From Blautia sp. (GTDB taxonomy: Bacteria > Bacillota > Clostridia > Lachnospirales > Lachnospiraceae), in assembly GCA_023663685.1 (NCBI GenBank), contig JAMPHB010000001.1, forward strand, positions 898,748 through 962,747: 64,000 bases of DNA. Reading direction: 5' to 3'. Position numbers and translations under genes: made by a program. Under the pieces are notes generated by a model. It saw only the letters and a list, made by a program, of their open reading frames with translations. It had not been told where the DNA came from and did no database searches. This document shows, one piece after another, positions 1 to 64,000 of the stretch; position 1 is the stretch's first letter, and each line of letters begins with the position of its first letter.

Positions 1-1937
1 GCCTGCAAAAGCTGCTTCACCGCTTCGCCGATTCCCTCATTCACAGAGGCCGCCCGCCGCATCAGCTCCGCCGCCTGCGGCATATCTGTCTCCTCGCAGG
101 CAAAGGCGCGCTCCAGCAGAATCCCCGCCTGCACATACGCCGGAAGAAGCTCCGGGTAAGCCTCTATGATCTCCTCTTTAAAATATCGCCGTCCAAAGGT
201 TGACGTTCTTTCGGCAAAATCCGTGAAGCTGCGCCTTTTGGCATGATAATCCTTCTCCCCCACACTGTGGAGCACCCGCGCCTCTGCGAGCCGCGCGAGC
301 GCGTAATCTATATGCACCGACTCCCGGCTTCGAATTTTTGTAAGCTCCTGCTCTGTCGCAAGAATGTCCGAAAGGGGCACTTTGGCAATATAGTCCGCAA
401 GCTGCTCCTTCCATCTCTCAAAGGGTACGGACAGATAGCCCTCCTCCACGGAGACTCCATACTTATTCAGAATCGCAAGGACATTTTCCGGCGTCAGGAA
501 AACGTCGGGCGTGCGCCGGCAGAACTCTCCAAAAGCCTCCGCCAGACGGCTGCCGTCTCCGTTTATGTCTGCGGCCAAAAGCTTTGCATACCAGATATAC
601 CAGAACTCTCCCTGCATTTTCGCCGTCATGCCAAGCAGATTCCGGTACGCCGGTTCCTGCCCGTTTTTCCCCTCAATCGCGGCAAACAGCTTTGACGCCG
701 CCTCCTTATTGTTCCAGAGATCCTGCATCGCCGTAAGCAGCGTTTCATCCTCCGGCTGCTCTGACATCGCTTCCACCAGAACCGGAAACAGATCGTCCGA
801 CATGTACATCACCTGCCGTCCCCAGCCCAGCTCGCCGTAGTGCTCTCTGAGCAGGGAAATATCCCCCCGCATCAGGGCGCATCCAATCCGCAGGGAGAGC
901 GCGCGTTTCATGCACATATCGTCGTATGCCGTTCCCACCAGAAGAGCGCCCTCCTGCTCGGCCTGCTCCTTCGGGTGCGCCGAAAAATATTTCCGTCCCT
1001 CCTCATAGATGCGCAGCTGTTCCTCCGTGGCCTCACATTCCCTCCTGCAAAAATGCAGGCGTGCCATCTGCAGCGCGCAATAGGCATGGCACAGCCGGGA
1101 GAGGCGCTTGTCGAGCTTCATCGCCCGCTCCACCCCCAGCGCCGCATCGTAGCGCCCAAGCGCGATCAGGCTTGTCAGAATCCCCGCATAGAAGGTTCCG
1201 ATATCCCGGTAATCCTGCGGGTCTGTGCACCCCGTTGTCACCCGGACAGACTCCTCGCAGAAGCGCAGCATCTCCTCCCACTTCTGCACATTGTTGAACT
1301 CCTGCACAATCTGCACCCGCCAGCGCAGGCGCTTTGGCTCCTCCTTTAGCATCTGCAGAAGAAGCGGATAATTCCGCTCAAATTTTTTAAGCTTCGCCTC
1401 GCGGGTCAGCGCGATATAGCCGGTGTGGTTCACGACCGCCCGCAGATTGATGCACTGGCCGATCTGCGGCGCAATGTACTCGTGGATCTTGCTGTAAAAA
1501 CGCGTCTCGGGATAGAGCTTAATCATTCTCGAAACCCAGTTATCGCTGCAAAAGGTTCCTGCCTGATCGTGGAAATTCCGCTGGATATAGTTGGCGCAGC
1601 CATAGCCCTTATATTTGCCGGAGCGGAAAAAATCTATGAGCTCCTGATATTCCACAAACCACTCGTCGTCGTCGATGAACAGATACCACTCGCCCTCTGC
1701 CATTTTTACGCTGACATTCCTCGCCTTGGAGAAATCGTCGCACCAGTCGAATTCCGCCACCTTGTCCGTATATTCCAGACACAGCTCATGCACCGACGGC
1801 TCCTTACTGGTATCTACGATGATCAGCTCACTGGGAATTTCATCCATAATCGGGCGCAGGGAATCCAGACAGCGTTTTACCTCCGCCTTGTTTCTGGACG
1901 CCAGCATTGCAATTGATAGTAAAAGCTTTTCGGCCAC
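1..1937 (-). CDS. Family 2 glycosyltransferase with C-terminal TPR-like region (3' end outside window)
   Basis: The frame is open from a GTG at 1937 to the left edge, so the C-terminus is missing. GGAGG lies seven bases before the GTG. The N-terminus begins VAEKLLLSIAMLASRN, as in GT2 enzymes, and the expected acidic metal/nucleotide-sugar site FIDDDEWF falls near residue 80. After about residue 200 the protein becomes a long alpha-helical, Ala/Leu/Glu-rich region typical of TPR-bearing glycosyltransferases. It is the first gene after the flagellin 1 terminator. Such GT2-TPR proteins next to flagellin genes are often flagellin glycosyltransferases in Gram-positives. That role is inferred from position; the GT2 assignment is seen directly. 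Confidence 0.85.
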   Translation of the reverse strand, partial: MAEKLLLSIAMLASRNKAEVKRCLDSLRPIMDEIPSELIIVDTSKEPSVHELCLEYTDKVAEFDWCDDFSKARNVSVKMAEGEWYLFIDDDEWFVEYQELIDFFRSGKYKGYGCANYIQRNFHDQAGTFCSDNWVSRMIKLYPETRFYSKIHEYIAPQIGQCINLRAVVNHTGYIALTREAKLKKFERNYPLLLQMLKEEPKRLRWRVQIVQEFNNVQKWEEMLRFCEESVRVTTGCTDPQDYRDIGTFYAGILTSLIALGRYDAALGVERAMKLDKRLSRLCHAYCALQMARLHFCRRECEATEEQLRIYEEGRKYFSAHPKEQAEQEGALLVGTAYDDMCMKRALSLRIGCALMRGDISLLREHYGELGWGRQVMYMSDDLFPVLVEAMSEQPEDETLLTAMQDLWNNKEAASKLFAAIEGKNGQEPAYRNLLGMTAKMQGEFWYIWYAKLLAADINGDGSRLAEAFGEFCRRTPDVFLTPENVLAILNKYGVSVEEGYLSVPFERWKEQLADYIAKVPLSDILATEQELTKIRSRESVHIDYALARLAEARVLHSVGEKDYHAKRRSFTDFAERTSTFGRRYFKEEIIEAYPELLPAYVQAGILLERAFACEETDMPQAAELMRRAASVNEGIGEAVKQLLQ

Positions 1938-1964
1938 GGCACAACCTCCACATGATTTTTCTAA

Positions 1965-1993
1965 GAAAAAAGGAGAGCGATTTCTCGCTCTCC
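1965..1993 (-). terminator. Rho-independent terminator of flagellin 1
   Basis: A 9-bp perfect stem (ggagagcga / tcgctctcc) with a 4-base loop sits at 1972-1993. On the minus strand it is followed by a run of T residues. It lies about 40 bases after the flagellin stop codon. Confidence 0.85.
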
Positions 1994-2033
1994 GTATAAA
2001 ACATAAGGTTCATATCCCTTGCGGGCATTACGC

Positions 2034-3491
2034 TTACTGTAACAGTGACAGAACACCCTGAGTTGCCTGATTTGCCTGAGCCAGCATAGACTGTCCAGCC
2101 TGTGCAAGAATGTTGTTCTTGCTGTACTCAACCATCTCTTCTGCCATATCGGTATCACGAATCTGGGACTCAGCGCTTGTGGTATTCTCAACAACGTTGT
2201 CCAAGTTCGAGATCGTGTGCTCCAGTCTGTTCTGGATTGCACCAAGCTCAGATCTCTGTGCAGAAACCTTTGCAAGTGCGTCTGCGATAGCGTCGATTGC
2301 GTAGGTTGCCTTCGCGCCTGTAGTATCCATAACGCTAATGCCCTTAATGCCAAGTCCCGGAGCGTCCATGGTGTCGATCGTGAAGGAAATCTTGTTCGTG
2401 CCGTCTGCGTCTGCGCCTACATGTAAACCAATCTGTAAGCCCTGCTTAATCTGTACGTCGCCCTCGTTAATCTTGAAAGCAACCTGGGTCAGATCAGAAG
2501 AGTACTGGGTAGATGTCGCATAGTCGTCGGTGAATGAGGATGCCTCTACAGTTGCCTCATGTCCCGGATCCGCGCCGATGGAGCTTGCCTTGCGAAGCTC
2601 ATCTGCGATCAGCTCATAAGCCTTCTTTGCGGAGATAACAGAGCCGTCATTGTCTGCAATACCGTCTCCCGCAACACCCTTTGCCTCTACGCCGTCTGTC
2701 ATTGCAACCAGCGTCTGTGTTCCAACGATAACCTTGTCAGTATCCTTAATCAGGTTCGCAATGCTCTCTCTGGTCAGGATATTGTCGGTAACTACCTCAT
2801 CTGCCTTGTCGTCAACAATCTTGTACTCAGTTCCGTTGATGGAGATGATTGCGCCTTCCTCGATTGCCTTTGCCTCTACGCTGGTACCATTCATAATGAT
2901 ATCGCGAACTGCCTCAACGGTTGTACCGATGGTATAGCCCTTTGCTCCGATGGAAATGGTATCGCCATATTTCAGAGCGTCCATGGTAAAGGTTGCTACG
3001 CCGGTTCCAACTCCCTTAAGTGTTCCCTGAAGTCCTGCGTCCTTTGCAGCCACAATAGCAGTAGAGCTCTTGCCATTGCCCTTCAACAGATATGTCTCGT
3101 TGAACTTTGTTGTCTCAGCAACACGATCAATCTCTGTGGTCAGCTGCTCGATCTCGTTCTGGATTGCCAGACGGTCGGATTCACTGTTTGTTCCGTTTGC
3201 TGCCTGCACTGCAAGCTCGTTCATTCTCTGCAGCATAGAATGTACTTCGTTCAATGCGCCCTCAGCTGTCTGTACTGCTGAGATACCGTCCTGTGCATTG
3301 GAGGAAGCCTGATCCAGACCTCTGATCTGCTTTCTCATCTTCTCAGAAATAGAAAGACCTGCTGCGTCGTCAGCTGCACGGTTAATTCTGAAACCGCTGG
3401 AGAGCTTCTCCGCTGACTTACCCTGACTTGTCGTTGTTACGTTCAACATTCTGTTGGCGTTCATTGCCTGCATATTGTGCTGTACTACCAT
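2034..3491 (-). CDS. fliC: Flagellin 1 (485 aa)
   Basis: Structural subunit of the flagellar filament, exported by the flagellar type III system. The conserved N-terminal D0/D1 half begins MVVQHNMQAMNANRML and includes the SSGFRINRAADDAAGLSISE block. The conserved C-terminal half ends with SQIRDTDMAEEMVEYSKNNI and AQANQATQGVLSLLQ. The middle (about residues 150-400) is variable and rich in Thr, Ser and Asp, as expected for surface-exposed D2/D3. I chose ATG 3491 because AAGGAGG lies just upstream; an upstream in-frame start would place the ribosome site inside the gene. A sigma-28 promoter precedes it and a terminator follows. It is a close paralogue of flagellin 2 at 40391-41818. Confidence 0.97.
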   Translation of the reverse strand: MVVQHNMQAMNANRMLNVTTTSQGKSAEKLSSGFRINRAADDAAGLSISEKMRKQIRGLDQASSNAQDGISAVQTAEGALNEVHSMLQRMNELAVQAANGTNSESDRLAIQNEIEQLTTEIDRVAETTKFNETYLLKGNGKSSTAIVAAKDAGLQGTLKGVGTGVATFTMDALKYGDTISIGAKGYTIGTTVEAVRDIIMNGTSVEAKAIEEGAIISINGTEYKIVDDKADEVVTDNILTRESIANLIKDTDKVIVGTQTLVAMTDGVEAKGVAGDGIADNDGSVISAKKAYELIADELRKASSIGADPGHEATVEASSFTDDYATSTQYSSDLTQVAFKINEGDVQIKQGLQIGLHVGADADGTNKISFTIDTMDAPGLGIKGISVMDTTGAKATYAIDAIADALAKVSAQRSELGAIQNRLEHTISNLDNVVENTTSAESQIRDTDMAEEMVEYSKNNILAQAGQSMLAQANQATQGVLSLLQ

Positions 3492-3513
3492 GATTTTTCC
3501 TCCTTGAATTTCC

Positions 3514-3533
3514 TTGCAACTTGCCTGTTGCAA
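3514..3533 (-). promoter_or_regulatory. Stem-loop in flagellin 1 leader
   Basis: A perfect 7-bp inverted repeat, ttgcaac / gttgcaa with a 6-base loop, lies in the leader just before the Shine-Dalgarno sequence. A GGA triplet sits directly after the stem rather than in a loop, so this is a poorer CsrA site than the one before flagellin 2. Confidence 0.45.
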
Positions 3534-3575
3534 TCAATGTTTGTGAGTGTTTTTATTACTACCTACTTGCCTTAT

Positions 3576-3602
3576 ATATCGGGAAAAATCGGAAGTACTT
3601 AA
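3576..3602 (-). promoter_or_regulatory. Sigma-28 (SigD/FliA) promoter of flagellin 1
   Basis: On the minus strand a TTAA -35 element, 16 bases, then CCGATAT as the -10 element. This matches the flagellar TAAA-N15/16-CCGATAT consensus. A second CCGAT copy lies within the spacer. Confidence 0.85.
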
Positions 3603-3633
3603 CCCCTAATTTAAAATTTTTTATTTATTATCT

Positions 3634-4680
3634 TTAATTTGATAAAATCATCACCTTCATATATTCTTCTGCCTTATCTCTCATAATATGTAAGCCCTTT
3701 TCCAGTTCCGCAAAAGCAAACCTCTGCGTAATAAATTCCTCCGGCCGGACAGCGCCTTTAGCCACACGCTTTAACACATAATGCCAGTCATCCTCATCCT
3801 CATGGGTAAAGGAAGAATTCCAGCTCCCCCTGACCGTCAGCTGATTGCGGAGTATCTTCCAGTAGGTATCCCGCCCGAGGCTCATATCTGATGCAGGATT
3901 TCCAACCAGCTGTATCCTTCCGCCGGGAGCCATCGCCTGTATTGCAGCTGCAACCGTCTCGTTTTTCCCGACACATTCAAAAAACACATCCGGCCCTATG
4001 CCGTCTGTGTTTTTTAAAAGCCATTCATGGGGCTCCTCCCGCCTGCTGTCACAGTACGACTGTTCCGAAATCCCCAGCCTCGCCGCCTGCTCCTTCTGAA
4101 AATTCTTATTTCCAATCACATAAAGCTTTTGGACGCCTGCCTCCCGCAAAAACATTGCCAGAAGCATACCAATCGTCCCCAGTCCGCACACCGCGACACG
4201 ATCCTCCGGCTGAATCCCGGCTCTGCGCATCGCGTGTACCGCGACCGCCATTGGCTCCAGCATTGCCGCCGCCTCCCAGGATACCGTCCCGGGAAGCTCA
4301 ATCAGGTTATCCGCAGGAACCACAGCATATTCGGCAAATCCTCCCGCCGTTCTGGAACCCAGATAACTGTATTTGCGGCACATCTCATACTGTCCCCGGC
4401 GGCAGGGCAGGCAGGAGCGGCACGGAATCAGGGGAAATACTCCCACTCTTTTCCCAATCCATCCTGCCTCCTCCGGAGCCGCCTCCACGACTCTGCCGGA
4501 AAACTCGTGTCCCGGAATCAAAGGATACGAATATGTGCCCGTCCGATAGATCCGCGGAATATCCGAACCGCAGATCCCCGCCGCTTTTACCTCTACCAGC
4601 ACCTCATGCGCACCGGGCTGTGGCCGCGGAACATCTTCTAAACGTATATCACCTATATCATGCAGCACAAATGCCCTCAT
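3634..4680 (-). CDS. Zinc-dependent polyol-phosphate dehydrogenase, TarJ/GatD-like (348 aa)
   Basis: Medium-chain alcohol dehydrogenase. The catalytic zinc site shows as GICGSD and GHEFSGRV. The structural zinc site is a four-cysteine loop (CRSCLPCRRGQYEMC). The NAD(P) fold has GLGTIG near residue 170. Sequence and context fit sugar-alcohol-phosphate dehydrogenases such as TarJ (ribulose-5-P to ribitol-5-P) or GatD. It follows the TarI-like gene by about 14 bases in the same operon, which favours reduction of a pentulose phosphate to the pentitol phosphate used by that cytidylyltransferase. I prefer ATG 4680 to 4686 because AGAGGA is better spaced. Ribitol versus another pentitol or hexitol cannot be decided from sequence alone. 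Confidence 0.8.
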   Translation of the reverse strand: MRAFVLHDIGDIRLEDVPRPQPGAHEVLVEVKAAGICGSDIPRIYRTGTYSYPLIPGHEFSGRVVEAAPEEAGWIGKRVGVFPLIPCRSCLPCRRGQYEMCRKYSYLGSRTAGGFAEYAVVPADNLIELPGTVSWEAAAMLEPMAVAVHAMRRAGIQPEDRVAVCGLGTIGMLLAMFLREAGVQKLYVIGNKNFQKEQAARLGISEQSYCDSRREEPHEWLLKNTDGIGPDVFFECVGKNETVAAAIQAMAPGGRIQLVGNPASDMSLGRDTYWKILRNQLTVRGSWNSSFTHEDEDDWHYVLKRVAKGAVRPEEFITQRFAFAELEKGLHIMRDKAEEYMKVMILSN

Positions 4681-4694
4681 AATCATTCCTCTTC

Positions 4695-5393
4695 TTATAT
4701 ATGTGCTTCTGCCAGCATCCGGAATTTCGCCAGATCACTCTGCGTCGTAATCTTGAAGTTCCCCTCATCGCCGGGAATCATTGCAATATCCAGCCCGAAA
4801 ATAATTGCGGGCTCCGTAGAGCCCTTAATTTCTAAAATCCTATGTGGCATCAGCTGTCTGTTCGCCTCATAATACTTTCCAAGCAAAAATGCCTCCGGCG
4901 CCTGCCCCGCATATATACAGCCGCGATCCAGCAGCTTTGTGACCGTCCTTCCGTCGCTGCTGTAATATACAGTATCCTTCATCGGAAGCACCGGCATCAC
5001 CCCGTCATGCCCCCGCAGACCCTCCAGACATTTCACAAGCCCCTCCTCCGTAAGCAGCGGCCTTGCGGCATCATGGACGAGCACCACATCCCCGTCCCCC
5101 GCATATTCCCTTATATCATTCAGCCCATTCCAAATGGACAGCTGGCGATTCTCACCCGGCTCTGAAAACCCGCGGAACTTCTCCGCCGCGTTCAGCTTCT
5201 CTAAGGTATCTGTCAACAGACCGTGCCAGCCAGAATCCGCAACCATCTGTATCCCGTCTATTTTGTCACTTTTTGCCAGTGTCTCAAGACAATACGCAAC
5301 AACCGGCCTGCCCCCGACCTCTATGTATTGCTTGGGAATATCTCCTCCAAGTCTCGTCCCGGTTCCTCCCGACAGCACCAAAGCTATATTCAT
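4695..5393 (-). CDS. TarI/IspD-family cytidylyltransferase (232 aa)
   Basis: Transfers CMP from CTP onto a sugar-alcohol phosphate. Visible motifs are the N-terminal nucleotide loop SGGTGTRLGGDIPKQY, HDAARPLLT near residue 110, and GNFKITTQSDLAKF near the C-terminus, all standard for IspD/TarI. Its length is usual for the family. The start codon overlaps the epimerase stop (ATGA at 5390-5393), so translation is coupled. Lying between a pentulose-phosphate epimerase and a polyol-phosphate dehydrogenase, it most likely makes CDP-ribitol or a similar CDP-pentitol rather than the isoprenoid precursor, but an IspD role cannot be excluded. Confidence 0.8.
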   Translation of the reverse strand: MNIALVLSGGTGTRLGGDIPKQYIEVGGRPVVAYCLETLAKSDKIDGIQMVADSGWHGLLTDTLEKLNAAEKFRGFSEPGENRQLSIWNGLNDIREYAGDGDVVLVHDAARPLLTEEGLVKCLEGLRGHDGVMPVLPMKDTVYYSSDGRTVTKLLDRGCIYAGQAPEAFLLGKYYEANRQLMPHRILEIKGSTEPAIIFGLDIAMIPGDEGNFKITTQSDLAKFRMLAEAHI

Positions 5394-6055
5394 CCAATCT
5401 TCATCTCCCGAATATCCTTTATGATCTCCCCATAGGGCTTTTCCTTTCCGAACAAGAGCGTCGTTCCCAGCACAAATCCGTCCATCCCCTTAGGCGCATA
5501 CTCCAGAATCCGTTTTGCACTGCAGGCCCCATCCCAGAACAGCTCAAAATCCATCTCTTCCCTGAGCTTAATCAGCCGGGTCACCTTATTTCCTACATAT
5601 GGCAGAAACATCTGCCCCGCGTTTCCCGGATTCACGGACATCACCAGCACGCGCTTCACAATCCGAAGCATCTCCACGACCGTCTCCACACTGGTTCCGG
5701 GATTGATGGCAATGCCCGGAATCATTTCCGCATCAATAATCTTTTGCAGCGTTGTGGACGGGTGGTATTCCGCTTCCGGGTGAATATAGATGGTATCTCC
5801 TTTTCGCAAATGCTTAATAAAAAGATTGATATGCGTATTGGGATGCTCAATCATCAGATGCACGTCCATCGGTTTATTCGTCGCTGACCGGATATAAGCC
5901 AGATCATTTAAGGACATGGCGTAATTCGGCACATACCTTCCATCCATGATATCAATGTGAAAAGAGTCAATACCCGCCGCCTCCAGCGCGTGAACCTCCT
6001 TCTCCAGATTACCAAAATCCGCGCACATCATCGATGCTGTCAGTTGAAAATTCAT
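5390..6055 (-). CDS. Ribulose-phosphate 3-epimerase family protein (221 aa)
   Basis: TIM-barrel epimerase. Residues near 35-48 read FHIDIMDGRYVPNYA, the family's metal/catalytic block. MDVHLMIEHP, the phosphate-binding MSVNPGNAGQMF and a late WDGACS with the second catalytic Asp all follow. ATG 6055 overlaps the upstream stop by 4 bases and is preceded by GGAGGAG, so an upstream extension is not used. It could interconvert xylulose-5-P and ribulose-5-P, or act on another ketose phosphate as AlsE does. In this operon it would supply the dehydrogenase/cytidylyltransferase pair. It is probably not the housekeeping Rpe, because all neighbours are surface-related. Confidence 0.8.
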   Translation of the reverse strand: MNFQLTASMMCADFGNLEKEVHALEAAGIDSFHIDIMDGRYVPNYAMSLNDLAYIRSATNKPMDVHLMIEHPNTHINLFIKHLRKGDTIYIHPEAEYHPSTTLQKIIDAEMIPGIAINPGTSVETVVEMLRIVKRVLVMSVNPGNAGQMFLPYVGNKVTRLIKLREEMDFELFWDGACSAKRILEYAPKGMDGFVLGTTLLFGKEKPYGEIIKDIREMKIG

Positions 6056-8511
6056 TTTGTCTCCTCCAGCCTTCGGAATGTAAAAGTGAGCGCAACCGCT
6101 ATGTCGCCATCCTTCCACATGTACTCAGACCCCTCCGCAATCATCCCGCGTATATTGACAATCGCATAATCGCCTGATATTACACTCTTCTCGTTTGGAT
6201 CATTCTGCAAAGCGGCCGCATCCGTATCCGGATTCCCCGGCTCTAATACGAAACGGGTTCCGGGCATACTATAGCCTTCCTGTAGCTCCAGCACAGAATT
6301 TTCTTCGCCAAACATTTTTAAATTTAGATTTAATTTCGCGTCTTTTATATTATTGTCTGGTTGCTGTGTCAAATCAATCGGCTGTTCCAGCGCATTTCCC
6401 ACCGGCACAGAGGATTTTATAATCTTGTTCTCAGGCAGCGTGTGGTCAATATCAATCTGCGTGGATTTGAGCATCACCTCCACCGGGAACTCACTCTGAT
6501 TTGCGACAACAATATCTTCGCCCCATATGTTTCCATTGGAAGCATACGGAAAAATCGTCATGGCAAAGCTCGTGGGCAGCACAACAGACACAACATCCAT
6601 CTGCGATGCATGTACACGAAATGACTGCTCTAATATATTCCCCGCGTTATCCGCAGCGACTATTTCAACTGTGTGAATTTCATCATCCTGTAACGGGATA
6701 TCAAAGGAAACCCCGGATACTACCTCTTCTCCGCTGCAGAGCAAAACCCTGCCAAATGCATTTGGTGTATATTCTGTATAGGAAAGCCCATCCACCATGC
6801 ACTCAATATTGTTAAGTCCTGATATAATTTCTCCAGTGTCTTCAAGATACACACGCACTGCACTCGTGCCATCGGTTGGAGATGTCACATTTGTATAATC
6901 AAGGCTCGGCACCGTCTTCTCCGCAATCACATACTCCGTCATTTCCGCCGTGACACTGCCGTCCAGCCCCAGTGTATAAAACCGTATCGCGCCATTGTAG
7001 ATCTCAGGCAGAGTAAAGGATGCATACCCATTCGAGAGAGGAAGCTCAAATACCTCCCCATTTAAATCACAGAACAGTGCAGAGACAGTCGCTGCATCTA
7101 CGGTCAGCTCATAGACAGCTGTTGACATCGCAAAGAATGTGTTCCCCATATAGTAGCCACCTTCACGGGAAACCACTTCCATCTGGGGACCCGGCACAGG
7201 CTCTTCTTCCTCAGGCTCCTCCTCTTCGGATCCTTCTTCTCCTTCTGTGTCCTCTTCCTCCTCCGAAGCGCCAGATTCCTCGGACTCTCCCTCAGAACCT
7301 TCCTCTGCGGGCTCTTCGGGAATCATCTCTCCGGCATCTTCTTCTCCCGCATTCGGCGTTCCTTCTTCCGCGCCCGCATTGGGAATTCCTTCTTCTGTGC
7401 CTTCATTCGGCGTTCCTTCCCCGGCCGTTCCCCCCGAGGGCGTCCCGGACGGAAGTTCTGTGTTCTCTCCACCCTGATCCGCTGACCCGACAACAAAAGA
7501 AATGCTCCGCTTCACCGGCTCTTCCAGCTCTGCCGCCTGAATAATCACCGTCTCTGTATATTCCCCGGCCGACAGTCCGGTTGGAATGCGCACAACAAAG
7601 GAAAGCGTCTCTCCTCTTGGCAGACTCATGGTTACAGTCTCCTCCGGTTCGCCTCCTATGATTCCGTCTGCTCCGGTTTCTCCCGTTTTCTCCGCTCCCG
7701 GCTTTTCTTCTATGGCTTCGTCGGGATTCTCGCCCTCCGGCTCTCCCTCTATGGCTTCGCCTGTCCCGGTTTCTCCCGGTTTCTCCGCATCCGGTTCTCC
7801 TTCTATGGCTTCTTCTGTCCCGGTTGCTCCCGGTTTCTCCGCATCCGGCTCTCCCTCTACGGCTTCGCCTGTCCCGGTCTCTCCGGGTTCCTCTGCCTCC
7901 GGCTCTCCCTCTATGGCTTCCTCTGTCCCGGTTGCTCCGGGCTTCTCCGGCTGCGATTCTCCGGCTGCGGGCTCACTTTTCTCTGTCTCCTCGCCCTCCT
8001 GCGGATGATGATACACCAGCACTTCCTCCTCAAGACCGGTCTCCTCATTCAGCACAAGCGCATAGACGTCGCACAAATCAGCGGTCAGTACCTCCACCTC
8101 GCTCATATCTATGCCGTCCTCCGGGTTGGCAAGCTCTATCCTGTATGGTATGGTATCCTGATATCCTTCAATAATCGGTGAATCCGGCCCCGTAATCGTA
8201 ATCTCTAAACGGGCGGGCGCTTCGTCCGGCTCCTGTCCTGCCTCCGAAACTTCCTCCGGCTCTAACGCCCATACGCGCATAGGCGTCTTAACGCAGTTCA
8301 GCGCCAGCATAGCGGCACAAAACAGACAGGCATAGCGCAGGACGGATACTTCTTTGGCATTCTTAAACAAATGATAGCAGAACAAATAAACCGCCAACAC
8401 AGCGAGAATCCCCGCCCGAAGCACAGCATTTCTTCTGCCTGCCCGGACAAGCACGCACCAAATATCTTTCTGAAATTGTCTCACCAATGTCATTTCGCTT
8501 TGGCTTCTCAT
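6052..8511 (-). CDS. Large repeat-containing surface protein (819 aa)
   Basis: Not a named family to me. The N-terminus is basic and has two hydrophobic stretches (about residues 25-45 and 55-75), suggesting membrane anchoring with the rest outside. Residues about 190-290 hold 18-aa acidic repeats of the EKPGATGTEEAIEGEPDA type. A Glu/Pro-rich linker and beta-rich Ig-like domains follow. The C-terminal part (about 680-819) resembles the N-terminal domain of the 361-aa protein at 11403 (VVLPTSFAMTIFPY compared with VTLPTSNALQFTVDPY). ATG 8511 is chosen for its AAGGTGAG site. It is coupled by ATGA to the epimerase, linking it to the CDP-pentitol genes. Possibly a scaffold or acceptor at the cell surface. 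Confidence 0.7.
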   Translation of the reverse strand: MRSQSEMTLVRQFQKDIWCVLVRAGRRNAVLRAGILAVLAVYLFCYHLFKNAKEVSVLRYACLFCAAMLALNCVKTPMRVWALEPEEVSEAGQEPDEAPARLEITITGPDSPIIEGYQDTIPYRIELANPEDGIDMSEVEVLTADLCDVYALVLNEETGLEEEVLVYHHPQEGEETEKSEPAAGESQPEKPGATGTEEAIEGEPEAEEPGETGTGEAVEGEPDAEKPGATGTEEAIEGEPDAEKPGETGTGEAIEGEPEGENPDEAIEEKPGAEKTGETGADGIIGGEPEETVTMSLPRGETLSFVVRIPTGLSAGEYTETVIIQAAELEEPVKRSISFVVGSADQGGENTELPSGTPSGGTAGEGTPNEGTEEGIPNAGAEEGTPNAGEEDAGEMIPEEPAEEGSEGESEESGASEEEEDTEGEEGSEEEEPEEEEPVPGPQMEVVSREGGYYMGNTFFAMSTAVYELTVDAATVSALFCDLNGEVFELPLSNGYASFTLPEIYNGAIRFYTLGLDGSVTAEMTEYVIAEKTVPSLDYTNVTSPTDGTSAVRVYLEDTGEIISGLNNIECMVDGLSYTEYTPNAFGRVLLCSGEEVVSGVSFDIPLQDDEIHTVEIVAADNAGNILEQSFRVHASQMDVVSVVLPTSFAMTIFPYASNGNIWGEDIVVANQSEFPVEVMLKSTQIDIDHTLPENKIIKSSVPVGNALEQPIDLTQQPDNNIKDAKLNLNLKMFGEENSVLELQEGYSMPGTRFVLEPGNPDTDAAALQNDPNEKSVISGDYAIVNIRGMIAEGSEYMWKDGDIAVALTFTFRRLEETK
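7640..7947 (-). repeat. 54-bp tandem repeats within the 819-aa surface protein gene
   Basis: About four clear copies plus degenerate ones of a 54-bp unit encode 18-aa Glu/Pro/Gly-rich repeats (EKPGxTGTxEAIEGEPxA). They are in frame, so copy number change would alter length without frameshift. Confidence 0.8.
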
Positions 8512-8555
8512 GCTTTTCTCACCTTCTGTTCCAAAACACACAAACTCTCTACCTT

Positions 8556-8585
8556 ATATTATCGTCGGTCTATGGGAAAAATCAA
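8556..8585 (-). promoter_or_regulatory. Candidate sigma-A promoter for the 819-aa gene operon
   Basis: Minus strand TTGATT, 18-base spacer, TAATAT. The flanking bases resemble the flagellin 1 promoter region (AAGTACTT, GATTTTTCCC and ATATAAGG blocks in the same order), but a good sigma-28 match is lost here. Confidence 0.4.
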
Positions 8586-8604
8586 GTACTTTTTTGCCAA
8601 AACC

Positions 8605-8631
8605 TAAATCTTCCTCCCCATACACCGATAA
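8605..8631 (+). promoter_or_regulatory. Sigma-28 promoter before the O-antigen ligase-like gene
   Basis: TAAA at 8605-8608, a 16-base spacer, then CCGATAA at 8625-8631. This is an exact match to the pattern seen before flgM in this window. An extended -10 sigma-A element (TGG plus TATATT) overlaps at 8635-8643, so dual control is possible. Confidence 0.75.
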
Positions 8632-8672
8632 ATATGGTATATTATATCTATCAAACTATCACGGAGGATACT

Positions 8673-10568
8673 ATGAAAGAGAAACTAAAAGCAATCAATT
8701 TCAGCGCGGTTTGTGACGTCCTGCTGCTTATCCCAATTCTGTTTGCAGTGGCCGTCATCCCCCTGATCGTGCGCATCACCTATTACAATCCGCAATTGTC
8801 CGGCTATTCATGGTTTCCGGACTGGACCCTGGCCATGGATATGTTTATGTTCTATAAAAATAATGCCATGATGCTGCTGGACGGCGTACTTGCCGTTCTG
8901 TTTGTCGTGCTGCTGATCCGGCGGCGGCTCCCGGCCGCTGTCACCTATGCGCCACTGGGTATCTACCTTATATTAGTAATTATTTCATCCATTTTTTCCA
9001 TTGCCCCGACACAGACATGGCATGGTTTCTACGATATGATGGAGACCGCTTTCGCACTGTTCGGGTATTGCATGATCTGTTACTATACCTTTGCGGTCGT
9101 TCGGTCTGAAACTCAAATCAAGATTATATTATCAGTCCTTTTGCTTGGAGTAATTGTACTGTGCGTCATTGGCGTCCTCCAGTTTTTAGGGCGTGACCCA
9201 TATATGAGCGACTGGGGAAAAGACCTGATTTTCCCTGCAAAGTACGCCGGATTCAAGAAGTTTCTGACACTTACTTTTGGCGAGAGACGCGTGTATGCCT
9301 CTCTCTATAATCCCAACTATGTAGGTGTGTACGCCTGCATTATTGTTCCGTTTCTCCAGGTGCTCTCCTTCTCCATGCAAAAAAAGCGCTTTATAGTTCT
9401 TTATTTTATACTGGCCGCCATGATTCTCACATGCCTCGTGGGCGCAGGTTCAAAGACTGCGGTTCTCGCAATCATTCCCTGCATGATATTCGCGGCTTTC
9501 TATTATGGAAAAAAACACTGGAAAAAGCTTATCCCGGTTTTTGCGGTGTACATCGCCATATTCACCGGACTCAACATCTATCAGGCATCCTCATCTGTAT
9601 TCATCAATGCAATGGAACAGCTGGGAGCCGAGTATATTCCCTCCGCCGAATACCATCTGACCGACATCACGCTGGGCGACGACGCATTCACTATTACCTA
9701 CGACGATACGGTGCTGGACGTGAAATACCTTCTGGATTCCGACGGCTGGTCGATTGAGGTGCGCGATCAGGGAGAAATCATCCGCGCCTATATCAATGAG
9801 GAACAGACCGGTTATGAATTCCACGATGAGCGTTTTGCGGATCTGCAGTTCATTTTCGGCGCCGACCAGAATATGAACGCGGGATTTTCCATCACCAGCG
9901 ACGGACATTCCTTCTTTATCTACTACGACCAGAGCCAGAATACTTATCTCTACCGCTGCCCGAACGGCAACGCCACCAAAATTTATAATGCCGACACCTT
10001 CGACTTCCCGCTGTTCCATATGCTGGGTGGTCTGAGCGGCCGGGGATATATATGGAGTAAGTCCATTCCCCTTCTGAAAAGTACCTTTATATTAGGAAGC
10101 GGGCCTGACACCTATGCATTTATGTTCCCGCAATACGACTATGTCTCCCTGATCCAGAACGGCTGGGAAGGAATTATGATCACAAAACCCCACAACATGT
10201 ATCTGCAAATGGCGGTGCAGACCGGAGTACTGTCGCTCATTGCCTTTTTGGTATTCTATCTGTGGTACATGTTTGCCTCCTTTAAGCTCTATCGCGGCCG
10301 GAAGCTTGTCACCCTTGCCGAGCGCATCGGTGGAGCCATTTTCCTCTCCTCCATCTGTTTTATGATAGCCGGACTGGTAAATGACTCCACCATCGGCGTC
10401 TCGATTGTATACTGGACACTTCTTGGCCTTGGCTTCGCCTGCAACCGCATTGTCGCAGCACAGCCATCAGAGGCGACGGAGACAGCCCTCCCGGAGGAAC
10501 CGGAGACAGTGCCTGAAACAGACACTGAAACAAGCGTTGAAGCAGACAAAGTGGCAGAAATAAATTGA
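8673..10568 (+). CDS. O-antigen ligase/PglL/Wzy-family membrane protein (631 aa)
   Basis: Polytopic membrane protein with roughly ten to twelve hydrophobic segments. It carries the family signature in its last extracellular loop: GSGPDTYAFMFPQYDY, then KPHNMYLQMAVQTGVLSL with the conserved His near residue 505. Members move or polymerise lipid-linked glycans outside the membrane (WaaL, Wzy, or O-oligosaccharyltransferase PglL). Unusually, a soluble beta-rich insert of about 135 residues (about 311-446) interrupts the membrane part before the signature loop. ATG 8673 follows GGAGG; longer upstream frames lack this. A sigma-28 promoter places it in the flagellar regulon, suggesting the glycan is handled together with flagella. 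The exact reaction is inferred. Confidence 0.8.
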   Translation: MKEKLKAINFSAVCDVLLLIPILFAVAVIPLIVRITYYNPQLSGYSWFPDWTLAMDMFMFYKNNAMMLLDGVLAVLFVVLLIRRRLPAAVTYAPLGIYLILVIISSIFSIAPTQTWHGFYDMMETAFALFGYCMICYYTFAVVRSETQIKIILSVLLLGVIVLCVIGVLQFLGRDPYMSDWGKDLIFPAKYAGFKKFLTLTFGERRVYASLYNPNYVGVYACIIVPFLQVLSFSMQKKRFIVLYFILAAMILTCLVGAGSKTAVLAIIPCMIFAAFYYGKKHWKKLIPVFAVYIAIFTGLNIYQASSSVFINAMEQLGAEYIPSAEYHLTDITLGDDAFTITYDDTVLDVKYLLDSDGWSIEVRDQGEIIRAYINEEQTGYEFHDERFADLQFIFGADQNMNAGFSITSDGHSFFIYYDQSQNTYLYRCPNGNATKIYNADTFDFPLFHMLGGLSGRGYIWSKSIPLLKSTFILGSGPDTYAFMFPQYDYVSLIQNGWEGIMITKPHNMYLQMAVQTGVLSLIAFLVFYLWYMFASFKLYRGRKLVTLAERIGGAIFLSSICFMIAGLVNDSTIGVSIVYWTLLGLGFACNRIVAAQPSEATETALPEEPETVPETDTETSVEADKVAEIN

Positions 10569-10580
10569 AAAAGGCAAATA

Positions 10581-10609
10581 TTGACAAGTACGACAAACCA
10601 TAGTATAAT
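10581..10609 (+). promoter_or_regulatory. Consensus sigma-A promoter
   Basis: TTGACA at 10581-10586, a 17-base spacer and TATAAT at 10604-10609: a perfect vegetative promoter. It drives the two downstream surface-protein genes. Confidence 0.9.
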
Positions 10610-10615
10610 GGTACT

Positions 10616-10781
10616 ATTCGAAAGTATCCATTTTCTATATGGAATAATTATTAAAAATTTTTTCCAGAAGTATTATATTTTTAATAATTACACCGATATA
10701 GACTATGGTACAAAACATAGCATATATGCTATAAACCACCAGCTGGTGATGGTAGTACATGTGCTAGGAAAGGATAATGTA
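10616..10781 (+). other. Long AT-rich 5' leader
   Basis: About 165 bases separate the predicted transcription start from the next start codon. The stretch contains short palindromes (agcatatatgct; ccaccagctggtg) but no T-tract terminator and no riboswitch class I recognise. It may affect mRNA stability or bind a regulator. Confidence 0.4.
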
Positions 10782-11360
10782 ATGAGTGATTCAAACAGTT
10801 CCACTCCAGTTTCCGAGACACCAGTTGCTGAATCGACCACTGCGGCGGCACCACCTCAGGAAAGTCCTCAAAAGAAGAAAAGCAATAAGGCGCTGATCAT
10901 AATTATCATTTTATTGATTCTCCTTGTACTGATTCTTCTTTATGCGCTATTCAGACCGAAGCCTGAGGATGTGAATGACGGCCGCGCGACCTTTGTATCG
11001 CCGGATAATGTGGAAGAGGTACGGCAACAGTTGTCAGAGCCGGTCACAGATGCTTATTATACCACATCTATGACAGTTGACTGGTATTTTGACAACGGCG
11101 AGGCGGTCTCCACCAGCTCCTATGTGGAGAATGCAGAGGAGAATACGCGTACGGTATACTTTGATGTGACGCTGGAAGATGGTGAACTGATCTACTCTTC
11201 CCCCTACCTTCCGGTAGGCGAACGGATTGAGCAGATCATGCTGAACCGGGATCTGGATGCAGGTGATTACCCGGCTGTCTGTACTTACTATCTGGTAGAT
11301 GACGACCACAACGTACTCACCAATGTATCTGTAGCGGTCACCATACATGTTCTGAACTAG
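10782..11360 (+). CDS. Single-pass membrane protein with extracellular beta domain (192 aa)
   Basis: I do not recognise a named family. Residues 1-35 are Ser/Thr/Pro-rich and end in a lysine cluster. One strongly hydrophobic helix (about 37-57, Ile/Leu-rich) follows. The remaining 130 residues are acidic and beta-rich, ending in alternating strands (SVAVTIHVLN). This predicts a cytoplasmic N-terminus and an extracellular Ig-like domain. I chose ATG 10782 because AGGAAAGGA precedes it; the upstream frame runs through the promoter. It is followed after 42 bases by a secreted protein gene and probably shares its transcript. A display or anchoring role for the 361-aa protein is inference. Confidence 0.7.
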   Translation: MSDSNSSTPVSETPVAESTTAAAPPQESPQKKKSNKALIIIIILLILLVLILLYALFRPKPEDVNDGRATFVSPDNVEEVRQQLSEPVTDAYYTTSMTVDWYFDNGEAVSTSSYVENAEENTRTVYFDVTLEDGELIYSSPYLPVGERIEQIMLNRDLDAGDYPAVCTYYLVDDDHNVLTNVSVAVTIHVLN

Positions 11361-11402
11361 TGATGTATTGCAGTCACAAAACATTTCAAGGAGGAAAGTT
11401 TT

Positions 11403-12488
11403 ATGAACAGAAAAAGAATTGCAGCCTTTATGACTGCAGCAACAATGTTACTCAATGTAACACCGGTTATGGCAGCTGAGTTTGCTTCACCATCTGCTAC
11501 ACAGACTGCTACCAGCTCCGGTACAGTCAATGCTTACGACAAGACCCCGCAGTACAAGGTGACACTGCCGACGTCTAACGCTTTACAGTTTACGGTAGAT
11601 CCGTATGGCTTGTTAGAGCTTGAAGACGGCGACAGCATCAATATTGATGAGTTATCCAACAGCGGTGCAATCGTTGCAGCTTCCGGATCCGGCGCTGTAA
11701 TCAAGAATCAGAGCAGCGTTCCTGTTACCATTTCCATGAAGTTGTATGCAGAGGATTCTTCAAATACTATTCAGCTCAAGTCTGACGCAGACGAGGTTGC
11801 TTCTGGAAGCGGTACGAACATGCTTTTAGCTGTAATCCCGAGCGCTGATAAGGCGGCCAGTGCCAGCGAGTATACGGCGGCCAGCTATGGAATTCCTGTT
11901 ACACAGAACGCCGCGACCAATGTAGACGCTTCATTTAAACTGGATAAGGCGGCTTACAAGGTTACAAACAACGGCGGTAAGTTTGAGATGTCACTCGCAA
12001 CAGACAGCGCTACCAATTATGATGCTACTACCTTTAAAGTAGGCGGTTGCGTTAATCCGGATGGTGACTGGAGTCCGTTTGTTGCAACAGCGGGCGGTAC
12101 TGCAGCGACACTTACTTTAGGCGTTGTGTTCGAGTATGCAGAGGCTCCGTCTACGGATGAAGTTGACAATGATAAGGCTTATGGTCTTGTATCCGGCAGT
12201 GCAGCGGCAATTACAGATAAGCTTGGCTCTGCAGGTGGCAGCGAATATACAAGAACTTGGACTTCAGGTGACCTTACATTTACAATCCCTGCAAATGCAA
12301 AGACTATTCAGTGGATTGAGATCGATGGAGTAAGCATGAGCAGAGGCTTTTCTGTCAGCTATGATGGCGGTACAACTTTAACAATTCCGGCAAAAGAGTT
12401 CGCCGGAGGTTGGAAGAAGGCAAAACTTAAAGTTGGTTATGCTGACAGCTCATTAGATGTTATCATCAATGTAACAAATGGAAACTAA
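11403..12488 (+). CDS. Secreted surface protein with Sec signal peptide (361 aa)
   Basis: The N-terminus MNRKRIAAFMTAATMLLNV...VMAAE is a typical Sec signal peptide with cleavage near residue 25. The mature part is acidic, Ser/Thr/Ala-rich and beta-rich, with a WxL-like opening block (KVTLPTSNALQFTVDPYGLL) around residue 55 and VIKNQSSVPVTISM near 105. Related sequence occurs at the C-terminus of the 819-aa protein. No LPXTG or obvious anchor is seen. AAGGAGG precedes the ATG. It ends just before a strong terminator. It is probably an abundant secreted or cell-wall-associated protein; its partner is unknown. Confidence 0.75.
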   Translation: MNRKRIAAFMTAATMLLNVTPVMAAEFASPSATQTATSSGTVNAYDKTPQYKVTLPTSNALQFTVDPYGLLELEDGDSINIDELSNSGAIVAASGSGAVIKNQSSVPVTISMKLYAEDSSNTIQLKSDADEVASGSGTNMLLAVIPSADKAASASEYTAASYGIPVTQNAATNVDASFKLDKAAYKVTNNGGKFEMSLATDSATNYDATTFKVGGCVNPDGDWSPFVATAGGTAATLTLGVVFEYAEAPSTDEVDNDKAYGLVSGSAAAITDKLGSAGGSEYTRTWTSGDLTFTIPANAKTIQWIEIDGVSMSRGFSVSYDGGTTLTIPAKEFAGGWKKAKLKVGYADSSLDVIINVTNGN

Positions 12489-12503
12489 ATCGTCTTAGTT
12501 ACT

Positions 12504-12538
12504 AAAAAATCAGTGGCAATTTTGCCACTGATTTTTTT
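12504..12538. terminator. Bidirectional Rho-independent terminator
   Basis: A near-perfect hairpin (aaaaatcagtggca / tgccactgattttt) is flanked by an A-tract on the left and a T-tract on the right. It can stop transcripts from the plus-strand surface genes and from the minus-strand glycan island, whose last stop codon overlaps it. Confidence 0.93.
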
Positions 12539-14591
12539 ATAACAAATCCCGAATATCCGTCATACGGTTAAAAAACGGATCTTCCACCGTCAGCCCCAGA
12601 AACGCCTTATCCCGAATATGAAACCCATGAATCAGGCGGAGCAGAATCTCATCAATCCCCTTTTCCGGCGTTCGGATTTCTTCCGGGCAAAGCTCTATAT
12701 ATTCCTTAAAATAATCCACAATACCAGTCTGCACCTGCATGAAGCACGCGATGTCCTCCCCGCTGCGTGTTTCGTCTGCATAGCAGGGATTTCCTTCGCT
12801 GTCAAATTCCAGCACCGACGGCATGGGAGAAGTAAGGATTGTTTCCAGTATATAGTACTCTTCATAGATTGCGCTCTGATCCCGTTCACTCTCATCATAG
12901 AATGCCTGTATATCCAGTCCCTTGTCCTTCATAAACGACTTTTCCAACTGTAAAAAATACAGACCCTCCAAATGGTTTGGCACTAATCTGGAGCAATACA
13001 TCTGACTCGTCCCCTTTGCCACAAAATCAAAAAATCCAATAGCGCCCTCCCCCACAGCCAGCGATTCCACATACTTAAGGTTATTTTTTCGTTTCTCCTC
13101 CAGCTCCTCCAGAATGACCTCTGTATAATCCACCAAGGCCTTTCCCTGTGTCTCCCCGTCCGGCCGCGCAATTCCAAACCGCTCCTTTAGCTGCTGCCCC
13201 AGCGTGCCGCTGAATTTCATTCCCCCAATATAAGAAATATCCTCCCTGCTCTGTACACCTGCTCTGAGCGCCGCCATACGGGAGGTGAGAAAATACACCG
13301 ACCTATTCTCCGGCTGTAATATATCGTATAGTTTCTTTATCAGAAAGCCGTCCCGCGCACAGAACCAGATATTTTCAAGCTGCCGTTTCCCTGCCTCCTC
13401 TGCGAACCAGAGCACAAAGTCTGTGATCATTGGCGCCATAAATAAATATCCAATATCATATGCGCTGTCCACATGCAGCCTCTGCTCCTCATTCTCGCAC
13501 AAAAAGGGACTATTAAACACTTTACTCACAAGCATACCGAGCTTTAACCGTGAGGCGAGCGTATCCATAGAATCGCGAAAGCCCAGATATCCCACATTCT
13601 CCAGCAAATCCATGCCACTAGGGATAAGAAAGGCTGACAGTCCCTCCCTCTGCGCGCTTTCTATATCCGCAGAGCTGTCATCTCCCACATGCAGAAAAGT
13701 CCTTTCTCCTAAAAGACTTTTGAATTCCTTGAACAAATGCTGTCTCTTTCCGGTGTGGTACTCGCAGGAGACCAAAAGCCCGTCATAGTCACGGATTCCA
13801 CATATCCGAAGCATATGCGCAATCTGTTCCCGCCGGTAATACGAATCCGTAACAATATAGATTTGCTTCCCCTGCCTGTGAAGCTCCGATAAGAGCTCTG
13901 TCATCTCCCTTCTCGGCACGATCAGCTCACAGTCCAGCTCCCACTCCAGCCTGGCGAGCTCTTCCGCTGTGACAGAAACCGGAGATACCTGATCCAGTAC
14001 GGACTGATATATCACTTCTAAAAAAGGGGCATCCGCCTTCGAAAGCTCCTTTTCTGCGCTTATCCGCCTATCCACAAAATGATCAATACAGATTCCCTTT
14101 TCTCTTAATCGAAGCTCCAACAGCGCAATGACATCCGTGGGCAAAAGCACCTTGCGCATAATCAGTGTGTCAAACAAGTCAAAGCTGACCGCTTCCGCCT
14201 GCCTGGCGAGATGAAATAATTCTGACTTTTTCGGCCCGGCAATGCCGGCAAGATCATATGTCACCCGATTCTGCAGCAATAAATCTTTACCCCGCACATC
14301 CAGTAGTCGTATCTGATGCTCCTTACAAAATGCACCAATCTTTTTTGCAATCGCCCTGCATGAGCCCGGGCGCGCCACTACTATAATAAGCTGCACCCCG
14401 GCTTTCGCACAGTCCTGCAATGAAATAATGTTCTTCCCGTAAAGTGTTCCGTCCTCCCGAAAGCTGTCCAGCAGACCGATGACATTAAAGGAGCTAAGTT
14501 CGAAAAGCGCTGCCTCTGTCTCTGTTCCGAGCCCGTATAATGCAATCGGAATATTCTTATACTCTCCAAACAATTCTTCCAGTGACGCCAC
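12537..14591 (-). CDS. HAD-superfamily hydrolase of COG5610 type with N-terminal Rossmann-like module (684 aa)
   Basis: Residues about 15-110 form a GxG nucleotide-fold module (IALYGLGTETEAALFEL, then an Asp after the second strand). From about 135 a HAD domain begins with VSFDLFDTLIM (catalytic Asp pair). YIVTDSYYRREQ (motif II) and HVGDDSSADIESAQ (motif IV) follow. The long C-terminal part resembles the uncharacterised extension of large HAD proteins in surface-polysaccharide loci. It is the last gene of the island operon. A KdsC-type phosphatase is not seen elsewhere in the window, so it could dephosphorylate Kdo-8-phosphate, but the family is equally often a glycosyl/phosphoryl transferase accessory. 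The substrate is unknown. Confidence 0.75.
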   Translation of the reverse strand: MASLEELFGEYKNIPIALYGLGTETEAALFELSSFNVIGLLDSFREDGTLYGKNIISLQDCAKAGVQLIIVVARPGSCRAIAKKIGAFCKEHQIRLLDVRGKDLLLQNRVTYDLAGIAGPKKSELFHLARQAEAVSFDLFDTLIMRKVLLPTDVIALLELRLREKGICIDHFVDRRISAEKELSKADAPFLEVIYQSVLDQVSPVSVTAEELARLEWELDCELIVPRREMTELLSELHRQGKQIYIVTDSYYRREQIAHMLRICGIRDYDGLLVSCEYHTGKRQHLFKEFKSLLGERTFLHVGDDSSADIESAQREGLSAFLIPSGMDLLENVGYLGFRDSMDTLASRLKLGMLVSKVFNSPFLCENEEQRLHVDSAYDIGYLFMAPMITDFVLWFAEEAGKRQLENIWFCARDGFLIKKLYDILQPENRSVYFLTSRMAALRAGVQSREDISYIGGMKFSGTLGQQLKERFGIARPDGETQGKALVDYTEVILEELEEKRKNNLKYVESLAVGEGAIGFFDFVAKGTSQMYCSRLVPNHLEGLYFLQLEKSFMKDKGLDIQAFYDESERDQSAIYEEYYILETILTSPMPSVLEFDSEGNPCYADETRSGEDIACFMQVQTGIVDYFKEYIELCPEEIRTPEKGIDEILLRLIHGFHIRDKAFLGLTVEDPFFNRMTDIRDLL

Positions 14592-14602
14592 TTTGTCTCC
14601 TC

Positions 14603-15754
14603 CTACGTCCCGCCATACAAAAACTCATTAGAAAACCAGCGAATCTTTTCAGCCAAGAATCCCCGTTCCAGCAAATCTTTTTTGATATCCAAAGCGGTTT
14701 TTTCTGAAATATTCGCAATCAGCAAATATTCATATTCTGTATTCGTTTCATCAAACTCGTCCAAAGTTTCCACGGGCAGATCCTCGCTCCTATAATGACC
14801 CGCATTCCGGTCAAGCCATGCAGCGACCTCTATATCCTTCTCCCTGCAATAGGCATATAAGCTCTGACCGAGGCCGCCTGCCCCATAAATAACAATCCTG
14901 CTTCCCCGCTCTATCCCTCCATAGGGATAAAGCAAAACATTCTCACTGTCCCAATAGGTCATATCCCGCAATACAAGATATTTTCTATAGATATCTAAAT
15001 GCCGCAATAATTCTTTGGAATCCGAAAACTCCCGCTTTAAGTGTGCGATTAGGAAATCAATCTTTTCTATCTCATTTTTGTCTATTTGCTTTGTAATAGA
15101 ACCCATATGCTGCACATAATGATAACAGCATATATCTGTAAGCAAAACCCTCTCACTGTGACAGATATATGGATATACTACTGCTGCATCTTCTCCTACA
15201 CATATTCTGTTATCAAGTCTCTCCTGAATCATTTTCAGTTTTTCTGTCTTATACAGCTTAGTAACCCCATGCGGCTGTATTCCATACTCAAAAAATGTCC
15301 CGCTATAAAGCATACCCTCTATAATCTCTTTCACATTATAGATGCCGCACTTCATATTGTTCGTCACAACAGAAGAAGCTTCTCCAAAATCATAATATAA
15401 ATTTGCTGCCACCATATCCACATGAACGGCAAGCATGGCTTCCATCATTCGGGCAAAATAATCCGGCTCAACCCAGTCGTCCGCATCTACCCATAGGATG
15501 TATTCGCCCTCCGCAAACGCTGTGCCGGTTCTTCGCGCTTCCACTAATCCTGCATTTTTCTGATGATGTACATATATCTTTGCGTATTTCTGCGCATACT
15601 TGTCACAAATCCTGCCTGACGAATCCGTCGAACCGTCGTCAATCAAAATAATCTGTTTGTTTTCATATGTTTGTGCGACAATACTGTCCAGACACCTCTC
15701 AATATATTTTTCTACATTATATACCGGGACAACTACACTCAGCAAAGGCTCCAT
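14603..15754 (-). CDS. Family 2 glycosyltransferase fused to Rossmann-like module (383 aa)
   Basis: Residues 5-230 are a classic GT-A domain: LLSVVVPVYNVEKYIERCLD, IILIDDGSTDSSG near 35, and WVDADDWVEPDYF with the DxD site near 90. The C-terminal 100 residues carry a separate GxG fold, SRIVIYGAGGLGQSLYAY, ending with a WLDRN acidic turn. It transfers a sugar from a nucleotide donor onto a lipid, glycan or protein acceptor. The neighbours are Kdo genes and the COG5610 HAD gene (12 bases downstream). The C-terminal module matches those in six other island proteins. Confidence 0.88.
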   Translation of the reverse strand: MEPLLSVVVPVYNVEKYIERCLDSIVAQTYENKQIILIDDGSTDSSGRICDKYAQKYAKIYVHHQKNAGLVEARRTGTAFAEGEYILWVDADDWVEPDYFARMMEAMLAVHVDMVAANLYYDFGEASSVVTNNMKCGIYNVKEIIEGMLYSGTFFEYGIQPHGVTKLYKTEKLKMIQERLDNRICVGEDAAVVYPYICHSERVLLTDICCYHYVQHMGSITKQIDKNEIEKIDFLIAHLKREFSDSKELLRHLDIYRKYLVLRDMTYWDSENVLLYPYGGIERGSRIVIYGAGGLGQSLYAYCREKDIEVAAWLDRNAGHYRSEDLPVETLDEFDETNTEYEYLLIANISEKTALDIKKDLLERGFLAEKIRWFSNEFLYGGT

Positions 15755-15769
15755 CTGTCACATCTCCCT

Positions 15770-16729
15770 CTAAACAATCCCCGTGCCGATAATGGACTGC
15801 AGCCGAATCGTCCCCACGACGCGGCCATTCTCCACCACCGGCATACTTGCAATATTATTCGCTTTCATCTGATTGAGGGCATCCACCGCCAGACTCCCGC
15901 ACTCAATATATTTAGGCGCTCTGGTCATTACATCCTTTGCCGCCAGATGGTAGATATCAGCCCCCTTTTCCAGCTGCCTGCGCAAATCCCCGTCGGTGAT
16001 CACACCAAGAAGTCTTTGGTTGCTGTCTGTAATTGACACGATTCCCAAGCCTTTGCTGCTAAGCAGAATAATAATCCGGGGCAGCTCCATGTCCTCAGAG
16101 CCCACCGCATTGTCCTCGCCTGCCACCATCAGCTCGTCCACTGTGATTGTAATCTTTTTCCCCAATGCCCCGGCAGGATGATATCTCCCGAAATCAATAT
16201 CACAAAAACCGTTCCGCTCGCTCACAGCCACCGCTAAAGCGTCTCCATAGCACAGTGCCTGCGTCGTGCTGGAGGTTGGCGCCAGCCCCAGAATACATGC
16301 CTCGCCGTAATCCGGCAGCAGCTGTACAATATCCGCATATTTTGTCATCGCAGAGCCCTCTTTTCCAGTAATGGCGACAACGACCGCGCCTGACAATCGA
16401 ATCGCCGGCAGGATACGGTTGATCTCATCGCTCTCCCCACTGTGGCTGATGGCAATCACGATATCCTCCCGGCCTACCATTCCCAAATCTCCGTGCAGAG
16501 CCTCCGCCGGATGCAGGAAGAAGGAGGAAGCGCCCAGGCTGGCAAAGGTCGCGGCAATTTTTCGCGCAATATGCCCCGATTTGCCCATTCCAGTAACAAT
16601 CACTTTTCCCTTACATCCAACTATCAGGTCAACAATTTGTGAGAACACCCCGCCAAGACAGTCCCTCGTCGCCTTCAGCGCCTCGATTTCCTTGTCAAAT
16701 ACATCCTTTCCCCTTGAGACAGCATCCAT
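15770..16729 (-). CDS. kdsD: Arabinose-5-phosphate isomerase (319 aa)
   Basis: Interconverts ribulose-5-P and arabinose-5-P, the first step toward Kdo. The SIS domain occupies about residues 30-175, with VIVTGMGKSGHIARKIAATF, FLHPAEALHGDLGMV and SHSGES substrate-loop signatures. Two CBS domains follow (about 205-319). This SIS-CBS-CBS layout and length are those of KdsD/KpsF/GutQ. It starts five bases after kdsA stops. Finding it beside kdsA and a CMP-sugar synthetase supports a Kdo or Kdo-like role rather than gut-type sugar catabolism. Confidence 0.92.
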   Translation of the reverse strand: MDAVSRGKDVFDKEIEALKATRDCLGGVFSQIVDLIVGCKGKVIVTGMGKSGHIARKIAATFASLGASSFFLHPAEALHGDLGMVGREDIVIAISHSGESDEINRILPAIRLSGAVVVAITGKEGSAMTKYADIVQLLPDYGEACILGLAPTSSTTQALCYGDALAVAVSERNGFCDIDFGRYHPAGALGKKITITVDELMVAGEDNAVGSEDMELPRIIILLSSKGLGIVSITDSNQRLLGVITDGDLRRQLEKGADIYHLAAKDVMTRAPKYIECGSLAVDALNQMKANNIASMPVVENGRVVGTIRLQSIIGTGIV

Positions 16730-16734
16730 CGTCT

Positions 16735-17529
16735 CTATACCTCCGTCTCCTGCACCGCGGCATAAACTCTCAAAAGCTTCTTTAACAGTCCTTCTGCCTC
16801 TTCCAGGCGCACCATATTGGGACCGTCAGACAGCGCCTGCTCCGGCTCCGGATGCACCTCCATAAATAAAGCATCCGCTCCCGCCGCAATTCCCGCCTTT
16901 GCCAGCGGCTCCACATAACAGCGGTTCCCTCCGCTGACCGTTCCGTTCCCTCCGGGCTTTTGCACACTGTGGGTCGCATCCATGACTACCGGATACCCCA
17001 GCTTTTTCATTTCAACAATTCCGGTCATATCCACGACAAGCGTATTGTAGCCAAAGCTGGTTCCCCGCTCGCACAGCAGAATGCGGCGGCTTCCGCTCTC
17101 CTCGATTTTCCTGACCACATTTTTCATATCCCACGGTGCTAAAAACTGCGCTTTCTTTACATTGATAAGACATTCTGTCTTTGCCGCTGCCACCAGCAAA
17201 TCGGTCTGTCTGCACAAAAATGCCGGAATCTGAATCATATCCGCCACCTGCGCGGCCTCTTTCGCCTGCCATGGCTCGTGTATATCCGTTGCTATTTTCA
17301 GACCGTAAGTATCTTTCACCTTTTGCAGCAGCGCAAGCCCCTTTTCGATTCCCGGCCCCCGGTAGGAAGACAGGCTTGTTCTGTTTGCCTTGTCAAAGGA
17401 TGCCTTAAAATAGTAATCAATATCCAGTCTTTCTGCAATTTCTTTCATCTCCCGCGCAACCCACATCAGATTTTCTTCGGACTCTATCACGCAGGGGCCC
17501 GCAATCAGCGTAAATTTTTCTAAGCTCAT
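16735..17529 (-). CDS. kdsA: 3-deoxy-8-phosphooctulonate (Kdo-8-P) synthase (264 aa)
   Basis: Condenses phosphoenolpyruvate with arabinose-5-phosphate. Diagnostic blocks are [58 protein letters not shown] and [12 protein letters not shown], followed by [13 protein letters not shown]. These separate KdsA from DAHP synthase. The Cys in AGPC, instead of the Asn of the E. coli enzyme, indicates the metal-dependent class. ATG 17529 has a GGAG five bases before it; a GTG at 17535 overlapping the previous stop is the alternative. Kdo synthesis is characteristic of Gram-negatives, so it is notable in a genome that otherwise looks monoderm. Confidence 0.95.
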
Positions 17530-17531
17530 GC

Positions 17532-18167
17532 TCACTCCACCATCCTTACCGCCATATCATAATCCTGCTGCTCGTCAATATCCACCGCTTCCATACCGCT
17601 TACCTCCTGAATATAGGGGCGAAAACCAATCCTGCGGCGATGCTCTGTAAATATTTCCTTTTGAAACATGTAAAAGCCACTTGTCTCCACCCAGACGGGC
17701 TCCATATCCTGCGTTCTCGGAACATCATTCAGATTATAATTGACAGGCTCGTTTTTGTACCATGCAAAGGTCTGGATACGCTCCGCGGAAAAGGCGGAAT
17801 CATTTTCGCCCTGCAATACATGCTCCAGCGCGTTTGCAATCGAGGAGGCCTGCAAAAAGGGAGAGGTCGTGTGGGCAAGAATATATATCTGCGCATCAAC
17901 CTCCCGGATAAAGCTCTCATATATTTCAAAGCCCTTTACGAGATCGCCGTCTAAGCTTTCGCTCCGTCTCAGAAACCTTGCCCCGTCGGGAAGATATTTG
18001 CAGACTGCCGGATCGCTACAATATACATACACCTCATCAATCCGCTCTACCTGCAGCAAGGAATTCACAATATGCCAGCAGAGCGGATGTCCCGCTATCG
18101 GCAGAATATTTTTGTGCGGCAATCTCTGGGAATCCAGCTTAATCGGTACAAAAGCAACTACCTTCAT
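17532..18167 (-). CDS. CMP-sugar (acylneuraminate/Kdo type) cytidylyltransferase (211 aa)
   Basis: Activates an acidic ulosonic sugar with CTP. The N-terminus [20 protein letters not shown] is the NeuA/PseF/KdsB nucleotide loop, with the catalytic SQRLPHKN variant. Further motifs are VYCSDPAV near residue 45 and HTTSPFLQ near 95, the usual substrate-binding segment. Length is short, as in single-domain NeuA-like enzymes. It overlaps or abuts kdsA and overlaps the upstream transferase by ATGA (18164-18167). With KdsD and KdsA, its likely product is CMP-Kdo or a Kdo derivative; the motif style is closer to NeuA than to classical KdsB. Confidence 0.85.
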
Positions 18168-19771
18168 ACTCGTTCCTCCTCGAAAAAATTATATGTGACG
18201 GGCAGACCGTACCGCATGACCCTCCTGGAGAGATCGTCCCAGAGGCAGGTCTTCATCAGCTGTGCTAAATGCATATCAAAGGCCGCATTCTGCTCCTTCG
18301 TCATTCCCTTCTGCACGGCTTCCTGCAAGGCCGTTTCTATCTCAGAGCTGTCGCTGACTTCGTAGGCGCAATTCTTTCCCTGAATCGCACTTCTCCCCAC
18401 CGGAACTACCGGCTTTCCATACATCAGCGCCTTATATTCCACCGCCGACGCCATACAGACAGTCACATCTGACATTTGAATGAGGCTGTCCACATCACGG
18501 TCCAGAACCAGAATGATCCCGGAGCCAATATCTGCAATATCCGGCAGATTTCCCTTATTATAATGCGGATGCGGCTTAAAAATCAAATTCCAGTCATTTC
18601 TGCGGCATATGTCGTACAGAAATGCCAGCATTTCCTTCGAGGACTGAAAGCAATGGCTCACATACTGATACCAGTAATCTGACTCAGGATTCATGCCCAT
18701 CCCCTCATCGTCCATCCCCGCAACAAATACCGTTTTCCTGTCAGTATCCAGCTTCGCCAGATGTTCATCATCTGTCATCGTTTTATGAAAGATTCCCGTA
18801 TCCCTCTGTGAATCTATAATATAGGATTTTACAGCTCCTGCCCTGTCAAGCTCTTCCTTTTCCACCTTGATATCCAGCAGCTTCTGCGGATTCACCGCAT
18901 ACTCTCCCTGCCCCTGAATCCCTTTTCTGTCAATCTGGTATGTGCCGGGTATCCAGCCAAACTCCATAAAACCAATAGGAATCTGATGCTTCTCTGCCAG
19001 CCTGCCAAGCACATATCCCTGAAAATTCCATGCCGCCCATACGATAATTCTTTTTGCCTCTAAAATCATCAGCAACTGCTCATAGTATTCATACATAAGC
19101 GCAAGACATCTGCCCGTACAATCAACATCCTCTACATGCTTTCTGTGCATGATCTCTAAAATGTTTTTGGTCTTTCCACTTTCTCCTGAATCCTCCGCCT
19201 TTAGTGCCTCCTTGTACTCCTTTGCTTCATACCAGTTGCTCAATAAGGGCAAAGCAATTACGTCCCAGCCATATTTTTCGATTACTCCAGACGTATCCAT
19301 TCCTTCGCAGTCCGTCAGAATGATGCACTGCTCATTTTTATGCGCTTCCTGATAAGCGGCAAGAAAATTGAGCATAGTCCCATTTTGGCGCATGGTAAAA
19401 ACCGGGATAAACAGCAATGTGGTGTTTTTGTAATTCTTTACGGCTGCAAATTCCCTGCACTGTTCTATGCTTTCACGATATGTAATCTTTCTATTATCAC
19501 AGAGCATATCATAGGTAATGAAATCTGTTCCCTGCCTTAATCCCTTTGCTTTCAGATCATTTACAATCTCCGCGTGAAATTTACACATAATGATTACAAA
19601 CAATCCCTGCCAGTCCTCTATGGCTTCGGGAGATAAGACCTTTTTTCCATAAAACTCCTCTCCATAATAATTGGAGTCAATAAAAAAAGACGGTTCTATT
19701 TTTGCATTATTCTCTAAATACGCCCTGCAGAGAGTACCCACTCCCCAAAATACTGTGGTTTTTTCCTTCAT
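18164..19771 (-). CDS. Capsule KpsC/KpsS-like glycosyltransferase with N-terminal Rossmann-like module (535 aa)
   Basis: Residues about 5-90 carry the island's GxG-type module (TTVFWGVGTLCRAYL, PSFFIDSNYYG). The remainder looks like a GT-B enzyme of the capsule-synthesis type. It has NWNLIFKPHPHYNKG near 395, then LIQMSDVTVCMASAVEYKAL and GKPVVPVGRSA near 450. Known relatives with this layout include the bacterial beta-Kdo transferases KpsC/KpsS. It is ATGA-coupled to the CMP-sugar synthetase, strengthening the idea that it transfers a Kdo-like residue. The acceptor and exact family are not decided by sequence reading. Confidence 0.65.
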   Translation of the reverse strand: MKEKTTVFWGVGTLCRAYLENNAKIEPSFFIDSNYYGEEFYGKKVLSPEAIEDWQGLFVIIMCKFHAEIVNDLKAKGLRQGTDFITYDMLCDNRKITYRESIEQCREFAAVKNYKNTTLLFIPVFTMRQNGTMLNFLAAYQEAHKNEQCIILTDCEGMDTSGVIEKYGWDVIALPLLSNWYEAKEYKEALKAEDSGESGKTKNILEIMHRKHVEDVDCTGRCLALMYEYYEQLLMILEAKRIIVWAAWNFQGYVLGRLAEKHQIPIGFMEFGWIPGTYQIDRKGIQGQGEYAVNPQKLLDIKVEKEELDRAGAVKSYIIDSQRDTGIFHKTMTDDEHLAKLDTDRKTVFVAGMDDEGMGMNPESDYWYQYVSHCFQSSKEMLAFLYDICRRNDWNLIFKPHPHYNKGNLPDIADIGSGIILVLDRDVDSLIQMSDVTVCMASAVEYKALMYGKPVVPVGRSAIQGKNCAYEVSDSSEIETALQEAVQKGMTKEQNAAFDMHLAQLMKTCLWDDLSRRVMRYGLPVTYNFFEEERV

Positions 19772-20940
19772 TTATAATTACGCTCCCTCTGCTTTGCCGC
19801 AGGAACTACATAATCTTTGCTATTACTCCCATGACATCTTCTGCACATACTTAAATACCCCTTTTCAGAATATCCCATATTAAATTCCAGCAAGAGCTTT
19901 CTTCCCAAATCGCCCTCCGGAAGCGAAGTCAAATCCAAAAAATCCTCTTCTCCTATATGATACCCCAGATTATCCGACACTGTCCGGGCCATAACGCAGA
20001 AATAGAGTCTTCCATTTCTGGTTTCTCTGCAGGGAGTAGCACAAAGGTCAAATTTTCGGATAATTTCTTTTTCATCCCCCTCGTCTACATAATTTGCAAA
20101 CCCATAATCCCACCATTCTTCATCTTCTTTTCCCATGTTATATGAAACTCCGGCCTTCGCCAGCAGCTTTTCTAATTTTTCATACTGATCATGTAAGGCT
20201 GGAATCGACCTTGTATAATTCGAAATCCTAACCAGAACCCCATACTTCCGGCAACTGTCTAATAACTCCTTCCCGGGAAGAATTGTTCCATTTGTCGTAA
20301 TACTGAATGTCCCAATCTTATCCCTGTACTTGTCTCCTATATATCGAACCGCATATTCCAAATCTGCATATAATAACGGTTCTCCCCCAATCAATACGAA
20401 CTCATGGATATAGTCCACTTTAGAAAAGAATATGTCTGCGGAATTGTAAACATCCTCCAGGCGCATATCCTCCGTATTCCGATCCACCGCATAACACGCA
20501 TGTGCACAGTCCGCGCACTTTAAGGTACACCGTTCGGTCACGCATATTTGTGCAAGATTCATAAACAGAAGATTCTTTTTATAAAACATATACAAAGGAA
20601 AAATCCTATTCAAAAACCCCTCAGAATAGTAATAGGTACAGTTATCCTGTTTTAACTGCCTGCTAATTTCCTGTTCATGGGCAGAATTCGCCGCAATAAT
20701 TATCGTCTCCTCCTTTGCATTCTCTAAATACCACTCGTAAGAATGCACAATCTCCCCGCAAAAACCGCTTATCTGCTTTTCCCTGCTATTATCTATAAAT
20801 CCTGCAAACATATCAAATTTGGATAATGTCACATATAATCCACGGCCAATATCCCCAGCGCCAAAGATATAAAAAGAGCGGTTATCCAAATTCGGAATCT
20901 TTAGCTTGTCCAACTCTGATCCCTTGTGAGTCCATTTCAT
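19768..20940 (-). CDS. Radical SAM protein with N-terminal Rossmann-like module (390 aa)
   Basis: Residues about 20-110 form a GxG module (FYIFGAGDIGRGLYV, FAGFIDNSREK). The radical SAM core follows, with the [4Fe-4S] cysteines in CTLKCADCAHAC near residue 140 and the FVLIGGEPLLY GGEP motif near 187. The C-terminus has extra cysteines (CATPCRE; CRRCHG), consistent with a SPASM/twitch-like auxiliary cluster. It overlaps the downstream transferase by 4 bases. The reaction is unknown; in a glycan locus it could epimerise, deoxygenate or methylate a sugar, or modify a peptide acceptor. Confidence 0.8.
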   Translation of the reverse strand: MKWTHKGSELDKLKIPNLDNRSFYIFGAGDIGRGLYVTLSKFDMFAGFIDNSREKQISGFCGEIVHSYEWYLENAKEETIIIAANSAHEQEISRQLKQDNCTYYYSEGFLNRIFPLYMFYKKNLLFMNLAQICVTERCTLKCADCAHACYAVDRNTEDMRLEDVYNSADIFFSKVDYIHEFVLIGGEPLLYADLEYAVRYIGDKYRDKIGTFSITTNGTILPGKELLDSCRKYGVLVRISNYTRSIPALHDQYEKLEKLLAKAGVSYNMGKEDEEWWDYGFANYVDEGDEKEIIRKFDLCATPCRETRNGRLYFCVMARTVSDNLGYHIGEEDFLDLTSLPEGDLGRKLLLEFNMGYSEKGYLSMCRRCHGSNSKDYVVPAAKQRERNYK

Positions 20941-21036
20941 AATAATACTTCCCCTTCATTTATGATTTCCTTTACCTGTGTGCGTCTCACAAATAGACTT
21001 TCGTGTTATAAAATTAGGCTTTCCCGGCTTCATCCA

Positions 21037-22764
21037 CTATCCTAAAAATGGATATAAATCATCAAACTCCGCCGCTTTTAGGGAACCATCGGGCATCACT
21101 CGCGATGCGATCCTTGGCTCAATCGGCGCAAAGTCCTGAATCATTACCTCACAGACCACAGACCCTTCCATGCCCAGCACTTCCTCAAGCTTCTGCCGCA
21201 GATTATCCTCCGCCGTAATCCGAACGGCCGGAAGCCCATAGGCCTGTGCCACCTTACAGAATTCCGGCGTCTGCAAACCGCTGTCCGGCCCTACCCCCAA
21301 AAAGCGGTCGTTCATATAATTGTGCTGGTTATGCCGAATCAGCATATAGCCGTTATTATTATATACAAACAGCTTGACCGGAAGCTTGTGATATGCCATC
21401 GTCGCAAATTCCTGTATATTCATCTGGGTGCTTCCATCTCCCGACAGTGCAAGCACCTGCCGCCCCGCCTGACATGCGCCTATCGCGGTTGCCCATGAGC
21501 CCATGCTGGAAAAACCGCCGGAAGCCAGATAACGCTGCCCCTTTTTCAGCTTCCAGCTCTGGGATACCATACAGTATACGCTTCCTGTATCCACCACAAT
21601 ATTACTATCCGCAGAGGCAAGTGCAGACAACTGCTCTGTAAAGTAATATGCATTGAGCGGTTTCTGCGCGCGGTACTCTGGCTTTACAACCGGATAGCGT
21701 TCCTTGTTCTCCATGCAGAACTGAATCCACTGTGTATGATCCTCCGGTGTCTCTCCCTCCAGTTGTCCCAAAAGGCTCTCCAAAAAGACTTTGACATCCT
21801 GCCTATACTTGTGCTGAACCGGAACCGCATCGCGGACTAATTCCTTTTCATCAATATCAACCATAATTTTAACCGCATGTTCTGCCAGACGCTCCGGGTA
21901 ATAGCCGATTGTTGACACAGATAAGCGGCTTCCCAAGATCAGAAGTACGTCGCACGCCTGCACAGCGAAATGAGAGGCGCGGTCTCCATAGCCGCCCGGT
22001 CTGCCGACATAATATGCAGCGTCCGATGCAATCACATCAATTCCGCCCCGGGAAGTAACCACCGGAATCTGATACTTATTGCTTAACAGCTCTAACAGTT
22101 CTGTTGCACCCGCACTTCGCACTCCGAAGCCCGCCAAAATCAGGGGCTTCTTTGCTTCTAAGATAATCCGGGCAATCGATGCATAATCAATTACATCCAT
22201 CTCCTCCGCCGTCGGCTCATATCCCTCCATAGTCTCCGGCACCTGCCGGTTCTGAATATCCACGGGAACATCGATCCACACCGGCCCTTGTCTCCCTGCG
22301 GTCGCATGGCAGTACGCCTCCTCCAATATTCTGCGGGTATCCTCCGGCCTCATAATGGTCGCACAGTACTTTGTAATACTCTGCACCACCGGCTCCACAA
22401 GCATACTCTGGCAGGCATTCTGCCGGATTCCACTGTCGAGCGTATACTGGAGCAATCTGGAATTCGCCTGCCCGGATATGGCAAATACCGGAGTGGAGTC
22501 AAAATATGCCTGCGCAATTCCCGTGATGGCATTCGTCACCCCCGGCCCGATTGTGACAAGGCATGCGCCGGGAACATGGTTCACCCGCGCGTATCCGTCC
22601 GCCGCCATTGCCGCTGCCTGCTCATGGTGACAACACACAGCCTCCAGCTCTTCATTGCGGTATAGCGCGTCCGTCAGCCACATCGCGGAGCTGCCGGACA
22701 CCATATACACCCGCCCACAGCCCTTTTTTTGTATATAATCAAAAATATAATCTGCCACTGTCAT
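21037..22764 (-). CDS. ThDP-dependent acetolactate-synthase-like enzyme (575 aa)
   Basis: Three-domain ThDP enzyme. The catalytic Glu lies in VCCHHEQAAAMAADGYARV near residue 48. GPGVTNAITGIAQAYFDSTP follows, and the Mg/ThDP motif GDGSTQMNIQEFATM ends in NNNGYML near residue 465. Length and architecture are those of acetolactate synthase-like proteins, but no regulatory subunit or branched-chain amino acid genes are nearby. Within a cluster encoding CDP-4-keto-6-deoxyglucose synthesis, the best-described analogue is YerE, which adds a two-carbon branch to a CDP-ketosugar. That role is inference. Confidence 0.8.
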   Translation of the reverse strand: MTVADYIFDYIQKKGCGRVYMVSGSSAMWLTDALYRNEELEAVCCHHEQAAAMAADGYARVNHVPGACLVTIGPGVTNAITGIAQAYFDSTPVFAISGQANSRLLQYTLDSGIRQNACQSMLVEPVVQSITKYCATIMRPEDTRRILEEAYCHATAGRQGPVWIDVPVDIQNRQVPETMEGYEPTAEEMDVIDYASIARIILEAKKPLILAGFGVRSAGATELLELLSNKYQIPVVTSRGGIDVIASDAAYYVGRPGGYGDRASHFAVQACDVLLILGSRLSVSTIGYYPERLAEHAVKIMVDIDEKELVRDAVPVQHKYRQDVKVFLESLLGQLEGETPEDHTQWIQFCMENKERYPVVKPEYRAQKPLNAYYFTEQLSALASADSNIVVDTGSVYCMVSQSWKLKKGQRYLASGGFSSMGSWATAIGACQAGRQVLALSGDGSTQMNIQEFATMAYHKLPVKLFVYNNNGYMLIRHNQHNYMNDRFLGVGPDSGLQTPEFCKVAQAYGLPAVRITAEDNLRQKLEEVLGMEGSVVCEVMIQDFAPIEPRIASRVMPDGSLKAAEFDDLYPFLG

Positions 22765-22819
22765 ATCGTATCTTCACCCTTCTATATCCCATGCTCTAAA
22801 ATGATAGCTCCCGCTTTTC

Positions 22820-24232
22820 CTATTGCTTCATTAACTCCTTATACAAAGTTTTTCCCGATTCATTTTTAGGAATATTCTCCAAATAAATCATCCGAAAAGC
22901 ATTTCTGTGTAAACCCGTTTTTTTTAATAAAAAACGCTGTATCTCTTCCTTCATACAACTCTTTGTATAAAATATATCCATCTGGTCATCCACGCCTGCA
23001 CAAGCCACATCCATATCAGGGAATCCTACCTTGAGAATCTGTTCAACTTCATCCAGGCTTATCCGGTTTCCTAAAATTTTTAGAAATCTCTTTCTTCTGC
23101 CCGCAAAATAAAAAAATCCATCTTTGTCCTTATATGCGATATCGCCAGTTTTCAAACAACCAGCCCGCTCATCCCCTTTACACAAATCTTCAAGGCACTC
23201 CGCATACCCCAGTGTTACATCATCACCATAATATACAATTTCGCCATTCGTATTTGCCTCTTCAATTTCATTTCCCTGCACATCTATCAGCGCCATACGA
23301 CCATTCGGCACAGCAATTCCCATACTTCCTACCTTCTCAAATTCGTATGGAACAGGAACATATGCTAAAACCGCTGTTCCCTCACACTGACCATACATAA
23401 CCACAAATTTTTTATTTGATTCTCTCGCGTCCTTTGCAAATGCCTGATGCAATTCTGCGCGCAGCTTCCCACCCGACTGTGTCATGTATCGCAATGAAGG
23501 ATAATTCTTTACGGTAAAATGCATACGATTCAATGTCTCATAAGTATACGGTACCCCCGAAAAGCTGGTTGCCCTCCGCTCCATAAAGAAATCCCAAAAC
23601 TCTTTCTGGACAACGGATTTATCGGTAAGCAATATAGTTGCTCCTACATCTAAATGAGTATTCACTACACTGAGTCCATATGTATAATTGATCGGTAACG
23701 TAGTAATGGGTCTTTCTGTATCACTGATTTTTAAAAAGCTCACAATATTTTCTATATTGGCTCTCATATTCTTATAACTCTGGCGAACAAACTTCGGGCT
23801 TCCAGTAGAGCCGCTCGTGGTCAGTAATAATGCTAATTCATCATACAATGCAACATCCGTCCCGGCGTATGGTGTCTTATATAAAATGTATTCAAAGCAC
23901 TCATATACCTTTTTGCACTCCTGCAATAAAGAATAAGAAATATTCGACTCTCCAATCCATAAATAAGACGGATGATATTTTTGATATAAGCAATTGAGCA
24001 TGTCCTCATCCAGGTCAGCCTTTAACATGGCAGGAACTATTCCACCATTGATAAATCCTATATATCCAATCAAACTCCCCAAACAATTTTTACAAAACAA
24101 AAAGACCATACAGCGTGTCCCTATAACCTTACACAAGTCTTCTCCGAACTTTTCCAGCTCTCCATAAGAAAGCATTTGTCCCCTATCATCAATGATGGCT
24201 GTCCGCTCATCCTTATCGCTAAAATTCCACAT
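22820..24232 (-). CDS. AMP-dependent acyl/aryl ligase (470 aa)
   Basis: Adenylate-forming enzyme. The P-loop-like LLTTSGSTGSPKFVRQ lies near residue 130. VMYGQCEGTAVLAYV follows near 275, TGDIAYKDKDGFFYFAGR near 370, and the C-terminal NESGKTLYKELM contains the catalytic Lys. These are the A3, A5, A7/A8 and A10 signatures. I start at ATG 24232 (AGGGAG upstream), which overlaps the carrier-protein gene by 14 bases. It most likely activates a carboxylic acid and loads it on the adjacent acyl carrier protein. The acid is unknown. Confidence 0.85.
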   Translation of the reverse strand: MWNFSDKDERTAIIDDRGQMLSYGELEKFGEDLCKVIGTRCMVFLFCKNCLGSLIGYIGFINGGIVPAMLKADLDEDMLNCLYQKYHPSYLWIGESNISYSLLQECKKVYECFEYILYKTPYAGTDVALYDELALLLTTSGSTGSPKFVRQSYKNMRANIENIVSFLKISDTERPITTLPINYTYGLSVVNTHLDVGATILLTDKSVVQKEFWDFFMERRATSFSGVPYTYETLNRMHFTVKNYPSLRYMTQSGGKLRAELHQAFAKDARESNKKFVVMYGQCEGTAVLAYVPVPYEFEKVGSMGIAVPNGRMALIDVQGNEIEEANTNGEIVYYGDDVTLGYAECLEDLCKGDERAGCLKTGDIAYKDKDGFFYFAGRRKRFLKILGNRISLDEVEQILKVGFPDMDVACAGVDDQMDIFYTKSCMKEEIQRFLLKKTGLHRNAFRMIYLENIPKNESGKTLYKELMKQ

Positions 24233-24455
24233 TATATTTCTCCCTGAGAATTTCAAGTCCATTATCAAAAGAATTTAATTCTATTGTGTCATTCATATCA
24301 AACTCAATATTAAATTTCTCCTCTAAATCTGCAATCAACATCATATGTGTCACGCTGTCCCACATATCATTCATACCATATTTCATCTTAATTGCCTGAT
24401 CCTTTGTTATATCAAATGTCTCCTCAAAGGCTCTGACATATTTATTGTAATTCAT
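24219..24455 (-). CDS. Acyl carrier protein (78 aa)
   Basis: Small acidic four-helix protein. The attachment serine lies in MWDSVTHMMLIADLEEKF near residue 32, the DSx/DSL position for phosphopantetheine. ATG 24455 has GGAGGAAG upstream. It sits between the acyltransferase and the adenylate ligase, so it is a dedicated carrier rather than the fatty acid ACP. Being in a sugar cluster, it probably hands an acyl group to an amino sugar. Confidence 0.88.
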   Translation of the reverse strand: MNYNKYVRAFEETFDITKDQAIKMKYGMNDMWDSVTHMMLIADLEEKFNIEFDMNDTIELNSFDNGLEILREKYNVEF

Positions 24456-24484
24456 GTGAACTTCCTCCATTTCATAATTTCCAC

Positions 24485-25495
24485 TTATACTAAATTCGGT
24501 CTGTCCATATCACCATCAGCATGAAAAAACCGGTAATTTGAATTTTTAGGAAAGCTGACATAGATGCATTGATTTTCCTGGATCAAGGGATCCAGTCTGT
24601 CTGGAATAATATTTGTTTCATTTTCATTTAACACAAATCCCATTTCCTTCATAACCGTCGGACTGATTCCATAACATAAACAGTCAATATATTCATAATC
24701 TCTTTCTTTTCCCATGCTCTCAAAAAAATCCGCTATATCAATTAACTCATTTTCGCTTCCAATAATATCCACTATCCGGGCTATTTTTCTATCAGCCACT
24801 TGTTGTTCTCTCATAACAAAAAAGGTAGTAAACCGTTTTTTTTCTACCTCTATTCCATAAATAGTATAATGATATAGTTCACTTGGAAAATGAAAATATC
24901 GTTTAATAATGTATTGCAGACTTTTATATGGCCTCTGCAAAATTAAATGATTTTCATTGATCACCTGTCTGCACATATCCTCAGTATCTATCCGTTTTAC
25001 AGTGTACTTCGACTTTCTAACGGGCAATATAATTTCCTCTGAAATTTTAGCCACTTTATACTCATCTCCGGCAAATAATTTATAATAATGCTTCATAGTG
25101 TCAACCTTCCACTTCAAAAAAGAGGAATACATAAAACGTGTATTTTTCTCAAGATTGACCGCAGATATATGCTGATAATGCCTGGATAAATAAATCATTA
25201 TTTTAAGTGCAATTGGATTTTTCTCCCCTTTTTTTACCAGCAGGTTCGACATCCAAACATCCGTATCTGAACATCTAATAAGCCCGCAAGCGCCTACTAA
25301 CTGCTGGTCGCATTCCCTTCTTGCAACCACAAAATTTAAACGCTCGTTCCCTCTGTAATAGTAATCAAACAATTCATCTCTTACGATAATCTGTGAGGTT
25401 TTCCATTCTCTACAAAAGAAATCAACAAGTTCCTCTTTTTCATCATACTCTGCAATATAAATCAAATGTCCATCTAAACTTTCCTGATTGCTCAT
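24485..25495 (-). CDS. GNAT-like acyltransferase (336 aa)
   Basis: Overall layout suggests a GNAT or tandem-GNAT fold. The VARRECDQQLVGACGLI strand pair lies near residue 55, followed by MSNLLVKKGEKNPIALKIM where acyl-CoA/ACP-binding turns usually fall. The C-terminal half repeats a similar pattern. AT-rich codon use sets it apart from the Kdo genes. It lies next to the carrier protein and the aminotransferase, so N-acylation of an amino sugar from acyl-ACP is the simplest idea. The family assignment is moderate because no strict motif is conserved. Confidence 0.6.
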   Translation of the reverse strand: MSNQESLDGHLIYIAEYDEKEELVDFFCREWKTSQIIVRDELFDYYYRGNERLNFVVARRECDQQLVGACGLIRCSDTDVWMSNLLVKKGEKNPIALKIMIYLSRHYQHISAVNLEKNTRFMYSSFLKWKVDTMKHYYKLFAGDEYKVAKISEEIILPVRKSKYTVKRIDTEDMCRQVINENHLILQRPYKSLQYIIKRYFHFPSELYHYTIYGIEVEKKRFTTFFVMREQQVADRKIARIVDIIGSENELIDIADFFESMGKERDYEYIDCLCYGISPTVMKEMGFVLNENETNIIPDRLDPLIQENQCIYVSFPKNSNYRFFHADGDMDRPNLV

Positions 25496-25504
25496 ATCCT
25501 GCCT

Positions 25505-26620
25505 CTACGCACTAATAATTTCTGATATTTCCCTACATACTCTGTCTACATCTTCCTCTGTAAGATTCAATGCCGAAGGAAGTGTAATACCAGCTTTCCA
25601 AAATTTCTCTGATATCGGTACTGAAAATCTCCTATCATAATTAGGCATCGCGCTCATGGAGGGGTATCCCGGCCGCGCCCAGATATTTTTTTTCTGCAGG
25701 GCTTTCAGTATAGTATCCCTGGATACTGGGCAAGATTCATTGACAAAGCCCACCACATACGCATAGTTGCTCTCACATTCCGCTCCCACCTTCAACAAAT
25801 CTATTCCGGCAATTTGCTGGAAGCGCACATGATACCATTCATAAATCTGCTTTTTCTTTGCGACCAATTCATCTAAGCGTTCAATTTGAGCCAGAATCAA
25901 CGCCGCTGTTACATTTGATATGCGGTAATTATACCCCACATCGTCCGACCACAGATAATCAATGCTGTCATTCCGACAAAAGGTTCCATAGTGCAATGCC
26001 CTTTTATATAATGCCTCATCATCTGTAACAAACATCCCTCCCTCTCCGCCAACCGCAATCTTCGAGCCCTGAAAGCTAAACGCTCCTATATCTCCAATTG
26101 TACCACAATAACGACCTTTATACCTGCCGCCAACCATTTGACAAGCATCCTCAATAACTTTCAAATGATGATTCCCTGCAATCTCCATAATTCGATCCAT
26201 ATCCGCAGACATTCCTGCAAAATGCACCAGCATAATAGCTTTCGTTTTTTCTGTAATTGCCTGCTCAATCAATCCCGGATTGATGCAAAGAGTCTCTGGA
26301 CATATGTCCACAAATACACAGGTAGCGCCTACATAGCTTATAGCCTGCGCTGTGGCAATATAGCTCTGGTCTGTCACAATCACTTCATCCCCCGGCTGCA
26401 GCCCCAGGGCAATCGTTGCCAGATGCAGGGCATGAGTACCACAATATGTAGCTATCGCATATTTTACTCCTACCATCTCTGCAAAGGTTCTTTCTAATTT
26501 GCGGATGTCCTTGTCATAAGTCTCATACCAGCCGTTTCGCACTGCATCTACTACATATTCTATTTCTTTTTCTGTAATGTCCGGGCCTGCTAACGCAATT
26601 TTTTTATACTCATTTCCCAT
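25505..26620 (-). CDS. DegT/DnrJ/EryC1/StrS aminotransferase (371 aa)
   Basis: PLP-dependent sugar aminotransferase. YCGTHALHLATIALGLQPGD lies near residue 60, IEDACQMVGGRYKG near 160, and the Schiff-base lysine is in GAFSFQGSKIAVGGEGGM near 188. The lysine is present, so this is a true aminotransferase rather than a ColD/E1 deoxygenase, which has His there. The likely substrate is a keto sugar such as CDP-4-keto-6-deoxyglucose made by the products at 34143-35977, giving a 4-amino sugar. The acyltransferase gene follows after nine bases. Confidence 0.92.
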   Translation of the reverse strand: MGNEYKKIALAGPDITEKEIEYVVDAVRNGWYETYDKDIRKLERTFAEMVGVKYAIATYCGTHALHLATIALGLQPGDEVIVTDQSYIATAQAISYVGATCVFVDICPETLCINPGLIEQAITEKTKAIMLVHFAGMSADMDRIMEIAGNHHLKVIEDACQMVGGRYKGRYCGTIGDIGAFSFQGSKIAVGGEGGMFVTDDEALYKRALHYGTFCRNDSIDYLWSDDVGYNYRISNVTAALILAQIERLDELVAKKKQIYEWYHVRFQQIAGIDLLKVGAECESNYAYVVGFVNESCPVSRDTILKALQKKNIWARPGYPSMSAMPNYDRRFSVPISEKFWKAGITLPSALNLTEEDVDRVCREISEIISA

Positions 26621-26635
26621 CTCTTAGACCTCTTT

Positions 26636-27829
26636 CTACACACAATAATACACAAATGAGATATGGTTCATATAAGACCTGAGATACAGCTTATAATCAG
26701 CGTTATACTTTAAAATTCTATCTGGAACCTCCCACATATCCCAAGTCTTGTGATATCCTGCAATCGCAAGTCTCGGCTTATAGGTTTCAATTGTTCTCTG
26801 CGCGCCCTGCAGCGCCTGCAGCTCCGCCCCCTCTATATTCATTTTAATATAAGTAGCTCTGTTTCCGGCAAGCGCGCCATCTATTGTGATGGTCTGTACC
26901 TCCTCGCTTCCGATATCTGCTAAAAAGCTTCCCGGCCCCTTCAATGAATACAGCCTTGCCCCTCCATCATTATTCCAAACAGCTGAATGATACAGCTTCA
27001 TTTTTTTCCGAATATCAGCCGGCAATCCTGCCACATACTTCTGGAGCGCTTCATAATTTGATTTATCCGGCTCAAAACCATAATATGCCTCAAACTTACT
27101 TCCATTCTCTTTTAAAAACGTTCTGGCACTGATACCATCATAAGCGCCACAGTCCACAAAGACTTCATCGTCTTGCTTCTCGTAAAAACCTTCCTCAAAA
27201 TATTGCTTATCCTGCGGCGTCGTAGGTATCGTAAGGCTGTCGTCCACCAAACGAAAACGAAGTATTTTCAAGAACACATCTCTGGATAAATCATCTTCCA
27301 AACGATTATACACTTTTTCCAGTACATCCTGATGTTCTAAAATACAATCCACATCTGAGCAAGACGGAAGATTATATGGATCTCCATGAAACAGCCCATG
27401 CACTCTTCGAAAATAAGTATAATCAATATCATGCCGAACTCCACATTCCCGGAGCAATTTGTGAACTCCCGGATGTCCGCCGATGCGCAGAGCTTCATCA
27501 AAACTTTTACAGTATCTCTTTCCATCCGTATTGATTGTGACAATTACCAGAGCTTCCTCACCTGCCCTACTAATAATTTGCTCTGGCGGTATAATCTCTA
27601 AATCTTCACAAAACGTCCCCCAGCGAGATGGATTCTTATCCACAAAATATATCGGTTCGATTTGGACTTCTCTTAAATACTTTAAAAAGGCAATCCCAGC
27701 ACTTCCGGCTCCGTAGAGACATATTTTGTGTATTTGCTCCCCTAAATCCTGTTTCATTTGGGAAATGGAAATCTCTATTTGCTTTCTATTTTGTTGAAAC
27801 TCATTTAAAATTTCTTTTACTTCACTCAT
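26636..27829 (-). CDS. FkbM-family methyltransferase with Rossmann-like module (397 aa)
   Basis: The N-terminal 35 residues are helical. Residues about 37-110 are the island's GxG module (KICLYGAGSAGIAFLKYL, IYFVDKNPSRWG). The FkbM methyltransferase core begins near residue 200 with VFVDCGAYDGISART (SAM-binding) and includes FEPDKSNYE and YIKMNIEGAELQALQGA. SAM-dependent O-methylation of a sugar hydroxyl is typical of the family. ATG 27829 overlaps the previous stop (ATGA). A second FkbM protein with the same two-part build lies at 33039. Confidence 0.85.
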   Translation of the reverse strand: MSEVKEILNEFQQNRKQIEISISQMKQDLGEQIHKICLYGAGSAGIAFLKYLREVQIEPIYFVDKNPSRWGTFCEDLEIIPPEQIISRAGEEALVIVTINTDGKRYCKSFDEALRIGGHPGVHKLLRECGVRHDIDYTYFRRVHGLFHGDPYNLPSCSDVDCILEHQDVLEKVYNRLEDDLSRDVFLKILRFRLVDDSLTIPTTPQDKQYFEEGFYEKQDDEVFVDCGAYDGISARTFLKENGSKFEAYYGFEPDKSNYEALQKYVAGLPADIRKKMKLYHSAVWNNDGGARLYSLKGPGSFLADIGSEEVQTITIDGALAGNRATYIKMNIEGAELQALQGAQRTIETYKPRLAIAGYHKTWDMWEVPDRILKYNADYKLYLRSYMNHISFVYYCV

Positions 27830-28968
27830 GCTAAATACTGAAATATTTCCTTTCCACAACTTTTCTCATTATTCAGATCTTTTGTAGCCTCTTGTATGTC
27901 AGTAAACAACCGAATTGTATCCAGCCCTTCACATATTAAAGATTCTATCATAAAATAATCGCATTGTTTCAAATTTTCCTGATATACCTCTTTTATCTCT
28001 TCCCATGGGGTCTCATAAATAATTGTACTCCATTTCCCCTTGTCCAAATCCAATATTCGATGTCTGGCTTCCCCTCGGCGCAGTATCTGAATCCGCTGCT
28101 TTTGAGAATCATAACAACTATATTCCAAAATGGAATTCCTTAGTCTATCTCCGTTCTCGTATAGGATAATATCGCTTTCCATCGTAAATATGTTCAAATG
28201 GATTAAATAGTTTTGCCTATCCAAAAGAACCCATATATTTTGACCATTTAAAAAAAAATCCTTTACTGTGGAAGGCGATTTATTCCAGTCAGCTTGCATA
28301 CGCTCCAATTTTTTCTCTGCCATATTATCTTCATCTCGATATGCGTACAGCTTATTTTCGCAATCTATAATCCAAAACCTGTCTCTGCCATATTGAATGC
28401 CTGCAAACCGTACTCCCGCCTCAGCAATTTCGCGAACAAATACTTGATTAGATGACATTTTAACTGTGATCAGCAAATTATCCTGTACTATGTATGCACA
28501 ATCATCTACCACACACCGGATTGGCATTTCTAAAAAAACAGATATCTTGTTTCGCATTGGAATCGGACACATCCTGATGATACAATCGTTGACATCCAAT
28601 ACAGCCATGTCCTGCATATGATCGTTAAATAAAAAAATCTTGTTCTCCCACTGTACTGTTATGAATGAGCTCCACATACGCTCTTTCTTACTAATGGGCG
28701 TTTCTATCTGAATAAAGCTGTCATTCAATATATTATAAACAGAAATATTTTCAGCACAGTAAGGAATAAAAACCAGCCTATTATTATATACATACACTTT
28801 TGTATAAAGTCTGCATTGAAACAACTTCTCCCCTGGAAATATCCTGACAAGCTCTGTCTGTCCGCTTTCCGGATTTGCGGAAAATAATCCATTCATAGTA
28901 TTATTTGAAAACCATATCCTATTATCTACAATCACAAAATCCTGAAACACATGCCTAATTACACTCAT
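27826..28968 (-). CDS. Unrecognised beta-propeller-like protein (380 aa)
   Basis: No family recognised. The sequence repeatedly shows beta-strand pairs with hydrophobic-polar alternation and aromatic ends (VDNRIWFSNNTMNGLF, YNNRLVFIPYC, WENKIFLFNDHM, YGRDRFWIIDCENKLYAY, NIWVLLDRQNYLIHL). This suggests five to seven blades of a propeller. No signal peptide or membrane helix is visible, so it is probably cytoplasmic. ATGA coupling to the FkbM gene and its place between modification enzymes suggest a binding or scaffold role. AT-rich. Confidence 0.55.
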   Translation of the reverse strand: MSVIRHVFQDFVIVDNRIWFSNNTMNGLFSANPESGQTELVRIFPGEKLFQCRLYTKVYVYNNRLVFIPYCAENISVYNILNDSFIQIETPISKKERMWSSFITVQWENKIFLFNDHMQDMAVLDVNDCIIRMCPIPMRNKISVFLEMPIRCVVDDCAYIVQDNLLITVKMSSNQVFVREIAEAGVRFAGIQYGRDRFWIIDCENKLYAYRDEDNMAEKKLERMQADWNKSPSTVKDFFLNGQNIWVLLDRQNYLIHLNIFTMESDIILYENGDRLRNSILEYSCYDSQKQRIQILRRGEARHRILDLDKGKWSTIIYETPWEEIKEVYQENLKQCDYFMIESLICEGLDTIRLFTDIQEATKDLNNEKSCGKEIFQYLA

Positions 28969-28978
28969 AACTCATTCC

Positions 28979-30262
28979 TCATTTTCGTCCACTCAATTCC
29001 TCCGCCGCCCGCTTCCCGCTGAGCAGGCTCTGCTCCAGCCACAGATAATCCCACTCCCCGAACCGCCCTGCGCAAAGTATCCCCTGCCTCTCAAGATACT
29101 CCCGAACCGTTTTTCTCGCCTCATAGATATCGGGCGTAAACATAATGTTCGCAAACTCCTCGAAACGGATGTCCTTTACCATGATATCCTCTTTCTCAAA
29201 CAGCCCCATACCAATCAGCAGTTCAATCACTTTTTCCTGAAGCTCTTCCTTTGTCCCCTCAAAGCTCCTATACCTGGAGACATACACCTCCGCCTGCAGG
29301 GAGCTGCAGCCCTCTGGCACATTGTTCGGTGCTTTCTTATTTGGGAAATACACCCGCGCCGGCAGAATCGACTCATCGTAAATGTAAAACCATATTGTGG
29401 GGAATGAAATCTCTTTATTTACCCCCACAGATATCATATAGCCGGAAGTGTAATCCAACCGCTCTGCAGCTCTGCATACGGAGTCAGGAAGCCCCTCCGT
29501 CATCTCCGGCAAAAGGCTTAAGGGCAGGGTCGTAATCAGATGGTCATAACTTTCTTCCGAACCGTCCGCAAAGGTAATTCTTTTCTCCCCCGGCGCAAGT
29601 TTTACCACCTCTTTTTTGTATTCAATATCAATTCCCTCAATCAGCGGCTTAAGGAATCCCTGAAAGCCGCCCTCCTTTGGATAATGCATCTCTTTCGAAT
29701 AGTGGACATTCGGCGTATCGCTCTCGAACGCTCCCCGCAGTATCTCCTCCAGCGAGGGTACATACATCCTTCCTTTTACCCATTCAGTCTCAAGGCTCTC
29801 CGGCTCAACTGTCCAGTACTTTCTGGTATACCGGTATGGAAAATGCTCAGCAAAATAATCTCCATACGCCAGCCTGAGCCACTGTCCATAGTTTTTCGGC
29901 TCTGTTTTTTCCTCACGGTTTACATAATCTGTTATGACGCTTATTCTGTCCTCCACTGGCAGGCCGCACAAATTATTCTGTACCGGATTGCGCACCCAGC
30001 TCCCTTCATAATAGTTCATCGCTTCCGGCTGGTGAATGAGGTAGGGCGTCTGCTCCTCTAAAAGAGCGTTCACCTGTGGATTTTTGGAAAAGGTCAGATG
30101 CGCGAAATTGTCAAAATGAAAGCCGTCAATAGTAAAGCCCCCGCACAGTCCTCCATAGGTATCCTTTTTTTCATATACTGTTGCCTGAATTCCGGCTTTT
30201 TTTAAATGATATGCCGCAGATATCCCCGCAGGGCCAGCGCCAAGAATCGCAATTTTCCCCAT
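28979..30262 (-). CDS. FAD-dependent oxidoreductase, UDP-galactopyranose-mutase/amine-oxidase-like (427 aa)
   Basis: The N-terminus KIAILGAGPAGISAAYHLKK is an FAD dinucleotide-binding loop, followed by YGGLCGGFTIDGFHFDNFAH as in UGM/protoporphyrinogen-oxidase-like proteins. The C-terminus GILCAGRFGEWDYLWLEQS is the second FAD contact. Length is usual. It may oxidise or isomerise a nucleotide sugar. It lies four bases after the transketolase C-terminal subunit gene, and it could act on that product. Confidence 0.82.
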   Translation of the reverse strand: MGKIAILGAGPAGISAAYHLKKAGIQATVYEKKDTYGGLCGGFTIDGFHFDNFAHLTFSKNPQVNALLEEQTPYLIHQPEAMNYYEGSWVRNPVQNNLCGLPVEDRISVITDYVNREEKTEPKNYGQWLRLAYGDYFAEHFPYRYTRKYWTVEPESLETEWVKGRMYVPSLEEILRGAFESDTPNVHYSKEMHYPKEGGFQGFLKPLIEGIDIEYKKEVVKLAPGEKRITFADGSEESYDHLITTLPLSLLPEMTEGLPDSVCRAAERLDYTSGYMISVGVNKEISFPTIWFYIYDESILPARVYFPNKKAPNNVPEGCSSLQAEVYVSRYRSFEGTKEELQEKVIELLIGMGLFEKEDIMVKDIRFEEFANIMFTPDIYEARKTVREYLERQGILCAGRFGEWDYLWLEQSLLSGKRAAEELSGRK

Positions 30263-30265
30263 CCC

Positions 30266-31195
30266 TTATACTCCGCTCTGAAGATCTTTCAAAATCACCT
30301 TTGCCACATTCTCCGAATCTAATCCGTAAAGCGCATTGAGATATTCCCTGCTTCCGGTCACCGGGGCAAAGGTTCTCGGAAAACCGAATTTGTGCAGCCG
30401 GATTTCCCGCATATCTTTCTCAGAAAGCACTTCCTCTACCGCACTTCCCAAACCGCCTCTTATGCTGTGCTCCTCCAGCGTATAGATGCAGGAATATTTC
30501 CCCTGCAATTGTTCAATAAATTCCACATCCATGGGTTCAATGGACGGTACACTGTATACCGCGCAGGCAGCTCCCTGCTCCTCCAGCAAATCCGCTGTGC
30601 GCAGCGCATCCTTTACCATAGTTCCCGTAGAAAGCAGTATTGTATCTTTTCCCTCCCGCATAGGAATCACCTTCCCAATCTCAAAGGAAACCGGACTCTG
30701 GTGTATGACCGGATCCGCGCTCCTTCCAATCCGGATATATGCGGGACGGTTTGCTTCGTAAACAGCATACATGACTGCACGCATTTCCACCGGATCTGCC
30801 GGGCAAAACACCATCATATTCGGCAATTCACGCATCAACGCGATGTCAAAGTATCCATGATGGGTAGGGCCTGCTGTTCCATAGGCATGTCCTCCCCCAA
30901 CGCCCACCAGTACCACCGGATTCTCCTGATAGCACACGTCCAGCTCGATCTGCTCCCATGCGCGATAGACCATAAAGCTGACCACATTATAAATAAACGG
31001 CTTCATGCCCATTGCCGCCAGCCCCGCTCCAAAGCTGACAAAGTTCTGCTCTGCAATCCCCACATTGATGAACCGCTCCGGGAATTCTTTTTCGTATTGT
31101 TCAAAGACAGAAAATCCCGTGTCTCCAATCACGCACATGACCTTGTCATCCTTCCGGGATAATTCAGTTAATGTATTGATAAAGGTTGTCCTCAT
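30266..31195 (-). CDS. Transketolase-like subunit, C-terminal half (309 aa)
   Basis: Pyrimidine and C-terminal domains of a split transketolase. RFINVGIAEQNFVSFGAGLAAM contains the ThDP-activating Glu near residue 47. GGGHAYGTAGPTHHGYFDIALM follows near 105, with AYIRIGRS near 150. It overlaps the N-terminal subunit gene by four bases. Together the pair transfers a two-carbon ketol unit. In a sugar-nucleotide cluster it may supply or consume pentose phosphates, or put a two-carbon branch on a sugar. Confidence 0.9.
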   Translation of the reverse strand: MRTTFINTLTELSRKDDKVMCVIGDTGFSVFEQYEKEFPERFINVGIAEQNFVSFGAGLAAMGMKPFIYNVVSFMVYRAWEQIELDVCYQENPVVLVGVGGGHAYGTAGPTHHGYFDIALMRELPNMMVFCPADPVEMRAVMYAVYEANRPAYIRIGRSADPVIHQSPVSFEIGKVIPMREGKDTILLSTGTMVKDALRTADLLEEQGAACAVYSVPSIEPMDVEFIEQLQGKYSCIYTLEEHSIRGGLGSAVEEVLSEKDMREIRLHKFGFPRTFAPVTGSREYLNALYGLDSENVAKVILKDLQSGV

Positions 31196-32076
31196 TCGGC
31201 ATTCAACTCCTCTAATAATATTGCAAGCTGTTCATCATTCGGCGACTTAAAATGCCATTCCAGACGGTTCTCCATGAACGAAGCTCCCTTGCCCTTGACA
31301 GTATTTGCCACAACTACTGTCGGGGCAGCTCCATTCCTCCCATGCCCGGTCTGCAGCGCCCGGTAAATCTGAGCGTAATCATGCCCGTCAATCTCGATGA
31401 CCTGGCAGCCAAAGCTCCGAAATTTTGCAGCCATGTCTCCCATATCACAGACCTCCACGTCGCTGCCATAAGACTGCAGGCGATTCCGGTCAATGATGTA
31501 AGTCAGATTGCCGAGCCGGAGCTTCGCTGCAAGCATTGCCGCTTCCCAGACGCTCCCCTCGTTGCACTCCCCATCGCCCATCAGGACATACACATTTCCT
31601 TCCAGCCCCTGCACACGTTTCGCATATGCCATTCCAAGCCCGACATTCGCGCCATGCCCCAAAGAACCGGCGGACATTTCCACCCCGCGCACGCCGTTCG
31701 TAGCGTATTTGCGCGTATGTCCGGCATAGCATTCCCCGTTTGCTATATGCTTTTGTATATCCTCTATCGGAATGATTCCCGCATGTGCCAGCACAGTATA
31801 GAAGCTCGCGGCAATATGTCCTTTACTTAAAATAAAAATGTCCCTGCCCGGATCCTCCATATTATCCGGATCATACCGGAGCACAGAGGTGTACAAAACC
31901 GCCATTATATCAATCGCAGAATATCCTCCTCCAATGTGGGAATCGTTTGTCCGGTTCAAAACCTTCGCCACATCGATTCGCACCTCTTTTGCAAATTTTT
32001 GTGCTCTCTTTACATTAAAGCCTTCCACTATACGCTCCTTATCCATTGAATTTACTGATTTGCCATATCTAATCAA
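31192..32076 (-). CDS. Transketolase-like subunit, N-terminal half (294 aa)
   Basis: ThDP-binding half. SHIGGGYSAIDIMAVLY lies near residue 45, ILSKGHIAASFYTVLA near 80, and the ThDP motif GDGECNEGSVWEAAMLA, ending in IIDRNRLQS, near 170. The start is uncertain: TTG 32076 overlaps the reductase gene, and ATG 32046 (284 aa) is an alternative without a strong ribosome site. Such split transketolases pair with the C-terminal half encoded immediately downstream. Confidence 0.88.
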   Translation of the reverse strand: MIRYGKSVNSMDKERIVEGFNVKRAQKFAKEVRIDVAKVLNRTNDSHIGGGYSAIDIMAVLYTSVLRYDPDNMEDPGRDIFILSKGHIAASFYTVLAHAGIIPIEDIQKHIANGECYAGHTRKYATNGVRGVEMSAGSLGHGANVGLGMAYAKRVQGLEGNVYVLMGDGECNEGSVWEAAMLAAKLRLGNLTYIIDRNRLQSYGSDVEVCDMGDMAAKFRSFGCQVIEIDGHDYAQIYRALQTGHGRNGAAPTVVVANTVKGKGASFMENRLEWHFKSPNDEQLAILLEELNAE

Positions 32077-33037
32077 CTTTATTAATTTCCTCTATTGCCC
32101 CTCTCTCCAACTCGTAATCCGAATGCTCTACTATATCCTTTAGTTGTCCTAAATGAGAACAGCTGACGAGCGCAATGCCTTCAAGCGGATTTGATGTAAT
32201 ATATGCATTCACAAACGCTGTGGGGGATACCTTATGTTCTTTGCAAAAACAATCTATATACTGTAGTTTTTTCATATTTGCCTGCGTAACAATCCTTTTT
32301 TTTAAAAAAGAATCCACATGATCAATTCCTTCCGCAATTGCTTTTTGAAAAAAACCTTTGCACTGTGAGCTATAAGCCATTGCAAGCAGCCCCTCTTTTT
32401 TCAGGTAAAAATATGTTTCGTCATCCATATGCGTTGTCGTCTCGTCATCCCACATAGCATCTGTGTATTCAGCCAGCGACCACCAGGTCTGCACAACTGT
32501 AAGTTTTTTCAAATGATTCCTCTCAGCATACCGATTAGCCGCTTTAATTCGTTCAATTCTCCAGTTTGCCACTCCAATCTGGGCAATTTTCCCTCTCTCC
32601 GCCAACATCTGCATCGTTTCAACAATCTCTTCCACTGGCCTGTCCGGCTCGTCCCGGTGTAACAAATAGACATTCAGATAATCCGTCCGGAGTGCCTCTA
32701 AACTCTGTAATAATTCTAATAAAAGTGTATCTGAAGATAAGTCTGCCCAAAACCTCTTTCCATCGTTCTTTACTCCACCTTTGGTGACAAGCCATATCTG
32801 ATCGCGTACCTTTGCCCGCTCCATCCATTCACCAATACACGCTTCACTTTTTCCCCTTCCATTTTCTACCCACTCATAATAATTTCTGGCAGTGTCCAGA
32901 ACAGTTCCGCCCTTCTTCACAAAATAGTCCAGCATTTCAAACGACTCCGCCTTTTCTATACGAGTGCCAAACCGGGCGACACCTAAACCGATTTTGGAAA
33001 TCGGACATGCTTCTCCACTACATTTTATATATTTCAT
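32069..33037 (-). CDS. Aldo-keto reductase (322 aa)
   Basis: NAD(P)H-dependent reductase. The catalytic tetrad is visible as LDTARNYYEW (Asp, Tyr), LVTKGGVK (Lys) and VYLLHRDEPD (His). ATG 33037 (MKYIKC) is preferred over an upstream frame because AAGAAAGG precedes it. The gene starts just after the FkbM stop. It could reduce a keto group on a branched or deoxy CDP-sugar, or make a polyol. Confidence 0.82.
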   Translation of the reverse strand: MKYIKCSGEACPISKIGLGVARFGTRIEKAESFEMLDYFVKKGGTVLDTARNYYEWVENGRGKSEACIGEWMERAKVRDQIWLVTKGGVKNDGKRFWADLSSDTLLLELLQSLEALRTDYLNVYLLHRDEPDRPVEEIVETMQMLAERGKIAQIGVANWRIERIKAANRYAERNHLKKLTVVQTWWSLAEYTDAMWDDETTTHMDDETYFYLKKEGLLAMAYSSQCKGFFQKAIAEGIDHVDSFLKKRIVTQANMKKLQYIDCFCKEHKVSPTAFVNAYITSNPLEGIALVSCSHLGQLKDIVEHSDYELERGAIEEINKVD

Positions 33038-33038
33038 A

Positions 33039-34097
33039 CTACATTTGCCTTTCTTTTGGTACACTATAAAATACAGATTCGTTAATGTTCATATAGCTGC
33101 GAATATAAAATCTATTTTGTGGAAAATGATCAATAAAATAGAGCGGAATCTCCCATAAATCGGTCAGCCTATGATAAATTGCTATTGCGGTCAAAGGATT
33201 CTTCTCCAGATTCCTCCTCCCTCCCTGCATAAGCCTGCCCTCATAACCTTCTACATCAATCTTAATAAAAGTTGGTATAACCCCCGCCCTTTTTATGACA
33301 TTATCCAGTGTATCTGCTAAAATGGCTTTCCCTTCCGTTTCAGATTCAACAATCACAGCATTCATTCCCAGATAATCTCGAAGATAAAGAGTTCCCGCTT
33401 GATCGGCAAGCGCCAATGAAACCACCTCTACTCTTTCATCTTTCATATACTCCTCTTTCAACCCTGCATATTTTTCTGCCGGGTCAATCGCAATATATTT
33501 ACAAAACTGATTTTTATTATTTTCTAATAAAAACGGAAAAATATTACCGCCTGCAGAACCGCAATCTACAAAAATCTCCTGCAAATTCTTCTTATATATA
33601 TCATAAGCAAAATATTGCTTTTCATATGGCAAAACGGGAATTTCTATATTTTTTTCATTTGACAAATAAGCAAAGATTCCAGCATATACTTTTTTTGATA
33701 ATTCATCCCCCAGCTTGTTATACACTCTTGCAATTTCATTTTTATGGTTCAGTAAACAACTCTGTTCGCATCCAAAAATAAGATTTCTTGTATTTGTCAT
33801 TTTTTTTGACTGTATATAGTCAATAATATGCCAGATTTCCAAAAAGCCAAAATCTTTGAGGAAAACCTTTATACTGTCATAAAGCGCTCCCTTCTGCAAT
33901 ATACCTACAATGACAGGAATATGTCTCTCCTTCTCCTGCGCCGGTCTTGGTGCAACAATAGAAATAGCGTTAAAAGTCTTTCCTATCTTGCTCTCAGATT
34001 TGTCCATGAAATATAAGACATTTATTTGATTATCCTGTAATATTTCAGAGAGAAGCAATCCTCCATAACCGGCACCGTATATAATTACATTCTCCAT
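33039..34097 (-). CDS. FkbM-family methyltransferase with N-terminal Rossmann-like module (352 aa)
   Basis: Residues 1-70 are the GxG module (NVIIYGAGYGGLLLSEIL, VLYFMDKSESKIG). The FkbM core begins with IFVDCGSAGGNIFPFLL near residue 175. AIDPAEKYAGL and FIKIDVEGYEGRLMQGG follow. ATG 34097 has GAGG nine bases upstream. Architecture equals the protein at 26636-27829, but the two are diverged, so they probably methylate different positions or sugars. The DNA is very AT-rich. Confidence 0.83.
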   Translation of the reverse strand: MENVIIYGAGYGGLLLSEILQDNQINVLYFMDKSESKIGKTFNAISIVAPRPAQEKERHIPVIVGILQKGALYDSIKVFLKDFGFLEIWHIIDYIQSKKMTNTRNLIFGCEQSCLLNHKNEIARVYNKLGDELSKKVYAGIFAYLSNEKNIEIPVLPYEKQYFAYDIYKKNLQEIFVDCGSAGGNIFPFLLENNKNQFCKYIAIDPAEKYAGLKEEYMKDERVEVVSLALADQAGTLYLRDYLGMNAVIVESETEGKAILADTLDNVIKRAGVIPTFIKIDVEGYEGRLMQGGRRNLEKNPLTAIAIYHRLTDLWEIPLYFIDHFPQNRFYIRSYMNINESVFYSVPKERQM

Positions 34098-34142
34098 CTT
34101 CAACATCCTCTTAAAGCGGCTGATTTATTTCCTCCGAACAAC

Positions 34143-35195
34143 TTATAAAAGAGATACAAAATAATCATCTATATATGCGCGACAGATTTCCTTCGCCGTC
34201 TGCCCTTCTGCATAGCGCTGTTCAAATTCTGCTGTCATTCGTATCGTTTCAGCAAAACAGTAACGCGGCTTCCAGCCAAGAATCTCCTGCGCCCTGCCGC
34301 TGTCCAGCTTTAAAATGTTTGTCTCTTTCACCGTATTATTCCCCGAAACCTGATATCGTCCCTCCGGGAAAATTTCACAGAGCATATCCGCCACCTCCTG
34401 CACAGCCACAAATCCGTCTGCGTCGGGGCCAAAGTTAAAGGCAGGCATTTCCCCTCCCTCGAGCTTCCCATCGTAAAGGCACTTTACATAAAGCATATAG
34501 CCATATAGGACGTCCAATACATTCTGCCATGGACGGATGGCATAGGGATTGCGGATCTGTGCTGTCTCTCCCCGCAGAAAAGAGTCAATCAGACTCGGAA
34601 AAAGTCTTGTGCGGTTAAAATCTCCGCCCCCGATTACATTACTCGCTCTCGCCGTACCGATTTTCACATTACTATCTCTAAAGAAACTGTTCCAGTAGCA
34701 TTCACTGATTAACTCCTGAACAGCCTTGCTGGCAGAATAGGGATCCTGCGCGCCAAAGCTGCAGCTCTCGGTATAGGGCACGTTTGTCTCCCTATTCCTA
34801 TAACATTTATCGCTGGTTACAACCAAAACGGCACGCACGCCTTCCGTCTCGCGCACCGCCTCCAGCAGATTCACGACTCCCATTCCATTTGTCTCAAAAA
34901 TGTAATGTGTCAGCTCCTGCCCCTGATTTACGGTAGAGTGGGAGGCCAGGTGAATGACAATTTCCGGTCTGCATTGTTTAACAGCCTCTGCGATTGCAGA
35001 ACGCTCCCGTATGTCTCCCCAGAAGCTCTCGACCGGCGTTTCTGCACTTCTCCAAAACTCTGTCCCGCTGTCCGGCAATGCAAATCCATAAAGCCTTGCC
35101 CCGCAATAGGAGAGCATCTGACACAGCCATGTCCCCTTAAAACCGGTATGGCCGGTAATCAATATCCGCTTCCCCTGAAAAAAAGATTTCATCAT
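34143..35195 (-). CDS. rfbG: CDP-glucose 4,6-dehydratase (350 aa)
   Basis: Short-chain extended dehydrogenase making CDP-4-keto-6-deoxy-D-glucose. NAD loop ILITGHTGFKGTWLCQML, VTSDKCYRNRE with the dehydratase Asp-Lys, and YSASK near residue 155 are diagnostic. ATG 35195 overlaps the rfbF stop (ATGA) and follows GGAGGG, so a longer frame is rejected. It is the committed step for CDP-linked deoxysugars. Downstream island enzymes (aminotransferase, ThDP enzyme, aldo-keto reductase) could use its keto product. Confidence 0.92.
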   Translation of the reverse strand: MMKSFFQGKRILITGHTGFKGTWLCQMLSYCGARLYGFALPDSGTEFWRSAETPVESFWGDIRERSAIAEAVKQCRPEIVIHLASHSTVNQGQELTHYIFETNGMGVVNLLEAVRETEGVRAVLVVTSDKCYRNRETNVPYTESCSFGAQDPYSASKAVQELISECYWNSFFRDSNVKIGTARASNVIGGGDFNRTRLFPSLIDSFLRGETAQIRNPYAIRPWQNVLDVLYGYMLYVKCLYDGKLEGGEMPAFNFGPDADGFVAVQEVADMLCEIFPEGRYQVSGNNTVKETNILKLDSGRAQEILGWKPRYCFAETIRMTAEFEQRYAEGQTAKEICRAYIDDYFVSLL

Positions 35196-35977
35196 TCCCA
35201 CACCCTCCATGGTGGGTTTGGCTGCTGCCACATATGCTCCAAAAGATTTTTATCCCGCAAGGTGTCCATCGGCTGCCAAAAACCACGATGCTGGTATGCG
35301 GTCAGCTGTCCGTCCGCCGCCAGAGAATGCATCGGTGCATATTCGAAAATAGTCTCATCTTTTGGCTCTATATAATCAAATACCTTGTAATCCAATACAA
35401 AAAAGCCTCCGCTGATCCAGTTTCCGTCCTCCTTCGGCTTTTCTTCAAAACATAGCACTCTCTTGCTTTTGTCATCAATATCCATCACTCCGAAACGTCC
35501 TCCGGGCTGTACCGCCGTGACTGTTGCAACCGTGCCATGCGCATAATGGTAATCCACCAGCTTCTGAATATTCACATCTGAAACGCCGTCCCCATAAGTC
35601 ATAAGGAAGGTCTCTCCCTCAGGAATATACTTTTGAATACGCCGGATTCGCCCTCCCGTCATGGATGCATCTCCGGTATCTACCAGCGTCACCCGCCATG
35701 GCTCCGCTACATTATTATGGATCTGCATAGCATTACCATTGCGAAAATCAAAGGTCACATCTGAGGAATGCATATAGTAATTTGCAAAATATTCTTTGAT
35801 TACCTGCCCTTTATACCCACAGCATATAATGAAATCCTGGTATCCATAATAAGAATACTGCTTCATAATATGCCAGAGAATCGGCCTGCCGCCTATCTCC
35901 ACCATGGGTTTCGGGCGAATCTGCGATTCTTCACTGATTCGTGTCCCAAGGCCTCCCGCCAATATCACGACTTTCAT
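35192..35977 (-). CDS. rfbF: Glucose-1-phosphate cytidylyltransferase (261 aa)
   Basis: Makes CDP-glucose. ILAGGLGTRISEESQIRPKP is the nucleotide loop. EIGGRPILWHIMKQYSYYG and IICCGYKGQVIKEYFANYY are strongly characteristic of RfbF/DdhA and separate it from dTDP or UTP enzymes. The gene is translationally coupled to the dehydratase gene. A radical SAM gene ends only three bases before its start. Confidence 0.95.
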   Translation of the reverse strand: MKVVILAGGLGTRISEESQIRPKPMVEIGGRPILWHIMKQYSYYGYQDFIICCGYKGQVIKEYFANYYMHSSDVTFDFRNGNAMQIHNNVAEPWRVTLVDTGDASMTGGRIRRIQKYIPEGETFLMTYGDGVSDVNIQKLVDYHYAHGTVATVTAVQPGGRFGVMDIDDKSKRVLCFEEKPKEDGNWISGGFFVLDYKVFDYIEPKDETIFEYAPMHSLAADGQLTAYQHRGFWQPMDTLRDKNLLEHMWQQPNPPWRVWE

Positions 35978-35980
35978 AAC

Positions 35981-37090
35981 CTATTCCTCCGTATCCCATT
36001 CCGGTGAAAATTCCTCCCCCATTCGGATAAAAGACTCTTTTCGGTTCCAGTTACAATGAGAGGACTGATAGCACAGTCTGCAGGGCTCATCCATTCGCTC
36101 CGATTCATTGACATTTTTTCTATATTCCTGAAAAACCGGAGCATTCCACATCTCCATAAACGGCTTTTCCCTATCGTAACGAAACAGCTTTACTGGGGTT
36201 GACATACAAGGTCTCACATAGCCGTCAGAGCCGAGGAAAAAGTCTCTCCATGCCACATAACAGTCCTTATGCTCACGCTCCCCGGCCTCATCCTCTCCCT
36301 GTATATGTGGAAGCTTCATCACGATTCCAAGCTCGTCCGCCACCTGAACCGCTTCCTCAAATACCGTGCGCACAAGATCCTGCTCATCCCACAGCGTCTC
36401 GTGAAGCAGCTCCTCCTGAAATACCGTCAGATAAACCACCTTCACTTCCTCAATGCCAATCTCCGCCGCCAGACGAACCAGATCCGGAAGCTCCCGGATA
36501 TTCGACTTCATGGCACAGAACACAAAATTGATCCATGGATATGCCAGTCCCTGCTCCTTTTTCAGCTGCACTATATCTTTTAAATCCTCTGCTATCTGTC
36601 CAATTTTAGACCCCCGTCGAATCCGGCTGTTTGTCGCATCTGTTGCACCGTCCAGTGACACCGCGAACACATCCACCTGACAGTCAAAAACTGCATCCTT
36701 AATCTTTTTTAGGTTCATGCCGTTCGTGCAGAAATAGATTCTGGCATTATGCCGGTGAATGACCTCCATCATCTCATTAAAATGCGGGTGAATCGTCGGC
36801 TCTCCCCAGCCCATAAGCGTCACTTCCTCCACAGTATCCAACAGTGGTTCAAGACTGTAGAAATTATCCATAGAGAAAGAAATCGGCTTAAATTCCGCCG
36901 CATTTCTGCCACACATGACACAGTTTAAGTTACATGCGTTTGTAAGCTCCAGCACCAGCCTGCGGGGATAGGACTCTAAAATGGTCTTCCCCTCCTCAAT
37001 TTCTGCCAAATTCTTTTCAGAATTTTTCTTTTGCTGCTCCGTCAATTCCCTTCCGGAAAATAAAGTTTTTCTCTTTGCCCTGACAATCAT
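35981..37090 (-). CDS. Radical SAM/SPASM-domain protein (369 aa)
   Basis: Cluster-binding cysteines are in LTNACNLNCVMCGRNAAEF near residue 50. GWGEPTIHP is the GGEP-equivalent loop near 97. A late cysteine-rich tail (RPCMSTP, CRLCYQSSHCNW) fits a SPASM domain. It lacks the Rossmann-like module found on the other island radical SAM protein. SPASM enzymes usually modify peptides or sugars by radical chemistry. Between a glycosyltransferase and rfbF, sugar or flagellin modification is plausible, but the substrate is unknown. Confidence 0.82.
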   Translation of the reverse strand: MIVRAKRKTLFSGRELTEQQKKNSEKNLAEIEEGKTILESYPRRLVLELTNACNLNCVMCGRNAAEFKPISFSMDNFYSLEPLLDTVEEVTLMGWGEPTIHPHFNEMMEVIHRHNARIYFCTNGMNLKKIKDAVFDCQVDVFAVSLDGATDATNSRIRRGSKIGQIAEDLKDIVQLKKEQGLAYPWINFVFCAMKSNIRELPDLVRLAAEIGIEEVKVVYLTVFQEELLHETLWDEQDLVRTVFEEAVQVADELGIVMKLPHIQGEDEAGEREHKDCYVAWRDFFLGSDGYVRPCMSTPVKLFRYDREKPFMEMWNAPVFQEYRKNVNESERMDEPCRLCYQSSHCNWNRKESFIRMGEEFSPEWDTEE

Positions 37091-37102
37091 TTGCTCTCCT
37101 CA

Positions 37103-38128
37103 CTAATTACATATTTCCCTGCAAAATTTCTGGCGGCACTTCCACGTCGCCCACCACATTTTCCACTGTAACGGCAGGCTCCACATGCCTTGTTCACGAA
37201 TCACCCGCTTCGCTTTACGATAAAACCAAAATGCCAGCTTTTTATAATCCGAAACCGTATATTTTTTATCAGGAATATGATAGCGGTGACAAAGTACCGG
37301 TGACTGTACCATATAAAAATATCCCGGCACTAACGTTTTCAGATTCCCTTGATAGATTCCAAGAACCACAGCCTTGTCTACACATTCCCATTGTTCTTTT
37401 ATAAAATAGATATAATCCCGAAATCGGTTATAGACGCTCACCTCATCATAGACGCCGCCCTTCTTCACAATGTCTATCTTTTTTTCAAACGCATATTCAT
37501 GCGTGCGGGACGTAGTCATATATACATATTCCATCTCTGCCGCAATGACAATTGGATATTGCCTCTGCAATACAACCTCATAATTTCTTTGTATGAGTAA
37601 GCCACAGCTTGCAGGATAATAGCCATCTTTCTTTATCCATTCTGTAATCGGAATCTCCTGAAATGCCTGACGTAAATATGTATAATAACTCTGATGAGGT
37701 CCCTCTGTCAACCAGTATGCTGCATCCTCTGGACTTCTCAGCAAACAATTATCGCCTACTCCGGCATGTGCGCATAAATTAAGAATTACTCCAGCCTGCA
37801 TCCTCTCAAGCATTTGAATATAGGGAACCAAATATTCTACCTGAAGTATATCCCTGTCAAGTAACAGCATCAAATACTTTCCTTTTCCAACTGAAAGCGC
37901 TTTCAGTCCATTCTCCAATGGGCCTATATTCTTTTCATTAACATATATATGTAATCGTTCGTCTGAGAGATTTTGTAACTTTTTGATTCCGTCATCTGTA
38001 GAACCATTATCGCAGACAACTATCTCAAAACGCTGGTCATTGGACTCAAGTATCCCTTTTATATTGGCATACATCCGCTCGCCGCCATTATATACCGGCA
38101 TACAAATGCTAAGTACTAATTCTTCCAT
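37103..38128 (-). CDS. Family 2 glycosyltransferase (341 aa)
   Basis: GT-A domain with VLSICMPVYNGGERMYANIK, IVVCDNGSTDDG near residue 37 and LMLLLDRDILQVEYLVPY (DxD-like) near 90. The C-terminal 120 residues are basic and aromatic, which could dock at the membrane. Eight bases separate it from the upstream Rossmann-module gene. Donor and acceptor unknown. AT-rich. Confidence 0.85.
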   Translation of the reverse strand: MEELVLSICMPVYNGGERMYANIKGILESNDQRFEIVVCDNGSTDDGIKKLQNLSDERLHIYVNEKNIGPLENGLKALSVGKGKYLMLLLDRDILQVEYLVPYIQMLERMQAGVILNLCAHAGVGDNCLLRSPEDAAYWLTEGPHQSYYTYLRQAFQEIPITEWIKKDGYYPASCGLLIQRNYEVVLQRQYPIVIAAEMEYVYMTTSRTHEYAFEKKIDIVKKGGVYDEVSVYNRFRDYIYFIKEQWECVDKAVVLGIYQGNLKTLVPGYFYMVQSPVLCHRYHIPDKKYTVSDYKKLAFWFYRKAKRVIREQGMWSLPLQWKMWWATWKCRQKFCREICN

Positions 38129-38136
38129 TTATGCTC

Positions 38137-38556
38137 CTACATATCCATAACAATGTCTTCCAGCGAAATCATAGGTATTTGATTTCCAAGATCATCCAAA
38201 TTCCTTTTTATTTCATCAAACGCATTCGTAACTGCTATAATAATTAAATCAATATTGTCCCTCGTTGACAATTCAGATGGCTTTATAATTTCAATTTCAT
38301 TCGCTCCATAATGCGTCACCATGCTGTATTTATCAATAAAACAGTCAACTTTTACCGGACTATTCTGAAGTTCGCGGTAGAGAATCACTCCCAGTTCTGC
38401 CACGCCATAAATTGCTACATTTTTAATTCCCTGCTTTTGCAGCACATCCACAACATTTCGACCCTGAATATCACAAAGCATCCACTTGTATAGTATATCA
38501 TATTTGCGCTTATACTTACAGTATTGTATATAAAAATTACTATCTCTTTTTCTCAT
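38137..38556 (-). CDS. Stand-alone Rossmann-like module protein (139 aa)
   Basis: After a basic N-terminal helix the protein is little more than the island's GxG module: VAIYGVAELGVILYREL, VDCFIDKYSM, then EIEIIKPSEL and DLIIIAVTNAFDEI. It is the only freestanding copy. ATG 38556 overlaps the upstream stop (ATGA). The fold resembles PglD N-terminal or the C-terminal domain of sugar C-methyltransferases, both of which bind nucleotide sugars. No catalytic domain is present, so it may bind a sugar nucleotide or partner proteins. Confidence 0.6.
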   Translation of the reverse strand: MRKRDSNFYIQYCKYKRKYDILYKWMLCDIQGRNVVDVLQKQGIKNVAIYGVAELGVILYRELQNSPVKVDCFIDKYSMVTHYGANEIEIIKPSELSTRDNIDLIIIAVTNAFDEIKRNLDDLGNQIPMISLEDIVMDM

Positions 38557-39932
38557 ATGCCACTCCAATCGTGCAAGGCATCCACACATTGAATCATCAC
38601 GGGCTTACCCACCGCCTCAAACAGCTGTACCACCGAGCTTCCATCACCATAATACGCATCGCTTAATGCAATCGCCCTATCCAAATCTGTGCTATCATCA
38701 TAGATTCCCCATGCTTCTGCCTGATAGACCGTCTCTATTTTTCTATATCGCTCCCACAAATAAGGCCGCATGGACTGTATGCTATTATGCATAAGAGGGT
38801 GAGGTCGCCACAAGAACACCGCATCACTCCATTCTTCTCTCATATAACGAAAGGTATCCTCCAGCTTATCCAGCCACTTCTCCCCGCCGTTCAACATCGC
38901 CGTAATACTGGTATTGTAAAAAATCACCTTTTTCCGGCTTCCATCCGGTCTTTGCAGCAGCGCAAGCCACTCCTCCGGCACATCCAGCTTCTCTTTCTGT
39001 GTACTTAATACTTTATCAACCTTAGGTGAGCCCAGACCCAAAATCCGCTTTTCCTGATAGCTGCGATCTAAATGCTTTCCGGTAAGTCCGAGACTTTTTG
39101 CAAACTTTAAATACTCATTGACATAAATCTGCTTCATGGCTTCTGACTGAACAATAACTGTATCTGCATATATCAGTCCCTTAGTCTGCACAAAATGGCT
39201 CATTTTGTCTACTACCGCCTGATCCTTCGGATTCACCTCTGGCAGTATAAAATAAGGAATATACACAAGCGAATCCGTATACAGCCTAAGTCTTTCCGAA
39301 TAGTAATCCGGATGCACGCTTGTTACAGTATTATACTCATCATAGGGATTGTGGAAAAAAATCATATCCGGCTGCCTGTCCTCTATAGAGTATGCCTGCC
39401 AGTCCGTAATCGAAACAGAGGCAGGGTACAACTCCCCCTCATAATGCATTGCGCTGAAACGTCCGTCTCTGTCTTTGTCAAAATATGGAATAGGTATTAC
39501 AAAAGCCTCGCAGCTCTCGTCCTCGTCAACGGCTTTCCACACACTCTCCAGACTGTCCCACATGGATGCCTTGTATGGTAAAAATATAACTTCCTTTTTA
39601 TCTGGAATCTCCCTTTTTAGTTCCTCCCGAACTATCTCCAGCTGCCCGGCAAGTACCTGATAAGCGGCATCCGTCTCCCCTGCCGCTGACACCAGTTCTC
39701 CCAGCCTATACACCAGCTCGCAATACTTCTCCAGTTCCGATACAACGCTTGTCCCCATCCCCCGAAGGATCTCAATGCGTGTCCCCAGAGCAACTGCCAG
39801 ATTCTGACAGTCTGCCAAAAGCACAATTACCTCTTTCGTTCTCCCCTCACTCAATAATGTCTCAATTTTTGTGGTTCCTTCCGCCAATAACTCCACGCTG
39901 TGAAGTAAACGATTCCTATTTCTTCTACTCAT
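38553..39932 (-). CDS. CDP-glycerol glycerophosphotransferase-like glycosyltransferase (459 aa)
   Basis: A helical N-terminal region is followed by a GT-B type fold. FLPYKASMWDSLESVW lies near residue 133 and the PDMIFFHNPYDEY segment near 195. VIFYNTSITAML near 325, FLWRPHPLMHNSI near 365 and ALSDAYYGDGSSVVQLFEA near 415 are like the CDP-glycerol:poly(glycerophosphate) transferase family (RPHP and D..S loops). It is the first glycan gene of the island operon after a small nucleotidyltransferase gene. It could use a CDP-polyol such as the CDP-pentitol predicted upstream of flagellin 1. Confidence 0.65.
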   Translation of the reverse strand: MSRRNRNRLLHSVELLAEGTTKIETLLSEGRTKEVIVLLADCQNLAVALGTRIEILRGMGTSVVSELEKYCELVYRLGELVSAAGETDAAYQVLAGQLEIVREELKREIPDKKEVIFLPYKASMWDSLESVWKAVDEDESCEAFVIPIPYFDKDRDGRFSAMHYEGELYPASVSITDWQAYSIEDRQPDMIFFHNPYDEYNTVTSVHPDYYSERLRLYTDSLVYIPYFILPEVNPKDQAVVDKMSHFVQTKGLIYADTVIVQSEAMKQIYVNEYLKFAKSLGLTGKHLDRSYQEKRILGLGSPKVDKVLSTQKEKLDVPEEWLALLQRPDGSRKKVIFYNTSITAMLNGGEKWLDKLEDTFRYMREEWSDAVFLWRPHPLMHNSIQSMRPYLWERYRKIETVYQAEAWGIYDDSTDLDRAIALSDAYYGDGSSVVQLFEAVGKPVMIQCVDALHDWSGI

Positions 39933-39938
39933 AACAAC

Positions 39939-40205
39939 CTATCCTATACGAAACAACAACTTATATTTACTTCTTTTCCACTTCCTCCATATACCACTTT
40001 GCCTTATCGCAAAAGCTTTTATAGCTGTTAATATATTTTCTTTGCATATCGGTCTCTGTCCCCCTTTTATCACAATGTCGATATCGCTCGTCTTTGTTGC
40101 CTCGCCCGTCGCATAAGAACCGAACAAATACAAGTGCTCTACCTGAAATTCCTGGCAGATTCTCTTTACTTCTTCCAGAATATCCGACAGTGGCATATTC
40201 GCCAT
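39939..40205 (-). CDS. Small MNT-type nucleotidyltransferase-domain protein, possibly truncated (88 aa)
   Basis: The polymerase-beta-like motif HLYLFGSYATGEATKTSDID gives G-S and the D-x-D pair. The third catalytic Asp and the usual C-terminal half are not seen; the sequence after IVIKGG becomes basic and unlike the family. Another frame over the same tail encodes a hydrophilic peptide ending WYMEEVEKK, so an internal frameshift or deletion is possible. AGGGGA precedes ATG 40205. It is the first gene of the operon after an extended -10 promoter. Probably a decayed MNT/HEPN-type remnant. Confidence 0.55.
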   Translation of the reverse strand: MANMPLSDILEEVKRICQEFQVEHLYLFGSYATGEATKTSDIDIVIKGGQRPICKENILTAIKAFAIRQSGIWRKWKRSKYKLLFRIG

Positions 40206-40240
40206 AATCCATTCCCCTATTCTTTATGAAATATAGTCCT

Positions 40241-40249
40241 ATTATACCA
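40241..40249 (-). promoter_or_regulatory. Extended -10 promoter for the glycan island operon
   Basis: Minus strand reads TGG followed by a perfect TATAAT, about 30 bases before the nucleotidyltransferase start. No good -35 is seen. It is the only clear vegetative promoter between the flagellin 2 terminator and the island genes. Confidence 0.6.
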
Positions 40250-40301
40250 TGAATTAAACGTTAATACTACCACCATGTTTAAATTTAAAAACAGCGTTGC
40301 T

Positions 40302-40336
40302 TTAAAAAACAAGGGAGAGCCTGCGCTCTCCCTTGT
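40302..40336 (-). terminator. Rho-independent terminator of flagellin 2
   Basis: A 12-bp stem (acaagggagagc / gctctcccttgt) with a 4-base loop at 40309-40336. On the minus strand it is followed by a T-run. It separates flagellin 2 from the glycan island. A short agt triplet run (agtagtagtagt) lies just beside it. Confidence 0.9.
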
Positions 40337-40390
40337 CTGGTAGTAGTAGTAGTAATACAGCAATATGAATTTAATTTTTTTACGATCCTA

Positions 40391-41818
40391 TTAGCCGAGT
40401 AATGAAAGCACGCCCTGGTTAGACTGGTTAGCCTGAGCAAGCATTGACTGTCCTGCCTGAGCAAGAATGTTGTTCTTGCTGTAGTTAACCATCTCTTCAG
40501 CCATGTCGGTATCACGAATCTGGGACTCAGCGCTTGTGGTGTTCTCAACAACGTTGTCCAAGTTAGCGATCGTGTGCTCAAGTCTGTTCTGAACAGCACC
40601 AAGAGCGGATCTCTGAGCAGAAACCTTAGCTACTGCGTCAGCGATAGAATCGATAGCGTAAGTAGCCTTAGCGCCAGTGTTGTCAACAAGGTTCAGACCC
40701 TTAACTCCAAGACCTGCAGAATCCATGGTGTCAATCGTAGTAGCGATCTTGTTGGTCTCGTCAGCGTCAGCACCTACATGAAGTGTAAACTGTAAGCCCT
40801 GTGTAACGGTACGGCTGCCCTCAGTAATCTTGAAGGATACCTGCGTGTTATCGTCGGTGTAGTAATCTGCATCCGTTCCGGCAGATCCAGACGTACCATA
40901 CTTAGCTGCGTCTACACTGGACTCCTTGCCCGGGTCAGTACCGATGTTGCTTGCCTTGCGGAGCTCATCCTGGATCAGCTCATAAGCCTTCTTAGCAGAA
41001 ATAACAGATGCATCGTTATCACCGATACCATCAGCTGTCTCTTCTGTCATAGCTACATAAGTCTGGGTTCCTGCGATAACAGTAGAGCCATCGCGAACGA
41101 GTGCCGTCAGGTTCTCCTTCGTGAGCTTGTTCTCGGTCTCATCCTCAGAATCAGAATCCGCAGCAATCTTATACTCTGTACCGTCAATCGTAACTGACTC
41201 ATACTTAGCGTCAAGATTTGTGATGGCATCACGAACATTCTCAATTGTGTTACCAATGGTATAACCCTTGGAACCGATTGTGATGGTGTCGCCATTCTTG
41301 AGTGCCGTCATGGTAAATGTAACTGTACCAGTTCCAACACCCTTAAGCTTGCCATCGATACCTGCATCCTTAGCACCGATCTTAACCTCAGAGGTCTTGC
41401 CGTTGCCCTTCAGCAGATAAGTCTCGTTGAACTTGGTGGTCTCAGCAACACGGTCGATCTCAGTCGTCAGCTGATCGATCTCGTTCTGGATAGAAGTACG
41501 ATCAGACTCGCTGTTCGTGCCGTTCGCTGCCTGAACTGCCAGCTCATTCATACGCTGTAACATAGAATGCACTTCTGTCAGGGCACCTTCAGCAGTCTGT
41601 ACTGCAGAGATACCGTCCTGTGCGTTGGTTGATGCACGATCCAGACCACGAATCTGCTTACGCATCTTCTCAGAAATGGAAAGACCAGCTGCATCATCGG
41701 CTGCACGGTTGATTTTATAACCTGAGGAAAGCTTCTCAGAAGACTTGGACTGTGCGCCTGTTGTAATGTTGAGCATTCTGTTGGCATTCATTGCCTGCAT
41801 GTTGTGTTGTACTACCAT
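40391..41818 (-). CDS. fliC: Flagellin 2 (475 aa)
   Basis: Filament subunit with the same N- and C-terminal D0/D1 blocks as flagellin 1 (NRAADDAAGLSISEKMRK near residue 38; SQIRDTDMAEEMVNYSKNNI and AQANQSNQGVLSLLG at the end). The central domain is related but differs in length and sequence, so the two are diverged paralogues. AAGGAGG precedes ATG 41818. It has its own sigma-28 promoter, a 140-base leader rich in GGA triplets, and a terminator. It lies directly downstream of the filament cap operon. Confidence 0.97.
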   Translation of the reverse strand: MVVQHNMQAMNANRMLNITTGAQSKSSEKLSSGYKINRAADDAAGLSISEKMRKQIRGLDRASTNAQDGISAVQTAEGALTEVHSMLQRMNELAVQAANGTNSESDRTSIQNEIDQLTTEIDRVAETTKFNETYLLKGNGKTSEVKIGAKDAGIDGKLKGVGTGTVTFTMTALKNGDTITIGSKGYTIGNTIENVRDAITNLDAKYESVTIDGTEYKIAADSDSEDETENKLTKENLTALVRDGSTVIAGTQTYVAMTEETADGIGDNDASVISAKKAYELIQDELRKASNIGTDPGKESSVDAAKYGTSGSAGTDADYYTDDNTQVSFKITEGSRTVTQGLQFTLHVGADADETNKIATTIDTMDSAGLGVKGLNLVDNTGAKATYAIDSIADAVAKVSAQRSALGAVQNRLEHTIANLDNVVENTTSAESQIRDTDMAEEMVNYSKNNILAQAGQSMLAQANQSNQGVLSLLG

Positions 41819-41842
41819 ATTTATTCCTCCTTGAATATGAAA

Positions 41843-41860
41843 TGCCGCATCCTTGCGACA
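41843..41860 (-). promoter_or_regulatory. CsrA-binding hairpin in flagellin 2 leader
   Basis: Minus-strand RNA folds as a 7-bp stem (one G-U) with an AGGA loop, core CGCAAGGAUGCG, about 10 bases before the Shine-Dalgarno. This matches the CsrA consensus with ANGGA in a loop. Four further GGA triplets lie upstream (41890, 41903, 41915 and 41927), and the Shine-Dalgarno itself contains GGA. Genes for CsrA and its antagonist FliW are 4 kb away. Confidence 0.75.
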
Positions 41861-41964
41861 AGTTTGATTGTGTGTGACCTCTGAACCTCTCCGGCCGTAC
41901 GCTCCGTCAAAGCCTCCGTCACTGGTTCCGTAATCAAAGATGAGTTCTTTGTTACTTATTACTT

Positions 41965-41991
41965 ATATCGGAGGAAAACTCCGATACTTTA
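41965..41991 (-). promoter_or_regulatory. Sigma-28 promoter of flagellin 2
   Basis: TAAA (41988-41991), a 16-base spacer, CCGATAT (41965-41971) on the minus strand. The spacer contains a mirror copy, making a 7-bp inverted repeat (atcggag / ctccgat). Confidence 0.9.
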
Positions 41992-42036
41992 TAGCAACGG
42001 GAAAAATTTTTTAAAAAGTAAAAATCCCCCGGTTGA

Positions 42037-42513
42037 CTATCGCTTGGTCTCTAAAAACTGTGGATCCATATATCTGGTCCGGTCCATGGTGTTATAATAG
42101 CCGGTAATGGCCTTACTGTTCATCCGCACACTCTTCGCGCGCTCCTTCACCGTGGAAAACTTCTGCATCATCAGATTCTTATTCCGCGCTTCCTGCGCCT
42201 GAATCATAACGCTCTTGTCCGTAAGCTTTCGAATCAGCTCCTGCATCTTACGAATCTCCTCCGCATGAGCCTCCCGGTTGCCATCCAGCTCCTCCGCTAC
42301 CTGCGCATAGAGCTTTTCAAAACCGTTGTCCAGCTGCTCAAGCTGTTCAATCAGCCTTGACTTATCCTCCACCGTCGCATCGAATTTGTCTACCGGACAG
42401 TTATCGTCCGTAAGCTGCTCCTTCTGTATATCGTTCAGCCGCGCAATCTCTGTAAGAACAGCCTCCTTCTTGCCCAGACTCTGCAGCATAATTGCAATAT
42501 AAGTCTCTGCCAT
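42037..42513 (-). CDS. FliT-like coiled-coil protein (158 aa)
   Basis: Short helical, highly charged protein with heptad-like stretches (residues about 50-125) and no membrane segment. Its place right after fliS and before the flagellin suggests a flagellar chaperone of the FliT/FlgN kind, but the sequence is not close enough to name. ATG 42513 is preceded by GGGAG. A C-terminal segment rich in Lys, Arg and Met (MQKFSTVKERAKSVRMNSKA) may bind its partner. Confidence 0.6.
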   Translation of the reverse strand: MAETYIAIMLQSLGKKEAVLTEIARLNDIQKEQLTDDNCPVDKFDATVEDKSRLIEQLEQLDNGFEKLYAQVAEELDGNREAHAEEIRKMQELIRKLTDKSVMIQAQEARNKNLMMQKFSTVKERAKSVRMNSKAITGYYNTMDRTRYMDPQFLETKR

Positions 42514-42544
42514 AATATCTCCCATGATCTGTGGAAACGCCGCA

Positions 42545-42946
42545 TCAGGACACAGCCATACTGGTCTTCGTGCCGTTCGCGGTCTTATCCATGACCTCTT
42601 TCCATGCGTCCCGCATCGTGCGCAGATGCTTCAACACTTCCTTCACAATCTCCGGATCCTTTTTCAGATTCGCATCCCGAAGCCTGCGTATGAGATAAGT
42701 ATACACCGCATCGAAATCTTTTGCAACCTCATATTTGTGATCCAGCGTAGATTGAAACTCTATGATGATGCGCTCCGTCTTCATAATATTCATATGTGCC
42801 TTCTGCACATCACCCTTTTCAATGGCCACGATCGCAATATTGGCGAATTTAATAGCCCCGTCATAGAGCATCAGCGTCAGCTCCGCAGGTGTGGCTGTAA
42901 GTATCTTACTATTGTTATATGCAGCGTATGCATTTTTCTGAATCAT
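42545..42946 (-). CDS. fliS: Flagellin export chaperone FliS (133 aa)
   Basis: Binds the C-terminus of flagellin in the cytoplasm before export. YAAYNNSKILTATPAELTLM and LYDGAIKFANIAIVAIEKGD at residues 7-50 are the FliS signature. Length is normal. It follows fliD by 38 bases in the flaG-fliD-fliS operon. Confidence 0.95.
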   Translation of the reverse strand: MIQKNAYAAYNNSKILTATPAELTLMLYDGAIKFANIAIVAIEKGDVQKAHMNIMKTERIIIEFQSTLDHKYEVAKDFDAVYTYLIRRLRDANLKKDPEIVKEVLKHLRTMRDAWKEVMDKTANGTKTSMAVS

Positions 42947-42984
42947 CCTGATTCCTCCTTATTTCACCCCAGAGCGTTCAACTG

Positions 42985-45120
42985 TTAATTGCCCAGCATC
43001 CCGGTCAAAGAGTTGGTCTGGCTGTTGAGCTTGGAAAGAGCGGTCTCCATCTGCGTGAACTTCTTGTAGTAGTAGTCCTCCTTATCCTTTACTCTGTCCT
43101 CCCACTCGCTGATCAGCTTCGTGTAATTCGAGTACTGCGTATCCATCTCCTTGTCATTGTAGATCTTGTATCTTGACCGCAGAGAGCTGGACTGCATATT
43201 GCTGTCAATCGCATTGTACAGATTCGTAGTGAGCTGCTTCATAAACTCAATCACGGTGTCCGGATCCTCGGTGATTGCCTTCATCAGCTTATCCTCGTTG
43301 CCCGAGGTGTTCTCATCCTCAGAATCACCGTCAATATGAAGGGCATTGTGCTCATTCTTTACCGCATTCAGGTAGCCAAGCGTCTGGATACCAAAGCTTG
43401 CCAGCGAATATTTCTGGCCATTGATGGTAACTGCCTGATTCATCGAATTGATCATCGAAAACATCAGGGAATCCAGTGAGGAGTCTCTGCGCAGAAGGGA
43501 ATCCTTAATCTTTGTCTCCCACTTCTCAATCTCCGTATCGGACATAGCGTCCCGCTCATCATCCGTCAGCGGGTCGTAGCCGTATGCAGAATCTGCATTG
43601 TACAGCTTCGTGATCTCGTTGATGATACTATTATACTGTGTCAGGAAATCCTTAATCTTGTCGTAGAGTCCCTGCGTGTCTGTGCTCGTTGTAATCGTAA
43701 TGGTATTGGCAGAGCCCTTTAGGGAAGTCAGATCAATATTATCCAGATCCCACTCGCCGTTCTCGTCCTTATTGGTATAGTTGCTGATATCGTCTGTCAC
43801 ACCGTTAGCCGTAATACTCAGCCCGTTGATGCTAAAATTGTTGGTATTGCTCGTATATACGGCGCCGTTCAGCACGATAACCGCATCCTGTCCGTCGATC
43901 TTGATGGCGCCTTTAGCGGTATCATTCTTAATGTTCGCGGTTCCATCCGCATTCGTCAGACCCAGACGCTTCAGAATATCCAAACTCTTCGGATCCCTCT
44001 TGGGAGTTACGCCGTCGTCCTCCATCTCATATTCCCAGTCATTCCCATCGGGAATATAATTGCCATCCGCGTCCGTCTTCCGCAGAGCAGCCGCATTAAA
44101 GCTGATTTCCTCCGCTCCCTCGAAAGTAAGCTTTCCGGTAGCACCGTCAAAATTCGCGTTGAGTCCCTGCGCCTTAAACTGCTCGATAATATCCTCAATC
44201 GTGGTGGTGTTACCAATATTGACGCCTGCCACAATCTCCTGCCCGCCAACCTTTGCGTGTGCAATAAACGTAGTATTCCCATCGCCGTAGCCAAGGTTCG
44301 CCATTGTGTTCTTGATATTCGCCGTCTTGCCCTGATTCGTGGTGATCGCGCCAGCAGACAGATGGCTGCCCGTGCTCAGTCCCAGCGCGCCCAAAAGCCG
44401 GTTAGACGCCGCCTTCTCTCCCGCATTTGTCTCAATCTCCTCGAAAACAGCATTGCCATACTCATCCTTGACGATCTCGCCGTTCTCCATCTTCGGAATT
44501 GTCTTGGTGCTCGCCGCCTCAATGGTGAAATCACCCTCCGTACCGCTGTTCTTAGAGCTTATGTAGAAGCGGCCGTTGTTCGCATCAAAGCTGGCATTTA
44601 AGCCCGCTTTCGCAAGCTCGTTCGTCACTTCCTCAAGCGTGCTGTCCTTGGTGAGCTTAACGTCTGTGCTGACCTCGTTGCCGTCCTTATCGGTAGTCTT
44701 TACCCGCAGGGTAGCATCCTCTGTGAAGCCCAGATCCTTGAGCTTAGTCTCTGAGGTCGCCTTCTCTCCGGTCGTCGTAGTAATTTTGCCGCCCGTCAGA
44801 TAACCGGACTGTGCCGTCTGAAGCACATTAAGCTTCTGTGTGCCGTTTACGGCGCTGCCGGAGGCTGTCACGGATGCCTTGGTGGTATCCGAAGATGTAG
44901 TCTTCTTGATTGCATAGGCACTTGAATACCGCAGGCTCGAGATACTGGTATACAGGCTATACACCTTAGAATTCAGGCTTTTCCAGATCTCCTGCTTCCA
45001 GGAAAGCTTTGTCTGCTCCTTCTCATACTTTTCTGTCTTTTTACTATATGCGGACACCAGCTCCTGCACAATCGCATCGGTGTCCAGTCCGGAATTCAGA
45101 CCCGAAACTCGCATTGCCAT
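42985..45120 (-). CDS. fliD: Flagellar filament cap protein FliD (711 aa)
   Basis: Caps the growing filament and helps flagellin fold. The N-terminus RVSGLNSGLDTDAIVQELV and the early coiled coil fit FliD_N. The C-terminal FliD_C has IKDFLTQYNSIINEITKLYN and ends in a coiled coil with DYYYKKFTQMETALSKLNSQ. It is longer than many FliD proteins because of repeated flagellin-hook-like insert domains between about residues 110 and 430. It starts 13 bases after flaG. Confidence 0.96.
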   Translation of the reverse strand: MAMRVSGLNSGLDTDAIVQELVSAYSKKTEKYEKEQTKLSWKQEIWKSLNSKVYSLYTSISSLRYSSAYAIKKTTSSDTTKASVTASGSAVNGTQKLNVLQTAQSGYLTGGKITTTTGEKATSETKLKDLGFTEDATLRVKTTDKDGNEVSTDVKLTKDSTLEEVTNELAKAGLNASFDANNGRFYISSKNSGTEGDFTIEAASTKTIPKMENGEIVKDEYGNAVFEEIETNAGEKAASNRLLGALGLSTGSHLSAGAITTNQGKTANIKNTMANLGYGDGNTTFIAHAKVGGQEIVAGVNIGNTTTIEDIIEQFKAQGLNANFDGATGKLTFEGAEEISFNAAALRKTDADGNYIPDGNDWEYEMEDDGVTPKRDPKSLDILKRLGLTNADGTANIKNDTAKGAIKIDGQDAVIVLNGAVYTSNTNNFSINGLSITANGVTDDISNYTNKDENGEWDLDNIDLTSLKGSANTITITTSTDTQGLYDKIKDFLTQYNSIINEITKLYNADSAYGYDPLTDDERDAMSDTEIEKWETKIKDSLLRRDSSLDSLMFSMINSMNQAVTINGQKYSLASFGIQTLGYLNAVKNEHNALHIDGDSEDENTSGNEDKLMKAITEDPDTVIEFMKQLTTNLYNAIDSNMQSSSLRSRYKIYNDKEMDTQYSNYTKLISEWEDRVKDKEDYYYKKFTQMETALSKLNSQTNSLTGMLGN

Positions 45121-45133
45121 AATAGTTACCTCC

Positions 45134-45562
45134 TTATCTCTTCTCGTCTACCAAAAGACCTGCCATCTCCCACACCTTGGCAATCATGTCAAGGGTCTTT
45201 TCCGGGGGAAGCTCCTTGATGAGCTCCTTCGTGTCCTTGTCAATCAGCTTGATTGTCACACGGTTTGTCTTCTCGTGAATCCCGAAGATTGCCTCTGAAT
45301 TGTTCGCTCTCTTGTTGATGTCCTCCACAGCCTTCTTAAGCTGTGCCGCCTGCTGCTCCGGGGTCATCTGCTGCTGCCCGCCGCCTGCTCCCTCTCCCGA
45401 GGTCTGTTTGGTGTCAAGTGCAGATGTATTTCTGGAAATGGATTCGGAAATGTTGATTACCTCTCCCGCCTCCACCTTCGGTCTTGCGATCTCTCTCACT
45501 TCTGCAGTTGACACACTTCCCTGATACGTCATTGCTGCGCCTTTAATTGCTTCAATTGCCAT
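45134..45562 (-). CDS. flaG: FlaG family protein (142 aa)
   Basis: Influences filament length or surface in other bacteria. The C-terminal half shows the FlaG pattern: LKKAVEDINKRANNSEAIFG, VTIKLIDKDTKELIKELPPE, MIAKVWEMAGLLVDEKR. The N-terminal half is low-complexity and probably disordered. ATG 45562 has AGGAGG upstream, so longer starts are rejected. First gene of the operon, behind a sigma-28 promoter. Confidence 0.93.
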   Translation of the reverse strand: MAIEAIKGAAMTYQGSVSTAEVREIARPKVEAGEVINISESISRNTSALDTKQTSGEGAGGGQQQMTPEQQAAQLKKAVEDINKRANNSEAIFGIHEKTNRVTIKLIDKDTKELIKELPPEKTLDMIAKVWEMAGLLVDEKR

Positions 45563-45636
45563 GATGATTACCTCCTGTACTCTCATGTTCCGCACTACAT
45601 TTGCTGCCAGTGCACCTTATAGTCTTCTATTTACAC

Positions 45637-45663
45637 TTATCGGAGGATATTAACGAAAAATTA
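45637..45663 (-). promoter_or_regulatory. Sigma-28 promoter of flaG-fliD-fliS
   Basis: Minus strand TAAT (45660-45663), 16-base spacer, CCGATAA (45637-45643). It is the left half of a 10-bp inverted repeat (ttatcggagg / cctccgataa). Confidence 0.75.
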
Positions 45664-45677
45664 ACACCCTCCGATAA
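45651..45677 (+). promoter_or_regulatory. Mirror-image sigma-28-like promoter facing csrA
   Basis: Plus strand TAAC (45651-45654), 16-base spacer, CCGATAA (45671-45677). It is arranged head-on with the flaG promoter so their -35 elements overlap. If active it would transcribe antisense to csrA and fliW. Confidence 0.4.
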
Positions 45678-45701
45678 AATTTTTTAAATTTATCCAGTTT
45701 T

Positions 45702-45920
45702 TTATCCAATGATATCTTTCAGTGCGTCCAGGCTTGCCACATGAGCCGCTTCCTGGTTCTCCTTCTGGATCTGGAGATATACCTCCTTGCGGTACACCGG
45801 CACGTCCTTCGGCGCCTGAATACCGATCTTAATCTGATCGCCGCGAATCTCCAGCACGGTGATCTCGATATTGTTGTTGATAACTAAGGCTTCGCCTTTT
45901 TTTCTGGTTAATGCCAGCAT
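45702..45920 (-). CDS. csrA: Carbon storage regulator CsrA (72 aa)
   Basis: Dimeric RNA-binding repressor of translation. The beta-strand core MLALTRKKGEALVINNNIEI and VLEIRGDQIKIGIQAPKDVPV is complete. The R-G-D-Q turn and the GIxAPKDVPVYRKEV RNA-binding strand are present. The gene is coupled to fliW (three bases apart). In Bacillus, FliW sequesters CsrA until flagellin is exported, and CsrA blocks hag translation. The leader of flagellin 2 carries a matching target. Confidence 0.97.
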   Translation of the reverse strand: MLALTRKKGEALVINNNIEITVLEIRGDQIKIGIQAPKDVPVYRKEVYLQIQKENQEAAHVASLDALKDIIG

Positions 45921-45923
45921 ATC

Positions 45924-46388
45924 TTACTCACCTGCCTTTTCTTTTTTCGCCTTGAGAACCTCATAAACCTTATACTTGACCGGATAATCATCCTCCACAA
46001 TAAGCTGCAGCGCCTTGCAGTTATCCATATTGATAACGATCGGTGCTTTCAGATTTACAGAGAAATCCTCCACCTGCTTCGGCACGGTCACTGTGACCAG
46101 AATGTAGGTGTTGTCAAGCGTCAGCTCACCCAGCGGGGCAATGATCTCGTCATTGACATTCGGATTGTAGTCCTCCATCACCGCCTTTGGATCCATCACC
46201 GGAAATGCAACATCCGGATCGTCCATGGACTGCAGCCACATGATGGACGTGGTCTTGCGCCCTTTTTCCTCGTCAAAGATCAAGGCAAAATTATTCAGCT
46301 CCGGGAATCCGATCATTCCCTTATCCATATGGATAATCTTGTCGTCTGCAACCTCAATCTCACCAAAAATTCTTGTTTTTGCCTTCAT
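45924..46388 (-). CDS. fliW: Flagellar assembly factor FliW (154 aa)
   Basis: Binds CsrA (and flagellin) to couple flagellin synthesis to export. FGEIEVADDKIIHMDKGMIG at the N-terminus and ALIFDEEKGRKTTSIMWLQS, FPVMDPKAVMEDYNPNV, then VTVTVPKQVEDFSVNLKAPI are all family blocks. ATG 46388 is preferred to 46394, which lies too close to the GGAGA site. It stands directly upstream of csrA, the usual pair. Confidence 0.95.
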   Translation of the reverse strand: MKAKTRIFGEIEVADDKIIHMDKGMIGFPELNNFALIFDEEKGRKTTSIMWLQSMDDPDVAFPVMDPKAVMEDYNPNVNDEIIAPLGELTLDNTYILVTVTVPKQVEDFSVNLKAPIVINMDNCKALQLIVEDDYPVKYKVYEVLKAKKEKAGE

Positions 46389-46433
46389 GGTCATTCTCTC
46401 CTCGCTCCGCGAAATGTAATGCTAACCTCTTTA

Positions 46434-48290
46434 TTATAAGTAGTTAAGTAACGTCTGCTCCCCTACTTTTGCCGCCGCCATAAGGCTGGCTGTATATGCG
46501 TTATAAGACGCATAGTAGTCAATGATAATGTCAGAAATACAACGGTCTTCGTTATCCGACTGTAAGCCCTCCACCGTCATCTTCTGGTTCTCGATTCTCG
46601 TTTTCGTCAAATCCAGTCTCTTCTCTAAGCTTCCCACATTCGTAATGCCAATATTCACTTTTTCCAGATAGTTGTCAAAATTCGTGATATACTGGCTGTA
46701 AGTCCGGCGGAGATCATTGTCCGCATAATCCGCCTCCTTCTTTGCCGCTGCGAGATAGCCTTCCAGCACCTTCTGATCCTCCGGGCTGGCAAACTGGTCG
46801 CGCTTCATCATCTCTTCGATCCGGTCTACCTTCTCATGCGCCGCAATCGCTTTATTTACAATATCAATCATCTCACCCACGTCTCTTGCGATACTGGTAT
46901 CAAACACCTCGCTCGCCTGCGTGTTTGCCGGAATCGTAATTCCGTTCGAGATGGTAAAGTTAATCTGCTGGTTCTCCTTCACATAGGTGACCTTCTCCGC
47001 GAGATCCGGTGAGCTCATTCTGCAGTCATAGTAATATTCCGGCCGCTCCTCTCCCTCGTCAAAGCCCGTCTTCGTATATGTCACATCAACGGCAGCTTTG
47101 TTCTGGCTGATTGTATGCGCTATATTCTTACCGAAAACGAATTCTCCGGTAGAGCGGATGTAGATAATCTCATCATCCCCAAGAGCCATGGGATCGTCCG
47201 CTGTATCTGCGCACCATTCCTCCTCGTTCTCGTAGACCTTAATGTCTCCCTCGGCAGCATCCGCAGCCGCCACCATCTTCAGCTCTGTTGTAACGTTCGA
47301 GCCCTTCGGCAGCGTATTCGTCCCGGCCGGGAGCGTGGTAACTGTTCCGTCCGGCTGTGTAACGGTACTCCCTGCGGGCAGCACCGTCGTAACTCCGCTC
47401 GGCAGAGCCGCATAGGTTCCTGCCGGAAGCTCTCCCGTGGAGCCATCGGCATAGGTAATTGACGCGGCGTCCGCAAGCACTAAGGTACTGTCATCTGTTA
47501 TCTCAAAGTCCGTCCCTCCGGCAATATGAACAATTGCACCTTCCGGTATCGCAGAGGTGTATCCCTCCGGCAGCACATAGACCTGCTCATCTGCAATGGA
47601 CGATGTGTCGTAAGTAAAAGAAAAAGAATACTCCGCCTGATTGCCAAGCTTATCGGTAGAATCCAGCGCATCCGTCTCGCCATATGCCAGGCGTAGCCTG
47701 CTGTATGTCTGTGTGCCTATCTCCGTAGTGCAGGGTGTTCCTGCATCCGCAGGCACCTCGGCCTCGCCGTAATAATAACGGTGGTCGTGAAGCTCTGTAT
47801 AGCTGAAAGACTGGTCAATGGCATAGGTAATATCCTGTCTGTCTTCCATAAAGGTAAGCTGGGAGCCCGTGCGGTATCCGGTGAACACTGTCCGCCCCGC
47901 ATAGTCTGCGTTACCTTCTGTATACACCTGATCCGCCAGAGCTGACAGGGATTTTAGTATGGTCTGCCTGTCATCTGCCGTGAGCGTGTCGGTAGAGCCG
48001 TTGACACACTGGGTACGAATGTCAGTCAGAATGCTCTTCATATTTGTGAGCGCGGTCTCGGTCACATCCAGCCATGCATTCACCTCGGCAATATTGTGGT
48101 CGAGATACTGTTCGATATGGCTCATGTTCGTCTGCATCCGAAGTGCGCGAATCGCGATGACCGGATTTTCAGAAGCCTTGGAAATCTTCTTCTGCGTCGT
48201 CATCTGCGTATTGTACTTATCCACGAGCACCTTGTTGGAATTGATGTTCGTCTTGGCGTTCGCAGTAATCATATTGTTGGTAACTCGCAT
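46434..48290 (-). CDS. flgL: Flagellar hook-associated protein FlgL, with large insert (618 aa)
   Basis: Second junction protein between hook and filament. MRVTNNMITANAKTNINSNK at the start and IENQKMTVEGLQSDNEDRCI, then YNAYTASLMAAAKVGEQTLLNYL at the end are the D0/D1 blocks. At 618 residues it is about twice the common length. The extra part (about residues 215-440) includes a Pro/Gly/Thr-rich beta repeat region with LPAGTYAALPSGVTTVLPAG and TLPAGTNTLPKGSNVT. The insert should lie on the outside of the filament base and may bind or be decorated. Confidence 0.93.
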   Translation of the reverse strand: MRVTNNMITANAKTNINSNKVLVDKYNTQMTTQKKISKASENPVIAIRALRMQTNMSHIEQYLDHNIAEVNAWLDVTETALTNMKSILTDIRTQCVNGSTDTLTADDRQTILKSLSALADQVYTEGNADYAGRTVFTGYRTGSQLTFMEDRQDITYAIDQSFSYTELHDHRYYYGEAEVPADAGTPCTTEIGTQTYSRLRLAYGETDALDSTDKLGNQAEYSFSFTYDTSSIADEQVYVLPEGYTSAIPEGAIVHIAGGTDFEITDDSTLVLADAASITYADGSTGELPAGTYAALPSGVTTVLPAGSTVTQPDGTVTTLPAGTNTLPKGSNVTTELKMVAAADAAEGDIKVYENEEEWCADTADDPMALGDDEIIYIRSTGEFVFGKNIAHTISQNKAAVDVTYTKTGFDEGEERPEYYYDCRMSSPDLAEKVTYVKENQQINFTISNGITIPANTQASEVFDTSIARDVGEMIDIVNKAIAAHEKVDRIEEMMKRDQFASPEDQKVLEGYLAAAKKEADYADNDLRRTYSQYITNFDNYLEKVNIGITNVGSLEKRLDLTKTRIENQKMTVEGLQSDNEDRCISDIIIDYYASYNAYTASLMAAAKVGEQTLLNYL

Positions 48291-48360
48291 ATGTATTCCC
48301 CCTGATCTGATTCTAATTTTACGGGTTCTACATCCTTGTACTGAATTCCCGACACTCTAT

Positions 48361-48388
48361 ATATCGAACAGTTTCTTATAAAACATTA
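48361..48388 (-). promoter_or_regulatory. Weak sigma-28-like element before flgL
   Basis: Minus strand TAAT, 17-base spacer, TCGATAT in the flgK-flgL gap. It is imperfect in both boxes, so it may only boost flgL-fliW-csrA or be fortuitous. Confidence 0.3.
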
Positions 48389-48395
48389 CCCCGTT

Positions 48396-50285
48396 TTAGG
48401 TCACTCCGGTCTGGTTGATAAGTCTGTCGTAGAGCTCCGCCATCACGGAAATCATCTTCGAAGCGAGATTGTAGGCATTCTGGAATTTTATCAGGTTCGC
48501 GCCCTCCTCGTCCTCATCTACACCGGACACAGAAGTCCGCTGGCTTATGATCGTAGTGCAAAGGTTCCCGTAATTCTTTGCCTGAATCTCCACTTTATTG
48601 ACATCTACCGTTACGTCCGAGAGCAGTTTCTCCAAAAACTTCTCCGCCGAATCGCCGCGGAACATTTTAACGTCCTTCTGCAGGGTCATCAGCTCCTCCG
48701 CGATATCGTACTTATCCACATTTCCCTCGGATTCAACATTTTTATTGATCTCCGTCGCCGTCGAAAAGTAGGAGGCATCCTGCATGGAACGGTCGTTGAC
48801 CTTCAAAGTAGACGCGGTAATCTGATAGTAGCTGTCCATTGAGGAAGTCAGCGTGTACTGATACGGCAGATTATTCTCCTTGTCCTCCAGCGCCTGCTTA
48901 ACAGCATCATCATATTCATCTACGTCAAATACTATGCCCGTCTTGGTCTCACCCACAAAAAAGCTGCCCATGGGCTCGTCGTCCAGAGTGCTGCCCTTCT
49001 TCTCTATGTCGTTAAATGCCTGCGTAAAATTCCGCAGAAACTCGTTAATCTGTCCCTGATAATAGGGGATACCCATTGCGTCCACGCTGGTTCCGCAGCT
49101 GATGGACTTTCCAATCAGGCCGCTGGTCCCCCCCTCAAGCGCATCGCTTAAGTGGTAGGTGATAGAGGCCAGGCCGTTCTCGTCTACCTCTGCCTCCCAT
49201 GAATCGTAGTTGTAGCATATATTGCCAATCTTGACCTGTCCCTTCTCGGGAATCGTCAAGGCATTGACGTCTTTCATGGAAAGGTTCTCCATCTTGATGT
49301 AGCCCCTGCCCGTGTCCGCGTCATTATCCATCTCTGCGACATAACCCTTCATGTTTTCATTATTATTGCCGTCCCGCACCAAAAAGAGTGCGTTCAGGCT
49401 GCCCGCGCCCGCCATGGTCGCGAAATCCATCTGTGTGTCACTCCAGACTACCGAATACAGACCGTCCACGTCCATCTGGTTCTGCTTATACTCGGAGGAT
49501 ACACAGTCCAGGGTGCGATAGTCATTGCCGTCCACCAGCATCTGGCCATTGATAATCACGCGGTAGTTTGTTCCGCCAAGATTCTCCCCGTAGGTATTCT
49601 TTACCTCATACTCCTGCGTCTCTACGCTTACAAGGCCGGAAAGCTCATCAACGAGAAGCGCCCGCTGGTCGCGAAGCTCGTTCGCAAATCCCCCGCGCAC
49701 CTCGATCATATTGATCTGGCGGTTCAAAAGCGCGATTTTCTCGGAGATGGAATTGATATTGCTCACGCTGCTGCGAATCTCCTCGTTACAATCCTCCTGC
49801 ATATCCTCCAGATCCTTATTCAGCGCATTAAAATAGGTACACAGTGACTGTGCCTGATGAATGAACTGCTTGCGGACAGTCTCATCTCCGCCGTTTGTCT
49901 TTAGCGTATCCATGGCATTGAACATCGTTGCAAAAATCGTGCTAAAGCCCTGCGCAGAGTTCTGGTCGTCCTTAAAAATCGTCTGCACCTGATCCAGATA
50001 GTAGAGCTTCTGCTCAAAAAGACCTCTGCTGGCGTTGTTCTGCCAGTATTTTGTATCGTAATACAGATTGCGCTCCTGCGTGATCTTGACTGCAGCCACA
50101 CCGGTTCCAACGCTTCCGTAGCGGCTGTATACCCGGATCGGCTCCGTGGACTCCAGAGTGGTGGTCTGTCTGGTATAGCCGGGCGTCTGCACATTCGACA
50201 CATTGTTTGCAATTGTATTGATGGACGCCTGAAATGCTGTCAGCCCGCTCGCCGCAATATTGAGTCCAAAAAATGTGGATGGCAT
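48396..50285 (-). CDS. flgK: Flagellar hook-associated protein FlgK-like, second copy (629 aa)
   Basis: First junction protein family. The N-terminus STFFGLNIAASGLTAFQ with ANNVSNVQTPGYTRQTT, and the C-terminus LIKFQNAYNLASKMISVM, are FlgK blocks. ATG 50285 follows AAGGAGG. It is immediately downstream of another FlgK-like gene with different middle sequence, so the two are ancient paralogues, not a recent duplication. One may serve as FlgK and the other as an additional junction or adaptor protein. Confidence 0.9.
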   Translation of the reverse strand: MPSTFFGLNIAASGLTAFQASINTIANNVSNVQTPGYTRQTTTLESTEPIRVYSRYGSVGTGVAAVKITQERNLYYDTKYWQNNASRGLFEQKLYYLDQVQTIFKDDQNSAQGFSTIFATMFNAMDTLKTNGGDETVRKQFIHQAQSLCTYFNALNKDLEDMQEDCNEEIRSSVSNINSISEKIALLNRQINMIEVRGGFANELRDQRALLVDELSGLVSVETQEYEVKNTYGENLGGTNYRVIINGQMLVDGNDYRTLDCVSSEYKQNQMDVDGLYSVVWSDTQMDFATMAGAGSLNALFLVRDGNNNENMKGYVAEMDNDADTGRGYIKMENLSMKDVNALTIPEKGQVKIGNICYNYDSWEAEVDENGLASITYHLSDALEGGTSGLIGKSISCGTSVDAMGIPYYQGQINEFLRNFTQAFNDIEKKGSTLDDEPMGSFFVGETKTGIVFDVDEYDDAVKQALEDKENNLPYQYTLTSSMDSYYQITASTLKVNDRSMQDASYFSTATEINKNVESEGNVDKYDIAEELMTLQKDVKMFRGDSAEKFLEKLLSDVTVDVNKVEIQAKNYGNLCTTIISQRTSVSGVDEDEEGANLIKFQNAYNLASKMISVMAELYDRLINQTGVT

Positions 50286-50301
50286 ATACAAACCTCCTTC
50301 T

Positions 50302-52098
50302 CTAAATCAGTCCGGTCACGATCAGCTCCGTCATCTCGCTGATGACCGTCATAAACCGGCTGGCCGCATTGTATGCCGACTGGTACTTGATCATCTGTGT
50401 CAGCTCCTCGTCAGAGGATACGCCCGTGACCATCTGTCGTTTATTGTCATAGGAGGCAGTCGACGCCTCCATCGTCTCCATCACGGATTTGTAAGTGTTG
50501 CCCTCTACTCCCAGCTCTGATAATACGCGGTCGTAGAAGTTCTCGAAATTACACGGCTTTTTGTCGTAAGGATTCAAATGCATCCCCTGATTCTCCCATG
50601 CCGCTGATATCTTGTTTCCAAGATCGTGGTCTACTGTCTCGAAAACGCCGTCATTCTTGTATGCGGGCATCAGTGTAATCTGCTTTTCCAGCTCCTCATT
50701 GATGTGTACGTTGCCGATACTGTAGCAGATGCCGGCCTTGCTGGCGTCCTCTTCATTATATATATAGTAGGTTTTTCCATCAGCTCCCGTCACCTCGGTG
50801 TAGCGCTCACAGTCGGAGCGGACAAACAGCTCCCGGGGCGGCAGCTCGCCGTCCACACCCACCGGGCTGTTTTCCTCATCCAAAATTCTGAGCGAACCTG
50901 CCTGTATCGTAGAACCCGCTTGTATCGTCTCCCCGGCAGGAACCACGGTGCCGTCCGCCAGTGTCACATCTGCGGTCAAAACTGTATCGCTCTGCAGAGT
51001 CAGCTCGAAATCCAGTGTGATGTTCGGGCAGAAGAGGTCGTTCATCTCCTTCACAATGCTGCTAAACAGCATATCAATCTGCGCTTCGACCTTCATAAGT
51101 GTACAAAACTCAATTTTGTCGTAAGCTTCTTCGGTGGCCAGATCCTCGGCTCTGCCGTAATCATCGCCGCGAACCATCATCTTGGACTTGATGCCGCCGA
51201 TATCAGAGCTGGTCTCTGCATCAAAACCTCCGGTCATCCGAAATACGTCTACATAAATCGGATTCTTGGGGTCTGTGAGATTGGAAAGTTGCGGCCAGTA
51301 AGGGGTAACAAAGCCCGTGCCGTCATCTTTTAGTGTCTCCATGGTATAGCAGCGGTGCTCATCAATAAAGCGAACGCCCTCCAGATCCACAAAGACAAAG
51401 CCGTATGCGTCCTCTGTCACGTCGATATTGGCATATGCGCTCAGCTTATCCAGAATGTAGTCTCTCTCGTCCCTGAGTGTCATAGCTGTCTCAACGCCGC
51501 CCGCCTCTACCTTCTGAATCTCCAGATTCAGCTCGTAGATGCGCTCTCCCATCTTATTAACGGCGTCTACATCGTCTTGAATTTGTTCGTTTATGTTGGA
51601 TTGATAACTTTGAAGATTGTTATATAAATCCTGACTCCGCTTTACTAAAAGCTCCGCCTTTTGCAGCACGAGATTCTGGGTAACTGAATCTGACGGGTTC
51701 GTTGCAAGCATCTGGTACGCGCTCCAGAGATCTTTCACGCTCTCCTTAAATTCCTCGCCGTCCAGCTCCTGCAGCAGATCCTCCACATAATCGGCGGTCT
51801 CGTAACGAACGGAATAGAACTCCCTGCGCCCGTTTTCCTGCCTGTAGACTTTATCTAAGAATATATCTCTTGCATGAACAACATCGCCAATGGATACTCC
51901 CAGCCCTGCCTGCTGGAGGTTCACATTGGCGCAGCTCACTTTTAATCTATTGTAATCCATATCAGCGAACCGTACCTGCTGCCGAACATACCCGGCAGTG
52001 TCCACATTGGACATGTTGTTCGCCGTCGTATTCAGTGCCGTCTGAGCATTCCTAAGTCCTGACGCACCGATAAACAAACTTCCAAATCCGTTGGCCAT
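50302..52098 (-). CDS. flgK: Flagellar hook-associated protein FlgK, first copy (598 aa)
   Basis: The N-terminus GFGSLFIGASGLRNAQTALN and NNMSNVDTAGYVRQQVRF, and the C-terminus ELTQMIKYQSAYNAASRFMT, identify FlgK. ATG 52098 is preceded by AGGGAGG; the longer frame is rejected. It follows flgN, its usual chaperone partner, which makes this the better candidate for the true FlgK. Part of the flgM-flgN-flgK-flgK-flgL transcription unit. Confidence 0.93.
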   Translation of the reverse strand: MANGFGSLFIGASGLRNAQTALNTTANNMSNVDTAGYVRQQVRFADMDYNRLKVSCANVNLQQAGLGVSIGDVVHARDIFLDKVYRQENGRREFYSVRYETADYVEDLLQELDGEEFKESVKDLWSAYQMLATNPSDSVTQNLVLQKAELLVKRSQDLYNNLQSYQSNINEQIQDDVDAVNKMGERIYELNLEIQKVEAGGVETAMTLRDERDYILDKLSAYANIDVTEDAYGFVFVDLEGVRFIDEHRCYTMETLKDDGTGFVTPYWPQLSNLTDPKNPIYVDVFRMTGGFDAETSSDIGGIKSKMMVRGDDYGRAEDLATEEAYDKIEFCTLMKVEAQIDMLFSSIVKEMNDLFCPNITLDFELTLQSDTVLTADVTLADGTVVPAGETIQAGSTIQAGSLRILDEENSPVGVDGELPPRELFVRSDCERYTEVTGADGKTYYIYNEEDASKAGICYSIGNVHINEELEKQITLMPAYKNDGVFETVDHDLGNKISAAWENQGMHLNPYDKKPCNFENFYDRVLSELGVEGNTYKSVMETMEASTASYDNKRQMVTGVSSDEELTQMIKYQSAYNAASRFMTVISEMTELIVTGLI

Positions 52099-52142
52099 TC
52101 CCTTTTCCTCCCTTATGGCAGCCACACCACAGATGGCGTATA

Positions 52143-52655
52143 TTATGACGTAACATCAAAGCCACTACCACCCAACAGAGCGCCGGTATTGCAAGCGCTG
52201 CTGTCATAGTTGGCAGTCTCAGGGGCCTGGCGCAAACTCTTGAATAAAGTGAGATCGAATTCATTTAATTCGATTGCCTGCTGGATAAGAAGGATATTCT
52301 CATCGTTGAGGCGTTTCAGCTCTCCTGCGACCGCAATCAGACGATCCCTCGCCTCGGTCAGCTTTTGCTGTGCTTCCGGCTGGGAATCAAGGCTTTCAAT
52401 GAGCCGGGTCACGGTCATTGTCTCCTGATTCATGCCGAGAACCATCGCAACATCGTGCAATGTCTGAAGCTGCCGGTTGCTCAGGCTCATCAAATCATCG
52501 CTGGTAAGCTGTTCCTGCGCCGTATGCTTCTCTAAAGCCGTAACATCTGCTGCAATCAACGCCTCGCGCTTTTCCTCGCCGCATACGATCAGCTTCTGAT
52601 ACATCTTTTCTTCCGCTTCGAGCACATTCACAAGCTCATCCACTAAACTGGCCAC
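52143..52655 (-). CDS. flgN: Flagellar chaperone FlgN (170 aa)
   Basis: Helical cytoplasmic protein beginning LVDELVNVLEAEEKMYQKLI, with heptad-like helices throughout and a region near residues 45-60 (EKHTAQEQLTSDDLMSLSNR) typical of FlgN. It holds FlgK/FlgL before export. It lies between flgM and flgK, the standard order. Confidence 0.88.
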   Translation of the reverse strand: MASLVDELVNVLEAEEKMYQKLIVCGEEKREALIAADVTALEKHTAQEQLTSDDLMSLSNRQLQTLHDVAMVLGMNQETMTVTRLIESLDSQPEAQQKLTEARDRLIAVAGELKRLNDENILLIQQAIELNEFDLTLFKSLRQAPETANYDSSACNTGALLGGSGFDVTS

Positions 52656-52696
52656 TGCTGACTCCTCACTTCATGCAATGCTTTTACAAGCATTCT

Positions 52697-52978
52697 CTAC
52701 ACAATACTTCTATTGTATCTCTCCAGTAATTTGCTGGCAAAAGCTCCCGCATCCACCGAGTATGTCCCGGAGTCAATCTTAGACTTAAGCTGGGATACTT
52801 TGTCCGCCCTGATGTCAGAAGCTTGCGATACTGCAGCCTTTGCGACCTGATAATCGCGCCCTGTCTGTGAAATGGACAACTGGTCGCTAAGTCCGCTTGT
52901 GCTCTGTGGCTTTGCGGTCATGGCGGAATTCTGTGTCCCATAAACCTGTGCGATCTGGTTATATGCTTCTATACGCAT
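52697..52978 (-). CDS. flgM: Anti-sigma-28 factor FlgM (93 aa)
   Basis: Inhibits sigma-28 until it is exported through the finished hook. The protein begins MRIEAYNQIAQVYGTQ, and the conserved C-terminal segment DIRADKVSQLKSKIDSGTYS, then FASKLLERY, is the sigma-binding part. Length normal. First gene of the late operon, behind an excellent sigma-28 promoter, giving autoregulation. Confidence 0.94.
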   Translation of the reverse strand: MRIEAYNQIAQVYGTQNSAMTAKPQSTSGLSDQLSISQTGRDYQVAKAAVSQASDIRADKVSQLKSKIDSGTYSVDAGAFASKLLERYNRSIV

Positions 52979-53022
52979 AACAGCATCTCCTTTCTTCCTT
53001 GAAAATAAGCTTTCTACATTCT

Positions 53023-53049
53023 TTATCGGATATTCCTGACCAGACTTTA
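53023..53049 (-). promoter_or_regulatory. Sigma-28 promoter of the flgM operon
   Basis: Minus strand TAAA (53046-53049), 16-base spacer, CCGATAA (53023-53029). Confidence 0.9.
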
Positions 53050-53202
53050 GGAAAATCCAAAAATTTTGTATTTTACTTATTTTTATCTCTTATATTATGT
53101 CCTTGTTGTATTTTATATCGTCTTTTGCGAAAATTACTTTACCAAATTTTATAAATTCTTCAAAAAATCTTTTGCCGAACCGTGTCATTTGGCAGAAAAT
53201 CC

Positions 53203-53232
53203 TTGACAACAGCGACTTTCATGGCTTATACT
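53203..53232 (+). promoter_or_regulatory. Sigma-A promoter of the SRP RNA gene
   Basis: TTGACA (53203-53208), 18-base spacer, TATACT (53227-53232). The predicted start falls at the first paired base of the RNA. Confidence 0.85.
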
Positions 53233-53239
53233 TAAGACT

Positions 53240-53501
53240 CCGAGCAGCCGGGGCGGCAGCGGTGCCTTGTACCAACAATCCGCTATAGTTGGGGTGATGT
53301 CTCGTGGAGGGTCTTTTCCGGTGGAGCTGACCTTTGTAAGCGGCGTTGACGCCTGGGTCTTACGCAATGGGAATCTGTGAACCGGGTCAGGGTAGGAATA
53401 CAGCAGCCCTAAGCAGAAGCTCTCATGTGCCGTGAGGGTGCCTAGGGGGAGCTGGCTGCAGGGGTAACGTCTGTTGGAGGGATTCGAAGCGGGGCGCTCG
53501 G
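53240..53501 (+). ncRNA. ffs: Signal recognition particle RNA, large Gram-positive type
   Basis: About 262 bases with both ends pairing (ccgagc / gctcgg). The 5' part holds Alu-domain sequence (gcggtgccttgtacc...ccgctatag). The S domain contains gggtcaggg, a GUA-GGAA-UAC stem with a GNRA tetraloop, then agcagccctaag, the conserved Ffh-binding site. No protein frame is needed here. It scaffolds SRP for co-translational membrane targeting. Confidence 0.93.
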
Positions 53502-53537
53502 ATTAAAATCTTCATCAAATTCCATCACAATCAGTTT

Positions 53538-53771
53538 CTATGCTGCTTTTGAATAATCAATAACAGCAATTTCCTGCATAAGCTGTTTTGCCATGTCTAC
53601 AAGGGTCTCTACTTGTTTTGCCACTTGATTGGAATAATACTTCTCACCACATTGCTCACATTCTTCACAAGGTACATTTTTAATAATAATGATGCTGTTT
53701 TTATAGTTTACTACATGGGTTGTCAAAGATGGCACTGTAGTTTTGCATTTACAATACATACACATGGTCAA
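53538..53771 (-). CDS. YgiT-type zinc-finger antitoxin-like protein (77 aa)
   Basis: Two cysteine pairs, CMYCKCK near the N-terminus and CEECEQCGEKYYS near residue 35, form an MqsA/YgiT-type zinc finger. The C-terminal helix (AKQVETLVDMAKQLMQEIAV) lacks the usual HTH, so it is a short form. Start overlaps the upstream DUF4258 gene (ATGA). Pairs of this order are common toxin-antitoxin modules. Confidence 0.8.
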   Translation of the reverse strand: MTMCMYCKCKTTVPSLTTHVVNYKNSIIIIKNVPCEECEQCGEKYYSNQVAKQVETLVDMAKQLMQEIAVIDYSKAA

Positions 53772-54085
53772 TCCCCCTTTCTGGTTTTCAAATCTGCTTC
53801 AAACCTATCCGTGTCTGGATAGTAAGCAGTTATTAAAAATATAGTATTGCCATCTGAGCCAACGACAATATGCAATACTTTATGGTTCTTTGTATGTCCA
53901 AAAACAAGACAACTGGGATGGGGAAAATCATCCGGATAATCTTCTATAATTTCGCCTTCTTCCAGACAAGACTCTACATCATCTATGCTTATATCCCTCT
54001 CCTGCATCCGCTCTAAACAGTGTTTTGCCCATTTTATGTTAGATTCGGACGCATGGTATATGACCTGAAGCTGTTTTATATCCAT
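53768..54085 (-). CDS. DUF4258 toxin-like protein (105 aa)
   Basis: Small RelE-like fold candidate: CLERMQERDISIDDVESCLE near residue 25, IIEDYPDDFPHPSCLVFG, then LHIVVGSDGNTIFLITAYYP, a standard DUF4258 layout. It is coupled to the zinc-finger antitoxin-like gene. Predicted RNA-cleaving toxin by family; activity not shown. The alternative GTG start is six bases upstream. Confidence 0.8.
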   Translation of the reverse strand: MDIKQLQVIYHASESNIKWAKHCLERMQERDISIDDVESCLEEGEIIEDYPDDFPHPSCLVFGHTKNHKVLHIVVGSDGNTIFLITAYYPDTDRFEADLKTRKGD

Positions 54086-54204
54086 AACCACATTTCCCTT
54101 CTTCTGTTTCTGTAATAGTATACACTATTTTTCTACAAATGGAAATGGATATTGATACATTGTTTGTGTCATTTAAAAGATGTGCGCAATCTGGCAAAAT
54201 AAAA

Positions 54205-54234
54205 GACGGCAGGGGGTAAATCCCTGCTGCCGCC
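54205..54234 (-). terminator. Probable terminator of the reverse rubrerythrin gene
   Basis: Imperfect GC-rich hairpin (ggcaggg / ccctgctgcc) followed on the minus strand by TCTTTTATTTT. Confidence 0.65.
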
Positions 54235-54290
54235 TTACATACAAATATATTACTTTTAATCCATTTCTATTTTAAATCCATGCGTTCTGC

Positions 54291-54878
54291 TTAACCGAAG
54301 TATCTCTTAAGCATACCCTCAAAGGCTCTGCCATGTCTTGCCTCGTCCTTTGCCATCTCGTGCACAGTATCGTGGATTGCATCCAGATTATTCTTCTTCG
54401 CGCACTTCGCAAGCTCAAACTTGCCGGAGGTAGCTCCAAACTCACAATCCACTCTCCACTTCAGGTTGTCCTTCGTGCTGGCCTTCATGTTCGGCTCAAG
54501 CTCCTCGCCGAGCATCTCTGCGAACTTCGCTGCATGCTCTGCCTCCTCATATGCCGCCTTCTCCCAGTACAGGCCAATCTCCGGGTAGCCCTCGCGGTGT
54601 GCGATTCTCGCCATGCAAAGATACATTCCCACCTCAGAGCACTCCCCCTCAAAGTTCGCTTTCAGCTGCTCAAAGATAAACTTCTTGTCATCCTCGCTGA
54701 TCTCCGGGTTATCCTTTACGGTCTTCGCATAAATTCCATACTCATGCTCTGCTGCCAGCGTAAGCTCTCCCTCAACCTTCTTGAACTTGTCGCTTCCCAC
54801 ATGACATACCGGACATTCAGCCGGAGCTGCGTCCCCTTCATACACATAACCACATACTGTACACACAAATTTTGCCAT
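54291..54878 (-). CDS. Reverse rubrerythrin (195 aa)
   Basis: Cytoplasmic peroxide-reducing protein. A rubredoxin-like iron site is at the N-terminus ([20 protein letters not shown] with CPVCH). A four-helix di-iron domain follows ([46 protein letters not shown]). The rubredoxin-first order defines the 'reverse' type known from clostridia, where it is NADH-coupled H2O2 reductase and PerR-controlled. A GGAGG site precedes the ATG. Its leader contains a PerR/Fur remnant. Confidence 0.93.
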
Positions 54879-54893
54879 CTCAGATGTCCTCCT

Positions 54894-55025
54894 TTATAAA
54901 TTAGATTGTTTTATATGCGAGCAGCCGGGGCATGATCCGGTAAATCGAATCGTATGCTCTTCAATCGTCCCGGGAAATGCTTCCGCTGCCTGCTTATCCA
55001 AATCGTCCAGTGGCGCGCATTGCCG
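54894..55025 (-). pseudogene. C-terminal remnant of a Fur/PerR-family regulator
   Basis: A frame without a usable start encodes LDDLDKQAAEAFPGTIEEHT then IRFTGSCPGCSHIKQSNL and a stop. This is the end of a PerR-type protein, including the last CxxC zinc-site residues. The DNA-binding part is absent; the frame hits a TGA at 55026. The predicted sigma-A promoter lies just upstream, so the remnant is now leader RNA for reverse rubrerythrin. Confidence 0.65.
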
Positions 55026-55050
55026 TCAAACCAATCCGCCCCTCCACGTC

Positions 55051-55079
55051 AATATAAGACATTAGTACCAATTTGTCAA
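55051..55079 (-). promoter_or_regulatory. Sigma-A promoter before reverse rubrerythrin leader
   Basis: Minus strand TTGACA (55074-55079), 17-base spacer, TATATT (55051-55056). Confidence 0.8.
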
Positions 55080-55169
55080 CCAATTTTTTAATAATGATAT
55101 TCTACCCCATTTGCACATAGAATATGAAGAAACATTCTATTGAAACAATAGCTTAGGACAGGAGTTGCT

Positions 55170-56261
55170 ATGAATTTGAGACGATTTGTTACTTATATTT
55201 ATCAGTATGATCAGGGAAAACGGGGAAAAAACGTGGGCTTTATCAAAGTGGATATCCGGGACAGCGGCTGCCGCATGGAAGTACAGGTGCGCGGGCTGGA
55301 AGGATTTAAGGGACGGGCAAAAATTTTTCTGATTGTTCCCGGCGAAGGTCTGCCTGCCATTTATGCGGGCGAGCTTCCGATTGGCCCGGGGGGCGGCCGC
55401 AGCAAGCTGTTCTTCCAGCGAAATCTGCTGGGGGACAGCGGCTACACCGTAGACCAGATTCAGGCTGTGGCCATTCGCTGTGGCGGGGGCAGACTCCTCG
55501 TGAGCTGCTGGACTGAGGATGTGCCGGAGGCAGTTCTTCTCGGACAATTCCAGACGTCCGCAGAACAGCCGCCTATAGAGGTTCGCCCTCAGACAGCACC
55601 ACCGCAGCCGGAGGAGATTCCCATTACGCGGGTGCCTGTCTCTGATATGCCGGGGACGAGACGCGGAATGCAGGAAAATCCGCTGACTGAGCCTCCCTCT
55701 TTCCTGGAAGCGCCCTCCGCCCCCTCGGATACTCCTCCGGCAGAAGCTCCGGCGGATAACCCCTGGACTGAGACCCCACCGGATACTCCTCCGGCAGAAG
55801 CTCCGGCGGATATGCCCCGGACTGAGACCCCACCGGATACTCCTCCGGCAGAAGCTCCGGCGGATATGCCCCGGCAAGAAGCTTCACCGGATATGCCTCC
55901 GGCCGAGACTCCCGCAGGACTTCTGCAGACCGAAGAAGTAAAAAAGCCCGGGGAGACGCCTCCTGCCCAGACTGATTTCCGGCGTATTGAAATTACGGAT
56001 ATCCGCAATTTGCCTAAACGCAACTGGCATCTATGCAGCAACAGCTTCCTCATTCACGGCTTTTTCAATTATCATTATCTGATTCTGAAAACAGTAGAAA
56101 AAAACGGAGAAAAAGCCTGCTGGCTGGGCGTACCCGGCATCTACGAGCAGCCGGAGCGCATGATGGCACTCTTGTTCGGCTTCCCGGAATTTGAACCGGC
56201 ACGAATGGAAAATGAATTCCCCGGAAATTTCGGTTACTGGCTGTGCCCGCTGGAGCTGTGA
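55170..56261 (+). CDS. Proline-rich repeat protein of unknown function (363 aa)
   Basis: N-terminal domain (1-130) is beta-rich (MNLRRFVTYIYQYDQGKRGK at the start). Residues about 175-265 are tandem 18-aa repeats of the TETPPDTPPAEAPADMPR type. A C-terminal domain (285-363) with HLCSNSFLIHGFFNYHYLIL and GIYEQPERMMALLFGFPEFE follows, resembling the DUF6128-like tail I associate with Lachnospiraceae proteins. No signal peptide or transmembrane helix. It converges with and overlaps the acetyltransferase gene by 28 bases. Function unknown. Confidence 0.75.
   Translation: MNLRRFVTYIYQYDQGKRGKNVGFIKVDIRDSGCRMEVQVRGLEGFKGRAKIFLIVPGEGLPAIYAGELPIGPGGGRSKLFFQRNLLGDSGYTVDQIQAVAIRCGGGRLLVSCWTEDVPEAVLLGQFQTSAEQPPIEVRPQTAPPQPEEIPITRVPVSDMPGTRRGMQENPLTEPPSFLEAPSAPSDTPPAEAPADNPWTETPPDTPPAEAPADMPRTETPPDTPPAEAPADMPRQEASPDMPPAETPAGLLQTEEVKKPGETPPAQTDFRRIEITDIRNLPKRNWHLCSNSFLIHGFFNYHYLILKTVEKNGEKACWLGVPGIYEQPERMMALLFGFPEFEPARMENEFPGNFGYWLCPLEL
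55735..55905 (+). repeat. 54-bp tandem repeats in the proline-rich protein gene
   Basis: About three near-identical 54-bp copies (each beginning gatactcctccggcagaag) encode 18-aa Pro/Glu/Ala/Thr repeats and remain in frame. Confidence 0.85.
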
Positions 56262-56830
56262 ACACCGCCTGAGGCTTTTGCCCGATAATCAGGATTTATC
56301 ATACTAAACTGTGCGTGATCTCTCCAACGCCCCTGGATAAAAAGGAAGTCCCGGCTGATACCCTCGTAGGTAAATCCTACCCTGGCCAGCAGCCGGGCAC
56401 TTGCCACATTGTCCGGCAAAGCCCATGCCATAATCCGGTGCAGCCCCAGCTCCCGGAAAATCGCCTGCGTAATCGCACACAGCGCCTCGGTCGCATAGCC
56501 CTTATGATGATACTCGCTGGAAAACTTATAGCCAATCTCACAGCGGGAAGCGCCCTTTTGAATATCGTGAAAACAGATTGTACCGATAATCTGTTCCGCG
56601 TGACCCTTCCGGTATATATAAAAACGAAAAATATTGCCTTTTATGGCGGCATTATACTCTAAAGCGGTGAGCTGCCTTAATTTTTCCACTGTATAAAATC
56701 CGGGAATCCGCTCCGGCTCGTAACGTTCAAACAACTCCTTATCCCTGAGATAAAAATCCAGCACCTGCTCCGCCGCCTCCGGCCTCACAATTTTCAGGAT
56801 CAGACGTTCCGTCTTATATTCAAACTGCAT
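56234..56830 (-). CDS. GNAT-family N-acetyltransferase, RimJ/RimL-like (198 aa)
   Basis: YKTERLILKIVRPEAAEQVL at the start, CEIGYKFSSEYHHKGYATEA (acetyl-CoA-binding loop) near residue 95 and LPDNVASARLLARVGFTYEG near 140 are typical of protein or small-molecule acetyltransferases of this type. Target unknown. Predicted promoter TTTACA-17-TAATAT at 56867-56895. It overlaps the convergent proline-rich gene. Confidence 0.9.
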   Translation of the reverse strand: MQFEYKTERLILKIVRPEAAEQVLDFYLRDKELFERYEPERIPGFYTVEKLRQLTALEYNAAIKGNIFRFYIYRKGHAEQIIGTICFHDIQKGASRCEIGYKFSSEYHHKGYATEALCAITQAIFRELGLHRIMAWALPDNVASARLLARVGFTYEGISRDFLFIQGRWRDHAQFSMINPDYRAKASGGVHSSSGHSQ

Positions 56831-56858
56831 CTATCTTTTTTCCCCACTTGCATTATGA

Positions 56859-56864
56859 TATAAT
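56859..56864 (+). promoter_or_regulatory. Extended -10 promoter of tadA
   Basis: TGA followed by TATAAT, about 55 bases before the tadA start. A divergent minus-strand promoter (TTTACA, 17-base spacer, TAATAT at 56867-56895) overlaps for the acetyltransferase gene. Confidence 0.6.
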
Positions 56865-56918
56865 CTATATTATAATTCATCGGCGCATTTGTAAAGAGAA
56901 AGGAACAGAATTCAAAGC

Positions 56919-57380
56919 ATGACAGTAGATGAGAAATTTATGAAAGCGGCTATTATCCAGGCCAAAAAAGCGTATGCCATCGACGAAGTGCCCATCGGCT
57001 GTGTGATTGTACGGGAAAACAAAATCATTGCCAGAGGCTATAACCGGCGAAATACCGACAAGAACACTCTTGCTCACGCAGAGCTTACCGCTATCCGCCG
57101 CGCCAGCAAAAAGACCGGAGACTGGCGGCTTGAGGACTGTACCATGTATGTGACGCTGGAGCCCTGCCAGATGTGTGCCGGCGCCATCGTCCAGTCGAGG
57201 ATGCAGCGGGTTGTGATTGCTTCCATGAATCCGAAAGCCGGCTGCGCAGGCTCTGTGTTAAACCTCCTGCAAATGGAGGAATTCAATCATCAGGTTGCCC
57301 TCACCCGGGGGGTGCTGGACGGGGAATGCTCCGCCATGCTCTCCCAGTACTTCCGGGAGCTGCGTGCCCGCAAAGAGTAA
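56919..57380 (+). CDS. tadA: tRNA-specific adenosine-34 deaminase (153 aa)
   Basis: Converts wobble adenosine to inosine in tRNA-Arg. The catalytic HAE (LAHAELTAI) near residue 50 and PCxxC (LEPCQMCAGAIVQSRM) near 85 form the zinc site. MNPKAGCAGSVLNLL and the C-terminal segment are specific to TadA-like deaminases. Length normal. Stands alone between the acetyltransferase and hsp20. Confidence 0.95.
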   Translation: MTVDEKFMKAAIIQAKKAYAIDEVPIGCVIVRENKIIARGYNRRNTDKNTLAHAELTAIRRASKKTGDWRLEDCTMYVTLEPCQMCAGAIVQSRMQRVVIASMNPKAGCAGSVLNLLQMEEFNHQVALTRGVLDGECSAMLSQYFRELRARKE

Positions 57381-57400
57381 CTCCGAACACAGCTCTCTGC

Positions 57401-57437
57401 AAAAAGTAACGGCTTCCGGTATCCCTACCGGAAGCCG
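57401..57437 (-). terminator. Terminator of hsp20
   Basis: Perfect 12-bp stem (cggcttccggta / taccggaagccg), 4-base loop, followed on the minus strand by TTACTTTTTG. Confidence 0.85.
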
Positions 57438-57446
57438 CAGCCTCCC

Positions 57447-57884
57447 TTATCCCTCAATGGCAATGTATTGCTTCTTCTCTACCGCCGCCTTTTCATCATA
57501 TTTCGGCACTTTGATTTTCAGGACTCCGTCCTCAAATTTTGCCCGGATATCCTCCTGCGTAACCTGATCGCCCACATAAAAGCTTCTGCTGCAGGAGCCG
57601 CTGTAACGCTCTCTGCGGATATACTTTCCGTCCTCATCCTTTGTACTGCTGGACGAAGCGGTGACAGCATTGATGGTCAAATATCCATCCTTAAGCTCCG
57701 CCTGCACATCCTGCTTCTTAAAGCCCGGAAGATTCATATAAATCTCATAGCCCCCGTCCACCTCTTTGACATCGGTGTGCATGATATTCTGCGGGCTGTT
57801 TCCAAAGCCCCTCAGTCTCGGAGCTGCGGACATCTCAAAAAAATCGTCTAACAAATTGTCTCCAAATAAACTCGGCATCAACAT
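57447..57884 (-). CDS. Small heat shock protein Hsp20 (145 aa)
   Basis: ATP-independent holdase chaperone. The alpha-crystallin domain runs from about residue 35 with TDVKEVDGGYEIYMNLPGFK, then YSGSCSRSFYVGDQVTQEDI and ARFEDGVLKIKVPKY-like strands (sequence here AKFEDGVLKIKVPKYDEKAA), ending IAIEG. It is controlled by HrcA through an upstream CIRCE. Monocistronic. Confidence 0.95.
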   Translation of the reverse strand: MLMPSLFGDNLLDDFFEMSAAPRLRGFGNSPQNIMHTDVKEVDGGYEIYMNLPGFKKQDVQAELKDGYLTINAVTASSSSTKDEDGKYIRRERYSGSCSRSFYVGDQVTQEDIRAKFEDGVLKIKVPKYDEKAAVEKKQYIAIEG

Positions 57885-57982
57885 AAGTCATTCCTCCTTT
57901 TACATTTTGATCCATGCTGCTCTGTCTCTATGTTACTTTTTCGGAGGATGGGAACTTATCTGTTCTCACCTTCGTTATACAT

Positions 57983-58011
57983 GTTATAGCTCTTTTTGTT
58001 AGCACTGTCAA
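57983..58011 (-). promoter_or_regulatory. Sigma-A promoter of hsp20
   Basis: Minus strand TTGACA (58006-58011), 17-base spacer, TATAAC (57983-57988). The -35 lies inside the CIRCE spacer. Confidence 0.85.
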
Positions 58012-58025
58012 GAGGTGAGTGCTAA
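57999..58025. promoter_or_regulatory. CIRCE element (HrcA operator)
   Basis: TTAGCACTG, 9 bases, GAGTGCTAA: one mismatch from the CIRCE consensus. It overlaps the promoter, so HrcA would block polymerase binding. Confidence 0.95.
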
Positions 58026-58128
58026 CAAAATTGTTAAAAAACTATAAACTCGCATAGTGACAGAGTCTGGAATATTTTACATTATGCTCTTTTCGCCGAT
58101 CGCTATACGCGTTCCGGCATATTTGTCT

Positions 58129-58515
58129 TTATTTTACGACTTCGCCCCGCAATATTTCGTCCCCGTCCATCGGCGCGCCGCATTTTGGGCAAAAACGGGA
58201 GTCCCGCGGCACCATCACCCCGCAGCCTGCACATTTTGCCATATTCTTCAATGCTCCCAGATTATTTTTGTAACCCAGAAGCTTCTGCTCACTCGCCCTG
58301 ATTGCACTGATATATCCCGCAAATATCTCCTCCGGGTCATCTTTATGCTGCGACATGTACAGCCTGCCCAGCTGCGCGTACAGATGCTCCAGCTTTTTCT
58401 CCTCATCGCTTATTGCAGCCTTGCACTTGGCAACATCCGCCACCTCACGCCCCTTCTGCACGGCAGACTGGCTCACGTCCGAAACTCTCCTGCCAAAATC
58501 ATCTAAAAACGACAC
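58129..58515 (-). CDS. Zinc-ribbon protein with helical N-terminus (128 aa)
   Basis: Residues 1-85 form amphipathic helices (SFLDDFGRRVSDVSQSAVQK). The C-terminal CAGCGVMVPRDSRFCPKCGA is a two-CxxC zinc ribbon. Similar small proteins occur across Firmicutes without known function. Neighbours do not clarify a role. Confidence 0.8.
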   Translation of the reverse strand: MSFLDDFGRRVSDVSQSAVQKGREVADVAKCKAAISDEEKKLEHLYAQLGRLYMSQHKDDPEEIFAGYISAIRASEQKLLGYKNNLGALKNMAKCAGCGVMVPRDSRFCPKCGAPMDGDEILRGEVVK

Positions 58516-58532
58516 TTTTTGCCCTTCCTTCC

Positions 58533-58817
58533 CTAATATATAGTACTCTTCTCATAGAAATCCTGCTCTTCCCTGAGCGGAAGCGTTTTTGTCTCTATAT
58601 TTTCTATATAAATGTATGTCCGCTTCTCCAGAAAAAGAATCAGCTGGTCGATATCCTCCTCGCGCCCCTGCACCTCCATCTCCACAGTGCCGTCTCTCAG
58701 ATTGCGAACCCAGCCCGTCAGGTCGAGCTGTCTGGCTTTATTCACCGAATAATAGCGGAAGCCGACGCCCTGTACACGTCCATAAAAAATAATGTGTCTG
58801 CGTATTTTTTCTTTCAT
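58533..58817 (-). CDS. Acylphosphatase (94 aa)
   Basis: Hydrolyses acyl phosphates. GRVQGVGFRYYSVNKA contains the phosphate-binding Arg, and LTGWVRNLRDGTVEMEVQG the catalytic Asn. Normal length. It follows a cupin gene by two bases, in what may be an operon of small metabolic genes. Confidence 0.93.
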   Translation of the reverse strand: MKEKIRRHIIFYGRVQGVGFRYYSVNKARQLDLTGWVRNLRDGTVEMEVQGREEDIDQLILFLEKRTYIYIENIETKTLPLREEQDFYEKSTIY

Positions 58818-58819
58818 CT

Positions 58820-59155
58820 CTACTGCTCCGGCACGACCGCGAAAAATGTCAGCTCTTCCCCGCTGTCATTGATCAGGCTGTGCGAATGTCCCTTCGGACA
58901 ATAGTGACAGTCCCCGGCTGCTAGCCTCTCCTCTCCATCGTCATAGAGACATCTGCCCTCGCCCTTTAAAATATAGATAATTTCGCTGCCGGTATCGTGT
59001 GTATGCAGGCCGATGGACGCTCCCGGCGCAAGTCTTGCCCGCATAATCTTACAATTCTCATCTACATACATCCGTGAAATAAAATCTCCACTCCCACCCT
59101 TGAAGCCGGAGATGGTCTTTTCTTCTATTTCATCAAAGCTAAGCTTCATTTTCAA
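58820..59155 (-). CDS. Cupin-domain protein (111 aa)
   Basis: Single cupin barrel. Metal ligands fit APGASIGLHTHDTGSEIIYI (His-His-Glu), and YCPKGHSHSLIN contributes the later His. Ligand or reaction unknown. Confidence 0.88.
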   Translation of the reverse strand: MKMKLSFDEIEEKTISGFKGGSGDFISRMYVDENCKIMRARLAPGASIGLHTHDTGSEIIYILKGEGRCLYDDGEERLAAGDCHYCPKGHSHSLINDSGEELTFFAVVPEQ

Positions 59156-59164
59156 CCTCCCATC

Positions 59165-59383
59165 CTATGTCAAAACACGGTATGCGCCCTTCATGCAAAG
59201 GATGCCCAATGGAACCAGAAAAATCGTGCAGCACAGCACAAGTCCTATCAGAAACAAGATAAATGCAACCGGGATTTTCACACATATCCACACGAAAGCC
59301 ATAACTGCCGCCCACCCAAAAAGGAGTGCAAACCCTATCATTCCAAACCCGATTGCCAAGACCAAGAATAGCAAAAACAACAT
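59165..59383 (-). CDS. Small two-helix membrane protein (72 aa)
   Basis: Almost entirely hydrophobic (FLVLAIGFGMIGFALLFGW; PVAFILFLIGLVLCCTIFLV), predicting two or three membrane passes. No catalytic residues. A different frame over the same DNA is less hydrophobic and lacks a good start. Function unknown. Confidence 0.6.
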   Translation of the reverse strand: MLFLLFLVLAIGFGMIGFALLFGWAAVMAFVWICVKIPVAFILFLIGLVLCCTIFLVPLGILCMKGAYRVLT

Positions 59384-59506
59384 ATCCGTATCCCCCTCTC
59401 TGTGTCATTCACGTTATATACTTCCAGTGTACGCCGCAAACGGCTTATTGTAAACAGTTGAATGTGCTGTTTAGAGGACGTTTATACGCTTTCTTCGCGA
59501 AATAAG

Positions 59507-59716
59507 CTAATACTCCTTTACGATCTCGCTTATTCCGTACATCTCCTTAAATGCCTCCAGCTCCCGCTCGTTTCTTATTAAGGTAACTTCCTCGAATTTC
59601 CCGGTTCGAAGATCCTTAAAGCCCGCCACCTGCTCACCGTTGCAGATACTGCAGCGCAGCACCGGGCGTTTATTTTTGGCATCATAAGTTTTCTTTTTTG
59701 ATTTACGCCCGAACAT
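59507..59716 (-). CDS. Small zinc-knuckle protein (69 aa)
   Basis: Basic N-terminus (MFGRKSKKKTYDAKNKRPV), one CSIC pair and an acidic C-terminal helix. Not recognised. It overlaps the YunG-like gene by 14 bases, so the two are probably co-translated. Confidence 0.65.
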   Translation of the reverse strand: MFGRKSKKKTYDAKNKRPVLRCSICNGEQVAGFKDLRTGKFEEVTLIRNERELEAFKEMYGISEIVKEY

Positions 59717-60176
59717 CTGACCCCTCCTGCTTTTTCTTTAACTGTTCCTTTAGGTATTCATAGCGCAGACGCTTTTCCTCCTTTGCAAAATGCATAGCGG
59801 ATTCCCGGTTCTGCCGGGCATTCCCCCCGTACACAAGCGTACCGGCCTGCTCCCCGAACTGTTCGCTGGTAAGATCAAATGTGATGCCGTCCACCACGTT
59901 GTAGCAATGCACGCCGCCGTTCTCCGTCGGCATACCGCAGACTTCTCCGCCAAAGATGTCCTGCGCCAGAAATGCGGTGATGGAGCACTGGCCTTTTGTC
60001 TTATTTTCCGGCGACCACCCGTCGCGCATTCTCGGCGCGCAGGTGTCTGCGCACCAGATCTCCGAAAGCGCATCGTATAAGTCTATGGGCGTTCCGATAC
60101 CTGGATACTGCGCATTTTTTGCTTTTACCCTGCCAGCCGTCTCATGGCCGTAAAAATTGTAGATTTTTTGTTCCAT
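59703..60176 (-). CDS. YunG-like conserved protein (157 aa)
   Basis: IWCADTCAPRMRDGWSPENK and TKGQCSITAFLAQDIFGGEV near residue 45-80, followed by VHCYNVVDGITFDLTSEQFG, match the YunG family, which has a Cys-His arrangement like a transglutaminase-type fold. Function not known. C-terminus is a charged helix. Confidence 0.75.
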   Translation of the reverse strand: MEQKIYNFYGHETAGRVKAKNAQYPGIGTPIDLYDALSEIWCADTCAPRMRDGWSPENKTKGQCSITAFLAQDIFGGEVCGMPTENGGVHCYNVVDGITFDLTSEQFGEQAGTLVYGGNARQNRESAMHFAKEEKRLRYEYLKEQLKKKQEGSDVRA

Positions 60177-60195
60177 GACTTACCCCCTCATAATG

Positions 60196-60717
60196 CTAAA
60201 CCCTTACAATATAGCCTTCTTTTCTGGGTGCGGCTTCCCTTTTGCCCTCTTCAAGGCCATAGCCCAGTATCACGTTACCGACTCCCTCATAGTCGCCTTC
60301 CACGCCCCACTTTTTAAGAATCTCTTTTCCCTGCGCCGAGTCAAATACCTCCCTCGCGCGGTAGATATAGCAGGAATCCACGCCAATCGCGTGCGCCGCG
60401 TTCAGCAGATTGCCAATCACCATATTGCCGTCGTCCACATGGGTACTGACGCTTCTGTCCGCCAGCACGACAAGCACTGTCGGCGCTCCGTAAAACGGAT
60501 CTGTATCGGCTCCCATCACTCCGGCGTTCAGCTTCGAGAGAAGATCCCTCGTCTCCTTGTCCGAAACCGCAACAATTAACGGCGACTGCTTCCCCATTCC
60601 GGTGGGCGCATAAATACCCGCCTCAAGAATGGCGTCCAGCTCCTCCCCGGTAATCGGCTCCGGCTTATACGCACGGCAACTCCTTCTCGTCTTTAAATCC
60701 TCCAGTGTCTCTCTCAT
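60196..60717 (-). CDS. Nitroreductase-family flavoprotein (173 aa)
   Basis: FMN-dependent reductase. The N-terminus TLEDLKTRRSCRAYKPEPI has the RRSxR FMN-binding Arg, and GNVILGYGLEEGKREAAPRK closes the FMN pocket. GIYAPTGMGKQSPLIVAV near residue 32 is standard. Electron donor NAD(P)H by family; substrate unknown. Confidence 0.92.
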   Translation of the reverse strand: MRETLEDLKTRRSCRAYKPEPITGEELDAILEAGIYAPTGMGKQSPLIVAVSDKETRDLLSKLNAGVMGADTDPFYGAPTVLVVLADRSVSTHVDDGNMVIGNLLNAAHAIGVDSCYIYRAREVFDSAQGKEILKKWGVEGDYEGVGNVILGYGLEEGKREAAPRKEGYIVRV

Positions 60718-60751
60718 AATCGCTCTCCTTTCCGCTATATCAATAGCTTCC

Positions 60752-61165
60752 CTATTCCGTCCGCAGGCGGTTTAAAATGCTCTCCACCTGCCAGATTGCC
60801 GACGACACCTGATTTTTGGCCTCGTCAATCTTCGACTGCACCATCACATCTGCGATAAGCCCATCAAAGAAAAAATCTGCAAAGGTGAGGAAATCTCCGA
60901 TCTGCACATCCGGTATACTCCCGCCCACGTCACTCAACTCCTGCCGGAAACGCCACAGATCCTGCCGGGCGCTTTCCATGCACTGCCGGGCATTATTCAG
61001 CTTTGAATGCTTGATTAAGCTCGTAACCAGACCACCGCCAAGTATATCCACGATCCCCCAGTTCCCGGCGCTGTTCAGGTAATTCGCCGCTTCGTGCAGA
61101 CTGCGCAGGGACTGCTCCCCGGCAGCGACTGCTTCACGGATTTCTTTGTTGATGTCATAGTTCAT
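60752..61165 (-). CDS. Conserved helical protein of unknown function (137 aa)
   Basis: Mostly helical (NKEIREAVAAGEQSLRSLHE), with a central glycine-rich hydrophobic turn (WGIVDILGGGLVTSLIKHSK) around residue 38-57. No signal peptide. Neighbours are nitroreductase and the NERD-HRDC gene. I recognise the pattern from other clostridial hypothetical proteins but no function. Confidence 0.7.
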   Translation of the reverse strand: MNYDINKEIREAVAAGEQSLRSLHEAANYLNSAGNWGIVDILGGGLVTSLIKHSKLNNARQCMESARQDLWRFRQELSDVGGSIPDVQIGDFLTFADFFFDGLIADVMVQSKIDEAKNQVSSAIWQVESILNRLRTE

Positions 61166-61191
61166 TAAGATTCCTCCATATAAAATTTTCT

Positions 61192-62205
61192 CTATTTTTG
61201 AGCGTCGTTGAGAATCTTTATTATCTCATCACCATACTTTTCGACCTTTACCGCTCCAAAGCCAGAAACCGTTAGCAATTCTTCCTTATTTTTTGCCTTC
61301 TTACTAATCAAAGCTTCCATCTGTGAATCAGTAAAAATATAATAGGCTTTAACACCTTCTTCCCTGCTTTGTTGTAATCGAAATTCTTTTAATTTTCTGA
61401 CTAATTCCTCATGTTTGTCCTCTTGAGAACCAATTTCTATTTTGTTTCCCACTGTTTCTGCGTTCTTATGTTCCTCTTGTTCTGGTAATTGTTTATCCTC
61501 TGACTGTACCTTTACTGAATTTCTTATATCCTCAAACATTTTTACATATCTTAAAGAATAATCCGACCGTTCTTCACAATTCTTATCCACAAAAAATTGT
61601 GCCAACTCTGTCATTTCCTTTTGTGACAAATCAGAATTTTTTGATTGAGCCTCCATGGATTTCATGTAATTGATAAGCTGATCCGCCCGAATCACCTTCT
61701 CTTTAACTTCTTTTTTAGCATATTTTGCATTTAGATACGTTTTAGGGTTTGCTAAAACAACAATGGATTTATATATATTACCAAAATTCTTTTCAAATGA
61801 TTTTTTTGATAATATATTTCCCTTCGCCTCCATCCGCAATTCTTTAATAATATTCATATGACGCTCATTTTGTGTAATGGGCGAATACACGCCTTCCTTT
61901 ATCTTTTTACCGCCCAACTCATATGTGCGAATAAAATTCCCTGCATTATCAATTTCAATATTTCCAATTAGATTTTTACATTCCAGAATATACACATACT
62001 TTCTCGTAATAACAATATAATCTATTTGTGCGGATAACTCTCCTGACTGTAAACAAATGTCATGCAAAATGCACATATCCATGCCACTATTTTTAAGTTC
62101 AAAAGCGATATTCTGCTCCCCAGCCATGCCATAACCAGCTATTTTTATCTGCTTCTCCATATCTTTCTTTAATTCCGAAGGAGCTTCAGACAATAGACCT
62201 TCCAT
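61192..62205 (-). CDS. NERD-HRDC domain protein, apparent 5' frameshift (337 aa in this frame)
   Basis: A NERD nuclease-related domain (about residues 30-140: NIAFELKNSGMDMCILHDIC, QIDYIVITRKYVYILECKNL) is joined to a C-terminal HRDC helical domain (FRLQQSREEGVKAYYIFTDS, ELLTVSGFGAVKVEKYGDEI). NERD resembles restriction-endonuclease folds, HRDC binds nucleic acid, so a DNA-processing role is likely. The ATG at 62205 lacks a good ribosome site; the natural start seems to be upstream in another frame (see 62206-62279). Confidence 0.8.
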   Translation of the reverse strand: MEGLLSEAPSELKKDMEKQIKIAGYGMAGEQNIAFELKNSGMDMCILHDICLQSGELSAQIDYIVITRKYVYILECKNLIGNIEIDNAGNFIRTYELGGKKIKEGVYSPITQNERHMNIIKELRMEAKGNILSKKSFEKNFGNIYKSIVVLANPKTYLNAKYAKKEVKEKVIRADQLINYMKSMEAQSKNSDLSQKEMTELAQFFVDKNCEERSDYSLRYVKMFEDIRNSVKVQSEDKQLPEQEEHKNAETVGNKIEIGSQEDKHEELVRKLKEFRLQQSREEGVKAYYIFTDSQMEALISKKAKNKEELLTVSGFGAVKVEKYGDEIIKILNDAQK

Positions 62206-62279
62206 TCTTTCAATGAATCTCGAAGCCTCACTGCTTTCTTTTATAAAAACTGCCCCATCTTCTTAGTAAAAATTCCCAT
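62206..62279 (-). other. Out-of-frame 5' end of the NERD-HRDC gene
   Basis: ATG 62279 has AGGAGG seven bases upstream and begins MGIFTKKMG. In the +0 frame it soon stops, but one extra G in the G4 run (62253-62256) would continue as AVFIKESSEASRFIERMEG straight into the NERD frame. This points to a -1 frameshift or a base-call error. Confidence 0.65.
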
Positions 62280-62353
62280 TTACAACCCTCCTCCTCTTTT
62301 ACAAATTTCTCTGTATATTTTGCTATCAAACCAAAGCACGGACTACACATTTT

Positions 62354-62911
62354 CTATCGCTCCCGGATGCGCCACATGATGTCGCCTCCATTCTCCTTCA
62401 GCCAGCCCCTTGCCTCCCGGTAGCCGGGACAGACCCGGGCGACCTCCGCCCAAAAGGCCGGGGAATGATTCATCTCAAGTCTGTGACAGAGCTCATGCAC
62501 CACCACATAATCCACCACCTCGGGCTTTGTCAGCATCAGCAGACAGTTAAAACTCAGGTTGCCCGCCCGGCTGCAGCTCCCCCAGCGGGTGCGCTGGCAC
62601 CTAATAAAAATCCGCCCGTAGTCAGTACCTACGAGCGGAGCATAGTGACAAACTCTCTCCGGGATATATTGCAGAGCCCTGTTTGTCAATGTCTTAACTT
62701 CTTCCGGCGTAAGCACCGGGTGGCTGTCCCTCTCCGCTTTTCGGTCGGCCATCTCCTGCCAGTGCTTTTCAATCCAGCTTTCCTTTTCTTTTATGAATTT
62801 TCGAAGCTCCCGGTCAGATATCTGATAGGGAGCACGCAGAAGAACACGCAGATCCGGACGTATCTCCAGACTGACGCTCTTTCTCCTGCTGCGTATAATC
62901 TCAATCTCCAT
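62354..62911 (-). CDS. YgjP/SprT-like zinc metalloprotease (185 aa)
   Basis: The metal site is YVVVHELCHRLEMNHSPAFW: HELCH plus a downstream His. FIRCQRTRWGSCSRAGNLSF near residue 115 is a YgjP/WLM hallmark. The N-terminus (VSLEIRPDLRVLLRAPYQIS) is typical. Cytoplasmic; substrate unknown. Confidence 0.92.
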   Translation of the reverse strand: MEIEIIRSRRKSVSLEIRPDLRVLLRAPYQISDRELRKFIKEKESWIEKHWQEMADRKAERDSHPVLTPEEVKTLTNRALQYIPERVCHYAPLVGTDYGRIFIRCQRTRWGSCSRAGNLSFNCLLMLTKPEVVDYVVVHELCHRLEMNHSPAFWAEVARVCPGYREARGWLKENGGDIMWRIRER

Positions 62912-62920
62912 AAACCTATT

Positions 62921-63613
62921 TTACTTGTCTTCCACCTTTTGTGCAAGCTTTTTCCGCTGTCTTCTCTCATGTTCCAGCCGCTCCTGGATTTCGTCCATTC
63001 TGCGGAAGATATCGGCGATTGCTTCCTCCTCGTTCTGAGGCCTCTGGGGATTCTCCATCTGCCCCCTCGCCTTGATATCCTTTGCGAAAATCCACTTGAA
63101 CACGATTCTCACTACCGGCTGAATGAAAAACACCTGCGAGAAAAATGCAAAGGGGAAATTGAAGCAGACAAGCTTAATCCAGTTTGCAAGCAGAGTCCAC
63201 AAGTCAAAGCCCGCATAGTACGGATAGTAGAACCATGCGGCCAAAAAGCTCATGGCCGGGCACATAATCAGCACTGTGCAGCTGATGATCACCGTTTCAA
63301 AAATCATCGGGTGGTTCCTTGCGGGGTCGAACATATTGCTCGCCATACGGAAGGACAGGGGGCTTCCCATGAAAATCTCCAGTATGTAGGCAAAGCAGAA
63401 TTCGATCAGCACTACCGCCCAGATGGGCAGGTACCTCCCGAACATATACACGCCGCCCTGCCTGTTGATCGCCTCAATCACGCCGGATGCGTTGTTGAGC
63501 TACATGAGGAGACTTCCGTTCACAACATACAGACTGTAGAAAATGTATCCATGTACCGTAATCACTACTGTGAGCAGCGCAAAGATCATTCTCTGAAATT
63601 TGTTTCTTGGCAT
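62921..63613 (-). pseudogene. DUF2798-like membrane protein gene broken by an in-frame TAG
   Basis: From ATG 63613 the frame encodes MPRNKFQRMIFALLTVVITV and GYIFYSLYVVNGSLLM, then TAG (63500-63502), then LNNASGVIEAINRQGGVYMF and the rest of the protein without a shift. Four hydrophobic segments and a charged C-terminal coiled coil follow. The first membrane helix lies before the stop. A restart at GTG 63481 would give a truncated 186-aa protein. Only this one codon seems to have changed. Confidence 0.8.
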
Positions 63614-63648
63614 AATTTTTACCTCTACTTTCTTTTGATTTTGGGCAC

Positions 63649-63681
63649 AAAAAAACACGGAACAGTCAGTCATGTTCCGTG
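63649..63681 (-). terminator. Leader terminator hairpin before the DUF2798-like gene
   Basis: A perfect 9-bp stem (cacggaaca / tgttccgtg), 8-base loop and a 7-T tract on the minus strand, ahead of the gene rather than behind it. It may be an attenuator or end a short transcript. Confidence 0.75.
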
Positions 63682-63733
63682 ATCAGATTTACGTGCCGTG
63701 CACTACATGTGTCGTCATGCTTAATACCCGCTC

Positions 63734-63762
63734 ATTCTATCACAAAATCGAAAACCGGGCAA
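63734..63762 (-). promoter_or_regulatory. Candidate promoter for the DUF2798-like gene
   Basis: Minus strand TTGCCC, 17-base spacer, TAGAAT. Transcripts would run about 50 bases into the leader terminator. Confidence 0.45.
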
Positions 63763-63864
63763 GCCTAAAATTTCGTACCACATTTTATATAAATTTTATA
63801 GGATTTCCGCTATAAATATGTTAAAATGTACTGGAAAATCAAATTCACATATGGGAGGTTTATT

Positions 63865-64000
63865 ATGGCAAGGTTTACATTACCGAGAGACTTATATCAC
63901 GGAAAGGGCGCCCTGGAGGCCTTAAAGACACTGGAAGGCAAAAAAGCCATCATCTGTGTGGGCGGCGGCTCCATGAAGCGGTTCGGATTTTTAGACCGGG
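63865..64000 (+). CDS. Iron-containing alcohol dehydrogenase (5' end only)
   Basis: The frame MARFTLPRDLYHGKGALEAL then KKAIICVGGGSMKRFGFLDR runs off the window. GGGSMKRFGFLD is the start of the nucleotide-binding region of butanol-dehydrogenase-like proteins. GGGAGG precedes the ATG. It is the only plus-strand gene at this end. Confidence 0.85.
   Translation, partial: MARFTLPRDLYHGKGALEALKTLEGKKAIICVGGGSMKRFGFLDR

Follow-up and report, generated by a model that had tools for sequence, protein, structure and literature searches.

A Rossmann-type module carried by unrelated enzymes of flagellin-associated gene islands in a Blautia sp. and its relatives

The stretch of Blautia sp. DNA analysed here (64,000 nucleotides, the window) holds a 24-gene island (12537..39932, minus strand) in which seven proteins carry a small Rossmann-type domain, referred to below as the module, and 17 do not. 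Together with those of relatives, the modules are homologous, promiscuous in their partners and concentrated on transferases and tailoring enzymes. As for their role, the explanation that we favour, tentatively and at somewhat less than even confidence, is that the module is an accessory domain which was fused in old, family-specific events to unrelated soluble surface-glycan enzymes, often linked to flagellin, and which may bind a nucleotide and/or pair.

The block was noticed in an earlier sequence-only reading, and it is present in all seven proteins named there. However, it is about 85-105 residues long instead of about 80, and its carriers, described as seven unrelated catalytic proteins, are actually one stand-alone protein and six enzymes, which represent five catalytic families, two of them being FkbM proteins. 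All seven modules lie on the minus strand. The N-terminal module of the HAD/PRPP-transferase-like protein (gene 12537-14591) is at 14274..14576 and is the weakest of the seven, and that of the KpsC/S-like protein (gene 18164-19771) is at 19511..19771. The other five are the C-terminal module of the GT2 glycosyltransferase (gene 14603-15754; 14627..14926), the N-terminal module of the radical SAM protein (gene 19768-20940; 20590..20898), the module close to the N-terminal end of FkbM methyltransferase 1 (gene 26636-27859; 27410..27742), whose catalytic part matches PDB 2py6 at 4e-24, the N-terminal module of FkbM methyltransferase 2 (gene 33039-34106; 33804..34106), and the stand-alone module (gene 38137-38589; 38155..38451), which follows an N-terminal extension of about 45 residues and has similar stand-alone proteins in relatives.

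Leave-one-out HMMs were built from the window modules and run on the 24 island proteins. Five modules were recovered strongly (FkbM methyltransferase 2 at E 1e-12, FkbM methyltransferase 1 at 8e-12, the stand-alone protein at 2.5e-10, GT2 at 1e-9 and the radical SAM protein at 1.3e-6) and two weakly, the KpsC/S-like protein at 0.0076 and the HAD protein at 0.032, the latter below two unrelated proteins (FAD28979, 0.006; an AMP ligase, 0.026). The relatives' profile was made with window and HAD sequences excluded, though the profile used for recruitment had been seeded by the seven. It matched all seven module proteins, the KpsC/S-like one at E 7.8e-19, and none of the other 17 island proteins (E<=10, default filters). 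Six window modules scored 55.8-73.0 bits and outscored every control from Rex (best 44.3, n=10), CoA_binding_3 (47.0, n=30) and PglD_N (34.4, n=18), and one of the four Methyltransf_14 controls reached 62.9 bits. Chance resemblance of Rossmann loops is ruled out for these six by the leave-one-out HMMs, the relatives' profile and the control scores, and sequence comparison places them firmly in one family.

The HAD module was less clear. It scored 28.4 bits with the relatives' profile, inside the control range, and in an iterated profile Rex (36-43 bits) came above its 39.8 bits in 3 of 10 cases. Since the window-only test failed and the profile score lies within the control range, its placement rests on profile comparison, in which HAD blocks matched the module set at E 4e-12 and outside families at 5e-5 or weaker; with a HAD-block profile, modules also scored highest (32.1 bits, controls at most 18.0). 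The HAD module thus belongs to the same superfamily, in which the module family is its nearest branch, and the proposal of a single family stands for six modules and, less surely, for this one. An N-terminal module match was found in 70 of 82 HAD homologues, three of them long fusions whose first match belongs to GT sequence; in one of the three nothing matches ahead of the HAD part. When the seven were searched against their own genome, the only further match was a protein (C26, E 0.0065) called Rex-like from its size and alignment. Positions 131-545 of the HAD protein profile matched Bcs3 379-837 at 1e-29, a segment that covers CrpP plus the first half of CriT by the domain limits in the Bcs3 report (PMC10299916). 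Like a Bcs3-type CrpP-CriT ribofuranosyltransferase, the HAD protein has a HAD phosphatase domain with a PRPP-transferase-like one behind it; a PRPP site and an activity of this type are putative.

One G and one D are invariant across the alignment of the seven. Of the motif originally proposed, YGxGxxG...D, the aromatic-G and the D are present in all seven, but GxGxxG is whole in just four, being broken in the HAD, KpsC/S-like and stand-alone modules. In the larger alignment (578 modules, 573 after removal of five duplicates) an aromatic residue precedes the first G in 545 and the D is kept in 515, and GxGxxG is intact in only 236. A single shared ligand is therefore not assured, since GxGxxG is mostly not intact and the loop differs between enzyme families. 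The earlier concern that only generic Rossmann residues are conserved applies to the G and the D, which are superfamily-generic, with the aromatic preceding the first G as the sole residue that goes beyond this. The D ending strand 2 and the aromatic-G are, as far as known, not required for the fold.

By sequence, the module belongs with PglD_N, CoA_binding_3, Methyltransf_14 and Rex. Comparison with the module set by hhalign gave 97.4% for PglD_N (E 1.2e-11, with the window and HAD modules left out), 97.0% for Rex and 96.8% each for CoA_binding_3 and Methyltransf_14, the last represented by only four sequences. The kinship suggested earlier with PglD and the C-terminal domain of sugar C-methyltransferases was thus borne out, with Rex and CoA_binding_3 equally near. 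No window module lies above any Pfam cut-off, and 3 of 30 relatives' representatives barely pass one, via three different models. PglD_N (PF17836), the domain of PglD/NeuD/VioB sugar acetyltransferases, was matched among the seven only by GT2, at 16.9 bits against a cut-off of 23.4; no protein of the own genome passes that cut-off, one relative's module (L036:3426-4979) does, and VioB (7txp) matches at 1e-4. It differs in that none of the seven window modules has a hexapeptide acyltransferase as partner and that only 3 of 16 PglD_N controls have the aromatic; in the relatives, Hexapep is matched by 3 of the 105 module proteins sampled, which may be PglD-type. Among PDB sequences the closest is 3nkl (4e-11, with A5), a CoA_binding_3 (PF13727)-type domain. 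None of the seven matched PF13727 at E<=1, and the own genome has matches to it at other places (C22 and C11:187303). In WbaP-type phosphoglycosyl transferases and PglF-like dehydratases PF13727 is likewise Rossmann-type and accessory to glycan enzymes; however, its carriers are membrane enzymes or dehydratases, whereas the module studied here is mainly attached to transferases and tailoring enzymes that are soluble. PF13727 also lacks the aromatic (0/28). The NAD(H)-binding domain of Rex is similar (PDB 2vt2, 1e-7) but has the full GxGxxG, lacks the aromatic (0/9) and is partnered by a DNA-binding domain. The window modules are not full Rex proteins: their Rex matches are weak, local and far under the cut-offs, and the partners differ.

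In loci fetched from relatives the module was found on 563 of 4783 ORFs (domain E<1e-3), a count that may include PglD_N or CoA_binding_3 proteins, such as the PF13727 protein of L033. There were dozens of partner groups, as well as stand-alone and double copies. Loci had been selected for containing HAD or a large number of modules, some genomes are duplicated (e.g. G032, G094), and duplicate proteins were removed by comparing the last 60-80 residues. The module counts exclude Rex loci, matches of 210-240 residues being named Rex by our own judgement, and the per-genome counts still hold about one Rex each. In a phylum sample, 90 of 299 genomes had a match at E<=1e-4 and 16 had at least three, some via Rex.

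Among 105 randomly drawn module proteins, GT2, GT4, FkbM, Gly_transf_sug, WcbI and radical SAM proteins lead, and NDP-sugar epimerases lead among 105 module-less neighbours (Epimerase in 20/105 versus at most 1/105 of module proteins, p 8e-6). Homologues of eight precursor-type genes of the window carried the module in 0 of 35 cases. Exceptions among nucleotide-sugar-type enzymes are a UDP-glucose dehydrogenase fusion (L042:200-2644) and cytidylyltransferase-like proteins (5/14). Most carriers of the module are thus transferases and tailoring enzymes, and few are enzymes that make nucleotide sugars. Since the latter seldom have it, while enzymes using SAM, radical SAM and probably PRPP do, the idea of a tag for CDP- or CMP-sugar donors is not supported. 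Transferases without the module also occur, namely the Glyphos_transf-like homologues of 38553 (0/11 with module) and, among the 105 module-less neighbours, GT2 (7), LicD (5), Stealth (5), GT4 (4) and pyruvyl transferase (3).

The modules co-descend with their enzymes. The nearest module in other loci has the same partner at a frequency of 0.695 versus 0.244 in shuffles (the partner clusters chain GT2 and HAD via fusions), and the module position is typical of each family (C-terminal in 73/75 GT2 and 13/13 WbsX, N-terminal in 23/23 FkbM), with GT4 variable in this respect (8 N, 4 C). These facts, together with a loop motif typical of each family, would fit a possible but doubtful alternative, in which the module is a substrate-binding half, contributing the missing part of its partner's active site, and is enzyme-specific, without any shared tag. 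The C-terminal domain of sugar C-methyltransferases is thought to complete the active site in this way, and Methyltransf_14 (PF08484), tied to one methyltransferase type, is the closest outside family to the stand-alone modules. It shares the aromatic-G and the acidic residue with the module (3/3 usable controls), includes the 62.9-bit control, and D-mycarose 3-C-methyltransferase (4rv9) matches at E 0.009; its Pfam cut-off of 23.5 bits is approached by FkbM methyltransferase 1 (22.4), while GT2 scores 12.6 and the other five give no match. However, copies without a catalytic domain exist, 15 of 90 GT2 homologues have no detected module (some may be missed), and the same domain is shared by radical SAM enzymes, phosphatase-type enzymes and glycosyltransferases with several different folds.

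The sequence-only reading had proposed an assembly line, in which every module of a given island has the same island-specific binding partner, be it a carrier, a nucleotide sugar or a scaffold. It was right about many carriers per island and about stand-alone copies: there are up to 29 matches per genome (counting Rex), the module is on 509 of 702 island genes (332/525 once the two island-defining end genes are excluded), and stand-alone copies adjoin module-less enzymes, with a module-bearing downstream neighbour in 10/24 cases versus 288/398 for other module genes (a post hoc comparison). However, the nearest neighbour lies within the same locus at a frequency of only 0.011, and modules that sit on different enzymes within an island resemble each other no more than expected (0.1941 versus 0.1948 +- 0.0012). 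One island-specific carrier or scaffold is therefore not supported, and with nucleotide-sugar-making enzymes seldom among the carriers we regard this proposal as distinctly unlikely. A passive Rossmann remnant without ligand, retained for folding or solubility, would explain the loop glycines lost in many families and the mostly superfamily-generic conserved residues, but is highly unlikely given how widely the strand-2 D (515/573) and the aromatic-G (545/573) are kept.

The window island is flanked by flagellin genes on both sides, the position looked for in a flagellin-glycosylation island: one adjoins it (40391..41818, minus strand; G000:C11:940149-940559) and another lies on the opposite side (2034..3533, minus strand; G000:C11:901822-902232). 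None of its 24 genes encodes a protein with at least four predicted membrane helices, and across loci such proteins are encoded by 0/702 island genes versus 35/573 flank genes. Flagellin was found in 43 of 44 module-rich genomes, all but one, versus 93 of 152 others (Fisher p 4e-7, kinship uncorrected, own genome counted). All six module-rich genomes of at most three contigs in the per-genome counts have a flagellin gene 5-16 kb from a listed module. A flagellar gene lies within the fetched 10 kb in only 9 of 79 HAD loci, and 11 of 60 flagellin places checked, part of the flagellin matches, share a contig with a HAD locus, at a distance of some 11-50 kb from its HAD gene; one step of this comparison took in 45 of the 79 HAD loci, less one. 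In gut Lachnospiraceae the module islands are thus associated with flagellin and free of predicted multi-membrane proteins. TPR modules, which are helical, differ from the present Rossmann-type module, found on many island enzymes, in sitting on the enzyme that meets flagellin. Work on Maf and other flagellin glycosyltransferases describes their TPR acceptor modules as accessory parts of flagellin-glycosylating enzymes (PMC13317340). For Aeromonas, it has been reported that flagellin is glycosylated before chaperone binding and export (PMC4065374).

Under the favoured accessory-domain explanation, glycan extension would take place on flagellin in the cytosol, with the module as a non-catalytic regulatory or docking domain. 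It may bind a common nucleotide, with the ribose held by the conserved D and the phosphate by the [YFW]GxG loop, and/or modules may pair with one another like the related domain of WbaP. According to the WbaP report (PMC10942596), that PF13727 domain dimerises and accounts for the greater part of the dimer contact, and UMP, UDP and UTP stabilise it. Stand-alone copies could serve enzymes without a module of their own. Against this explanation, FkbM and radical SAM enzymes release no nucleotide yet carry the module, and just 7 of the 24 window island genes have it. A broader and unlikely extension is a general docking system of flagellated Lachnospirales, in which the module, in cis or via stand-alone adaptors, would gather dozens of unrelated enzyme families on the flagellin-borne glycan in the cytosol, perhaps gated by nucleotide; new chemistries would then join the line just by acquiring the module.

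No account of the module was found in searches of open-access text, and an earlier description elsewhere is possible. It is largely missed by Pfam, yet it is on most genes of many glycan islands in common gut bacteria. A docking or nucleotide-sensing role, if it has one, would explain how unrelated soluble enzymes cooperate on one acceptor, would provide a signature for such islands, and would make the assembly of flagellin glycans in Gram-positive bacteria directly testable.

The island is a run of 24 genes on the minus strand (12537-39932), flanked on both sides by a flagellin gene, and seven of its genes carry the module. A profile was built from relatives without window or HAD sequences, although the relatives themselves had been recruited via a profile seeded by the seven. 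Among the 24 island proteins, it recovered all seven module proteins at E<=10 and matched none of the remaining 17. Six window modules scored 55.8-73.0 bits, while no Rex, CoA_binding_3 or PglD_N control exceeded 47.0; the module of the HAD protein (HAD12537) scored 28.4 bits and fell among the controls. In leave-one-out searches with window sequences only, five modules were strong, the KpsC-like protein (18164-19771) was weak (0.0076), and the HAD module, at 0.032, was no better than background. Profile comparison of the HAD blocks gave E 4e-12 against the module set and nothing stronger than 5e-5 against outside families. The sequence-only reading, in which seven proteins share one module, is firm for six of them, the HAD protein being placed by profile comparison. 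In the own genome (2.3 Mb, 82% complete), the seven-sequence profile found the seven (by construction), one Rex-like protein (E 0.0065) and nothing else. At 14274-14926, two modules meet back to back over a gene border, one at the C-terminus of the glycosyltransferase GT2_14603 and the other at the N-terminus of the HAD protein.

None of the window modules reached Pfam cut-offs. HMM-HMM comparison, a check proposed by the sequence-only reading, placed PglD_N (97.4%) and Methyltransf_14 (96.8%, four sequences) near the module set; Rex (97.0%) and CoA_binding_3 (96.8%) were similarly near, all almost as close as the HAD blocks (97.6%) and stand-alone blocks (99.1%). Across 573 modules, an aromatic residue ahead of the first G was present in 545 and a conserved D in 515, while GxGxxG was intact in just 236. 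The aromatic residue separates the modules from CoA_binding_3 (0/28) and Rex (0/9) and mostly from PglD_N (3/16), but not from Methyltransf_14 (3/3). The module is a branch within a known superfamily.

Matches at E<=0.01 were found in 47 of 60 genomes, the own genome included, and ranged from one per genome (often Rex-like) to 29, grouped in islands. In the loci retrieved, 563 of 4783 ORFs carried the module, of which a few may be PglD- or PF13727-type proteins; two modules occurred in 13 of 560 proteins. In 91 loci, selected for HAD or for high module number, the stretches bounded by the outermost module genes held 702 genes of 150 residues or more, and 509 of these had a module (332/525 with end genes left out). 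The catalytic remainders formed 76 BLAST clusters, including 37 singletons. A Pfam scan of 30 representatives gave GT4, GT61, GT92, GT-D, WbsX, DUF4422, WcbI, Glyphos_transf, cytidylyltransferase, LicD, pyruvyl transferase, several methyltransferases, MptE-like, TIM barrel, GDSL, radical SAM, HAD and a Gly_transf_sug/UDP-glucose dehydrogenase fusion.

Random samples of module proteins and of module-less proteins of the same islands, 105 each, differed in make-up. GT2 (22 vs 7), GT4 (8 vs 4) and FkbM (8 vs at most 3) were commoner with the module, whereas Epimerase (20), Epimerase_2 (9) and Polysacc_synt_2 (9) belonged to the module-less sample and each numbered at most one among module proteins, being absent from the 25 families listed. 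The split is a tendency, since LicD (5), Stealth (5) and pyruvyl transferase (3) also occur without a module. The module was present in homologues of GT2_14603 (75/90), FkbM (23/25) and radical SAM (12/13), and in none of 35 homologues of the window KdsD, KdsA, KdsB, TPP, AMP ligase, DegT, SDR and nucleotidyltransferase genes, nor in 11 of Glyphos_transf-like 38553. Two exceptions had a module: the fusion with UDP-glucose dehydrogenase, and the cytidylyltransferase-like proteins in 5 of 14 cases. In Bcs3, an enzyme that takes ribose from PRPP (PMC10299916), HAD12537 matched CrpP and the first half of CriT (1e-29); by this likeness a module carrier may need no nucleotide sugar. Long fusions including the HAD part occur at three loci (L067, L094, L097), and the first two retain the module ahead of it. 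In another (L064), from a MAG labelled Muribaculaceae, the HAD protein is 90% identical to that of the window and a flagellin gene lies in the same stretch; this MAG looks mislabelled or mixed.

The strongest rival to an accessory role is that the module forms part of each partner's own active site. An island-specific tag, as implied by an assembly line on one common partner, is not supported: modules of the same island should then look alike, but identity between different enzymes of one island was 0.1941 against 0.1948 +- 0.0012 in permutations (top column z 2.5), the nearest neighbour lay in the own locus in 1.1% of cases, and neighbours in other loci shared the partner cluster in 69.5% vs 24.4% in shuffles, so modules track the partner enzyme. 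A universal ligand or conserved pairing mode is possible. Stand-alone modules bearing an N-terminal extension were found again in relatives and tend to adjoin module-less genes (module-bearing neighbour downstream 10/24 vs 288/398, p 0.0024; upstream 5/13 vs 244/359, p 0.035; both post hoc and prompted by the window), and the window gene (38137-38589) has a module-less transferase-like gene on either side.

Several neighbouring genes were also noted. Beside flagellin, 3634-6118 encodes an alcohol dehydrogenase, an IspD/ribitol-phosphate cytidylyltransferase-like protein (under NCBIfam cut-offs) and a ribulose-phosphate 3-epimerase, perhaps a CDP-ribitol supply; together with Bcs3-like HAD12537 and Glyphos_transf-like 38553, these hint at a flagellin glycan of ribitol-phosphate/ribofuranose type. 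A 645-residue GT2-type protein adjoining flagellin (3-1937), its first part weakly SunS-like and far under cut-off, may add the first sugar to flagellin. Within this flagellin-linked island, in a genome that appears to belong to Lachnospirales, 15770-19771 holds a KpsF-family isomerase and a Kdo-8-phosphate synthase, both over NCBIfam cut-offs. The same segment encodes a CMP-sugar synthetase-like protein (best PseF, under cut-off) and the KpsC/S-like protein (Capsule_synth over cut-off). In 21037-35977 are a glucose-1-phosphate cytidylyltransferase and a CDP-glucose 4,6-dehydratase (over cut-off), an acetolactate-synthase-like TPP enzyme and a split transketolase spotted by eye only, which, by analogy, may make a branched CDP-sugar. 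Two island proteins (27826-28968 and 24485-25495) had no Pfam match at E<=0.01.

At least three module matches were found in 44 of 196 genomes of the order, and flagellin was present in 43 of these 44 vs 93 of 152 others (Fisher 4e-7, kinship ignored), as well as in all 43 genomes reached via 44 HAD loci. In six genomes (G035, G115, G165, G196, G214 and G240), the module-rich ones of at most three contigs among those scanned, a flagellin gene lay about 5-16 kb from a listed module. However, a flagellar gene lay within 10 kb at just 9 of 79 HAD loci, which counts against the link. By crude hydropathy, at least four membrane helices were predicted for 0 of 702 island genes vs 35 of 573 flank genes, which suggests that the islands encode no flippase, polymerase or transporter channel of their own. 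Aeromonas flagellin receives its glycans while still in the cytosol, ahead of binding to its chaperone and of export (PMC4065374), and the proposed builders of the C. difficile FliC glycan are a glycosyltransferase, a CDP-dependent phosphotransferase and a methylation step (PMC10714395).

For mechanism, the WbaP domain was taken as the comparison, being the nearest domain with data among those considered; it forms dimers, UMP, UDP and UTP stabilise it, and UMP inhibits the WbaP enzyme (PMC10942596). By this analogy we favour the inference that the module would be a nucleotide-responsive and/or pairing accessory domain, carried by enzymes that would extend a glycan borne on flagellin.
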